From Utricularia gibba (taxonomy: Eukaryota; Streptophyta; Magnoliopsida; Lamiales; Lentibulariaceae), in NCBI GenBank assembly GCA_002189035.1, contig NEEC01000072.1, positions 1 to 64,000 on the forward strand: DNA of 64,000 nt. Direction: 5' to 3'. The translations under genes and the position numbers were made by a program. The first letter of the stretch is position 1, and every line of letters begins with the position of its first letter. Below are positions 1 to 64,000 of this stretch, piece after piece. The notes beneath the pieces are model-generated. The model was not told where the DNA came from. It saw only the letters and a list, made by a program, of their open reading frames with translations, and ran no database searches.

Positions 1-240
1 CGAATCTCGGGCCGGACAAAGCTCCAACGACAGCACCCGCCTTTAAATGGCAAGCTGTTGCTTGAAAAACCATGTGGGCAGCCGCCGACAACCCAACGTT
101 AATAAATGCATCACTTTTTTGGCCAGGCTACAAATGACTATGGGCCAGAGCGCGACTCGACCATTTGCTCGATACTGGTGCCCGCCTAGAGCGCCTCCTC
201 AAATATAAATCAGGTTGTTGAGAAAACCATTTGGGGTGCT
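1..240 (+). repeat. Partial type f monomer at the window edge
   Basis: The window opens inside an A half (cgaatctcgggccggacaaa) and continues into the f-type B half (cactttttt, ggccaggctacaaatgac, gctcgatactgg). The array clearly extends to the left. Confidence 0.9.
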
Positions 241-2106
241 CATGACATCCTAACTTCAGCAAATGCATCACGATTTTCATCGAGTAGCACCCGATTGGGC
301 TCAGGAGCCAGACCGAACCTTGGGCCCTAACAAAGCTGCCAACGACAGCACTCGCCTTAAAACGGCAAGCTATTGCTTGAAAAACCATTTAGGCAGCCGC
401 CGAAAACCATCGTTGATAAATGCATCACTTATTTTCCGGGCTACAACTGACTATTGGCCTGAGCCCGACCCGACTCTGGCCCAATCCCGAAACCCTCCGA
501 GAGCGCCTTCTCAAATATATAGCAGAGTGTTGAGAAAACCCATTGGGGTTCTCATGACATCCTAACTAAAGCAAATGCATTACGATTTCGTCGAGTACGA
601 CCCGATTGGGCTTAGTAGCCAGACCGAATCTCGGGCCCTGACAAAGCTCCCAACTACAGCACCCACCTTAAAACGGCAAGCTGTTGCTTGAAAAACCATT
701 TAGGCAGCCGCCGAAAACCCATCGTTGATAAATGCATCACTTATTTTCCGGGCTACAACTGACTATTGGCCTGAGCCCGACCCGACCTCTGGCCCAATCC
801 CGAAACCCTCCGAGGGCGCCTTCTCAAATATATAGCAGAGTGTTGAAAACCCATTGGGGTTCTCATGACATCCTAACTACATCAAATGCGTTACGATTTT
901 CGTCGAGTGCGACCCGATTGGGCTTAGTAGCCAGACCGAATCTCGGGCCGGACAAAGCTCCCAACGACAGCACCCGCCTTTAAATGGCAAGCTGTTGCTT
1001 GAAAAACCATGTGGGCAGCCGCCGACAACCCAACGTTAATAAATGCATCACTTCTTTTGCCGGGCTACAGCTGACTATGGGCTCAAGCCCGACCCGAATC
1101 CGGCCCGATCTCGGTGACCACAAAAGCGCCTTGTCAAGTGTAAAGCATGCTGTTGAAAAAACCATTTGGGGTGGTCATGAGATCCTAACTTCAATAAAGG
1201 TATCACGATTTTCGTCGAATGGGAACAGATTGTGCTGTGAAGTCAGACCAAACCTTGGGTCCTCACAAAGTTCCCAACAACAGCACCCGCAAAAAACGAC
1301 AACTTTTCCTTCAAAAAGCATGTAGGCAGCCACCGAAAACCCAACGTTAATAAATGCATCACTTCTTTGGCCGGGCTACAAATGACTATGGGCCAGAGCG
1401 CGACTCGACCATTTGCTCGATACTGGACCCGCCTAGAGCGCCTCCTCAAATATAAATCAGGTTGTTGAGAAAACCATTTGGGGTTCTCATGACATCCTAA
1501 CTAAAGCGAATGCATACGATTTCGTCGAGTACGACCCGATTGGGCTTAGTAGCCAGACCGAATCTCGGGCCCTGACAAAGCTCCCAACTACAGCACCCAC
1601 CTTAAAACGGCAAGCTGTTGCTTGAAAAACCATTTAGGCAGCCGCTGAATACCCAACGTTGATAAATGCATCACTTATTTTCCGGGCCACAACTGACTAT
1701 GGGCCTGAGCCCGACCCGACCTCTGGCCCAATCCTGAAACCCCCAAGAGCGCCTTCTCAAATATATAGCAGAGTGTTGAGAAAACCCATTGGGGTTCTCA
1801 TGACATCCTAACTAAATGCATTACGATTTTCGTCGAGTGCGACCCGATTGGGCTTAGTAGCCAGACCGAATCTCGGGCCGGACAAAGCTCCCAACGACAG
1901 CACCCGCCTTTAAATGGCAAGCTGTTGCTTGAAAAACCATGTGGGCAGCCGCCGACAACCCAACGTTAATAAATGCATCACTTTTTGGCCAGGCTACAAA
2001 TGACTATGGGCCAGAGCGCGACTCGACCATTTGCTCGATACTGGTGCCCGCCTAGAGCGCCTCCTCAAATATAAATCAGGTTGTTGAGAAAACCATTTGG
2101 GGTGCT
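241..2106 (+). repeat. HOR block 1: 6-mer a b c d e f (1866 bp)
   Basis: Six monomers in the canonical order. The closing f (1799-2106) starts ctaactaaatgcattacg, a c*-like A half with a short deletion. The same 6-mer recurs at 43576 and 45433. Confidence 0.9.
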
Positions 2107-3351
2107 CATGACATCCTAACTTCAGCAAATGCATCACGATTTTCATCGAGTAGCACCCGATTGGGCTCAGGAGCCAGACCGAACCTTGGGCCCTAACAAA
2201 GCTGCCAACGACAGCACTCGCCTTAAAACGGCAAGCTATTGCTTGAAAAACCATTTAGGCAGCCGCCGAAAACCCATCGTTGATAAATGCATCACTTATT
2301 TTCCGGGCTACAACTGACTATTGGCCTGAGCCCGACCCGACCTCTGGCCCAATCCCGAAACCCTCCGAGAGCGCCTTCTCAAATATATAGCAGAGTGTTG
2401 AGAAAACCCATTGGGGTTCTCATGACATCCTAACTAAAGCAAATGCATTACGATTTCGTCGAGTACGACCCGATTGGGCTTAGTAGCCAGACCGAATCTC
2501 GGGCCCTGACAAAGCTCCAACTACAGCACCCACCTTAAAACGGCAAGCTGTTGCTTGAAAAACCATTTAGGCAGCCGCCGAAAACCCATCGTTGATAAAT
2601 GCATCACTTATTTTCCGGGCTACAACTGACTATTGGCCTGAGCCCGACCCGACCTCTGGCCCAATCCCGAAACCCTCCGAGGCGCCTTCTCAAATATATA
2701 GCAGAGTGTTGAGAAAACCCATTGGGGTTCTCATGACATCCTAACTACATCAAATGCGTTACGATTTTCGTCGAGTGCGACCCGATTGGGCTTAGTAGCC
2801 AGACCGAATCTCGGGCCGGACAAAGCTCCCAACGACAGCACCCGCCTTTAAATGGCAAGCTGTTGCTTGAAAAACCATGTGGGCAGCCGCCGACAACCCA
2901 ACGTTAATAAATGCATCACTTCTTTTGCGGGCTACAGCTGACTATGGGCTCAAGCCCGACCCGAATCCGGCCCGATCTCGGTGACCCACAAAAGCGCCTT
3001 GTCAAGTGTAAAGCATGCTGTTGAAAAAACCATTTGGGGTGGTCATGAGATCCTAACTTCAATAAAGGTATCACGATTTTCGTCGAATGGGGATTGTGCT
3101 GTGAAGTCAGACCAAACCTTGGGTCCTCACAAAGTTCCCAACAACAGCACCCGCAAAAAACGACAACTTTTCCTTCAAAAAGCATGTAGGCAGCCACCGA
3201 AAACCCAACGTTAATAAATGCATCACTTCTTTGGCCGGGCTACAAATGACTATGGGCCAGAGCGCGACTCGACCATTTGCTCGATACTAGTGCCGCCTAG
3301 AGCGCCTCCTCAAATATAAATCAGGTTGTTGAGAAAACCATTTGGGGTGCT
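2107..3351 (+). repeat. HOR block 2: truncated 4-mer a b c d (1245 bp)
   Basis: Begins like block 1, but after d it passes straight to the fusion monomer at 3352. The e and f monomers are missing, consistent with a deletion by unequal exchange. Confidence 0.88.
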
Positions 3352-4896
3352 CATGACATCCTAACTTCAAAAAATGCATCACGATTTCATCGAGTAGCAC
3401 CCGATTGGGCTAGGAGCCAGACCGAACCTTGGGCCCTTACAAAGCTCCAACTACAGCACCCACCTTAAAACGGCAAGCTGTTGCTTGAAAAACCATTTAG
3501 GCAGCCGCCGAAAACCCACGTTGAAAATGCATCACTTATTTTCCGGGCACAACTGACTATGGGCCTGAGCCCGACCCGACCTCTGGCCCAATCCCGAAAC
3601 CCCCGAGAGCGCCTTCTCAAATATATAGCAGAGTGTTGAGAAAACCCATTGGGGTTCTCATGACATCCTAACTACATCAAATGCGTTACGATTTTCGTCG
3701 AGTGCGACCCGATTGGGCTTAGTAGCCAGACCGAATCTCGGGCCGGACAAAGCTCCCAACGACAGCACCCGCCTTTAAATGGCAAGCTGTTGCTTGAAAA
3801 ACCATGTGGGCAGCCGCCGACAACCCAACGTTAATAAATGCATCACTTCTTTTGCGGGCTACAGCTGACTATGGCTCAAGCCCGACCCGAATCCGGCCCG
3901 ATCTCGGTGACCCACAAAAGCGCCTTGTCAAGTGTAAAGCATGCTGTTGAAAAAACCATTTGGGGTGGTCATGAGATCCTAACTTCAATAAAGGTATCAC
4001 GATTTTCGTCGAATGGGAACGATTGTGCTGTGAAGTCAGACCAAACCTTGGGTCCTCACAAAGTTCCCAACAACAGCACCGCCAAAAAACGACAACTTTC
4101 CTTCAAAAAGCATGTAGGCAGCCACCGAAAACCCAACGTTAATAAATGCATCACTTTTTGGCCGGGCTACAAATGACTATGGGCCAGAGCGCGACTCGAC
4201 CATTTGCTCGATACTGGAGCCCGCCTAGAGCGCCTCCTCAAATATAAATCAGGTTGTTGAGAAAACCATTTGGGGTTCTCATGACATCCTAACTAAAGCG
4301 AATGCATACGATTTCGTCGAGTACGACCCGATTGGGCTTAGTAGCCAGACCGAATCTCGGGCCCTGACAAAGCTCCCAACTACAGCACCCACCTTAAAAC
4401 GGCAAGCTGTTGCTTGAAAAACCATTTAGGCAGCCGCGAAACCCAACGTTGATAAATGCATCACTTATTTTCCGGGCACAACTGACTATGGGCCTGAGCC
4501 CGACCCGACCTCTGGCCCAATCCTGAAACCCCCCAAGAGCGCCTTCTCAAATATATAGCAGAGTGTTGAGAAAACCATTGGGGTTCTCATGACATCCTAA
4601 CTACAACAAATGCATTACGATTTTCGTCGAGTGCGACCCGATTGGGCTTAGTAGCCAGACCGAATCTCGGGGACAAAGCTCCCAACGACAGCACCCGCCT
4701 TTAAATGGCAAGCTGTTGCTTGAAAAACCATGTGGGCAGCCGCCGACAACCCAACGTTAATAAATGCATCACTTTTTGGCCAGGCTACAAATGACTATGG
4801 GCCAGAGCGCGACTCGACCATTTGCTCGATACTGGTGCCGCCTAGAGCGCCTCCTCAAATATAAATCAGGTTGTTGAGAAAACCATTTGGGGTGCT
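3352..4896 (+). repeat. HOR block 3: (g/b* fusion) c d e f (1545 bp)
   Basis: The first monomer starts as type g (cttcaaaaaatgcatcacg, cccttacaaagc). It switches near 3445 to type b or b* (ccaactacagcacccacc, then gggcacaactgactatggg). It is followed by c, d and e, and by an f at 4588-4896 whose A half is c*-like (ctacaacaaatgcattacg). Confidence 0.85.
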
Positions 4897-7061
4897 CATG
4901 ACATCCTAACTTCAGCAAATGCATCACGATTTTCATCGAGTAGCACCCGATTGGGCTCAGGAGCCAGACCGAACCTTGGGCCCTAACAAAGCTGCCAACG
5001 ACAGCACCGCCTTAAAACGGCAAGCTATTGCTTGAAAAACCATTTAGGCAGCCGCCGAAAACCCATCGTTGATAAATGCATCACTTATTTTCCGGGCTAC
5101 AACTGACTATTGGCCTGAGCCCGACCCGACCTCTGGCCCAATCCCGAAACCTCCGAGAGCGCCTTCTCAAATATATAGCAGAGTGTTGAGAAAACCCATT
5201 GGGGTTCTCATGACATCCTAACTAAAGCAAATGCATTACGATTTCGTCGAGCGACCCGATTGGGCTTAGTAGCCAGACCGAATCTCGGGCCCTGACAAAG
5301 CTCCCAACTACAGCACCCACCTTAAAACGGCAAGCTGTTGCTTGAAAAACCATTTAGGCAGCCGCCGAAAACCCATCGTTGATAAATGCATCACTTATTT
5401 TCGGGCTACAACTGACTATTGGCCTGAGCCCGACCCGACCTCTGGCCCAATCCCGAAACCCTCGAGGGCGCCTTCTCAAATATATAGCAGAGTGTTGAGA
5501 AAACCCATTGGGGTTCTCATGACATCCTAACTACATCAAATGCGTTACGATTTTCGTCGAGTGCGACCCGATTGGGCTTAGTAGCCAGACCGAATCTCGG
5601 GCCGGACAAAGCTCCCAACGACAGCACCCGCCTTTAAATGGCAAGCTGTTGCTTGAAAAACCATGTGGGCAGCCGCCGACAACCCAACGTTAATAAATGC
5701 ATCACTTCTTTTGCCGGGCTACAGCTGACTATGGGCTCAAGCCCGACCCGAATCCGGCCCGATCTCGGTGACCCACAAAAGCGCCTTGTCAAGTGTAAAG
5801 CATGCTGTTGAAAAAACCATTTGGGGTGGTCATGAGATCCTAACTTCAATAAAGGTATCACGATTTTCGTCGAATGGGAACAGATTGTGCTGTGAAGTCA
5901 GACCAAACCTTGGGTCCTCACAAAGTTTCCAACAACAGCACCCGCAAAAAAACGACAACTTTTCCTTCAAAAAGCATGTAGGCAGCCACCGAAAACCCAA
6001 CGTTAATAAATGCATCACTTCTTTGGCCGGGCTACAAATGACTATGGGCCAGAGCGCGACTCGACCATTTGCTCGATACTGGAGCCCGCCTAGAGCGCCT
6101 CCTCAAATATAAATCAGGTTGTTGAGAAAACCATTTGGGGTTCTCATGACATCCTAACTAAAGCGAATGCATACGATTTCGTCGAGTACGACCCGATTTG
6201 GGCTTAGTAGCCAGACCGAATCTCGGGCCCTGACAAAGCTCCCAACTACAGCACCCACCTTAAAACGGCAAGCTGTTGCTTGAAAAACCATTTAGGCAGC
6301 CGCTGAAACCCAACGTTGATAAATGCATCACTTATTTTCCGGGCCACAACTGACTATGGGCCTGAGCCCGACCCGACCTCTGGCCCAATCCTGAAACCCC
6401 CCAAGAGCGCCTTCTCAAATATATAGCAGAGTGTTGAGAAAACCCATTGGGGTTCTCATGACATCCTAACTACAACAAATGCATTACGATTTTCGTCGAG
6501 TGCGACCCGATTGGGCTTAGTAGCCAGACCGAATCTCGGGCCGGACAAAGCTCCCACGACAGCACCCGCCTTAAATGGCAAGCTGTTGCTTGAAAAACCA
6601 TGTGGGCAGCCGCCGACAACCAACGTTAATAAATGCATCACTTCTTTTGCCGGGCTAAGCTGACTTGGGCTCAAGCCGACCCGAATCCGCCCGATCTCGG
6701 TGACCCACAAAAGCGCCTTGTCAAGTGTAAAGCATGCTGTTGAAAAAACCATTTGGGTGGTCATGAGATCCTAACTTCAATAAAGGTATCACGATTTTCG
6801 TCGAATGATTGTGCAAGTCAGACCAAACCTTGGGTCCTCACAAAGTTCCCAACAACAGCACCCGCCAAAAACGACAACTTTTCCTTCAAAAAGCATGTAG
6901 GCAGCCACCGAAAACCCAACGTTAATAAATGCATCACTTTTTGGCCGGGCTACAAATGACTATGGGCCAGAGCGCGACTCGACCATTTGCTCGATACTGG
7001 TGCCCGCCTAGAGCGCCTCCTCAAATATAAATCAGGTTGTTGAGAAAACCATTTGGGTGCT
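4897..7061 (+). repeat. HOR block 4: 7-mer a b c d e c* d (2165 bp)
   Basis: Seven monomers. Where the 6-mer has f, this block has c* (6457-6761) followed by d (6762-7061). Those two monomers carry many single-base losses (for example gggctaagctgacttggg and gaatgattgtgcaagtcag). Confidence 0.88.
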
Positions 7062-8000
7062 CATGACATCCTAACTTCAGCAAATGCATCACGATTTTCA
7101 TCGAGTAGCACCCGATTGGGCTCAGGAGCCAGACCGAACCTTGGGCCCTAACAAAGCTGCCAACGACAGCACTCGCCTTAAAACGGCAAGCTATTGCTTG
7201 AAAAACCATTTAGGCAGCCGCCGAAAACCCATCGTTGATAAATGCATCACTTATTTTCCGGGCTACAACTGACTATTGGCCTGAGCCCGACCCGACCTCT
7301 GGCCCAATCCCGAAACCCTCCGAGAGCGCCTTCTCAAATATATAGCAGAGTGTTGAGAAAACCCATTGGGGTTCTCATGACATCCTAACTAAAGCAAATG
7401 CATTACGATTTCGTCGAGTACGACCCGATTGGGCTTAGTAGCCAGACCGAATCTCGGGCCCTGACAAAGCTCCCAACTACAGCACCCACCTTAAAACGGC
7501 AAGCTGTTGCTTGAAAAACCATTTAGGCAGCCGCCGAAAACCCATCGTTGATAAATGCATCACTTATTTTCCGGGCTACAACTGACTATTGGCCTGAGCC
7601 CGACCCGACCTCTGGCCCAATCCCGAAACCCTCCGAGGGCGCCTTCTCAAATATATAGCAGAGTGTTGAGAAAACCCATTGGGGTCTCATGACATCCTAA
7701 CTACAGCAAATGCGTTACGATTTTCGTCGAGTGCGACCCGATTGGGCTTAGTAGCCAGACCGAATCTCGGGCCGGACAAAGCTCCCAACGACAGCACCCG
7801 CCTTTAAATGGCAAGCTGTTGCTTGAAAAACCATGTGGGCAGCCGCCGACAACCCAACGTTAATAAATGCATCACTTCTTTTGCCGGGCTACAGCTGACT
7901 ATGGGCTCAAGCCCGACCCGAATCCGGCCCGATCTCGGTGACCCACAAAAGCGCCTTGTCAAGTGTAAAGCATGCTGTTGAAAAAACCATTTGGGGTGGT

Positions 8001-8311
8001 CATGAGATCCTAACTTCAATAAAGGTGTCACGATTTTCGTCGAATGGGATCGGATTGTGCTGTGAAGTCAGACCGAACCTTGGGTCCGGACGAAGTTCCC
8101 AACAACAGCACCGCAAAAAAACGACAACTTTTCCTCAAAAAGCATGTAGGCAGCCACCGAAAACCCAACGTTAATAAATGCATCACTTTTTTGGCCGGGC
8201 TACAAATGACTATGGGCCAGAGCGCGACTCGACCATTTGCTCGATACTAGTGCCAGCCTAGAGCGCCTCCTCAAATATAAATCAGGTTGTTGAGAAAACC
8301 ATTTGGGTGCT
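8001..8311 (+). repeat. Monomer type d* (exemplar)
   Basis: This is a type d relative with linked differences: aaaggtgtcacg, gaatgggatcggattg, cagaccgaacc and gggtccggacgaagttcc. Many copies also have ttcctcgaaaaa instead of ttccttcaaaaa (this copy reads ttcctcaaaaag). It occurs at 7-19 kb and 54-63 kb but not in the homogenised 19.5-40.5 kb core. It is commonly followed by type g. Confidence 0.87.
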
Positions 8312-8625
8312 CATGACATCCTAACTTCAAAAAATGCATCACGATTTTCATCGAGTAGCACCCGATTGGGCTCAGGAGCCAGACCGAACCTTGGGCCCTT
8401 ACAAAGCTGCCAACGACAGCACCCGCCTTAAAATGGCAAGCTATTGCTTGAAAAACCATTCAGGCAGCCGCCGAAAACCCAACGTTGATAAATGCATCAC
8501 TTATTTTCCGGGCTACAACTGACTATGGGCCATAGCCCGACCCGACCTCTGGCCCAATCCCGAAACCCCCCAAGAGCGCCTTCTGAAATATAAAGTAGAG
8601 TGTTGAGAAAACCCATTGGGGTTCT
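8312..8625 (+). repeat. Monomer type g (exemplar)
   Basis: This is a type a relative with cttcaaaaaatgcatcacg, gggcccttacaaagc, ccttaaaatggcaagc, aaccattcaggcagcc and gactatgggccatagccc, ending in ctgaaatataaagtagag. Almost every copy directly follows d* and precedes b* or k. Copies start at 8312, 10492, 14530, 18581, 59254 and 62003; a divergent one lies at 42641. Confidence 0.86.
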
Positions 8626-8934
8626 CATGACATCCTAACTAAAGCAAATGCATTACGATTTCGTCGAGTACGACCCGATTGGGCTTAGTAGCCAGACCGA
8701 ATCTCGGGCCCTGACAAAGCTCCCAACTACAGCACCCACCTTAAAACGGCAAGCTGTTGCTTGAAAAACCATTTAGGCAGCCGCCGAAACCCAACGTTGA
8801 TAAATGCATCACTTATTTTCCGGGCCACAACTGACTATGGGCCTGAGCCCGACCCGACCTCTGGCCCAATCCTGAAACCCCAAGAGCGCCTTCTGAAATA
8901 TAAAGTAGAGTGTTGAGAAAACCCATTGGGTTCT
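8626..8934 (+). repeat. Monomer type b* (exemplar)
   Basis: The A half is type b (ctaaagcaaatgcattacg). The B half is type e (cccaacgttgat, gggccacaactgactatggg, aatcctgaaacccc, ctgaaatataaagtagag). It follows g and precedes f in the 7-mers and 6-mers of the 7-19.5 kb region. It is either a b/e recombinant or an intermediate between the two types. Confidence 0.8.
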
Positions 8935-9247
8935 CATGACATCCTAACTACAGCAAATGCGTTACGATTTTCGTCGAGTGCGACCCGATTGGCTTAGTAG
9001 CCAGACCGAATCTCGGGCCGGACAAAGCTCCCAACGACAGCACCCGCCTTTAAATGGCAAGCTGTTGCTTGAAAAACCATGTGGGCAGCCGCCGACAACC
9101 CAACGTTAATAAATGCATCACTTTTTTGGCCAGGCTACAAATGACTATGGGCCAGAGCGCGACTCGACCATTTGCTCGATACTGGTGCCCGCCTAGAGCG
9201 CCTCCTCAAATATAAATCAGGTTGTTGAGAAAACCATTTGGGGTGCT

Positions 9248-11421
9248 CATGACATCCTAACTTCAGCAAATGCATCACGATTTTCATCGAGTAGCACCCG
9301 ATTGGGCTCAGAAGCCAGACCGAACCTTGGGCCCTAACAAAGCTGCCAACGACAGCACTCGCCTTAAAACGGCAAGCTATTGCTTGAAAAACCATTTAGG
9401 CAGCCGCCGAAAACCCATCGTTGATAAATGCATCACTTATTTTCCGGGCTACAACTGACTATTGGCCTGAGCCCGACCCGACCTCTGGCCCAATCCCGAA
9501 ACCCTCGAGAGCGCCTTCTCAAATATATAGCAGTGTTGAGAAAACCCATTGGGGTTCTCATGACATCCTAACTAAAGCAAATGCATTACGATTTCGTCGA
9601 GTACGACCCGATTGGGCTTAGTAGCCAGACCGAATCTCGGGCCCTGACAAAGCTCCCAACTACAGCACCCACCTTAAAACGGCAAGCTGTTGCTTGAAAA
9701 ACCATTTAGGCAGCCGCCGAAAACCCATCGTTGATAAATGCATCACTTATTTTCCGGGCTACAACTGACTATTGGCCTGAGCCCGACCCGACCTCTGGCC
9801 CAATCCCGAAACCCTCCGAGGGCGCCTTCTCAAATATATAGCAGAGTGTTGAGAAAACCCATTGGGGTTCTCATGACATCCTAACTACATCAAATGCGTT
9901 ACGATTTTCGTCGAGTGCGACCCGATTGGGCTTAGTAGCCAGACCGAATCTCGGGCCGGACAAAGCTCCCAACGACAGCACCCGCCTTTAAATGGCAAGC
10001 TGTTGCTTGAAAAACCATGTGGGCAGCCGCCGACAACCCAACGTTAATAAATGCATCACTTCTTTTGCCGGGCTACAGCTGACTATGGGCTCAAGCCGAC
10101 CCGAATCCGGCCCGATCTCGGTGACCCACAAAAGCGCCTTGTCAAGTGTAAAGCATGCTGTTGAAAAAACCATTTGGGGTGGTCATGAGATCCTAACTTC
10201 AATAAAGGTGTCACGATTTTCGTCGAATGGGGGATTGTGCTGTGAAGTCAGACCGAACCTTGGGTCCGGACGAAGTTCCCAACAACAGCACCCGCAAAAA
10301 ACGACAACTTTTCCTCAAAAAGCATGTAGGCAGCCACCGAAAACCCAACGTTAATAAATGCATCACTTTTTTGGCCGGGCTACAATGACTATGGGCCAGA
10401 GCGCGACTCGACCATTTGCTCGATACTAGTGCCAGCCTAGAGCGCCTCCTCAAATATAAATCAGGTTGTTGAGAAAACCATTTGGGGTGCTCATGACATC
10501 CTAACTTAAAAAAATGCATCACGATTTTCATCGAGTAGCACCCGATTGGGCTCAGAGCCAGACCGAACCTTGGGCCCTTACAAAGCTGCCAACGACAGCA
10601 CCGCCTTAAAATGGCAAGCTATTGCTTGAAAAACCATTCAGGCAGCCGCCGAAAACCCAACGTTGATAAATGCATCACTTATTTTCCGGGCTACAACTGA
10701 CTATGGGCCATAGCCCGACCCGACCTCTGGCCCAATCCCGAAACCCCCAAGAGCGCCTTCTGAAATATAAAGTAGAGTGTTGAGAAAACCCATTGGGGTT
10801 CTCATGACATCCTAACTAAAGCAAATGCATTACGATTTCGTCGAGTACGACCCGATTGGGCTTAGTAGCCAGACCGAATCTCGGGCCCTGACAAAGCTCC
10901 CAACTACAGCACCCACCTTAAAACGGCAAGCTGTTGCTTGAAAAACCATTTAGGCAGCCGCGAAACCCAACGTTGATAAATGCATCACTTATTTTCCGGG
11001 CACAACTGACTATGGGCCTGAGCCCGACCCGACCTCTGGCCCAATCCTGAAACCCCCCAAGAGCGCCTTCTCAAATATAAGCAGAGTGTTGAGAAAACCA
11101 TTGGGGTTTCATGACATCCTAACTACAACAAAAGCATTACGATTTTCGTCGAGTGCGACCCGATTGGGCTTAGTAGCCAGACCGAATCTCGGGCCGGACA
11201 AAGCTCCCAACGACAGCACCGCCTTTAAATGGCAAGCTGTTGCTTGAAAAACCATGTGGGCAGCCGCCGACAACCCAACGTTAATAAATGCATCACTTTT
11301 TGGCCAGGCTACAAATGACTATGGGCCAGAGCGCGACTCGACCATTTGCTCGATACTGGTGCCCGCCTAGAGCGCCTCCTCAAATATAAATCAGGTTGTT
11401 GAGAAAACCATTTGGGGTGCT
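9248..11421 (+). repeat. HOR block 6: 7-mer a b c d* g b* f, copy 2 (2174 bp)
   Basis: Second tandem copy of the 7-mer. It differs from copy 1 mainly by one- to three-base losses and a c*-like start to the final f (ctacaacaaaagcattacg, about 11120). Confidence 0.9.
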
Positions 11422-13593
11422 CATGACATCCTACTTCAGCAAATGCATCACGATTTTCATCGAGTAGCACCCGATTGGGCTCAGGAGCCAGACCGAACCT
11501 TGGGCCCTAACAAAGCTGCCAACGACAGCACTCGCCTTAAAACGGCAAGCTATTGCTTGAAAAACCATTTAGGCAGCCGCCGAAAACCCATCGTTGATAA
11601 ATGCATCACTTATTTTCCGGGCTACAACTGACTATTGGCCTGAGCCCGACCCGACCTCTGGCCCAATCCCGAAACCCTCCGAGAGCGCCTTCTCAAATAT
11701 ATAGCAGAGTGTTGAGAAAACCCATTGGGGTTCTCATGACATCCTAACTAAAGCAAATGCATTACGATTTCGTCGAGTACGACCCGATTGGGCTTAGTAG
11801 CCAGACCGAATCTCGGGCCCTGACAAAGCTCCCAACTACAGCACCCACCTTAAAACGGCAAGCTGTTGCTTGAAAAACCATTTAGGCAGCCGCCGAAAAC
11901 CCATCGTTGATAAATGCATCACTTATTTTCCGGGCTACAACTGACTATTGGCCTGAGCCCGACCCGACCTCTGGCCCAATCCCGAAACCCTCCGAGGGGC
12001 CTTCTCAAATATATAGCAGAGTGTTGAGAAAACCCATTGGGGTTCTCATGACATCCTAACTACAGCAAATGCGTTACGATTTTCGTCGAGTGCGACCCGA
12101 TTGGGCTTAGTAGCCAGACCGAATCTCGGGCCGGACAAAGCTCCCAACGACAGCACCCGCCTTTAAATGGCAAGCTGTTGCTTGAAAAACCATGTGGGCA
12201 GCCGCCGACAACCCAACGTTAATAAATGCATCACTTCTTTTGCCGGGCTACAGCTGACTATGGGCTCAAGCCCGACCCGAATCCGGCCGATCTCGGTGAC
12301 CCACAAAAGCGCCTTGTCAAGTGTAAAGCATGCTGTTGAAAAACCATTTGGGGTGTCATGAGATCTAACTTCAATAAAGGTATCACGATTTTCGTCGAAT
12401 GGGAACAGATTGTGCTGTGAAGTCAGACCGAACCTTGGGTCCTCACAAAGTTCCCAACAACAGCACCCGCCAAAAACGACAACTTTTCCTTCAAAAAGCA
12501 TGTAGGCAGCCACCGAAAACCCAACGTTAATAAATGCATCACTTTTTTGGCCGGGCTACAAATGACTATGGGCAGAGCGCGACTCGACCATTGCTCGATA
12601 CCCCGCCTAGAGCGCCTCCTCAAATATAAATCAGGTTGTTGAGAAAACCATTTGGGGTTCTCATGACATCCTAACTAAAGCGAATGCATACGATTTCGTC
12701 GAGTACGACCGATTGGGCTTAGTAGCCAGACCGAATCTCGGGCCCTGACAAAGCTCCCAACGACAGCACCCACCTTAAAACGGCAAGCTGTTGCTTGAAA
12801 AACCATTTAGGCAGCCGCCGAAAACCCAACGTTGATAAATGCATCACTTATTTTCCGGGCCACAACTGACTATGGGCCTGAGCCCGACCCGACCTCTGGC
12901 CCAATCCTGAAACCCCCCAAGAGCGCCTTCTGAAATATATAGCAGAGTGTTGAGAAAACCCATTGGGGTTCTCATGACATCCTAACTACAACAAATGCAT
13001 TACGATTTCGTCGAGTGCGACCCGATTGGGCTTAGTAGCCAGACCGAATCTCGGGCCGGACAAAGCTCCAACGACAGCACCCGCCTTTAAATGGCAAGCT
13101 GTTGCTTGAAAAACCATGTGGGCAGCCGCCGACAACCCAACGTTAATAAATGCATCACTTCTTTTGCCGGGCTACAGCTGACTATGGGCTCAAGCCCGAC
13201 CCGAATCCGGCCCGATCTCGGTGACCCACAAAAGCGCCTTGTCAAGTGTAAAGCATGCTGTTGAAAAAACCATTTGGGGTGGTCATGAGATCCTAACTTC
13301 AATAAAGGTATCACGATTTTCGTCGAATGGGATCGGATTGTGCTGTGAAGTCAGACCGAACCTTGGGTCCGGACGAAGTTCCCAACACAGCACCCAAAAA
13401 ACGACAACTTTTCCTCGAAAAAAGCATGTAGGCAGCCACCGAAAACCCAACGTTAATAAATGCATCACTTTTTTGGCCGGGCTACAAATGACTATGGGCC
13501 AGAGCGCGACTCGACCATTTGCTCGATACTAGTGCCGCCTAGAGCGCCTCCTCAAATATAAATCAGGTTGTTGAGAAAACCATTTGGGGTGCT
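11422..13593 (+). repeat. HOR block 7: 7-mer a b c d e c* d/d* (2172 bp)
   Basis: First half of a 13-mer. The last monomer (13284-13593) is mosaic: it begins d-like (aaaggtatcacg) and becomes d*-like (gggatcggattg, gtccggacgaag). Confidence 0.87.
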
Positions 13594-15467
13594 CATGACA
13601 TCCTAACTTCAGCAAATGCATCACGATTTTCATCGAGTAGCACCCGATTGGGCTCAGAGCCAGACCGAACCTTGGGCCCTAACAAAGCTGCCAACGACAG
13701 CACCGCCTTAAAACGGCAAGCTATTGCTTGAAAAACCATTTAGGCAGCCGCCGAAAACCCATCGTTGATAAATGCATCACTTATTTTCCGGGCTACAACT
13801 GACTATGGCCTGAGCCCGACCCGACCTCTGGCCCAATCCCGAAACCCCCAAGAGCGCCTTCTGAAATATAAATAGAGTGTTGAGAAAACCCATTGGGGTT
13901 CTCATGACATCCTAACTACATCAAATGCGTTACGATTTTCGTCGAGTGCGACCCGATTGGGCTTAGTAGCCAGACCGAATCTCGGGCCGGACAAAGCTCC
14001 CAACGACAGCACCCGCCTTTAAATGGCAAGCTGTTGCTTGAAAAACCATGTGGGCAGCCGCCGACAACCCAACGTTAATAAATGCATCACTTCTTTTGCC
14101 GGGCTACAGCTGACTATGGGCTCAAGCCCGACCCGAATCCGGCCCGATCTCGGTGACCCACAAAAGCGCCTTGTCAAGTGTAAAGCATGCTGTTGAAAAA
14201 ACCATTTGGGGTGGTCATGAGATCCTAACTTCAATAAAGGTGTCACGATTTTCGTCGAATGGGATCGGATTGTGCTGTGAAGTCAGACCGAACCTTGGGT
14301 CCGGACGAAGTTCCCAACAACAGCACCCGCAAAAAACGACAACTTTTCCTCGAAAAAAGCATGTAGGCAGCCACCGAAAACCCAACGTTAATAAATGCAT
14401 CACTTTTTTGGCCGGGCTACAAATGACTATGGGCCAGAGCGCGACTCGACCATTTGCTCGATACTAGTGCCAGCCTAGAGCGCCTCCTCAAATATAAATC
14501 AGGTTGTTGAGAAAACCATTTGGGGTGCTCATGACATCCTAACTTCAAAAAATGCATCACGATTTTCATCGAGTAGCACCCGATTGGGCTCAGGAGCCAG
14601 ACCGAACCTTGGGCCCTTACAAAGCTGCCAACGACAGCACCCGCCTTAAAATGGCAAGCTATTGCTTGAAAAACCATTCAGGCAGCCGCCGAAAACCCAA
14701 CGTTGATAAATGCATCACTTATTTTCCGGCTACAACTGACTATGGGCCATAGCCCGACCCGACCTCTGGCCCAATCCCGAAACCCCCCAAGAGCGCCTTC
14801 TGAAATATAAAGTAGTGTTGAGAAAACCCATTGGGGTTCTCATGACATCCTAACTAAAGCAAATGCATTACGATTTCGTCGAGTACGACCCGATTGGGCT
14901 TAGTAGCCAGACCGAATCTCGGGCCCTGACAAAGCTCCCAACTACAGCACCCACCTTAAAACGGCAAGCTGTTGCTTGAAAAACCATTTAGGCAGCCGCC
15001 GAAAACCCAACGTTGATAAATGCATCACTTATTTTCCGGGCCACAACTGACTATGGGCCTGAGCCCGACCCGACCTCTGGCCCAATCCTGAAACCCCCCA
15101 AGAGCGCCTTCTGAAATATAAAGTAGAGTGTTGAGAAAACCCATTGGGGTTCTCATGACATCCTAACTACAGCAAATGCGTTACGATTTTCGTCGAGTGC
15201 GACCCGATTGGGCTTAGTAGCCAGACCGAATCTCGGGCCGGACAAAGCTCCCAACGACAGCACCCGCCTTTAAATGGCAAGCTGTTGCTTGAAAAACCAT
15301 GTGGGCAGCCGCCGACAACCCAACGTTAATAAATGCATCACTTTTTTGGCCAGGCTACAAATGACTATGGGCCAGAGCGCGACTCGACCATTTGCTCGAT
15401 ACTGGTGCCCGCCTAGAGCGCCTCCTCAAATATAAATCAGGTTGTTGAGAAAACCATTTGGGGTGCT
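13594..15467 (+). repeat. HOR block 8: 6-mer a c d* g b* f (1874 bp)
   Basis: Second half of the first 13-mer copy. It lacks monomer b. The a monomer has a b*-like tail (ctgaaatataaatagag). Confidence 0.88.
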
Positions 15468-17642
15468 CATGACATCCTAACTTCAGCAAATGCATCACGA
15501 TTTTCATCGAGTAGCACCCGATTGGCTCAGGAGCCAGACCGAACCTTGGGCCCTAACAAAGCTGCCAACGACAGCACTCGCCTTAAAACGGCAAGCTATT
15601 GCTTGAAAAACCATTTAGGCAGCCGCCGAAAACCCATCGTTGATAAATGCATCACTTATTTTCCGGGCTACAACTGACTATGGGCCTGAGCCCGACCCGA
15701 CCTCTGGCCCAATCCCGAAACCCCCGAGCGCCTTCTCAAATATATAGCAGAGTGTTGAGAAAACCCATTGGGGTTCTCATGACATCCTAACTAAAGCAAA
15801 TGCATTACGATTTCGTCGAGTACGACCCGATTGGGCTTAGTAGCCAGACCGAATCTCGGGCCCTGACAAAGCTCCCAACTACAGCACCCACCTTAAAACG
15901 GCAAGCTGTTGCTTGAAAAACCATTAGGCAGCCGCCGAAAACCCATCGTTGATAAATGCATCACTTATTTTCCGGGCTACAACTGACTATTGGCCTGAGC
16001 CCGACCCGACCTCTGGCCCAATCCCGAAACCCCCCGAGAGCGCCTTCTCAAATATAAGAGTGTTGAGAAAACCCATTGGGGTTCTCATGACATCCTAACT
16101 ACATCAAATGCGTTACGATTTTCGTCGAGTGCGACCCGATTGGGCTTAGTAGCCAGACCGAATCTCGGGCCGGACAAAGCTCCCAACGACAGCACCCGCC
16201 TTTAAATGGCAAGCTGTTGCTTGAAAAACCATGTGGGCAGCCGCCGACAACCCAACGTTAATAAATGCATCACTTCTTTTGCCGGGCTACAGCTGACTAT
16301 GGGCTCAAGCCCGACCCGAATCCGGCCCGATCTCGGTGACCCACAAAAGCGCCTTGTCAAGTGTAAAGCATGCTGTTGAAAAAACCATTTGGGGTGGTCA
16401 TGAGATCCTAACTTCAATAAAGGTATCACGATTTTCGTCGAATGGGAACAGATTGTGCTGTGAAGTCAGACCAACCTTGGGTCCTCACAAAGTTCCCAAC
16501 AACAGCACCCGCCAAAAAACGACAACTTTCCTTCAAAAAGCATGTAGGCAGCCACCGAAAACCCAACGTTAATAAATGCATCACTTCTTTGGCCGGGCTA
16601 CAAATGACTATGGGCCAGAGCGCGACTCGACCATTTGCTCGATACTGGAGCCCGCCTAGAGCGCCTCCTCAAATATAAATCAGGTTGTTGAGAAAACCAT
16701 TTGGGGTTCTCATGACATCCTAACTAAAGCGAATGCATACGATTTCGTCGAGTACGACCCGATTGGGCTTAGTAGCCAGACCGAATCTCGGGCCCTGACA
16801 AAGCTCCCAACTACAGCACCCACCTTAAAACGGCAAGCTGTTGCTTGAAAAACCATTTAGGCAGCCGCGAAACCCAACGTTGATAAATGCATCACTTATT
16901 TTCCGGGCCACAACTGACTATGGGCCTGAGCCCGACCCGACCTCTGGCCCAATCCCGAAACCCCCAAGAGCGCCTTCTGAAATATAAAGTAGAGTGTTGA
17001 GAAAACCATTGGGGTTCTCATGACATCCTAACTACATCAAATGCGTTACGATTTTCGTCGAGTGCGACCCGATTGGGCTTAGTAGCCAGACCGAATCTCG
17101 GGCCGGACAAAGCTCCAACGACAGCACCCGCCTTTAAATGGCAAGCTGTTGCTTGAAAAACCATGTGGGCAGCCGCCGACAACCCAACGTTAATAAATGC
17201 ATCACTTCTTTTGCCGGGCTACAGCTGACTATGGGCTCAAGCCCGACCCGAATCCGGCCCGATCTCGGTGACCCACAAAAGCGCCTTGTCAAGTGTAAAG
17301 CATGCTGTTGAAAAAACCATTTGGGTGGTCATGAGATCCTAACTTCAATAAAGGTATCACGATTTTCGTCGAATGGGAACAGATTGTGCTGTGAAGTCAG
17401 ACCAACCTTGGGTCCTCACAAAGTTCCCAACAACAGCACCCGCCAAAAAACGACAACTTTTCCTTCAAAAAGCATGTAGGCAGCCACCGAAAACCCAACG
17501 TTAATAAATGCATCACTTCTTTGGCCGGGCTACAAATGACTATGGGCCAGAGCGCGACTCGACCATTTGCTCGATACTGGTGCCCGCCTAGAGCGCCTCC
17601 TCAAATATAAATCAGGTTGTTGAGAAAACCATTTGGGGTGCT
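15468..17642 (+). repeat. HOR block 9: 7-mer a b c d e c d (2175 bp)
   Basis: First half of the second 13-mer copy. It corresponds to block 7, except that the sixth monomer starts like c (ctacatcaaatgcg) rather than c*, and the last is plain d. Confidence 0.88.
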
Positions 17643-19515
17643 CATGACATCCTAACTTCAGCAAATGCATCACGATTTTCATCGAGTAGCACCCGATTGG
17701 GCTCAGAGCCAGACCGAACCTTGGGCCCTAACAAAGCTGCCAACGACAGCACTCGCCTTAAAACGGCAAGTATTGCTTGAAAAACCATTTAGGCAGCCGC
17801 CGAAAACCCATCGTTGATAAATGCATCACTTATTTTCCGGGCTACAACTGACTATTGGCCTGAGCCCGACCCGACCTCTGGCCCAATCCCGAAACCCCCC
17901 AAGAGCGCCTTCTGAAATATAAAGCAGAGTGTTGAGAAAACCCATTGGGGTTCTCATGACATCCTAACTACATCAAATGCGTTACGATTTTCGTCGAGTG
18001 CGACCCGATTGGGCTTAGTAGCCAGACCGAATCTCGGGCCGGACAAAGCTCCCAACGACAGCACCCGCCTTTAAATGGCAAGCTGTTGCTTGAAAAACCA
18101 TGTGGGCAGCCGCCGACAACCCAACGTTAATAAATGCATCACTTCTTTTGCCGGGCTACAGCTGACTATGGGCTCAAGCCCGACCCGAATCCGGCCCGAT
18201 CTCGGTGACCCACAAAAGCGCCTTGTCAAGTGTAAAGCATGCTGTTGAAAAAACCATTTGGGGTGGTCATGAGATCCTAACTTCAATAAAGGTGTCACGA
18301 TTTTCGTCGAATGGGATCGATTGTGCTGTGAAGTCAGACCGAACCTTGGGTCCGGACGAAGTTCCCAACAACAGCACCCGCAAAAAAACGACAACTTTTC
18401 CTCGAAAAAGCATGTAGGCAGCCACCGAAAACCCAACGTTAATAAATGCATCACTTTTTTGGCCGGGCTACAAATGACTATGGGCCAGAGCGCGACTCGA
18501 CCATTTGCTCGATACTAGTGCCAGCCTAGAGCGCCTCCTCAAATATAAATCAGGTTGTTGAGAAAACCATTTGGGGTGCTCATGACATCCTAACTTCAAA
18601 AATGCATCACGATTTTCATCGAGTAGCACCCGATTGGGCTCAGGAGCCAGACCGAACCTTGGGCCCTTACAAAGCTGCCAACGACAGCACCGCCTTAAAA
18701 TGGCAAGCTATTGCTTGAAAAACCATTCAGGCAGCCGCCGAAAACCCAACGTTGATAAATGCATCACTTATTTTCCGGGCTACAACTGACTATGGGCCTA
18801 GCCCGACCCGACCTCTGGCCCAATCCCGAAACCCCCAAGAGCGCCTTCTGAAATATAAAGTAGAGTGTTGAGAAAACCCATTGGGGTTCTCATGACATCC
18901 TAACTAAAGCAAATGCATTACGATTTCGTCGAGTACGACCCGATTGGGCTTAGTAGCCAGACCGAATCTCGGGCCCTGACAAAGCTCCCAACTACAGCAC
19001 CCACCTTAAAACGGCAAGCTGTTGCTTGAAAAACCATTTAGGCAGCCGCCGAAAACCCAACGTTGATAAATGCATCACTTATTTTCCGGGCACAACTGAC
19101 TATGGGCCTGAGCCCGACCCGACCTCTGGCCCAATCCTGAAACCCCCAAGAGCGCCTTCTGAAATATAAAGTAGAGTGTTGAGAAAACCCATTGGGGTTC
19201 TCATGACATCCTAACTACAGCAAATGCGTTACGATTTTCGTCGAGTGCGACCCGATTGGGCTTAGTAGCCAGACCGAATCTCGGGCCGGACAAAGCTCCC
19301 AACGACAGCACCCGCCTTTAAATGGCAAGCTGTTGCTTGAAAAACCATGTGGGCAGCCGCCGACAACCCAACGTTAATAAATGCATCACTTTTTTGGCCA
19401 GGCTACAAATGACTATGGGCCAGAGCGCGACTCGACCATTTGCTCGATACTGGTGCCCGCCTAGAGCGCCTCCTCAAATATAAATCAGGTTGTTGAGAAA
19501 ACCATTTGGGGTGCT
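17643..19515 (+). repeat. HOR block 10: 6-mer a c d* g b* f (1873 bp)
   Basis: Second half of the second 13-mer copy, matching block 8 in order and within 1 bp in length. Confidence 0.88.
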
Positions 19516-22322
19516 CATGACATCCTAACTTCAGCAAATGCATCACGATTTTCATCGAGTAGCACCGATTGGCTCAGGAGCCAGACCGAACCTTGGGCCC
19601 TACAAAGCTGCCAACGACAGCACTCGCCTTAAAACGGCAAGCTATTGCTTGAAAAACCATTTAGGCAGCCGCCGAAAACCCATCGTTGATAAATGCATCA
19701 CTTATTTTCCGGGCTACAACTGACTATGGGCCTGAGCCCGACCCGACCTTTGGCCCAATCCCGAAACCCCCGAAGAGCGCCTTCTCAAATATATAGCAGA
19801 GTGTTGAGAAAACCCATTGGGGTTCTCATGACATCCTAACTAAAGCAAATGCATTACGATTTCGTCGAGTACGACCCGATTGGGCTTAGTAGCCAGACCG
19901 AATCTCGGGCCCTGACAAAGCTCCCAACTACAGCACCCACCTTAAAACGGCAAGCTGTTGCTTGAAAAACCATTGGGCAGCCGCCGAAACCCATCGTTGA
20001 TAAATGCATCACTTATTTTCCGGGCTACAACTGACTATTGGCCTGAGCCCGACCCGACCTCTGGCCCAATCCCGAAACCCCCCAAGAGCGCCTTCTGAAA
20101 TATTAGAGTGTTGAGAAAACCCATTGGGGTTCTCATGACATCCTAACTACATCAAATGCGTTACGATTTTCGTCGAGTGCGACCCGATTGGGCTTAGTAG
20201 CCAGACCGAATCTCGGGCCGGACAAAGCTCCCAACGACAGCACCCGCCTTTAAATGGCAAGCTGTTGCTTGAAAAACCATGTGGGCAGCCGCCGACAACC
20301 CAACGTTAATAAATGCATCACTTCTTTTGCCGGGCTACAGCTGACTATGGGCTCAAGCCCGACCCGAATCCGGCCCGATCTCGGTGACCCACAAAAGCGC
20401 CTTGTCAAGTGTAAAGCATGCTGTTGAAAAAACCATTTGGGGTGGTCATGAGATCCTAACTTCAATAAAGGTATCACGATTTTCGTCGAATGGGAACAGA
20501 TTGTGCTGTGAAGTCAGACCAAACCTTGGGTCCTCACAAAGTTCCCAACAACAGCACCCGCCAAAAAACGACAACTTTTCCTTCAAAAAGCATGTAGGCA
20601 GCCACCGAAAACCCAACGTTAATAAATGCATCACTTCTTTGGCCGGGCTACAAATGACTATGGGCCAGAGCGCGACTCGACCATTTGCTCGATACTGGAG
20701 CCCGCCTAGAGCGCCTCCTCAAATATAAATCAGGTTGTTGAGAAAACCATTTGGGGTTCTCATGACATCCTAACTAAAGCGAATGCATACGATTTCGTCG
20801 AGTACGACCCGATTGGGCTTAGTAGCCAGACCGAATCTCGGGCCCTGACAAAGCTCCCAACTACAGCACCCACCTTAAAACGGCAAGCTGTTGCTTGAAA
20901 AACCATTTAGGCAGCCGCCGAAAACCCAACGTTGATAAATGCATCACTTATTTTCCGGGCCACAACTGACTATGGGCCTGAGCCCGACCCGACCTCTGGC
21001 CCAATCCCGAAACCCCCGAGGCGCCTTCTCAAATATATAGCAGAGTGTTGAGAAAACCCATTGGGGTTCTCATGACATCCTAACTACATCAAATGCGTTA
21101 CGATTTTCGTCGAGTGCGACCCGATTGGGCTTAGTAGCCAGACCGAATCTCGGGCCGGACAAAGCTCCCAACGACAGCACCCGCCTTTAAATGGCAAGCT
21201 GTTGCTTGAAAAACCATGTGGGCAGCCGCCGACAACCCAACGTTAATAAATGCATCACTTCTTTTGCCGGGCTACAGCTGACTATGGGCTCAAGCCCGAC
21301 CCGAATCCGGCCCGATCTCGGTGACCCACAAAAGCGCCTTGTCAAGTGTAAAGCATGCTGTTGAAAAAACCATTTGGGGTGGTCATGAGATCCTAACTTC
21401 AATAAAGGTATCACGATTTTCGTCGAATGGGAACAGATTGTGCTGTGAAGTCAGACCAAACCTTGGGTCCTCACAAAGTTCCCAACAACAGCACCCGCCA
21501 AAAAACGACAACTTTTCCTTCAAAAAGCATGTAGGCAGCCACCGAAAACCCAACGTTAATAAATGCATCACTTCTTTGGCCGGGCTACAAATGACTATGG
21601 GCCAGAGCGCGACTCGACCATTTGCTCGATACTGGAGCCCGCCTAGAGCGCCTCCTCAAATATAAATCAGGTTGTTGAGAAAACCATTTGGGGTTCTCAT
21701 GACATCCTAACTAAAGCGAATGCATACGATTTCGTCGAGTACGACCCGATTGGGCTTAGTAGCCAGACCGAATCTCGGGCCCTGACAAAGCTCCCAACTA
21801 CAGCACCCACCTTAAAACGGCAAGCTGTTGCTTGAAAAACCATTTAGGCAGCCGCTGAAACCCAACGTTGATAAATGCATCACTTATTTTCCGGGCCACA
21901 ACTGACTATGGGCCTGAGCCCGACCCGACCTCTGGCCCAATCCTGAAACCCCCCAAGAGCGCTTTCTGAAATATAAAGTAGAGTGTTGAGAAAACCCATT
22001 GGGGTTCTCATGACATCCTAACTACAGCAAATGCGTTACGATTTTTCGTCGAGTGCGACCCGATTGGGCTTAGTAGCCAGACCGAATCTCGGGCCGGACA
22101 AAGCTCCCAACGACAGCACCCGCCTTTAAATGGCAAGCTGTTGCTTGAAAAACCATGTGGGCAGCCGCCGACAACCCAACGTTAATAAATGCATCACTTT
22201 TTTGGCCAGGCTACAAATGACTATGGGCCAGAGCGCGACTCGACCATTTGCTCGATACTGGTGCCCGCCTAGAGCGCCTCCTCAAATATAAATCAGGTTG
22301 TTGAGAAACCATTTGGGGTGCT
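19516..22322 (+). repeat. HOR block 11: 9-mer a b c d e c d e f (2807 bp)
   Basis: First 9-mer of the homogenised core. It carries agcgctttctg at 21963 in slot 8, shared by the 9-mers at 23884, 28265 and 36076. It lacks gcagcaaccg in slot 4, which those three have. Its final f has gttacgatttttcg, one T longer than usual. Confidence 0.9.
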
Positions 22323-23883
22323 CATGACATCCTAACTTCAGCAAATGCATCACGATTTTCATCGAGTAGCACCCGATTGGGCTCAGGAGCCAGACCGAAC
22401 CTTGGGCCCTAACAAAGCTGCCAACGACAGCACTCGCCTTAAAACGGCAAGCTATTGCTTGAAAAACCATTTAGGCAGCCGCCGAAAACCCATCGTTGAT
22501 AAATGCATCACTTATTTTCCGGGCTACAACTGACTATGGGCCTGAGCCCGACCCGACCTCTGGCCCAATCCCGAAACCCTCCGAGAGCGCCTTCTCAAAT
22601 ATATAGCAGAGTGTTGAGAAAACCCATTGGGGTTCTCATGACATCCTAACTACATCAAATGCGTTACGATTTTCGTCGAGTGCGACCCGATTGGGCTTAG
22701 TAGCCAGACCGAATCTCGGGCCGGACAAAGCTCCCAACGACAGCACCCGCCTTTAAATGGCAAGCTGTTGCTTGAAAAACCATGTGGGCAGCCGCCGACA
22801 ACCCAACGTTAATAAATGCATCACTTCTTTTGCCGGGCTACAGCTGACTATGGGCTCAAGCCCGACCCGAATCCGGCCCGATCTCGGTGACCCACAAAAG
22901 CGCCTTGTCAAGTGTAAAGCATGCTGTTGAAAAAACCATTTGGGGTGGTCATGAGATCCTAACTTCAATAAAGGTATCACGATTTTCGTCGAATGGGAAC
23001 AGATTGTGCTGTGAAGTCAGACCAAACCTTGGGTCCTCACAAAGTTCCCAACAACAGCACCGCCAAAAAACGACAACTTTTCCTTCAAAAAGCATGTAGG
23101 CAGCCACCGAAAACCCAACGTTAATAAATGCATCACTTCTTTGGCCGGGCTACAAATGACTATGGGCCAGAGCGCGACTCGACCATTTGCTCGATACTGG
23201 AGCCGCCTAGAGCGCCTCCTCAAATATAAATCAGGTTGTTGAGAAAACCATTTGGGGTTCTCATGACATCCTAACTAAAGCGAATGCATACGATTTCGTC
23301 GAGTACGACCCGATTGGGCTTAGTAGCCAGACCGAATCTCGGGCCCTGACAAAGCTCCCAACTACAGCACCCACCTTAAAACGGCAAGCTGTTGCTTGAA
23401 AAACCATTTAGGCAGCCGCTGAATACCCAACGTTGATAAATGCATCACTTATTTCCGGGCCACAACTGACTATGGGCCTGAGCCCGACCCGACCTCTGGC
23501 CCAATCCTGAAACCCCCAAGAGCGCCTTCTGAAATATAAAGTAGAGTGTTGAGAAAACCCATTGGGGTTCTCATGACATCCTAACTACAGCAAATGCGTT
23601 ACGATTTTCGTCGAGTGCGACCCGATTGGGCTTAGTAGCCAGACCGAATCTCGGGCCGGACAAAGCTCCCAACGACAGCACCCGCCTTTAAATGGCAAGC
23701 TGTTGCTTGAAAAACCATGTGGGCAGCCGCCGACAACCCAACGTTAATAAATGCATCACTTTTTTGGCCAGGCTACAAATGACTATGGGCCAGAGCGCGA
23801 CTCGACCATTTGCTCGATACTGGTGCCCGCTAGAGCGCCTCCTCAAATACAAATCAGGTTGTTGAGAAACCATTTGGGGTGCT
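22323..23883 (+). repeat. HOR block 12: 5-mer a c d e f (1561 bp)
   Basis: A 5-mer lacking b. It ends with caaatacaaatcagg, found also before 28265 and 40459 at the end of the matching 5-mers, so the slot is inherited. Confidence 0.9.
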
Positions 23884-24197
23884 CATGACATCCTAACTTC
23901 AGCAAATGCATCACGATTTTCATCGAGTAGCACCCGATTGGGCTCAGGAGCCAGACCGAACCTTGGGCCCTAACAAAGCTGCCAACGACAGCACTCGCCT
24001 TAAAACGGCAAGCTATTGCTTGAAAAACCATTTAGGCAGCCGCCGAAAACCCATCGTTGATAAATGCATCACTTATTTTCCGGGCTACAACTGACTATTG
24101 GCCTGAGCCCGACCCGACCTCTGGCCCAATCCCGAAACCCTCCGAGAGCGCCTTCTCAAATATATAGCAGAGTGTTGAGAAAACCCATTGGGGTTCT
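23884..24197 (+). repeat. Monomer type a (exemplar), showing the two ~156-bp halves
   Basis: Type a is A half 23884-24041 plus B half 24042-24197. The halves align along their length: aaaccatttgggg against aaaaccatttaggc, aaatgcatcacgatttt against aaatgcatcacttatttt, gggctcaggagccagaccga against ggcctgagcccgacccga, and cgcctt..agctattgcttga against cgccttctc..agtgttga. The monomer is therefore an old dimer of a 156-bp ancestor. Diagnostic bases of type a are cttcagcaaatgcatcacg, catcgagtagcaccc and ccctaacaaagctgcc in A, with cccatcgttgat and gactattggcctg (some copies gactatgggcctg) in B. It normally follows a type d or f monomer and opens each block in this annotation. Confidence 0.93.
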
Positions 24198-24510
24198 CAT
24201 GACATCCTAACTAAAGCAAATGCATTACGATTTCGTCGAGTACGACCCGATTGGGCTTAGTAGCCAGACCGAATCTCGGGCCCTGACAAAGCTCCCAACT
24301 ACAGCACCCACCTTAAAACGGCAAGCTGTTGCTTGAAAAACCATTTAGGCAGCCGCCGAAAACCCATCGTTGATAAATGCATCACTTATTTTCCGGGCTA
24401 CAACTGACTATTGGCCTGAGCCCGACCCGACCTCTGGCCCAATCCCGAAACCCTCCGAGGGCGCCTTCTCAAATATATAGCAGAGTGTTGAGAAAACCCA
24501 TTGGGGTTCT
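24198..24510 (+). repeat. Monomer type b (exemplar)
   Basis: The A half reads ctaaagcaaatgcattacg, then tcgagtacgacccg, gaatctcgggccctgac and ctacagcacccacc. The B half is nearly the same as that of type a (cccatcgttgat, ccctccgagggcgcc). It normally follows a and precedes c. It is absent from the 5-mers and from some 6- and 8-mers, where a is followed directly by c. Confidence 0.9.
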
Positions 24511-24823
24511 CATGACATCCTAACTACATCAAATGCGTTACGATTTTCGTCGAGTGCGACCCGATTGGGCTTAGTAGCCAGACCGAATCTCGGGCCGGAC
24601 AAAGCTCCCAACGACAGCACCCGCCTTTAAATGGCAAGCTGTTGCTTGAAAAACCATGTGGGCAGCCGCCGACAACCCAACGTTAATAAATGCATCACTT
24701 CTTTTGCCGGGCTACAGCTGACTATGGGCTCAAGCCCGACCCGAATCCGGCCCGATCTCGGTGACCCACAAAAGCGCCTTGTCAAGTGTAAAGCATGCTG
24801 TTGAAAAAACCATTTGGGGTGGT
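24511..24823 (+). repeat. Monomer type c (exemplar)
   Basis: The A half reads ctacatcaaatgcgttacg, gtcgagtgcgacccg, cgggccggacaaagc and cctttaaatggcaagc. The B half is distinctive: ccgacaacccaacgttaat, cacttcttttgccggg, acagctgactatgggctc, aatccggcccgatctcggtg and gtgtaaagcatgctgttga. In the A half the ATGCAT palindrome has become ATGCGT. A relative called c* here begins ctacaacaaatgc and often has a shorter 'ccttaaatgg'. Confidence 0.9.
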
Positions 24824-25137
24824 CATGAGATCCTAACTTCAATAAAGGTATCACGATTTTCGTCGAATGGGAACAGATTGTGCTGTGAAGTCAGACCAAA
24901 CCTTGGGTCCTCACAAAGTTCCCAACAACAGCACCCGCCAAAAAACGACAACTTTTCCTTCAAAAAGCATGTAGGCAGCAACCGAAAACCCAACGTTAAT
25001 AAATGCATCACTTCTTTGGCCGGGCTACAAATGACTATGGGCCAGAGCGCGACTCGACCATTTGCTCGATACTGGAGCCCGCCTAGAGCGCCTCCTCAAA
25101 TATAAATCAGGTTGTTGAGAAAACCATTTGGGGTTCT
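24824..25137 (+). repeat. Monomer type d (exemplar), most diverged A half
   Basis: The A half opens catgagatcctaacttcaat instead of catgacatcc. It has aaaggtatcacg where other types have aaatgcat, then gaatgggaacagattgtgc, gtgaagtcagaccaaacc, gggtcctcacaaag and a purine-rich ccgccaaaaaacgacaac. The B half has gcagccaccgaaaaccc (gcagcaaccg in this copy), cttctttggccggg, gccagagcgcgactcgacc and gctcgatactgg. It is the most divergent type and the usual partner of c, which it follows. Confidence 0.9.
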
Positions 25138-25448
25138 CATGACATCCTAACTAAAGCGAATGCATACGATTTCGTCGAGTACGACCCGATTGGGCTTAGT
25201 AGCCAGACCGAATCTCGGGCCCTGACAAAGCTCCCAACTACAGCACCCACCTTAAAACGGCAAGCTGTTGCTTGAAAAACCATTTAGGCAGCCGCCGAAA
25301 ACCCAACGTTGATAAATGCATCACTTATTTTCCGGGCCACAACTGACTATGGGCCTGAGCCCGACCCGACCTCTGGCCCAATCCCGAAACCCCCGAGGGC
25401 GCCTTCTCAAATATATAGCAGAGTGTTGAGAAAACCCATTGGGGTTCT
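25138..25448 (+). repeat. Monomer type e (exemplar)
   Basis: The A half is close to b but reads ctaaagcgaatgcatacg (two bases shorter at the core). The B half has ccgccgaaaacccaacgttg or, in most other copies, ccgctgaa(ta)cccaacg. It continues with gggccacaactgactatggg and, in many copies, aatcctgaaacccccc and ctgaaatataaagtagag. It follows d and precedes c or f. Confidence 0.88.
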
Positions 25449-26386
25449 CATGACATCCTAACTACATCAAATGCGTTACGATTTTCGTCGAGTGCGACCC
25501 GATTGGGCTTAGTAGCCAGACCGAATCTCGGGCCGGACAAAGCTCCCAACGACAGCACCCGCCTTTAAATGGCAAGCTGTTGCTTGAAAAACCATGTGGG
25601 CAGCCGCCGACAACCCAACGTTAATAAATGCATCACTTCTTTTGCCGGGCTACAGCTGACTATGGGCTCAAGCCCGACCCGAATCCGGCCCGATCTCGGT
25701 GACCCACAAAAGCGCCTTGTCAAGTGTAAAGCATGCTGTTGAAAAAACCATTTGGGGTGGTCATGAGATCCTAACTTCAATAAAGGTATCACGATTTTCG
25801 TCGAATGGGAACAGATTGTGCTGTGAAGTCAGACCAAACCTTGGGTCCTCACAAAGTTCCCAACAACAGCACCCGCCAAAAAACGACAACTTTTCCTTCA
25901 AAAAGCATGTAGGCAGCCACCGAAAACCCAACGTTAATAAATGCATCACTTCTTTGGCCGGGCTACAAATGACTATGGGCTAGAGCGCGACTCGACCATT
26001 TGCTCGATACTGGAGCCCGCCTAGAGCGCCTCCTCAAATATAAATCAGGTTGTTGAGAAAACCATTTGGGGTTCTCATGACATCCTAACTAAAGCGAATG
26101 CATACGATTTCGTCGAGTACGACCCGATTGGGCTTAGTAGCCAGACCGAATCTCGGGCCCTGACAAAGCTCCCAACTACAGCACCCACCTTAAAACGGCA
26201 AGCTGTTGCTTGAAAAACCATTTAGGCAGCCGCTGAATACCCAACGTTGATAAATGCATCACTTATTTTCCGGGCCACAACTGACTATGGGCCTGAGCCC
26301 GACCCGACCTCTGGCCCAATCCTGAAACCCCCAAGAGCGCTTTCTGAAATATAAAGTAGAGTGTTGAGAAAACCCATTGGGGTTCT

Positions 26387-26699
26387 CATGACATCCTAAC
26401 TACAGCAAATGCGTTACGTTTTTCGTCGAGTGCGACCCGATTGGGCTTAGTAGCCAGACCGAATCTCGGGCCGGACAAAGCTCCCAACGACAGCACCCGC
26501 CTTTAAATGGCAAGCTGTTGCTTGAAAAACCATGTGGGCAGCCGCCGACAACCCAACGTTAATAAATGCATCACTTTTTTGGCCAGGCTACAAATGACTA
26601 TGGGCCAGAGCGCGACTCGACCATTTGCTCGATACTGGTGCCCGCCTAGAGCGCCTCCTCAAATATAAATCAGGTTGTTGAGAAACCATTTGGGGTGCT
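26387..26699 (+). repeat. Monomer type f (exemplar), c/d fusion
   Basis: From 26387 to roughly 26570 this monomer matches type c (gtcgagtgcgacccg, cgggccggac, cctttaaatggc, ccgacaacccaacg). After cactttttt it changes to the type-d B half (ggccaggctacaaatgac, gccagagcgcg, gctcgatactgg) and is followed by type a, as d often is. It is therefore a c-then-d fusion and occupies the slot that c* d fills in 7-mer blocks. This copy also carries gttacgtttttcg, a variant shared with two other copies. Confidence 0.88.
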
Positions 26700-28264
26700 C
26701 ATGACATCCTAACTTCAGCAAATGCATCACGATTTTCATCGAGTAGCACCCGATTGGGCTCAGGAGCCAGACCGAACCTTGGGCCCTAACAAAGCTGCCA
26801 ACGACAGCACTCGCCTTAAAACGGCAAGCTATTGCTTGAAAAACCATTTAGGCAGCCGCCGAAAACCCATCGTTGATAAATGCATCACTTATTTTCCGGG
26901 CTACAACTGACTATGGGCCTGAGCCCGACCCGACCTCTGGCCCAATCCCGAAACCCTCCGAGAGCGCCTTCTCAAATATATAGCAGAGTGTTGAGAAAAC
27001 CCATTGGGGTTCTCATGACATCCTAACTACATCAAATGCGTTACGATTTTCGTCGAGTGCGACCCGATTGGGCTTAGTAGCCAGACCGAATCTCGGGCCG
27101 GACAAAGCTCCCAACGACAGCACCCGCCTTTAAATGGCAAGCTGTTGCTTGAAAAACCATGTGGGCAGCCGCCGACAACCCAACGTTAATAAATGCATCA
27201 CTTCTTTTGCCGGGCTACAGCTGACTATGGGCTCAAGCCCGACCCGAATCCGGCCCGATCTCGGTGACCCACAAAAGCGCCTTGTCAAGTGTAAAGCATG
27301 CTGTTGAAAAAACCATTTGGGGTGGTCATGAGATCCTAACTTCAATAAAGGTATCACGATTTTCGTCGAATGGGAACAGATTGTGCTGTGAAGTCAGACC
27401 AAACCTTGGGTCCTCACAAAGTTCCCAACAACAGCACCCGCCAAAAAACGACAACTTTTCCTTCAAAAAGCATGTAGGCAGCCACCGAAAACCCAACGTT
27501 AATAAATGCATCACTTCTTTGGCCGGGCTACAAATGACTATGGGCCAGAGCGCGACTCGACCATTTGCTCGATACTGGAGCCGCCTAGAGCGCCTCCTCA
27601 AATATAAATCAGGTTGTTGAGAAAACCATTTGGGGTTCTCATGACATCCTAACTAAAGCGAATGCATACGATTTCGTCGAGTACGACCCGATTGGGCTTA
27701 GTAGCCAGACCGAATCTCGGGCCCTGACAAAGCTCCCAACTACAGCACCCACCTTAAAACGGCAAGCTGTTGCTTGAAAAACCATTTAGGCAGCCGCTGA
27801 ATACCCAACGTTGATAAATGCATCACTTATTTCCGGGCCACAACTGACTATGGGCCTGAGCCCGACCCGACCTCTGGCCCAATCCTGAAACCCCCCAAGA
27901 GCGCCTTCTGAAATATAAAGTAGAGTGTTGAGAAAACCCATTGGGGTTCTCATGACATCCTAACTACAGCAAATGCGTTACGATTTTCGTCGAGTGCGAC
28001 CCGATTGGGCTTAGTAGCCAGACCGAATCTCGGGCCGGACAAAGCTCCCAACGACAGCACCCGCCTTTAAATGGCAAGCTGTTGCTTGAAAAACCATGTG
28101 GGCAGCCGCCGACAACCCAACGTTAATAAATGCATCACTTTTTTGGCCAGGCTACAAATGACTATGGGCCAGAGCGCGACTCGACCATTTGCTCGATACT
28201 GGTGCCCGCCTAGAGCGCCTCCTCAAATACAAATCAGGTTGTTGAGAATACCATTTGGGGTGCT
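26700..28264 (+). repeat. HOR block 14: 5-mer a c d e f (1565 bp)
   Basis: Near-identical to block 12. Its end carries both caaatacaaatcagg and gagaataccattt. Confidence 0.92.
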
Positions 28265-31079
28265 CATGACATCCTAACTTCAGCAAATGCATCACGATTT
28301 TCATCGAGTAGCACCCGATTGGGCTCAGGAGCCAGACCGAACCTTGGGCCCTAACAAAGCTGCCAACGACAGCACTCGCCTTAAAACGGCAAGCTATTGC
28401 TTGAAAAACCATTTAGGCAGCCGCCGAAAACCCATCGTTGATAAATGCATCACTTATTTTCCGGGCTACAACTGACTATTGGCCTGAGCCGACCCGACCT
28501 CTGGCCCAATCCCGAAACCCCCGAGAGCGCCTTCTCAAATATATAGCAGAGTGTTGAGAAAACCCATTGGGGTTCTCATGACATCCTAACTAAAGCAAAT
28601 GCATTACGATTTCGTCGAGTACGACCCGATTGGGTTTAGTAGCCAGACCGAATCTCGGGCCCTGACAAAGCTCCCAACTACAGCACCCACCTTAAAACGG
28701 CAAGCTGTTGCTTGAAAAACCATTTAGGCAGCCGCCGAAAACCCATCGTTGATAAATGCATCACTTATTTTCCGGGCTACAACTGACTATTGGCCTGAGC
28801 CCGACCCGACCTCTGGCCCAATCCCGAAACCCTCCGAGGGCGCCTTCTCAAATATATAGCAGAGTGTTGAGAAAACCCATTGGGGTTCTCATGACATCCT
28901 AACTACATCAAATGCGTTACGATTTTCGTCGAGTGCGACCCGATTGGGCTTAGTAGCCAGACCGAATCTCGGGCCGGACAAAGCTCCCAACGACAGCACC
29001 CGCCTTTAAATGGCAAGCTGTTGCTTGAAAAACCATGTGGGCAGCCGCCGACAACCCAACGTTAATAAATGCATCACTTCTTTTGCCGGGCTACAGCTGA
29101 CTATGGGCTCAAGCCCGACCCGAATCCGGCCCGATCTCGGTGACCCACAAAAGCGCCTTGTCAAGTGTAAAGCATGCTGTTGAAAAAACCATTTGGGGTG
29201 GTCATGAGATCCTAACTTCAATAAAGGTATCACGATTTTCGTCGAATGGGAACAGATTGTGCTGTGAAGTCAGACCAAACCTTGGGTCCTCACAAAGTTC
29301 CCAACAACAGCACCCGCCAAAAAACGACAACTTTTCCTTCAAAAAGCATGTAGGCAGCAACCGAAAACCCAACGTTAATAAATGCATCACTTCTTTGGCC
29401 GGGCTACAAATGACTATGGGCTAGAGCGCGACTCGACCATTTGCTCGATACTGGAGCCCGCCTAGAGCGCCTCCTCAAATATAAATCAGGTTGTTGAGAA
29501 AACCATTTGGGGTTCTCATGACATCCTAACTAAAGCGAATGCATACGATTTCGTCGAGTACGACCCGATTGGGCTTAGTAGCCAGACCGAATCTCGGGCC
29601 CTGACAAAGCTCCCAACTACAGCACCCACCTTAAAACGGCAAGCTGTTGCTTGAAAAACCATTTAGGCAGCCGCCGAAAACCCAACGTTGATAAATGCAT
29701 CACTTATTTTCCGGGCCACAACTGACTATGGGCCTGAGCCCGACCCGACCTCTGGCCCAATCCCGAAACCCCGAGAGCGCCTTCTCAAATATATAGCAGA
29801 GTGTTGAGAAAACCCATTGGGGTTCTCATGACATCCTAACTACATCAAATGCGTTACGATTTTCGTCGAGTGCGACCCGATTGGGCTTAGTAGCCAGACC
29901 GAATCTCGGGCCGGACAAAGCTCCCAACGACAGCACCCGCCTTTAAATGGCAAGCTGTTGCTTGAAAAACCATGTGGGCAGCCGCCGACAACCCAACGTT
30001 AATAAATGCATCACTTCTTTTGCCGGGCTACAGCTGACTATGGGCTCAAGCCCGACCCGAATCCGGCCCGATCTCGGTGACCCACAAAAGCGCCTTGTCA
30101 AGTGTAAAGCATGCTGTTGAAAAAACCATTTGGGGTGGTCATGAGATCCTAACTTCAATAAAGGTATCACGATTTTCGTCGAATGGGAACAGATTGTGCT
30201 GTGAAGTCAGACCAAACCTTGGGTCCTCACAAAGTTCCCAACAACAGCACCCGCCAAAAAACGACAACTTTTCCTTCAAAAAGCATGTAGGCAGCCACCG
30301 AAAACCCAACGTTAATAAATGCATCACTTCTTTGGCCGGGCTACAAATGACTATGGGCTAGAGCGCGACTCGACCATTTGCTCGATACTGGAGCCCGCCT
30401 AGAGCGCCTCCTCAAATATAAATCAGGTTGTTGAGAAAACCATTTGGGGTTCTCATGACATCCTAACTAAAGCGAATGCATACGATTTCGTCGAGTACGA
30501 CCCGATTGGGCTTAGTAGCCAGACCGAATCTCGGGCCCTGACAAAGCTCCCAACTACAGCACCCACCTTAAAACGGCAAGCTGTTGCTTGAAAAACCATT
30601 TAGGCAGCCGCTGAATACCCAACGTTGATAAATGCATCACTTATTTTCCGGGCCACAACTGACTATGGGCCTGAGCCCGACCCGACCTCTGGCCCAATCC
30701 TGAAACCCCCCAAGAGCGCTTTCTGAAATATAAAGTAGAGTGTTGAGAAAACCCATTGGGGTTCTCATGACATCCTAACTACAGCAAATGCGTTACGTTT
30801 TTCGTCGAGTGCGACCCGATTGGGCTTAGTAGCCAGACCGAATCTCGGGCCGGACAAAGCTCCCAACGACAGCACCCGCCTTTAAATGGCAAGCTGTTGC
30901 TTGAAAAACCATGTGGGCAGCCGCCGACAACCCAACGTTAATAAATGCATCACTTTTTTGGCCAGGCTACAAATGACTATGGGCCAGAGCGCGACTCGAC
31001 CATTTGCTCGATACTGGTGCCCGCCTAGAGCGCCTCCTCAAATATAAATCAGGTTGTTGAGAATACCATTTGGGGTGCT
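28265..31079 (+). repeat. HOR block 15: 9-mer a b c d e c d e f (2815 bp)
   Basis: Near-identical to block 13, with the same private variants at 29359, 30720 and 30798. It adds gggctagagcgcg in both d monomers and gggtttagtag in slot 2. Confidence 0.92.
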
Positions 31080-33576
31080 CATGACATCCTAACTTCAGCA
31101 AATGCATCACGATTTTCATCGAGTAGCACCCGATTGGGCTCAGGAGCCAGACCGAACCTTGGGCCCTAACAAAGCTGCCAACGACAGCACTCGCCTTAAA
31201 ACGGCAAGCTATTGCTTGAAAAACCATTTAGGCAGCCGCCGAAAACCCATCGTTGATAAATGCATCACTTATTTTCCGGGCTACAACTGACTATGGGCCT
31301 GAGCCCGACCCGACCTCTGGCCCAATCCCGAAACCCTCCGAGAGCGCCTTCTCAAATATATAGCAGAGTGTTGAGAAAACCCATTGGGGTTCTCATGACA
31401 TCCTAACTACATCAAATGCGTTACGATTTTCGTCGAGTGCGACCCGATTGGGCTTAGTAGCCAGACCGAATCTCGGGCCGGACAAAGCTCCCAACGACAG
31501 CACCCGCCTTTAAATGGCAAGCTGTTGCTTGAAAAACCATGTGGGCAGCCGCCGACAACCCAACGTTAATAAATGCATCACTTCTTTTGCCGGGCTACAG
31601 CTGACTATGGGCTCAAGCCCGACCCGAATCCGGCCCGATCTCGGTGACCCACAAAAGCGCCTTGTCAAGTGTAAAGCATGCTGTTGAAAAAACCATTTGG
31701 GGTGGTCATGAGATCCTAACTTCAATAAAGGTATCACGATTTTCGTCGAATGGGAACAGATTGTGCTGTGAAGTCAGACCAAACCTTGGGTCCTCACAAA
31801 GTTCCCAACAACAGCACCCGCCAAAAAACGACAACTTTTCCTTCAAAAAGCATGTAGGCAGCCACCGAAAACCCAACGTTAATAAATGCATCACTTCTTT
31901 GGCCGGGCTACAAATGACTATGGGCCAGAGCGCGACTCGACCATTTGCTCGATACTGGAGCCGCCTAGAGCGCCTCCTCAAATATAAATCAGGTTGTTGA
32001 GAAAACCATTTGGGGTTCTCATGACATCCTAACTAAAGCGAATGCATACGATTTCGTCGAGTACGACCCGATTGGGCTTAGTAGCCAGACCGAATCTCGG
32101 GCCCTGACAAAGCTCCCAACTACAGCACCCACCTTAAAACGGCAAGCTGTTGCTTGAAAAACCATTTAGGCAGCCGCTGAAACCCAACGTTGATAAATGC
32201 ATCACTTATTTCCGGGCCACAACTGACTATGGGCCTGAGCCCGACCCGACCTCTGGCCCAATCCTGAAACCCCCAAGAGCGCCTTCTCAAATATAAAGTA
32301 GAGTGTTGAGAAAACCCATTGGGGTTCTCATGACATCCTAACTACAGCAAATGCGTTACGATTTTCGTCGAGTGCGACCCGATTGGGCTTAGTAGCCAGA
32401 CCGAATCTCGGGCCGGACAAAGCTCCCAACGACAGCACCCGCCTTTAAATGGCAAGCTGTTGCTTGAAAAACCATGTGGGCAGCCGCCGACAACCCAACG
32501 TTAATAAATGCATCACTTCTTTTGCCGGGCTACAGCTGACTATGGGCTCAAGCCCGACCCGAATCCGGCCCGATCTCGGTGACCCACAAAAGCGCCTTGT
32601 CAAGTGTAAAGCATGCTGTTGAAAAAACCATTTGGGGTGGTCATGAGATCCTAACTTCAATAAAGGTATCACGATTTTCGTCGAATGGGAACAGATTGTG
32701 CTGTGAAGTCAGACCAAACCTTGGGTCCTCACAAAGTTCCCAACAACAGCACCCGCCAAAAAACGACAACTTTTCCTTCAAAAAGCATGTAGGCAGCCAC
32801 CGAAAACCCAACGTTAATAAATGCATCACTTCTTTGGCCGGGCTACAAATGACTATGGGCCAGAGCGCGACTCGACCATTTGCTCGATACTGGAGCCGCC
32901 TAGAGCGCCTCCTCAAATATAAATCAGGTTGTTGAGAAAACCATTTGGGGTTCTCATGACATCCTAACTAAAGCGAATGCATACGATTTCGTCGAGTACG
33001 ACCCGATTGGGCTTAGTAGCCAGACCGAATCTCGGGCCCTGACAAAGCTCCCAACTACAGCACCCACCTTAAAACGGCAAGCTGTTGCTTGAAAAACCAT
33101 TTAGGCAGCCGCTGAAACCCAACGTTGATAAATGCATCACTTATTTTCCGGGCCACAACTGACTATGGGCCTGAGCCCGACCCGACCTCTGGCCCAATCC
33201 TGAAACCCCCAAGAGCGCCTTCTGAAATATAAAGTAGAGTGTTGAGAAAACCCATTGGGGTTCTCATGACATCCTAACTACAAAATGCGTTACGATTTTC
33301 GTCGAGTGCGACCCGATTGGGCTTAGTAGCCAGACCGAATCTCGGGCCGGACAAAGCTCCCAACGACAGCACCCGCCTTTAAATGGCAAGCTGTTGCTTG
33401 AAAAACCATGTGGGCAGCCGCCGACAACCCAACGTTAATAAATGCATCACTTTTTTGGCCAGGCTACAAATGACTATGGGCCAGAGCGCGACTCGACCAT
33501 TTGCTCGATACTGGTGCCCGCCTAGAGCGCCTCCTCAAATATAAATCAGGTTGTTGAGAAAACCATTTGGGGTGCT
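31080..33576 (+). repeat. HOR block 16: 8-mer a c d e c d e f (2497 bp)
   Basis: Begins like the 5-mer, but slot 5 is a full c (ctacagcaaatgcg start with a c-type B half) instead of f. A second d e f follows. This and the next block interrupt the 14-mer register. Confidence 0.88.
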
Positions 33577-36075
33577 CATGACATCCTAACTTCAGCAAAT
33601 GCATCACGATTTTCATCGAGTAGCACCCGATTGGGCTCAGGAGCCAGACCGAACCTTGGGCCCTAACAAAGCTGCCAACGACAGCACTCGCCTTAAAACG
33701 GCAAGCTATTGCTTGAAAAACCATTTAGGCAGCCGCCGAAAACCCATCGTTGATAAATGCATCACTTATTTTCCGGGCTACAACTGACTATGGCCTGAGC
33801 CCGACCCGACCTCTGGCCCAATCCCGAAACCCTCCGAGAGCGCCTTCTCAAATATATAGCAGAGTGTTGAGAAAACCCATTGGGGTTCTCATGACATCCT
33901 AACTACATCAAATGCGTTACGATTTTCGTCGAGTGCGACCCGATTGGGCTTAGTAGCCAGACCGAATCTCGGGCCGGACAAAGCTCCCAACGACAGCACC
34001 CGCCTTTAAATGGCAAGCTGTTGCTTGAAAAACCATGTGGGCAGCCGCCGACAACCCAACGTTAATAAATGCATCACTTCTTTTGCCGGGCTACAGCTGA
34101 CTATGGGCTCAAGCCCGACCCGAATCCGGCCCGATCTCGGTGACCCACAAAAGCGCCTTGTCAAGTGTAAAGCATGCTGTTGAAAAACCATTTGGGGTGG
34201 TCATGAGATCCTAACTTCAATAAAGGTATCACGATTTTCGTCGAATGGGAACAGATTGTGCTGTGAAGTCAGACCAAACCTTGGGTCCTCACAAAGTTCC
34301 CAACAACAGCACCCGCCAAAAAACGACAACTTTTCCTTCAAAAAGCATGTAGGCAGCCACCGAAAACCCAACGTTAATAAATGCATCACTTCTTTGGCCG
34401 GGCTACAAATGACTATGGGCCAGAGCGCGACTCGACCATTTGCTCGATACTGGAGCCCGCCTAGAGCGCCTCCTCAAATATAAATCAGGTTGTTGAGAAA
34501 ACCATTTGGGGTTCTCATGACATCCTAACTAAAGCAATGCATACGATTTCGTCGAGTACGACCCGATTGGGCTTAGTAGCCAGACCGAATCTCGGGCCCT
34601 GACAAAGCTCCAACTACAGCACCCACCTTAAAACGGCAAGCTGTTGCTTGAAAAACCATTTAGGCAGCCGCCGAAAACCCAACGTTGATAAATGCATCAC
34701 TTATTTTCCGGGCTACAACTGACTATGGGCCTGAGCCCGACCCGACCTCTGGCCCAATCCCGAAACCCTCCGAGAGCGCCTTCTCAAATATATAGCAGAG
34801 TGTTGAGAAAACCCATTGGGGTTCTCATGACATCCTAACTACATCAAATGCGTTACGATTTTCGTCGAGTGCGACCCGATTGGGCTTAGTAGCCAGACCG
34901 AATCTCGGGCCGGACAAAGCTCCCAACGACAGCACCCGCCTTTAAATGGCAAGCTGTTGCTTGAAAAACCATGTGGGCAGCCGCCGACAACCCAACGTTA
35001 ATAAATGCATCACTTCTTTTGCCGGGCTACAGCTGACTATGGGCTCAAGCCCGACCCGAATCCGGCCCGATCTCGGTGACCCACAAAAGCGCCTTGTCAA
35101 GTGTAAAGCATGCTGTTGAAAAAACCATTTGGGGTGGTCATGAGATCCTAACTTCAATAAAGGTATCACGATTTTCGTCGAATGGGAACAGATTGTGCTG
35201 TGAAGTCAGACCAAACCTTGGGTCCTCACAAAGTTCCCAACAACAGCACCCGCCAAAAAACGACAACTTTTCCTTCAAAAAGCATGTAGGCAGCCACCGA
35301 AAACCCAACGTTAATAAATGCATCACTTCTTTGGCCGGGCTACAAATGACTATGGGCCAGAGCGCGACTCGACCATTTGCTCGATACTGGAGCCCGCCTA
35401 GAGCGCCTCCTCAAATATAAATCAGGTTGTTGAGAAAACCATTTGGGGTTCTCATGACATCCTAACTAAAGCGAATGCATACGATTTCGTCGAGTACGAC
35501 CCGATTGGGCTTAGTAGCCAGACCGAATCTCGGGCCCTGACAAAGCTCCCAACTACAGCACCCACCTTAAAACGGCAAGCTGTTGCTTGAAAAACCATTT
35601 AGGCAGCCGCTGAAACCCAACGTTGATAAATGCATCACTTATTTTCCGGGCCACAACTGACTATGGGCCTGAGCCCGACCCGACCTCTGGCCCAATCCTG
35701 AAACCCCCCAAGAGCGCCTTCTGAAATATAAAGTAGAGTGTTGAGAAAACCCATTGGGGTTCTCATGACATCCTAACTACAGCAAATGCGTTACGATTTT
35801 CGTCGAGTGCGACCCGATTGGGCTTAGTAGCCAGACCGAATCTCGGGCCGGACAAAGCTCCCAACGACAGCACCCGCCTTTAAATGGCAAGCTGTTGCTT
35901 GAAAAACCATGTGGGCAGCCGCCGACAACCCAACGTTAATAAATGCATCACTTTTTTGGCCAGGCTACAAATGACTATGGGCCAGAGCGCGACTCGACCA
36001 TTTGCTCGATACTGGTGCCCGCCTAGAGCGCCTCCTCAAATAAAATCAGGTTGTTGAGAAACCATTTGGGGTGCT
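33577..36075 (+). repeat. HOR block 17: 8-mer a c d e c d e f (2499 bp)
   Basis: Same slot order as block 16. The e monomer near 34533 has a B half with ctacaactgac and ccctccgagagcgcc, so it is an e/a mosaic. Confidence 0.87.
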
Positions 36076-38893
36076 CATGACATCCTAACTTCAGCAAATG
36101 CATCACGATTTTCATCGAGTAGCACCCGATTGGGCTCAGGAGCCAGACCGAACCTTGGGCCCTAACAAAGCTGCCAACGACAGCACTCGCCTTAAAACGG
36201 CAAGCTATTGCTTGAAAAACCATTTAGGCAGCCGCCGAAAACCCATCGTTGATAAATGCATCACTTATTTTCCGGGCTACAACTGACTATTGGCCTGAGC
36301 CCGACCCGACCTCTGGCCCAATCCCGAAACCCTCCGAGAGCGCCTTCTCAAATATATAGCAGAGTGTTGAGAAAACCCATTGGGGTTCTCATGACATCCT
36401 AACTAAAGCAAATGCATTACGATTTCGTCGAGTACGACCCGATTGGGCTTAGTAGCCAGACCGAATCTCGGGCCCTGACAAAGCTCCCAACTACAGCACC
36501 CACCTTAAAACGGCAAGCTGTTGCTTGAAAAACCATTTAGGCAGCCGCCGAAAACCCATCGTTGATAAATGCATCACTTATTTTCCGGGCTACAACTGAC
36601 TATTGGCCTGAGCCCGACCCGACCTCTGGCCCAATCCCGAAACCCTCCGAGGGCGCCTTCTCAAATATATAGCAGAGTGTTGAGAAAACCCATTGGGGTT
36701 CTCATGACATCCTAACTACATCAAATGCGTTACGATTTTCGTCGAGTGCGACCCGATTGGGCTTAGTAGCCAGACCGAATCTCGGGCCGGACAAAGCTCC
36801 CAACGACAGCACCCGCCTTTAAATGGCAAGCTGTTGCTTGAAAAACCATGTGGGCAGCCGCCGACAACCCAACGTTAATAAATGCATCACTTCTTTTGCC
36901 GGGCTACAGCTGACTATGGGCTCAAGCCCGACCCGAATCCGGCCCGATCTCGGTGACCCACAAAAGCGCCTTGTCAAGTGTAAAGCATGCTGTTGAAAAA
37001 ACCATTTGGGGTGGTCATGAGATCCTAACTTCAATAAAGGTATCACGATTTTCGTCGAATGGGAACAGATTGTGCTGTGAAGTCAGACCAAACCTTGGGT
37101 CCTCACAAAGTTCCCAACAACAGCACCCGCCAAAAAACGACAACTTTTCCTTCAAAAAGCATGTAGGCAGCAACCGAAAACCCAACGTTAATAAATGCAT
37201 CACTTCTTTGGCCGGGCTACAAATGACTATGGGCTAGAGCGCGACTCGACCATTTGCTCGATACTGGAGCCCGCCTAGAGCGCCTCCTCAAATATAAATC
37301 AGGTTGTTGAGAAAACCATTTGGGGTTCTCATGACATCCTAACTAAAGCGAATGCATACGATTTCGTCGAGTACGACCCGATTGGGCTTAGTAGCCAGAC
37401 CGAATCTCGGGCCCTGACAAAGCTCCCAACTACAGCACCCACCTTAAAACGGCAAGCTGTTGCTTGAAAAACCATTTAGGCAGCCGCCGAAAACCCAACG
37501 TTGATAAATGCATCACTTATTTTCCGGGCCACAACTGACTATGGGCCTGAGCCCGACCCGACCTCTGGCCCAATCCCGAAACCCTCCGAGGGCGCCTTCT
37601 CAAATATATAGCAGAGTGTTGAGAAAACCCATTGGGGTTCTCATGACATCCTAACTACATCAAATGCGTTACGATTTTCGTCGAGTGCGACCCGATTGGG
37701 CTTAGTAGCCAGACCGAATCTCGGGCCGGACAAAGCTCCCAACGACAGCACCCGCCTTTAAATGGCAAGCTGTTGCTTGAAAAACCATGTGGGCAGCCGC
37801 CGACAACCCAACGTTAATAAATGCATCACTTCTTTTGCCGGGCTACAGCTGACTATGGGCTCAAGCCCGACCCGAATCCGGCCCGATCTCGGTGACCCAC
37901 AAAAGCGCCTTGTCAAGTGTAAAGCATGCTGTTGAAAAAACCATTTGGGGTGGTCATGAGATCCTAACTTCAATAAAGGTATCACGATTTTCGTCGAATG
38001 GGAACAGATTGTGCTGTGAAGTCAGACCAAACCTTGGGTCCTCACAAAGTTCCCAACAACAGCACCCGCCAAAAAACGACAACTTTTCCTTCAAAAAGCA
38101 TGTAGGCAGCCACCGAAAACCCAACGTTAATAAATGCATCACTTCTTTGGCCGGGCTACAAATGACTATGGGCTAGAGCGCGACTCGACCATTTGCTCGA
38201 TACTGGAGCCCGCCTAGAGCGCCTCCTCAAATATAAATCAGGTTGTTGAGAAAACCATTTGGGGTTCTCATGACATCCTAACTAAAGCGAATGCATACGA
38301 TTTCGTCGAGTACGACCCGATTGGGCTTAGTAGCCAGACCGAATCTCGGGCCCTGACAAAGCTCCCAACTACAGCACCCACCTTAAAACGGCAAGCTGTT
38401 GCTTGAAAAACCATTTAGGCAGCCGCTGAATACCCAACGTTGATAAATGCATCACTTATTTTCCGGGCCACAACTGACTATGGGCCTGAGCCCGACCCGA
38501 CCTCTGGCCCAATCCTGAAACCCCCCAAGAGCGCTTTCTGAAATATAAAGTAGAGTGTTGAGAAAACCCATTGGGGTTCTCATGACATCCTAACTACAGC
38601 AAATGCGTTACGTTTTTCGTCGAGTGCGACCCGATTGGGCTTAGTAGCCAGACCGAATCTCGGGCCGGACAAAGCTCCCAACGACAGCACCCGCCTTTAA
38701 ATGGCAAGCTGTTGCTTGAAAAACCATGTGGGCAGCCGCCGACAACCCAACGTTAATAAATGCATCACTTTTTTGGCCAGGCTACAAATGACTATGGGCC
38801 AGAGCGCGACTCGACCATTTGCTCGATACTGGTGCCCGCTAGAGCGCCTCCTCAAATATAAATCAGGTTGTTGAGAATACCATTTGGGGTGCT
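36076..38893 (+). repeat. HOR block 18: 9-mer a b c d e c d e f (2818 bp)
   Basis: Carries the private variants of blocks 13 and 15 (37172, 38535, 38613) and the gggctagagcgcg variant in both d monomers. It is therefore a sister of block 15, although 8-mers lie between them. Confidence 0.92.
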
Positions 38894-40458
38894 CATGACA
38901 TCCTAACTTCAGCAAATGCATCACGATTTTCATCGAGTAGCACCCGATTGGGCTCAGGAGCCAGACCGAACCTTGGGCCCTAACAAAGCTGCCAACGACA
39001 GCACTCGCCTTAAAACGGCAAGCTATTGCTTGAAAAACCATTTAGGCAGCCGCCGAAAACCCATCGTTGATAAATGCATCACTTATTTTCCGGGCTACAA
39101 CTGACTATGGGCCTGAGCCCGACCCGACCTCTGGCCCAATCCCGAAACCCTCCGAGAGCGCCTTCTCAAATATATAGCAGAGTGTTGAGAAAACCCATTG
39201 GGGTTCTCATGACATCCTAACTACATCAAATGCGTTACGATTTTCGTCGAGTGCGACCCGATTGGGCTTAGTAGCCAGACCGAATCTCGGGCCGGACAAA
39301 GCTCCCAACGACAGCACCCGCCTTTAAATGGCAAGCTGTTGCTTGAAAAACCATGTGGGCAGCCGCCGACAACCCAACGTTAATAAATGCATCACTTCTT
39401 TTGCCGGGCTACAGCTGACTATGGGCTCAAGCCCGACCCGAATCCGGCCCGATCTCGGTGACCCACAAAAGCGCCTTGTCAAGTGTAAAGCATGCTGTTG
39501 AAAAAACCATTTGGGGTGGTCATGAGATCCTAACTTCAATAAAGGTATCACGATTTTCGTCGAATGGGAACAGATTGTGCTGTGAAGTCAGACCAAACCT
39601 TGGGTCCTCACAAAGTTCCCAACAACAGCACCCGCCAAAAAACGACAACTTTTCCTTCAAAAAGCATGTAGGCAGCCACCGAAAACCCAACGTTAATAAA
39701 TGCATCACTTCTTTGGCCGGGCTACAAATGACTATGGGCCAGAGCGCGACTCGACCATTTGCTCGATACTGGAGCCGCCTAGAGCGCCTCCTCAAATATA
39801 AATCAGGTTGTTGAGAAAACCATTTGGGGTTCTCATGACATCCTAACTAAAGCGAATGCATACGATTTCGTCGAGTACGACCCGATTGGGCTTAGTAGCC
39901 AGACCGAATCTCGGGCCCTGACAAAGCTCCCAACTACAGCACCCACCTTAAAACGGCAAGCTGTTGCTTGAAAAACCATTTAGGCAGCCGCTGAATACCC
40001 AACGTTGATAAATGCATCACTTATTTCCGGGCCACAACTGACTATGGGCCTGAGCCCGACCCGACCTCTGGCCCAATCCTGAAACCCCCCAAGAGCGCCT
40101 TCTGAAATATAAAGTAGAGTGTTGAGAAAACCCATTGGGGTTCTCATGACATCCTAACTACAGCAAATGCGTTACGATTTTCGTCGAGTGCGACCCGATT
40201 GGGCTTAGTAGCCAGACCGAATCTCGGGCCGGACAAAGCTCCCAACGACAGCACCCGCCTTTAAATGGCAAGCTGTTGCTTGAAAAACCATGTGGGCAGC
40301 CGCCGACAACCCAACGTTAATAAATGCATCACTTTTTTTGGCCAGGCTACAAATGACTATGGGCCAGAGCGCGACTCGACCATTTGCTCGATACTGGTGC
40401 CCGCCTAGAGCGCCTCCTCAAATACAAATCAGGTTGTTGAGAAACCATTTGGGGTGCT
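38894..40458 (+). repeat. HOR block 19: 5-mer a c d e f (1565 bp)
   Basis: Near-identical to blocks 12 and 14; the final f ends caaatacaaatcagg. This is the last clean member of the 14-mer family. Confidence 0.9.
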
Positions 40459-43400
40459 CATGACATCCTAACTTCAGCAAATGCATCACGATTTTCATCG
40501 AGTAGCACCCGATTGGGCTCAGGAGCCAGACCGAACCTTGGGCCCTAACAAAGCTGCCAACGACAGCACTCGCCTTAAAACGGCAAGCTATTGCTTGAAA
40601 AACCATTTAGGCAGCCGCCGAAAACCCATCGTTGATAAATGCATCACTTATTTTCCGGGCTACAACTGACTATGGCCTGAGCCCGACCCGACCTCTGGCC
40701 CAATCCCGAAACCCTCCGAGAGCGCCTTCTCAAATATAGCAGAGTGTTGAGAAAACCATTGGGGTTCTCATGACATCCTAACTAAAGCAAATGCATTACG
40801 ATTTCGTCGAGTACGACCCGATTGGGTTTAGTAGCCAGACCGAATCTCGGGCCCTGACAAAGCTCCCAACTACAGCACCCACCTTAAAACGGCAAGCTGT
40901 TGCTTGAAAAACCATTTAGGCAGCCGCCGAAAACCCATCGTTGATAAATGCATCACTTATTTTCCGGGCTACAACTGACTATTGGCCTGAGCCCGACCCG
41001 ACCTCTGGCCCAATCCCGAAACCCTCCGAGGGCGCCTTCTCAAATATATAGCAGAGTGTTGAGAAAACCCATTGGGTTCTCATGACATCCTAACTACATC
41101 AAATGCGTTACGATTTTCGTCGAGTGCGACCCGATTGGGCTTAGTAGCCAGACCGAATCTCGGGCCGGACAAAGCTCCCAACGACAGCACCCGCCTTTAA
41201 ATGGCAAGCTGTTGCTTGAAAAACCATGTGGGCAGCCGCCGACAACCCAACGTTAATAAATGCATCACTTCTTTTGCCGGGCTACAGCTGACTATGGGCT
41301 CAAGCCCGACCCGAATCCGGCCCGATCTCGGTGACCCACAAAAGCGCCTTGTCAAGTGTAAAGCATGCTGTTGAAAAAACCATTTGGGGTGGTCATGAGA
41401 TCCTAACTTCAATAAAGGTATCACGATTTTCGTCGAATGGGAACAGATTGTGCTGTGAAGTCAGACCAAACCTTGGGTCCTCACAAAGTTCCCAACAACA
41501 GCACCCGCCAAAAAACGACAACTTTTCCTTCAAAAAGCATGTAGGCAGCCACCGAAAACCCAACGTTAATAAATGCATCACTTCTTTGGCCGGGCTACAA
41601 ATGACTATGGGCCAGAGCGCGACTCGACCATTTGCTCGATACTGGAGCCGCCTAGAGCGCCTCCTCAAATATAAATCAGGTTGTTGAGAAAACCATTTGG
41701 GGTTCTCATGACATCCTAACTAAAGCGAATGCATACGATTTCGTCGAGTACGACCCGATTGGGCTTAGTAGCCAGACCGAATCTCGGGCCCTGACAAAGC
41801 TCCCAACTACAGCACCCACCTTAAAACGGCAAGCTGTTGCTTGAAAAACCATTTAGGCAGCCGCCGAAACCCAACGTTGATAAATGCATCACTTATTTTC
41901 CGGGCCACAACTGACTATGGGCCTGAGCCCGACCCGACCTCTGGCCCAATCCCGAAACCCCCAAGAGCGCCTTCTCAAATATAAAGTAGAGTGTTGAGAA
42001 AACCATTGGGGTTCTCATGACATCCTAACTACAACAAATGCATTACGATTTTCGTCGAGTGCGACCCGATTGGGCTTAGTAGCCAGACCGAATCTCGGGC
42101 CGGACAAAGCTCCCAACGACAGCACCCGCCTTAAATGGCAAGCTGTTGCTTGAAAAACCATGTGGGCAGCCGCCGACAACCCAACGTTAATAAATGCATC
42201 ACTTTTTTCCGGGCTACAGCTGACTATGGGCTCAAGCCCGACCCGAATCCGGCCGATCTCGGTGACCCACAAAAGCGCCTTGTCAAGTGTAAAGCATGCT
42301 GTTGAAAAAACTTTGGGGTGGTCATGAGATCCTAACTTCAATAAAGGTATCACGATTTTCGTCGAATGGGAACAGATTGTGCTGTGAAGTCAGACCAACT
42401 TGGGTCCTCACAAGTTCCCAACAACAGCACCCGCCAAAAAACGACAACTTTTCCTTCAAAAAGCATGTAGGCAGCCACCGAAAACCAACGTTAATAAATG
42501 CATCACTTTTTTGGCCGGGCTACAAATGACTATGGGCCAGAGCGCGACTCGACCATTTGCTCGATACTGTGCCCGCCTAGAGCGCCTCTCAAATATAAAT
42601 CAAATATAAATCAGGTTGTTGAGAAAACCATTTGGGTGCTCATGACATCCTAACTTCAAAAAATGCATCACGATTTTCATCGAGTAGCACCCGATTGGGC
42701 TCAGGAGCCAGACCGAACCTTGGGCCCTACAAAGCTGCCAACGACAGCACCGCCTTAAAACGGCAAGCTATTGCTTGAAAAACCATTTAGGCAGCCGCCG
42801 AAAACCCAACGTTGATAAATGCATCACTTATTTTCCGGGCTACAACTGACTATGGCCTGAGCCCGACCCGACCTCTGGCCCAATCCCGAAACCCCCAAGA
42901 GCGCCTTCTGAAATATAAAGTAGAGTGTTGAGAAAACCCATTGGGGTTCTCATGACATCCTAACTAAAGCAAATGCATTACGATTTCGTCGAGTACGACC
43001 CGATTGGGCTTAGTAGCCAGACCGAATCTCGGGCCCTGACAAAGCTCCCAACTACAGCACCCACCTTAAAACGGCAAGCTGTTGCTTGAAAAACCATTTA
43101 GGCAGCCGCCGAAAACCCAACGTTGATAAATGCATCACTTTTTTCCGGGCCACAACTGACTATGGCCTGAGCCCGACCCGACCTCTGGCCCAATCCTGAA
43201 ACCCCCCAAGAGCGCCTTCTGAAATATAAAGTAGAGTGTTGAGAAAACCCATTGGGGTTCTCATGACATCCTAACTACAGCAAATGCGTTACGATTTTCG
43301 TCGAGTGCGACCCGATTGGGCTTAGTAGCCAGACCGAATCTCGGGCCGGACAAAGCTCCCAACGACAGCACCCGCCTTTAAATGGCAAGCTGTTGCTTGA

Positions 43401-43575
43401 AAAACCATGTGGGCAGCCGCCGACAACCCAACGTTAATAAATGCATCACTTTTTTGGCCAGGCTACAAATGACTATGGGCCAGAGCGCGACTCGACCATT
43501 TGCTCGATACTGGTGCCCGCCTAGAGCGCCTCCTCAAATATAAATCAGGTTGTTGAGAAAACCATTTGGGGTGCT
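40459..43575 (+). repeat. HOR block 20: transitional 10-mer a b c d e c* d g b* f (3117 bp)
   Basis: Starts with core-like a b c d e (gggtttagtag near 40826 is shared with block 15). It then becomes flank-like from 42015: c*, a d with scattered losses, a divergent g at 42641 (cttcaaaaaatgcatcacg, but ccttaaaacgg), b* and f. This is the boundary between the homogenised core and the older flank. Confidence 0.85.
42590..42611 (+). repeat. 11-bp tandem duplication inside a d monomer
   Basis: The unit caaatataaat occurs twice in a row here and once at the matching site of every other d monomer inspected. It is a local slippage duplication and was not spread to other copies. Confidence 0.85.
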
Positions 43576-45432
43576 CATGACATCCTAACTTCAGCAAATG
43601 CATCACGATTTTCATCGAGTAGCACCCGATTGGGCTCAGGAGCCAGACCGAACCTTGGGCCCTAACAAAGCTGCCAACGACAGCACTCGCCTTAAAACGG
43701 CAAGCTATTGCTTGAAAAACCATTTAGGCAGCCGCCGAAAACCCATCGTTGATAAATGCATCACTTATTTTCCGGGCTACAACTGACTATTGGCCTGAGC
43801 CCGACCCGACCTCTGGCCCAATCCCGAAACCCTCCGAGAGCGCCTTCTCAAATATATAGCAGAGTGTTGAGAAAACCCATTGGGGTTCTCATGACATCCT
43901 AACTAAAGCAAATGCATTACGATTTCGTCGAGTACGACCCGATTGGGCTTAGTAGCCAGACCGAATCTCGGGCCCTGACAAAGCTCCCAACTACAGCACC
44001 CACCTTAAAACGGCAAGCTGTTGCTTGAAAAACCATTTAGGCAGCCGCCGAAAACCCATCGTTGATAAATGCATCACTTATTTTCCGGGCTACAACTGAC
44101 TATTGGCCTGAGCCCGACCCGACCTCTGGCCCAATCCCGAAACCCCCGAGGGCGCCTTCTCAAATATATAGCAGAGTGTTGAGAAAACCCATTGGGGTTC
44201 TCATGACATCCTAACTACATCAAATGCGTTACGATTTTCGTCGAGTGCGACCCGATTGGGCTTAGTAGCCAGACCGAATCTCGGGCCGGACAAAGCTCCC
44301 AACGACAGCACCCGCCTTTAAATGGCAAGCTGTTGCTTGAAAAACCATGTGGGCAGCCGCCGACAACCCAACGTTAATAAATGCATCACTTCTTTTGCCG
44401 GGCTACAGCTGACTATGGGCTCAAGCCCGACCCGAATCCGGCCCGATCTCGGTGACCCACAAAAGCGCCTTGTCAAGTGTAAAGCATGCTGTTGAAAAAA
44501 CCATTTGGGGTGGTCATGAGATCCTAACTTCAATAAAGGTATCACGATTTTCGTCGAATGGGACAGATTGTGCTGTGAAGTCAGACCAAACCTTGGGTCC
44601 TCACAAAGTTCCCAACAACAGCACCCGCCAAAAAACGACAACTTTTCCTTCAAAAAGCATGTAGGCAGCCACCGAAAACCCAACGTTAATAAATGCATCA
44701 CTTCTTTGGCCGGGCTACAAATGACTATGGGCCAGAGCGCGACTCGACCATTTGCTCGATACTCCCGCCTAGAGCGCCTCCTCAAATATAAATCAGGTTG
44801 TTGAGAAAACCATTTGGGGTTCTCATGACATCCTAACTAAAGCGAATGCATACGATTTCGTCGAGTACGACCCGATTGGGCTTAGTAGCCAGACCGAATC
44901 TCGGGCCCTGACAAAGCTCCCAACTACAGCACCCACCTTAAAACGGCAAGCTGTTGCTTGAAAAACCATTTAGGCAGCCGCGAAACCCAACGTTGATAAA
45001 TGCATCACTTATTTTCCGGGCCACAACTGACTATGGGCCTGAGCCCGACCCGACCTCTGGCCCAATCCTGAAACCCCCCAAGAGCGCTTCTGAATATAAA
45101 GTAGAGTGTTGAGAAAACCCATTGGGGTTCTCATGACATCCTAACTACAGCAAATGCGTTACGATTTTCGTCGAGTGCGACCCGATTGGGCTTAGTAGCC
45201 AGACCGAATCTCGGGCCGGACAAAGCTCCCAACGACAGCACCCGCCTTTAAATGGCAAGCTGTTGCTTGAAAAACCATGGGCAGCCGCCGACAACCCAAC
45301 GTTAATAAATGCATCACTTTTTTGGCCAGGCTACAAATGACTATGGGCCAGAGCGCGACTCGACCATTTGCTCGATACTGGTGCCCGCCTAGAGCGCCTC
45401 CTCAAATATAAATCAGGTTGTTGAGAAACCAT
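43576..45432 (+). repeat. HOR block 21: 6-mer a b c d e f (1857 bp)
   Basis: Canonical 6-mer, as in block 1. The end of f has lost 10 bases (ttggggtgct) just before the next catgacatcc, leaving gagaaaccatcatgacatcc at the junction. Confidence 0.88.
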
Positions 45433-47302
45433 CATGACATCCTAACTTCAGCAAATGCATCACGATTTTCATCGAGTAGCACCCGATTGGGCTCAGGAGC
45501 CAGACCGAACCTTGGGCCCTAACAAAGCTGCCAACGACAGCACTCGCTTAAAACGGCAAGCTATTGCTTGAAAAACCATTTAGGCAGCCGCCGAAAACCC
45601 ATCGTTGATAAATGCATCACTTATTTTCCGGGCTACAACTGACTATGGCCTGAGCCCGACCCGACCTCTGGCCCAATCCCGAAACCCTCCGAGAGCGCCT
45701 TCTCAAATATATAGCAGAGTGTTGAGAAAACCATTGGGGTTCTCATGACATCCTAACTAAAGCAAATGCATTACGATTTCGTCGAGTACGACCCGATTGG
45801 GCTTAGTAGCCAGACCGAATCTCGGGCCCTGACAAAGCTCCAACTACAGCACCCACCTTAAAACGGCAAGCTGTTGCTTGAAAAACCATTTAGGCAGCCG
45901 CCGAAAACCCATCGTTGATAAATGCATCACTTATTTTCCGGGCTACAACTGACTATTGGCCTGAGCCCGACCCGACCTCTGGCCCAATCCCGAAACCCTC
46001 CGAGGGCGCCTTCTCAAATATATAGCAGAGTGTTGAGAAAACCATTGGGGTTCTCATGACATCCTAACTACATCAAATGCGTTACGATTTTCGTCGAGTG
46101 CGACCCGATTGGGCTTAGTAGCCAGACCGAATCTCGGGCCGGACAAAGCTCCCAACGACAGCACCCGCCTTTAAATGGCAAGCTGTTGCTTGAAAAACCA
46201 TGTGGGCAGCCGCCGACAACCCAACGTTAATAAATGCATCACTTCTTTTGCCGGGCTACAGCTGACTATGGGCTCAAGCCCGACCCGAATCCGGCCCGAT
46301 CTCGGTGACCCACAAAAGCGCCTTGTCAAGTGTAAAGCATGCTGTTGAAAAAACCATTTGGGGTGGTCATGAGATCCTAACTTCAATAAAGGTATCACGA
46401 TTTTCGTCGAATGGGAACAGATTGTGCTGTGAAGTCAGACCAAACCTTGGGTCCTCACAAAGTTCCCAACAACAGCACCCGCCAAAAAACGACAACTTTT
46501 CCTTCAAAAAGCATGTAGGCAGCCACCGAAAACCCAACGTTAATAAATGCATCACTTCTTTGGCCGGGCTACAAATGACTATGGGCCAGAGCGCGACTCG
46601 ACCATTTGCTCGATACTGGAGCCCGCCTAGAGCGCCTCCTCAAATATAAATCAGGTTGTTGAGAAAACCATTTGGGGTTCTCATGACATCCTAACTAAAG
46701 CGAATGCATACGATTTCGTCGAGTACGACCCGATTGGGCTTAGTAGCCAGACCGAATCTCGGGCCCTGACAAAGCTCCCAACTACAGCACCCACCTTAAA
46801 ACGGCAAGCTGTTGCTTGAAAAACCATTTAGGCAGCCGCGAAACCCAACGTTGATAAATGCATCACTTATTTTCCGGGCCACAACTGACTATGGGCCTGA
46901 GCCCGACCCGACCTCTGGCCCAATCCTGAAACCCCCCAAGAGCGCCTTCTGAAATATAAAGTAGAGTGTTGAGAAAACCCATTGGGGTTCTCATGACATC
47001 CTAACTACAGCAAATGCGTTACGATTTTCGTCGAGTGCGACCCGATTGGGCTTAGTAGCCAGACCGAATCTCGGGCCGGACAAAGCTCCCAACGACAGCA
47101 CCCGCCTTTAAATGGCAAGCTGTTGCTTGAAAAACCATGTGGGCAGCCGCCGACAACCCAACGTTAATAAATGCATCACTTTTTTGGCCAGGCTACAAAT
47201 GACTATGGGCCAGAGCGCGACTCGACCATTTGCTCGATACTGGTGCCCGCCTAGAGCGCCTCCTCAAAATAAATCAGGTGTTGAGAAACCATTTGGGGTG
47301 CT
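45433..47302 (+). repeat. HOR block 22: 6-mer a b c d e f (1870 bp)
   Basis: Second consecutive 6-mer with the same order. It differs from block 21 by small gaps. Confidence 0.88.
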
Positions 47303-49417
47303 CATGACATCCTAACTTCAGCAAATGCATCACGATTTTCATCGAGTAGCACCCGATTGGGCTCAGGAGCCAGACCGAACCTTGGGCCCTAACAAAGCCC
47401 AACGACAGCACTCGCCTTAAAACGGCAAGCTATTGCTTGAAAAACCATTTAGGCAGCCGCCGAAAACCCATCGTTGATAAATGCATCACTTATTTTCCGG
47501 GCTACAACTGACTATGGCCTGAGCCCGACCCGACCTCTGGCCCAATCCCGAAACCCTCGAGAGCGCCTTCTCAAATATATAGCAGAGTGTTGAGAAAACC
47601 CATTGGGGTTCTCATGACATCCTAACTAAAGCAAATGCATTACGATTTCGTCGAGTACGACCCGATTGGGTTAGTAGCCAGACCGAATCTCGGGCCCTGA
47701 CAAAGCTCCCAACTACAGCACCCACCTTAAAACGGCAAGCTGTTGCTTGAAAAACCATTTAGGCAGCCGCCGAAAACCCATCGTTGATAAATGCATCACT
47801 TATTTTCCGGGCTACAACTGACTATTGGCCTGAGCCCGACCCGACCTCTGGCCCAATCCCGAAAACCCTCCGAGGGCGCCTTCTCAAATATATAGCAGAG
47901 TGTTGAGAAAACCCATTGGGGTTCTCATGACATCCTAACTACATCAAATGCGTTACGATTTTCGTCGAGTGCGACCCGATTGGGCTTAGTAGCCAGACCG
48001 AATCTCGGGCCGGACAAAGCTCCCAACGACAGCACCCGCCTTTAAATGGCAAGCTGTTGCTTGAAAAACCATGTGGGCAGCCGCCGACAACCCAACGTTA
48101 ATAAATGCATCACTTCTTTTGCCGGGCTACAGCTGACTATGGGCTCAAGCCCGACCCGAATCCCCCGATCTCGGTGACCCACAAAAGCGCCTTGTCAAGT
48201 GTAAAGCATGCTGTTGAAAAAACCATTTGGGGTGGTCATGAGATCCTAACTTCAATAAAGGTATCACGATTTTCGTCGAATGGGAACAGATTGTGCTGTG
48301 AAGTCAGACCAAACCTTGGGTCCTCACAAGTTCCCAACAACAGCACCCGCCAAAAACGACAACTTTTCCTTCAAAAAGCATGTAGGCAGCCACCGAAAAC
48401 CCAACGTTAATAAATGCATCACTTCTTTGGCCGGGCTACAAATGACTATGGGCCAGAGCGCGACTCGACCATTTGCTCGATACTGGAGCCCGCCTAGAGC
48501 GCCTCCTCAAATATAAATCAGGTTGTTGAGAAAACCATTTGGGGTTCTCATGACATCCTAACTAAAGCGAATGCATACGATTTCGTCGAGTACGACCCGA
48601 TTGGGCTTAGTAGCCAGACCGAATCTCGGGCCCTGACAAAGCTCCCAACTACAGCACCACCTTAAAACGGCAAGCTGTTGCTTGAAAAACCATTTAGGCA
48701 GCCGCTGAAACCCAACGTTGATAAATGCATCACTTATTTTCCGGGCCACAACTGACTATGGGCCTGAGCCCGACCCGACCTCTGGCCCAATCCTGAAACC
48801 CCCCAAGAGCGCCTTCTCAAATATATAGCAGAGTGTTGAGAAAACCATTGGGGTTCTCATGACATCCTAACTACAACAAATGCATTACGATTTTCGTCGA
48901 GTGCGACCCGATTGGGCTTAGTAGCCAGACCGAATCTCGGGCCGGACAAAGCTCCCACGACAGCACCCGCCTTAAATGGCAAGCTGTTGCTTGAAAACCA
49001 TGTGGGCAGCCGCCGCAACGTTAATAAATGCATCACTTCTTTTGCCGGGCTACAGCTGACTTTGGGCTCAAGACCGACCCGAATCCGGCCCGATCTCGGT
49101 GAAAAGCGCCCCTGTTGAAAAACCATTTGGGGTGGTCATGAGATCCTAACTTCAATAAAGGTATCACGATTTTCGTCATTGTGCTGTGAAGTCAGACCAC
49201 CTTGGGTCCTCACAAAGTTCCCAACAACAGCACCCGCCAAAAAACGCAAAAGCATGTAGGCAGCCACCGAAACCCAACGTTAATAAATGCATCACTTTTT
49301 GGCCGGGCTACAAATGACTATGGGCCAGAGCGCGACTCGACCATTTGCTCGATACTGGTGCCCGCCTAGAGCGCCTCCTCAAATATAAATCAGGTTGTTG
49401 AGAAACCATTTGGGGCT
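47303..49417 (+). repeat. HOR block 23: 7-mer a b c d e c* d, eroded at its end (2115 bp)
   Basis: The first five monomers are ordinary. The c* and d monomers at about 48850-49417 have lost several segments, including about 25 bases near 49102-49113 (gaaaagcgcccctgttga) and the gaatgggaacaga segment near 49178. Confidence 0.85.
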
Positions 49418-50030
49418 CATGACATCCTAACTTCAGCAAATGCATCACGATTTTCATCGAGTAGCACCCGATTGGGCTCAGAGCCAGACCGAACCTTGGG
49501 CCCTAACAAAGCTGCCAACGACAGCACTCGCCTTAAAACGGCAAGCTATTGCTTGAAAAACCATTTAGGCAGCCGCCGAAAACCCATCGTTGATAAATGC
49601 ATCACTTATTTTCCGGGCTACAACTGACTATGGCCTGAGCCGACCCGACCTCTGGCCCAATCCCGAAACCCCCGAAGCGCCTTCTCAAATATATAGCAGA
49701 GTGTTGAGAAAACCATTGGGGTTCTCATGACATCCTAACTAAAGCAAATGCATTACGATTTCGTCGAGTACGACCCGATTGGCTTAGTAGCCAGACCGAA
49801 TCTCGGGCCCTGACAAAGCTCCCAACACAGGCAAGCTGTTGCTTGAAAAACCATTTAGGCAGCCGCAACCCAACGTTGATAAATGCATCACTTATTTTCC
49901 GGGCTACAACTGACTATGGGCCTGAGCCCGACCCGACAATCCTCCTAGAGCGCCTTCTCAAATATATCGTTGAGAAAACCAATTGGGGTTCTCATGACAT
50001 CCTAACTATGCATACGATTTCGTCGAGTAC
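48950..50030 (+). repeat. Patch of dense small deletions within the array
   Basis: At least eight deletions of about 3-25 bp fall in roughly 1.1 kb, against one or two single-base gaps per monomer elsewhere. All the sequence that remains is still satellite; nothing foreign is inserted. Either this is an old patch that has escaped homogenisation, or it is an assembly or consensus problem. Confidence 0.8.
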
Positions 50031-50910
50031 GACCCGATTGGGCTTAGTAGCCAGACCGAATCTCGGGCCCTGACAAAGCTCCCAACTACAGCACCCACCT
50101 TAAAACGGCAAGCTGTTGCTTGAAAAACCATTTAGGCAGCCGCCGAAAACCCAACGTTGATAAATGCATCACTTATTTTCCGGGCCACAACTGACTATGG
50201 CCTGAGCCCGACCCGACCTCTGGCCCAATCCGAAACCCCCCAAGAGCGCCTTCTCAAATATATAGCAGAGTGTTGAGAAAACCATTGGGGTTCTCATGAC
50301 ATCCTAACTACAACAAATGCGTTACGATTTTCGTCGAGTGCGACCCGATTGGGCTTAGTAGCCAGACCGAATCTCGGCCGGACAAAGCTCCCGACAGCAC
50401 CCGCCTTAAATGGCAAGCTGTTGCTTGAAAAACCATGTGGGCAGCCGCCGACAACCCAACGTTAATAAATGCATCACTTCTTTTGCCGGGCTACAGCTGA
50501 CTTTGGGCTCAAACCGACCCGAATCCGGCCCGATCTCGGTGACCCACAAAAGCGCCTTGTCAAGTGTAAAGCATGCTGTTGAAAAAACCATTTGGGGTGG
50601 TCATGAGATCCTAACTTCATAAAGGTATCACGATTTTCGTCGAATGGGAGATTGTGCTGTGAAGTCAGACCAAACCTTGGGTCCTCACAAAGTTCCCAAC
50701 AACAGCACCCGCCAAAAAACGACAACTTTTCCTTCAAAAAGCATGTAGGCAGCCACCGAAAACCAACGTTAATAAATGCATCACTTCTTTGGCCGGGCTA
50801 CAAATGACTATGGGCCAGAGCGCGACTCGACCATTTGCTCGATACTGGTGCCCGCCTAGAGCGCCTCCTCAAATATAAATCAGGTTGTTGAGAAAACCAT
50901 TTGGGGTGCT
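49418..50910 (+). repeat. HOR block 24: eroded 5-mer a b e c* d (1493 bp)
   Basis: Monomer b has four internal losses: near 49829 (cccaacacaggcaagc), 49866 (gccgcaaccc), 49937 (cccgacaatcctcc) and 49967 (aatatatcgttgag). The following e monomer begins ctaactatgcatacg, missing about 7 bases. Slots c and d between b and e are absent. Confidence 0.8.
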
Positions 50911-53089
50911 CATGACATCCTAACTTCAGCAAATGCATCACGATTTTCATCGAGTAGCACCCGATTGGGCTCAGGAGCCAGACCGAACCTTGGGCCCTAC
51001 AAAGCTGCCAACGACAGCACTCGCCTTAAAACGGCAAGCTATTGCTTGAAAAACCATTTAGGCAGCCGCCGAAAACCCACGTTGATAAATGCATCACTTA
51101 TTTTCCGGGCTACAACTGACTATTGGCCTGAGCCCGACCCGACCTCTGGCCCAATCCGAAACCCCCAAGAGCGCCTTCTCAAAATATAAGCAGAGTGTTG
51201 AGAAAACCATTGGGTTCTCATGACATCCTAACTAAAGCAAATGCATTACGATTTCGTCGAGTACGACCCGATTGGGCTTAGTAGCCAGACCGAATCTCGG
51301 GCCCTGACAAAGCTCCCAACTACAGCACCCACCTTAAAACGGCAAGCTGTTGCTTGAAAAACCATTTAGGCAGCCGCCGAAAACCCATCGTTGATAAATG
51401 CATCACTTATTTTCCGGGCTACAACTGACTATTGGCCTGAGCCCGACCCGACCTCTGGCCCAATCCCGAAACCCTCCGAGCGCCTTCTCAAATATATAGC
51501 AGAGTGTTGAGAAAACCCATTGGGGTTCTCATGACATCCTAACTACATCAAATGCGTTACGATTTTCGTCGAGTGCGACCCGATTGGGCTTAGTAGCCAG
51601 ACCGAATCTCGGGCCGGACAAAGCTCCAACGACAGCACCCGCCTTTAAATGGCAAGTTGTTGCTTGAAAAACCATGTGGGCAGCCGCCGACAACCCAACG
51701 TTAATAAATGCATCACTTCTTTTGCCGGGCTACAGCTGACTATGGGCTCAAGCCCGACCCGAATCCGGCCCGATCTCGGTGACCCACAAAAGCGCCTTGT
51801 CAAGTGTAAAGCATGCTGTTGAAAAAACCATTTGGGGTGGTCATGAGATCCTAACTTCAATAAAGGTATCACGATTTTCGTCGAATGGGAACAGATTGTG
51901 CTGTGAAGTCAGACCAAACCTTGGGTCCTCACAAGTTCCCAACAACAGCACCCGCCAAAAAACGACAACTTTTCCTTCAAAAAGCATGTAGGCAGCCACC
52001 GAAAACCCAACGTTAATAAATGCATCACTTCTTTGGCCGGGCTACAAATGACTATGGGCCAGAGCGCGACTCGACCATTTGCTCGATACTGGAGCCCGCC
52101 TAGAGCGCCTCCTCAAATATAAATCAGGTTGTTGAGAAAACCATTTGGGGTTCTCATGACATCCTAACTAAAGCGAATGCATACGATTTCGTCGAGTACG
52201 ACCCGATTGGGCTTAGTAGCCAGACCGAATCTCGGGCCCTGACAAAGCTCCCAACTACAGCACCCACCTTAAAACGGCAAGCTGTTGCTTGAAAAACCAT
52301 TTAGGCAGCCGCTGAATACCCAACGTTGATAAATGCATCACTTATTTTCCGGGCCACAACTGACTATGGGCCTGAGCCCGACCCGACCTCTGGCCCAATC
52401 CTGAAACCCCCAAGAGCGCCTTCTCAAATATATAGCAGAGTGTTGAGAAAACCAATTGGGGTTCTCATGACATCCTAACTACAACAAATGCATTACGATT
52501 TTCGTCGAGTGCGACCCGATTGGGCTTAGTAGCCAGACCGAATCTCGGGCCCGGACAAAGCTCCCAGCGACAGCACCCGCCATTAAATGGCAAGCTGTTG
52601 CTTGAAAAACCATGTGGGCAGCCGCCGACAACCCAACGTTAATAAATGCATCACTTCTTTTGCCGGGCTACAGCTGACTTTGGGCTCAAGACCGACCCGA
52701 ATCCGGCCCGATCTCGGTGACCACAAAAGCGCCTTGTCAAGTGTAAAGCATGCTGTTGAAAAAACCATTTGGGGTGGTCATGAGATCCTAACTTCAATAA
52801 AGGTATCACGATTTTCGTCGAATGGGAACAGATTGTGCTGTGAAGTCAGACAAACCTTGGGTCCTCACAAAGTTCCCAACAACAGCACCCGCCAAAAAAC
52901 GACAACTTTTCCTTCAAAAAGCATGTAGGCAGCCACCGAAAACCCAACGTTAATAAATGCATCACTTCTTTGGCCGGGCTACAAATGACTATGGGCCAGA
53001 GCGACTCGACCATTTGCTCGATACTGGTGCCCGCCTAGAGCGCCTCCTCAAATATAAATCAGGTTGTTGAGAAAACCATTTGGGGTGCT
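50911..53089 (+). repeat. HOR block 25: 7-mer a b c d e c* d (2179 bp)
   Basis: First of two tandem 7-mers. The c* monomer has ctacaacaaatgc, a cattaaatgg segment and gactttgggctcaagacc, features that recur in region 4. Confidence 0.88.
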
Positions 53090-55261
53090 CATGACATCCT
53101 AACTTCAGCAAATGCATCACGATTTTCATCGAGTAGCACCCGATTGGGCTCAGAAGCCAGACCGAACCTTGGGCCCTAACAAAGCTGCCAACGACAGCAC
53201 TCGCCTTAAAACGGCAAGCTATTGCTTGAAAAACCATTTGGGCAGCCGCCGAAAACCCATCGTTGATAAATGCATCACTTATTTTCCGGGCTACAACTGA
53301 CTATGGGCCTGAGCCCGACCCGACCTCTGGCCCAATCCCGAAACCCCGAAGAGCGCCTTCTCAAATATATAGCAGAGTGTTGAGAAAACCCATTGGGGTT
53401 CTCATGACATCCTAACTAAAGCAAATGCATTACGATTTCGTCGAGTACGACCCGATTGGGCTTAGTAGCCAGACCGAATCTCGGGCCCTGACAAAGCTCC
53501 CAACTACAGCACCCACCTTAAAACGGCAAGCTGTTGCTTGAAAACCATTTAGGCAGCCGCCGAAAACCCATCGTTGATAAATGCATCACTTATTTTCCGG
53601 GCTACAACTGACTATTGGCCTGAGCCCGACCCGACCTCTGGCCCAATCCCGAAACCCTCCGAGGCGCCTTCTCAAATATATAGCAGAGTGTTGAGAAAAC
53701 CCATTGGGGTTCTCATGACATCCTAACTACATCAAATGCGTTACGATTTTCGTCGAGTGCGACCCGATTGGGCTTAGTAGCCAGACCGAATCTCGGGCCG
53801 GACAAAGCTCCCAACGACAGCACCCGCCTTTAAATGGCAAGCTGTTGCTTGAAAAACCATGTGGGCAGCCGCCGACAACCCAACGTTAATAAATGCATCA
53901 CTTCTTTTGCCGGGCTACAGCTGACTATGGGCTCAAGCCCGACCGAATCCGGCCGATCGGTGACCCACAAAAGCGCCTTGTCAAGTGTAAAGCATGCTGT
54001 TGAAAAAACCATTTGGGGTGGTCATGAGATCCTAACTTCAATAAAGGTGTCACGATTTTCGTCGAATGGGATCGGATTGTGCTGTGAAGTCAGACCGAAC
54101 CTTGGGTCACGAAGTTCCCAACAACAGCACCGCCAAAAAACGACAACTTTTCCTTCAAAAAGCATGTAGGCAGCCACCGAAAACCCAACGTTAATAAATG
54201 CATCACTTCTTTGGCCGGGCTACAAATGACTATGGGCCAGAGCGCGACTCGACCATTTGCTCGATACTGGAGCCCGCCTAGAGCGCCTCCTCAAATATAA
54301 ATCAGGTTGTTGAGAAAACCATTTGGGGTTCTCATGACATCCTAACTAAAGCAATGCATACGATTTCGTCGAGTACGACCCGATTGGGCTTAGTAGCCAG
54401 ACCGAATCTCGGGCCCTGACAAAGCTCCCAACTACAGCACCCACTTAAAACGGCAAGCTGTTGCTTGAAAACCATTTAGGCAGCCGCCGAAACCCAACGT
54501 TGATAAATGCATCACTTATTTTCCGGGCACAACTGACTATGGCCTGAGCCCGACCCGACCTCTGGCCCAATCCTGAAACCCCCAAGAGCGCCTTCTCAAA
54601 TATATAGCAGAGTGTTGAGAAAACCAATTGGGGTTCTCATGACATCCTAACTACAACAAATGCGTTACGATTTTCGTCGAGTGCGACCCGATTGGGCTTA
54701 GTAGCCAGACCGAATCTCGGGCCGGACAAAGCTCCCAACGACAGCACCCGCCTTAAATGGCAAGCTGTTGCTTGAAAAACCATGTGGGCAGCCGCCGACA
54801 ACCCAACGTTAATAAATGCATCACTTCTTTTGCCGGGCTACAGCTGACTTTGGGCTCAAGACCGACCCGAATCCGGCCCGATCTCGGTGACCCACAAAAG
54901 CGCCTTGTCAAGTGTAAAGCATGCTGTTGAAAAAACCATTTGGGGTGGTCATGAGATCCTAACTTCAATAAAGGTATCACGATTTTCGTCGAATGGGAAA
55001 GATTGTGCTGTGAAGTCAGACCAAACCTTGGGTCCTCACAAAGTTCCCAACAACAGCACCCGCCAAAAAACGACAACTTTTCTTCAAAAAGCATGTAGGC
55101 AGCCACCGAAAACCCAACGTTAATAAATGCATCACTTCTTTGGCCGGGCTACAAATGACTATGGGCCAGAGCGCGACTCGACCATTTGCTCGATACTGGT
55201 GCCCGCCTAGAGCGCCTCCTCAAATATAAATCAGGTTGTTGAGAAAACCATTTGGGGTGCT
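53090..55261 (+). repeat. HOR block 26: 7-mer a b c d*/d e c* d (2172 bp)
   Basis: Second tandem 7-mer. Slot 4 (54023-54332) is mosaic: d* at the start (aaaggtgtcacg, gggatcggattg) and d at the end (ccgccaaaaaacg, ccttcaaaaagc). Both this block and block 25 have cagaagccagacc and ccatttgggcagcc in slot 1. Confidence 0.87.
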
Positions 55262-56507
55262 CATGACATCCTAACTTCAGCAAATGCATCACGATTTTCA
55301 TCGAGTAGCACCCGATTGGGCTCAGAAGCCAGACCGAACCTTGGGCCCTAACAAAGCTGCCAACGACAGCACTCGCCTTAAAACGGCAAGCTATTGCTTG
55401 AAAAACCATTTGGGCAGCCGCCGAAAACCCATCGTTGATAAATGCATCACTTATTTTCCGGGCTACAACTGACTATGGGCCTGAGCCGACCCGACCTCTG
55501 GCCCAATCCCGAAACCCCGAAGAGCGCCTTCTCAAATATATAGCAGAGTGTTGAGAAAACCCATTGGGGTTCTCATGACATCCTAACTAAAGCAAATGCA
55601 TTACGATTTCGTCGAGTACGACGCGATTGGGCTTAGTAGCCAGACCGAATCTCGGGCCCTGACAAAGCTCCCAACTACAGCACCCACCTTAAAACGGCAA
55701 GCTGTTGCTTGAAAAACCATTTAGGCAGCCGCCGAAAACCCATCGTTGATAAATGCATCACTTATTTTCCGGGCTACAACTGACTATTGGCCTGAGCCCG
55801 ACCCGACCTCTGGCCCAATCCCGAAACCCCCAAGAGCGCCTTCTGAAATATAAAGTAGAGTGTTGAGAAAACCCATTGGGGATCTCATGACATCCTAACT
55901 AAAGCAAATGCATTACGATTTCGTCGAGTGACCCGATTGGGCTTAGTAGCCAGACCGAATCTCGGGCCTGACAAAGCTCCCAACTACAGCACCCACCTGA
56001 AAACGGCAAGCTGTTGCTTGAAAAACCATTTGGCAGCCGCCGACAACCCAACGTTGATAAATGCATCACTTCTTTTGCCGGGCTACAGCTGACTATGGGC
56101 TCAAGCCCGAACCGAATCCGGCCCGATCTCGGTGACCCACAAAAGCGCCTTGTCAAGTGTAAAGCATGCTGTTGAAAAAACCATTTGGGGTGGTCATGAG
56201 ATCCTAACTTCAATAAAGGTGTCACGATTTTCGTCGAATGGGATCGGATTGTGCTGTGAAGTCAGACCGAACCTTGGGTCCGGACGAAGTTCCCAACAAC
56301 AGCACCCGCCAAAAAACGACAACTTTTCCTTCAAAAAGCATGTAGGCAGCCACCGAAAACCCAACGTTAATAAATGCATCACTTTTTTGGCCGGGCTACA
56401 AATGACTATGGGCCAGAGCGCGACCCGACCATTTGCTCGATACTGGTGCCGCCTAGAGCGCCTCCTCAAATATAAATCAGGTTGTTAAGAAAACCATTTG
56501 GGGTGCT
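55262..56507 (+). repeat. HOR block 27: 4-mer a b k d*/d (1246 bp)
   Basis: Slot 3 (55886-56194) is a b/c fusion, called k: the A half is type b (ctaaagcaaatgcattacg, acagcacccacc) and the B half is type c (ccgacaaccc, cacttcttttgccggg). The next monomer is a d*/d mosaic. Confidence 0.85.
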
Positions 56508-58313
56508 CATGACATCCTAACTTCAGCAAATGCATCACGATTTTCATCGAGTAGCACCCGATTGGGCTCAGGAGCCAGACCGAACTTGGGCCCTAACAAA
56601 GCTGCCAACGACAGCACTCGCGTTAAAACGGCAAGCTATTGCTTGAAAAACCATTTAGGCAGCCGCCGAAAACCCATCGTTGATAAATGCATCACTTATT
56701 TTCCGGGCTACAACTGACTATTGGCCTGAGCCCGACCCGACCTCTGGCCCAATCCCGAAACCCCCAAGAGCGCCTTCTGAAATATAAAGTAGAGTGTTGA
56801 GAAAACCCATTGGGGTTCTCATGACATCCTAACTACATCAAATGCGTTACGATTTTCGTCGAGTGCGACCCGATTGGGCTTAGTAGCCAGACCGAATCTC
56901 GGGCCGGACAAAGCTCCCAACGACAGCACCCGCCTTTAAATGGCAAGCTGTTGCTTGAAAAACCATGTGGGCAGCCGCCGACAACCCAACGTTAATAAAT
57001 GCATCACTTCTTTTGCCGGGCTACAGCTGACTATGGGCTCAAGCCCGACCCGAATCCGGCCCGATCTCGGTGACCCACAAAAGCGCCTTGTCAAGTGTAA
57101 AGCATGCTGTTGAAAAAACCATTTGGGGTGGTCATGAGATCCTAACCTCAATAAAGGTGTCACGATTTTCGTCGAATGGGATCGGATTGTGCTGTGAAGT
57201 CAGACCGAACCTTGGGTCCGGACGAAGTTCCCAACAACAGCACCCGCAAAAAACGACAACTTTTCCTCGAAAAAACCATGTGGGCAGCCGCCGACAACCC
57301 AACGTTAATAAATGCATCACTTTTTTGGCCGGGCTAAATGACTATGGGCAAGAGCGCGACTCGACCATTTGCTCGATACTGGTGCCGCCTAGAGCGCCTC
57401 CTCAAATATAAATCAGGTTGTTGAGAAAACCATTTGGGGTTCTCATGACATCCTACTAAAGCAAATGCATTACGATTTCGTCGAGTACGACCCGATTGGG
57501 CTTAGTAGCCAGACCGAATCTCGGGCCTGACAAAGCTCCCAACTACAGCACCCACCTTAAAACGGCAAGCTATTGCTTGAAAAACCATTTCGGCAGCCGC
57601 CGAAAACGCATCGTTGATAAATGCATCACTTATTTTCCGGGCTACAACTGACTATGGGCCTGAGCCCGACCCGACCTCTGGCCCAATCCCGAAACCCTCC
57701 GAGAGCGCCTTCTCAAATATATAGCAGAGTGTTGAGAAAACCAATTGGGGTTCTCATGACATCCTAACTACAACAAATGCATTACGATTTCGTCGAGTGC
57801 GACCCGATTGGGTTTAGTAGCCAGACCGAATCTCGGGCCCGGACAAAGCTCCCAGCGACAGCACCCGCCATTAAATGGCAAGCTGTTGCTTGAAAACCAT
57901 GTGGGCAGCCGCGACAACCCAACGTTAATAAATGCATCACTTCTTTTGCCGGGCTACAGCTGACTTTGGGCTCAAGACTGACCCGAATCCGGCCCGATCT
58001 CGGTGACCCACAAAAGCGCCCTCTCAAGTGTAAAGCATGCTGTTGAAAAAACCATTTGGGGTGGTCATGAGATCCTAACTTCAATAAAGGCATCACGATT
58101 TACGTCGAATGGGACCCGATTGTGCTGTGAAGTCAAACCGAATCTTGGGTTCGGACGAAGTTACCAACAACAGCACCCGCCAATAAACGACAACATTTCC
58201 TTCAAAAAGCATGTAGGCAGCCACCGAAAACCCAACGTTAATAAATGCATCACTTCTTTGGCCGGGCTACAAATGACTATGGGCCAGAGCGCGACTCGAC
58301 CATTTGGGGTTCA
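56508..58313 (+). repeat. HOR block 28: 6-mer a c d* b c* h (1806 bp)
   Basis: Entry into region 4. Slot 3 (57133-57443) has a d* A half but a c/f-like start to its B half (ccatgtgggcagccgccgac). The last monomer h (58066-58313) is only 248 bp because of an internal deletion. Confidence 0.86.
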
Positions 58314-59564
58314 CATGACATCCTAACTTCAGCAAATGCATCACGATTTTCATCGAGTAGCACCCGAATGGGCTCTGGAGCCAGACTGAACCTTGGGCCC
58401 TAACAAAGCTGCCAACTACAGCACTCGCCTTAAAACGGCAAGCTGTTGCTTGAAAAACCATTTAGGCAGCCGCCGAAAACCCATCGTTGATAAATGCATC
58501 ACTTATTTTCCGGGCTACAACTGACTATTGGCCTGAGCCCGACCCGACCTCTGGCCCAATCCCGAAACCCCCAAGAGCGCCTTCTGAAATATAAAGTAGA
58601 GTGTTGAGAAAACCCATTGGGGTTCTCATGACATCCTAACTACATCAAATGCGTTACGATTTTCGTCGAGTGCGACCCGATTGGGCTTAGTAGCCAGACC
58701 GAATCTCGGGCCGGACAAAGCTCCCAACGACAGCACCCGCCTTTAAATGGCAAGCTGTTGCTTGAAAAACCATGTGGGCAGCCGCCGACAACCCAACGTT
58801 AATAAATGCATCACTTCTTTTGCCGGGCTACAGCTGACTATGGGCTCAAGCCCGACCCGAATCCGGCCCGATCTCGGTGACCCACAAAAGCGCCTTGTCA
58901 AGTGTAAAGCATGCTGTTGAAAAAACCATTTGGGGTGGTCATGAGATCCTAACCTCAATAAAGGTGTCACGATTTTCGTCGAATGGGATCGGATTGTGCT
59001 GTGAAGTCAGACCGAACCTTGGGTCCGGACGAAGTTCCCAACAACAGCACCCGCAAAAAAACGACAACTTTTCCTCGAAAAAAGCATGTAGGCAGCCACC
59101 GAAAACCCAACGTTAATAAATGCATCACTTTTTTGGCCGGGCTACAAATGACTATGGGCCAGAGCGCGACTCGACCATTTGCTCGATACTAGTGCCAGCC
59201 TAGAGCGCCTCCTCAAATATAAATCAGGTTGTTGAGAAACCATTTGGGGTGCTCATGACATCCTAACTTCAAAAATGCATCACGATTTTCATCGAGTAGC
59301 ACCCGATTGGGCTCAGGAGCCAGACCGAACCTTGGGCCCTTACAAAGCTGCCAACGACAGCACCCGCCTTAAAATGGCAAGCTATTGCTTGAAAAACCAT
59401 TCAGGCAGCCGCCGAAAACCCAACGTTGATAAATGCATCACTTATTTTCCGGGCTACAACTGACTATGGGCCATAGCCCGACCCGACCTCTGGCCCAATC
59501 CCGAAACCCCCAAGAGCGCCTTCTGAAATATAAAGTAGAGTGTTGAGAAAACCCATTGGGGTCT

Positions 59565-59876
59565 CATGACATCCTAACTAAAGCAAATGCATTACGATTT
59601 CGTCGAGTACGACCCGATTGGGCTTAGTAGCCAGACCGAATCTCGGGCCCTGACAAAGCTCCCAACTACAGCACCCACCTTAAAACGGCAAGCTGTTGCT
59701 TGAAAAACCATTTAGGCAGCCGCCGAAAACCCAACGTTGATAAATGCATCACTTATTTTCCGGGCTACAACTGACTATGGGCTCAAGCCCGACCCGAATC
59801 CGGCCCGATCTCGGTGACCCACAAAAGCGCCTTGTCAAGTGTAAAGCATGCTGTTGAAAAAACCATTTGGGGTGGT
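59565..59876 (+). repeat. Monomer type k (exemplar): b/c fusion
   Basis: The sequence is type b or b* through ccgggctacaactgactatggg, then type c from about 59780 (ctcaagcccgacccgaatcc, ctcggtgacccac). It is followed by d*, as c would be. The copy at 62316-62627 has the same breakpoint. The fusion at 55886-56194 breaks earlier, near gcagccgccgac, so it arose separately or was reshuffled. Confidence 0.85.
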
Positions 59877-60815
59877 CATGAGATCCTAACCTCAATAAAG
59901 GTGTCACGATTTTCGTCGAATGGGATCGGATTGTGCTGTGAAGTCAGACCGAACCTTGGGTCCGGACGAAGTTCCCAACAACAGCACCCGCAAAAAAACG
60001 ACAACTTTTCCTCGAAAAAACCATGTGGGCAGCCGCCGAAACCCAACGTTAATAAATGCATCACTTTTTTGGCCGGGCTAGAAATGACTATGGGCAAGAG
60101 CGCGACTCGACCATTTGCTCGATACTGGTGCCCGCCTAGAGCGCCTCCTCAAATATAAATCAGGTTGTTGAGAAAACCATTTGGGGTTCTCATGACATCC
60201 TACCTAAAGCAAATGCATTACGATTTCGTCGAGTACGACCCGATTGGGCTTAGTAGCCAGACCGAATCTCGGGCTCTGACAAAGCTCCCAACTACAGCAC
60301 CCCTTAAAACGGCAAGCTATTGCTTGAAAAACCATTTCGGCAGCCGCCGAAAACGCATCGTTGATAAATGCATCACTTATTTTCCGGGCTACAACTGACT
60401 ATGGGCCTGAGCCCGACCCGACCTCTGGCCCAATCCCGAAACCCTCCGAGAGCGCCTTCTCAAATATATAGCAGAGTGTTGAGAAAACCAATTGGGGTTC
60501 TCATGACATCCTAACTACAACAAATGCATTACGATTTACGTCGAGTGCGACCCGATTGGGTTTAGTAGCCAGACCGAATCTCGGGCCCGGACAAAGCTCC
60601 CAGCGACAGCACCCGCCATTAAATGGCAAGCTGTTGCTTGAAACACCATGTGGGCAGCCGCCGACAACCCAACGTTAATAAATGCATCACTTCTTTTGCC
60701 GGGCTACAGCTGACTTTGGGCTCAAGACTGACCCGAATCCGGCCCGATCTCGGTGACCCACAAAAGCGCCCTCTCAAGTGTAAAGCATGCTGTTGAAAAA
60801 ACCATTTGGGGTGGT

Positions 60816-61063
60816 CATGAGATCCTAACTTCAATAAAGGCATCACGATTTACGTCGAATGGGACCCGATTGTGCTGTGAAGTCAAACCGAATCTTGGGT
60901 TCGGACGAAGTTACCAACAACAGCACCCGCCAATAAACGACAACATTTCCTTCAAAAAGCATGTAGGCAGCCACCGAAAACCCAACGTTAATAAATGCAT
61001 CACTTCTTTGGCCGGGCTACAAATGACTATGGGCCAGAGCGCGACTCGACCATTTGGGGTTCA
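60816..61063 (+). repeat. Monomer type h (exemplar): d-like with a 66-bp deletion
   Basis: The A half is a distinct d relative (aaaggcatcacgatttacg, gggacccgattgtgc, gtcaaaccgaatcttggg, gaagttaccaacaac). In the B half, gactcgaccattt joins directly to ggggttcacatgac. The 66 missing bases (gctcgatactgg through the second accattt) lie between two accattt copies in the intact monomer. The same junction occurs at about 58301, 61051 and 63798. Confidence 0.9.
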
Positions 61064-63810
61064 CATGACATCCTAACTTCAGCAAATGCATCACGATTTT
61101 CATCGAGTAGCACCCGAATGGGCTCTGGAGCCAGACTGAACCTTGGGCCCTAACAAAGCTGCCAACTACAGCACTCGCCTTAAAACGGCAAGCTGTTGCT
61201 TGAAAAACCATTTAGGCAGCCGCCGAAAACCCATCGTTGATAAATGCATCACTTATTTTCCGGGCTACAACTGACTATTGGCCTGAGCCCGACCCGACCT
61301 CTGGCCCAATCCCGAAACCCCCCAAGAGCGCCTTCTGAAATATAAAGTAGAGTGTTGAGAAAACCCATTGGGGTTCTCATGACATCCTAACTACATCAAA
61401 TGCGTTACGATTTTCGTCGAGTGCGACCCGATTGGGCTTAGTAGCCAGACCGAATCTCGGGCCGGACAAAGCTCCCAACGACAGCACCCGCCTTTAAATG
61501 GCAAGCTGTTGCTTGAAAAACCATGTGGGCAGCCGCCGACAACCCAACGTTAATAAATGCATCACTTCTTTTGCCGGGCTACAGCTGACTATGGGCTCAA
61601 GCCCGACCCGAATCCGGCCCGATCTCGGTGACCCACAAAAGCGCCTTGTCAAGTGTAAAGCATGCTGTTGAAAAAACCATTTGGGGTGGTCATGAGATCC
61701 TAACTCAATAAAGGTGTCACGATTTTCGTCGAATGGGATCGGATTGTGCTGTGAAGTCAGACCGAACCTTGGGTCCGGACGAAGTTCCCAACAACAGCAC
61801 CCGCAAAAAAACGACAACTTTTCCTCGAAAAAGCATGTAGGCAGCCACCGAAAACCCAACGTTAATAATGCATCACTTTTTTGGCCGGGCTACAAATGAC
61901 TATGGGCCAGAGCGCGACTCGACCATTTGCTCGATACTAGTGCCAGCCTAGAGCGCCTCCTCAAATATAAATCAGGTTGTTGAGAAAACCATTTGGGGTG
62001 CTCATGACATCCTAACTTCAAAAAATGCATCACGATTTTCATCGAGTAGCACCCGATTGGGCTCAGGAGCCAGACCGAACCTTGGGCCCTTACAAAGCTG
62101 CCAACGACAGCACCCGCCTTAAAATGGCAAGCTATTGCTTGAAAAACCATTCAGGCAGCCGCCGAAAACCCAACGTTAATAAATGCATCACTTATTTTCC
62201 GGGCTACAACTGACTATGGGCCATAGCCCGACCCGACCTCTGGCCCAATCCCGAAACCCCCAAGAGCGCCTTCTGAAATATAAAGTAGAGTGTTGAGAAA
62301 ACCCATTGGGGATCTCATGACATCCTAACTAAAGCAAATGCATTACGATTTCGTCGAGTACGACCCGATTGGGCTTAGTAGCCAGACCGAATCTCGGGCC
62401 CTGACAAAGCTCCCAACTACAGCACCCACCTTAAAACGGCAAGCTGTTGCTTGAAAAACCATTTAGGCAGCCGCCGAAAACCCAACGTTGATAAATGCAT
62501 CACTTATTTTCCGGGCTACAACTGACTATGGGCTCAAGCCCGACCCGAATCCGGCCCGATCTCGGTGACCCACAAAAGCGCCTTGTCAAGTGTAAAGCAT
62601 GCTGTTGAAAAAACCATTTGGGGTGGTCATGAGATCCTAACTCAATAAAGGTGTCACGATTTTCGTCGAATGGGATCGGATTGTGCTGTGAAGTCAGACC
62701 GAACCTTGGGTCCGGACGAAGTTCCCAACAACAGCACCCGCAAAAAACGACAACTTTTCCTCGAAAAAACCATGTAGGCAGCCACCGAAAACCCAACGTT
62801 AATAAATGCATCACTTTTTTGGCCGGGCTACAAATGACTATGGGCCAGAGCGCGACCGACCATTTGCTCGATACTGGTGCCCGCCTAGAGCGCCTCCTCA
62901 AATATAAATCAGGTTGTTAAGAAAACCATTTGGGGTGCTCATGACATCCTACTAAAGCAAATGCATTACGATTTCGTCGAGTACGACCCGATTGGGCTTA
63001 GTAGCCAGACCGAATCTCGGGCCCTGACAAAGCTCCCAACTACAGCACCCACCTTAAAACGGCAAGCTATTGCTTGAAAAACCATTTAGGCAGCCGCCGA
63101 AAACCATCGTTGATAAATGCATCACTTATTTTCCGGGCTACAACTGACTATGGGCCTGAGCCCGACCCGACCTCTGGCCCAATCCCGAAACCCTCCGAGA
63201 GCGCCTTCTCAAATATATAGCAGAGTGTTGAGAAAACCAATTGGGGTTCTCATGACATCCTAACTACAACAAATGCATTACGATTTACGTCGAGTGCGAC
63301 CCGATTGGGTTTAGTAGCCAGACCGAATCTCGGGCCCGGACAAAGCTCCCAGCGACAGCACCCGCCTTAAATGGCAAGCTGTTGCTTGAAAAACCATGTG
63401 GGCAGCCGCCGACAACCCAACGTTAATAAATGCATCACTTCTTTTGCCGGGCTACAGCTGACTTTGGGCTCAAGACCGACCCGAATCCGGCCCGATCTCG
63501 GTGACCCACAAAAGCGCCCTCTCAAGTGTAAAGCATGCTGTTGAAAAAACCATTTGGGGTGGTCATGAGATCCTAACTTCAATAAAGGCATCACGATTTA
63601 CGTCGAATGGGACCGATTGTGCTGTGAAGTCAAACCGAATCTTGGGTTCGGACGAAGTTACCAACAACAGCACCCGCCAAAAAACGACAACTTTTCCTTC
63701 AAAAAGCATGTAGGCAGCCACCGAAAACCCAACGTTAATAAATGCATCACTTCTTTGGCCGGGCTACAAATGACTATGGGCCAGAGCGCGACTCGACCAT
63801 TTGGGGTTCA
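61064..63810 (+). repeat. HOR block 30: 9-mer a* c d* g k d* b c* h, copy 2 (2747 bp)
   Basis: Same nine slots as block 29 with few differences (for example ggatctcatgac before k at 62316). It ends with h at 63564-63810. Confidence 0.9.
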
Positions 63811-64000
63811 CATGACATCCTAACTTCAGCAAATGCATCACGATTTTCATCGAGTAGCACCCGAATGGGCTCTGGAGCCAGACTGAACCTTGGGCCTAAC
63901 AAAGCTGCCAACTACAGCACCGCCTTAAAACGGCAAGCTATTGCTTGAAAAACCATTTAGGCAGCCGCCGAAAACCATCGTTGATAAATGCATCACTTAT
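63811..64000 (+). repeat. Partial a* monomer at the window edge
   Basis: Start of a third region-4 HOR copy (cccgaatgggctctggag, as in the other a* monomers). The array continues beyond the window. Confidence 0.88.

What the first reader, a model, noticed from the sequence alone, without database searches (positions are those of the whole stretch)
1..64000. Unrecognised satellite family with nested higher-order repeats; candidate centromeric or heterochromatic array
Seen: 64 kb with nothing but a ~312-bp monomer, single orientation, and HOR tiers of 5, 6, 7, 8, 9, 13 and 14 monomers. Known: homogenised HOR arrays typify human alpha satellite and some plant and insect satellites, and are often kinetochore-associated. 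Inference: this could be a centromere core or a large heterochromatic block. I do not recognise the sequence as a described family.
Basis: partly seen in the sequence, partly recalled or inferred. Interest (0 to 1): 0.75.

Follow-up and report, generated by a model that had tools for sequence, protein, structure and literature searches.

The report
Satellite array related to ribosomal spacer
The whole window is part of a long tandem-repeat block in a small plant genome (probably the bladderwort Utricularia gibba); the block runs straight into ribosomal RNA genes, its repeat unit shares ancestry with the spacer between those genes, and it is absent from four large chromosome-scale contigs, so it is probably heterochromatin beside a nucleolus organiser and not a general centromere repeat.

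Summary
All 64 kb is one single-orientation tandem array of 207 monomers (~313 bp, mean pairwise identity 84%) with nested higher-order repeats. The array continues to 77,440 of its 94,555-bp contig and then joins, without a gap, the intergenic spacer (IGS) of a 45S rDNA array. A profile of the 132-bp IGS subrepeat finds the satellite and nothing else: 163 of 163 hits, all on the satellite strand, none in 154 kb of other DNA. Two IGS subrepeats align collinearly with one monomer (score 76; shuffles 30±7, maximum 61 of 1000). The superfamily makes up about 5 Mb (~5%) of the 100-Mb assembly, in contig-specific subfamilies, but gives no hit in four large chromosome contigs (23.9 Mb), two of them telomere to telomere. 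Assembly statistics fit Utricularia gibba, whose complete chromosomes reportedly lack centromeric satellites. Best reading: an IGS-related satellite forming heterochromatin next to an NOR and elsewhere. A centromere role on unfinished chromosomes is not excluded. New member of a known kind.

The parts
1..64000 (+). tandem array of ~313-bp monomers, 207 monomers, four main types (A-D); continues to contig position 77,440
1..313 (+). one ~313-bp monomer frame (starting CGAATCTCGGGCC); an old dimer of ~157-bp halves, homologous to two 132-bp rDNA IGS subrepeats
   Evidence: halves 62% identical; IGS alignment
13666..17714 (+). 13-monomer HOR copy, repeated from 17,715 (10 monomers at 98.9%)
20207..28962 (+). 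two consecutive 14-monomer HOR copies (20,207-24,583 and 24,584-28,962; ~4.38 kb, 99.6% identical), with a partial third copy from 28,963; the most homogenised part of the array is about 20-40 kb
57206..63797 (+). 9-monomer HOR (~2.75 kb, 99.2%) carrying truncated 248-bp monomers

Best explanation
This is an rDNA-related satellite. Its ~157-bp half-unit and the 132-bp subrepeat of the 45S rDNA intergenic spacer descend from one repeat. The half-unit dimerised to ~313 bp, diverged into monomer types, and was amplified by repeated local unequal crossing-over or segmental duplication into trimers and longer HORs. It now forms contig-specific arrays, about 5 Mb in this ~100-Mb plant assembly: here directly flanking an rDNA array, elsewhere flanking retrotransposon-containing stretches. 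It most likely acts as transcriptionally inert heterochromatin at the edge of a nucleolus organiser, not as the species' general kinetochore DNA. Shown: array structure, junction with IGS, homology to IGS, absence from C1-C4. Inferred: direction of descent (IGS to satellite), heterochromatic state, role, and species (Utricularia gibba).
For: Array. Junction within a monomer at C443:77,440 into IGS with 52-, 132- and ~1,017-bp subrepeats, then a second IGS 12.33 kb further on. Homology: satellite HMM hits IGS at E=7.6e-6, none in 40 shuffled IGS or in 10 loci outside the superfamily, most of them other tandem repeats; two IGS units align with one whole monomer, score 76 against null 30.4±6.8, max 61 of 1000, reverse strand 29; IGS-132 HMM gives 163 hits, all in satellite-bearing loci, none in 153.6 kb of other DNA or in reversed sequence. 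Absent from C1-C4. Array-specific subfamilies. Neighbouring stretches of C510 include Pfam-confirmed retrotransposon ORFs.
Against: Only one contig shows the satellite-rDNA junction, so a chimeric contig is possible. Identity to IGS is ancient (70% over aligned bases) and no graded intermediates were seen at the junction. Chromatin state was not measured. Most satellite-bearing contigs are short and unplaced, so a centromeric site on unfinished chromosomes cannot be ruled out.
Confidence: 0.7

Rival explanations
1. The array is a functional centromere (CENH3-binding core) on a subset of chromosomes, for example acrocentric NOR chromosomes, while other chromosomes have satellite-free centromeres.
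For: Homogenised HORs, a nucleosome-scale ~157-bp half-unit, contig-specific subfamilies, TE-containing neighbours and a telomere-rDNA contig C69 would fit a telomere-NOR-satellite-centromere order.
Against: Absent from four large chromosome contigs; abuts rDNA; no CENP-B box, which is not required in plants; no CENH3 data.
Confidence: 0.15
2. Subtelomeric or knob-type satellite.
For: The NOR end on contig C69 is telomere-proximal, so rDNA-adjacent arrays could lie near chromosome ends.
Against: None of the telomere-bearing contig ends sampled (C1, C2, both ends of C3 and C4, C244, C317, C375 right end) has the satellite within about 3-6 kb.
Confidence: 0.08
3. The satellite came first and a copy was captured into the IGS, giving the 132-bp subrepeats.
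For: The two halves and the IGS unit are about equally distant from each other (62%, 54%, 55% over all columns), so sequence alone does not resolve the direction.
Against: Published plant cases are interpreted as IGS to satellite (PMC2679016).
Confidence: 0.2
4. Assembly artefact: chimeric junction or collapsed/expanded HOR blocks in an older long-read contig.
For: Single junction contig; near-identical HOR blocks are hard to assemble.
Against: The satellite itself occurs on many contigs, so the family is real; the homology to IGS does not depend on the junction.
Confidence: 0.1

Closest known systems
Tomato IGS-homologous satellite (Jo et al. 2009, PMC2679016)
   Same: Satellite homologous to rDNA IGS subrepeats, arrays free of rRNA genes, expansion by segmental duplication; FISH foci in pericentromeric heterochromatin.
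   Different: Tomato unit stays 52-53 bp and is 86% identical to the IGS subrepeat; here the unit has dimerised to ~313 bp, identity to IGS is ~70% over aligned bases, and it carries HORs.
Potato 2D8 rDNA-related repeat (cited in PMC2679016)
   Same: rDNA-IGS-related tandem repeat in pericentromeric heterochromatin.
   Different: ~3-kb monomers of AT- and GC-rich clusters; not sequence-compared here.
Cannabis CS-237 (PMC9183113)
   Same: Tandem repeat of a few hundred bp with a shortened version inside the 45S IGS; one of its sites co-localises with the NOR.
   Different: Unrelated species; not sequence-compared here; no HOR mentioned in the abstract read.
Human alpha satellite HOR arrays (general knowledge)
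   Same: Nested HORs, homogenised array interior.
   Different: Alpha satellite is kinetochore DNA on all chromosomes; this family is missing from at least four large chromosome contigs.

Membership tests
rDNA IGS-related plant satellite | sequence homology to IGS subrepeats of the same genome | tested here: met
rDNA IGS-related plant satellite | long tandem arrays free of rRNA genes | tested here: met
   77 kb array without rDNA; many other contigs
rDNA IGS-related plant satellite | transitional sequences between rDNA and satellite | tested here: inconclusive
   the junction at C443:77,440 is abrupt; the most IGS-like stretch is at an array edge on C510 with 157-bp periodicity
rDNA IGS-related plant satellite | pericentromeric or NOR location by FISH | not testable with these tools
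   no cytology; one rDNA junction seen
centromeric (CENH3) satellite | present on most or all chromosomes | tested here: not met
   zero hits in C1-C4, 23.9 Mb
centromeric (CENH3) satellite | CENH3 enrichment | not testable with these tools
   no ChIP data
centromeric (CENH3) satellite | HOR organisation of a nucleosome-scale unit | tested here: met
centromeric (CENH3) satellite | interspersed CRM-type retrotransposons | not tested
   the window is satellite end to end; CRM elements were not searched genome-wide
subtelomeric satellite | lies next to telomere repeats | tested here: not met
   telomere-bearing ends sampled carry none within 3-6 kb

The most novel reading that the evidence does not exclude
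The genome has two centromere classes: satellite-free centromeres on the completely assembled chromosomes, and centromeres built from an rDNA-spacer-derived HOR satellite on the NOR-bearing and other unfinished chromosomes, so that a ribosomal spacer repeat was recruited as centromere DNA.
Probability: 0.12. Interest if true: 0.75.

Novelty: new member of a known kind. Interest (0 to 1): 0.42.

Why it matters
If the species is Utricularia gibba, a model for minimal plant genomes whose putative centromeres are reported to lack satellite repeats (PMC8333044), then about 5% of the assembly is still one HOR satellite superfamily related to its rDNA spacer. That makes satellite birth from rDNA, NOR flank structure, and mixed satellite-rich and satellite-free chromosomes testable in a very small genome.

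Tried and rejected
A DNA search of the own genome with 640 bp of the array was not scored (too many candidates). Sandalwood was considered because its commonest tandem unit is 312 bp (PMC11633456) but set aside: the chromosome pattern fits U. gibba, and by general knowledge sandalwood's plastome is much smaller than contig C516 (172,489 bp). Searches for a named 312/313-bp plant satellite gave nothing matching. Plastome and mitochondrial size searches did not identify the species. A CENP-B box was searched and not found. The IGS similarity was tested against shuffles, reversed sequence and other tandem repeats before it was accepted. The 2017 U. gibba genome paper is not held.

Full report
Observation. 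The window is contig C443, bases 1-64,000, of a 100.09-Mb, 516-contig plant assembly (plastome contig with rbcL). TRF and nhmmer tile it completely with one repeat. 207 monomers were cut out, modal length 312-313 bp, all on the + strand, mean pairwise identity 0.84. No 15-mer is shared with the reverse strand. Clustering gives four main monomer types. Their order is a mosaic of B-C-D trimers with an optional A monomer; lag 3 has the highest mean identity (0.887), and the commonest exact-repeat spacing is 937 bp. Homogenisation is strongest at about 20-40 kb (nearest-copy identity 0.998) and lower toward both sides.

Monomer anatomy. The consensus is an old dimer: its halves (155 and 160 bp) align at 62% over all columns, score 54 against a shuffled mean of -13. 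The autocorrelation has peaks at 156-157 bp.

Surroundings. The array runs on to C443:77,440, stops inside a monomer and joins 45S rDNA intergenic spacer with 52-, 132- and ~1,017-bp subrepeats. A second copy of the same spacer lies 12.33 kb further on; the stretch between is withheld as N in 2,500-base blocks, consistent with conserved rRNA genes. The sequence was recognised as rDNA spacer from this arrangement and its composition; the rRNA genes themselves could not be read. The junction sequence occurs once in the assembly. Contig C69 begins with a telomere joined to rearranged IGS, so at least one NOR end is telomere-proximal; whether it is the same NOR is unknown.

Relation to the spacer. 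A profile of the window's monomers hits the IGS 132-bp subrepeats on the same strand (best E 7.6e-6), with no hit in 40 shuffled spacers or in ten loci outside the superfamily, most of them other tandem repeats. Two 132-bp units align collinearly with a whole 313-bp monomer: score 76, against 30.4±6.8 and a maximum of 61 in 1000 dinucleotide shuffles; reverse strand 29. In the other direction, a profile built only from 25 IGS subrepeat matches gives 163 hits in all fetched DNA outside rDNA. All 163 are in satellite-bearing loci (151 kb) on the satellite strand; none is in 153.6 kb of other DNA and none in the reversed sequences. Identity over aligned bases is about 70%. The three units (two halves and IGS) are roughly equidistant, so the direction of descent is inferred from published precedents, not shown.

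Distribution. A superfamily pattern (YAAMKGYRTYAYKWTTTTMRYCGA) has 10,071 hits and none on its backward control; a hit occurs about every 490-520 bp in sampled arrays, so the superfamily is roughly 5 Mb. The window-type 15-mer has 4,142 hits, about 1.3 Mb. Hits are listed in contig order and begin at C7 (superfamily) and C34 (window type), so C1-C4 (8.50, 6.19, 5.35 and 3.85 Mb) have none; C3 and C4 carry telomere repeats at both ends. The pattern finds about 81% of the superfamily monomers it was designed on, so a few very diverged copies in C1-C4 could be missed, but not arrays. Subfamilies are contig-specific: C460 start is 76%, C510 start 68% and C150 69% identical on average to C443, whereas single monomers of C47 and C109 reach 100%. 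C460 (881 kb) has satellite at both ends in opposite orientation and 10 satellite-free samples between. Sampled non-satellite stretches of C510 hold Pfam-confirmed retrotransposon integrase and gag ORFs; other retroelement-like ORFs there and in C460 were not confirmed by Pfam.

Species. Assembly size (~100 Mb), largest contig of 8.5 Mb, a 6.8-Mb contig, and complete small chromosomes match the PacBio assembly of Utricularia gibba (PMC8333044 mentions Unitig_8 of 6.8 Mb, four putatively entire chromosomes and a ~100-Mb genome; PMC5793159). This is an inference; no species-specific sequence test was possible. That paper, citing an earlier genome paper (not held), states that satellite repeats are absent from the putative centromeric regions.

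Mechanism. Best supported: a spacer-related repeat dimerised, diverged and was amplified by unequal exchange and segmental duplication into HOR arrays that form heterochromatin beside an NOR and in other retrotransposon-containing regions. Structure, junction and homology are shown; chromatin state, function and direction of descent are inferred. A centromere role on unfinished chromosomes remains possible and needs CENH3 data.

Comparison. IGS-homologous satellites are known in tomato, potato, tobacco and legumes (PMC2679016) and in Cannabis (PMC9183113). This family is a new member of that kind, distinguished by its dimeric ~313-bp unit, deep divergence from the IGS, HOR tiers and a direct junction with rDNA.

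Noticed in passing
G000:C69:1-3600 (L098): Telomere repeats lead into 45S IGS sequence, first inverted and later in the other orientation: a telomere-capped NOR end.
   Followed up: partly
G000:C150 and C183-C219 contigs (L006-L009): Highly regular ~2,333-bp spacing of a diverged subfamily (about 69% to the window), spread over many short contigs.
   Followed up: partly
C451 right end (L068), C480 left end (L071), C375 left end (L065), C100 and C400 (L025, L032): Other tandem repeats: 335-347 bp, 1,369 bp, and an unmeasured repeat shared by C100 and C400. The 335/347-bp and 1,369-bp loci and the C100 locus give no hit to the window monomer profile.
   Followed up: partly
C510:~31.4-32.1 kb (L090, L102): Array edge with ~157-bp periodicity that is the most IGS-like stretch found (E 2.2e-6), possibly close to the ancestral monomer.
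   Followed up: partly
C515:56,844-60,236 (L013): Fragment of plastid rbcL, with stop codons, in the probable mitochondrial contig, near a cox2-like ORF.
   Followed up: no
C451:4,004,276-4,007,302 (L001): A 280-bp fragment of 18S rRNA (Rfam SSU_rRNA_eukarya, 235 bits) embedded in sequence that looks Ty1/copia-like, away from any rDNA array.
   Followed up: no
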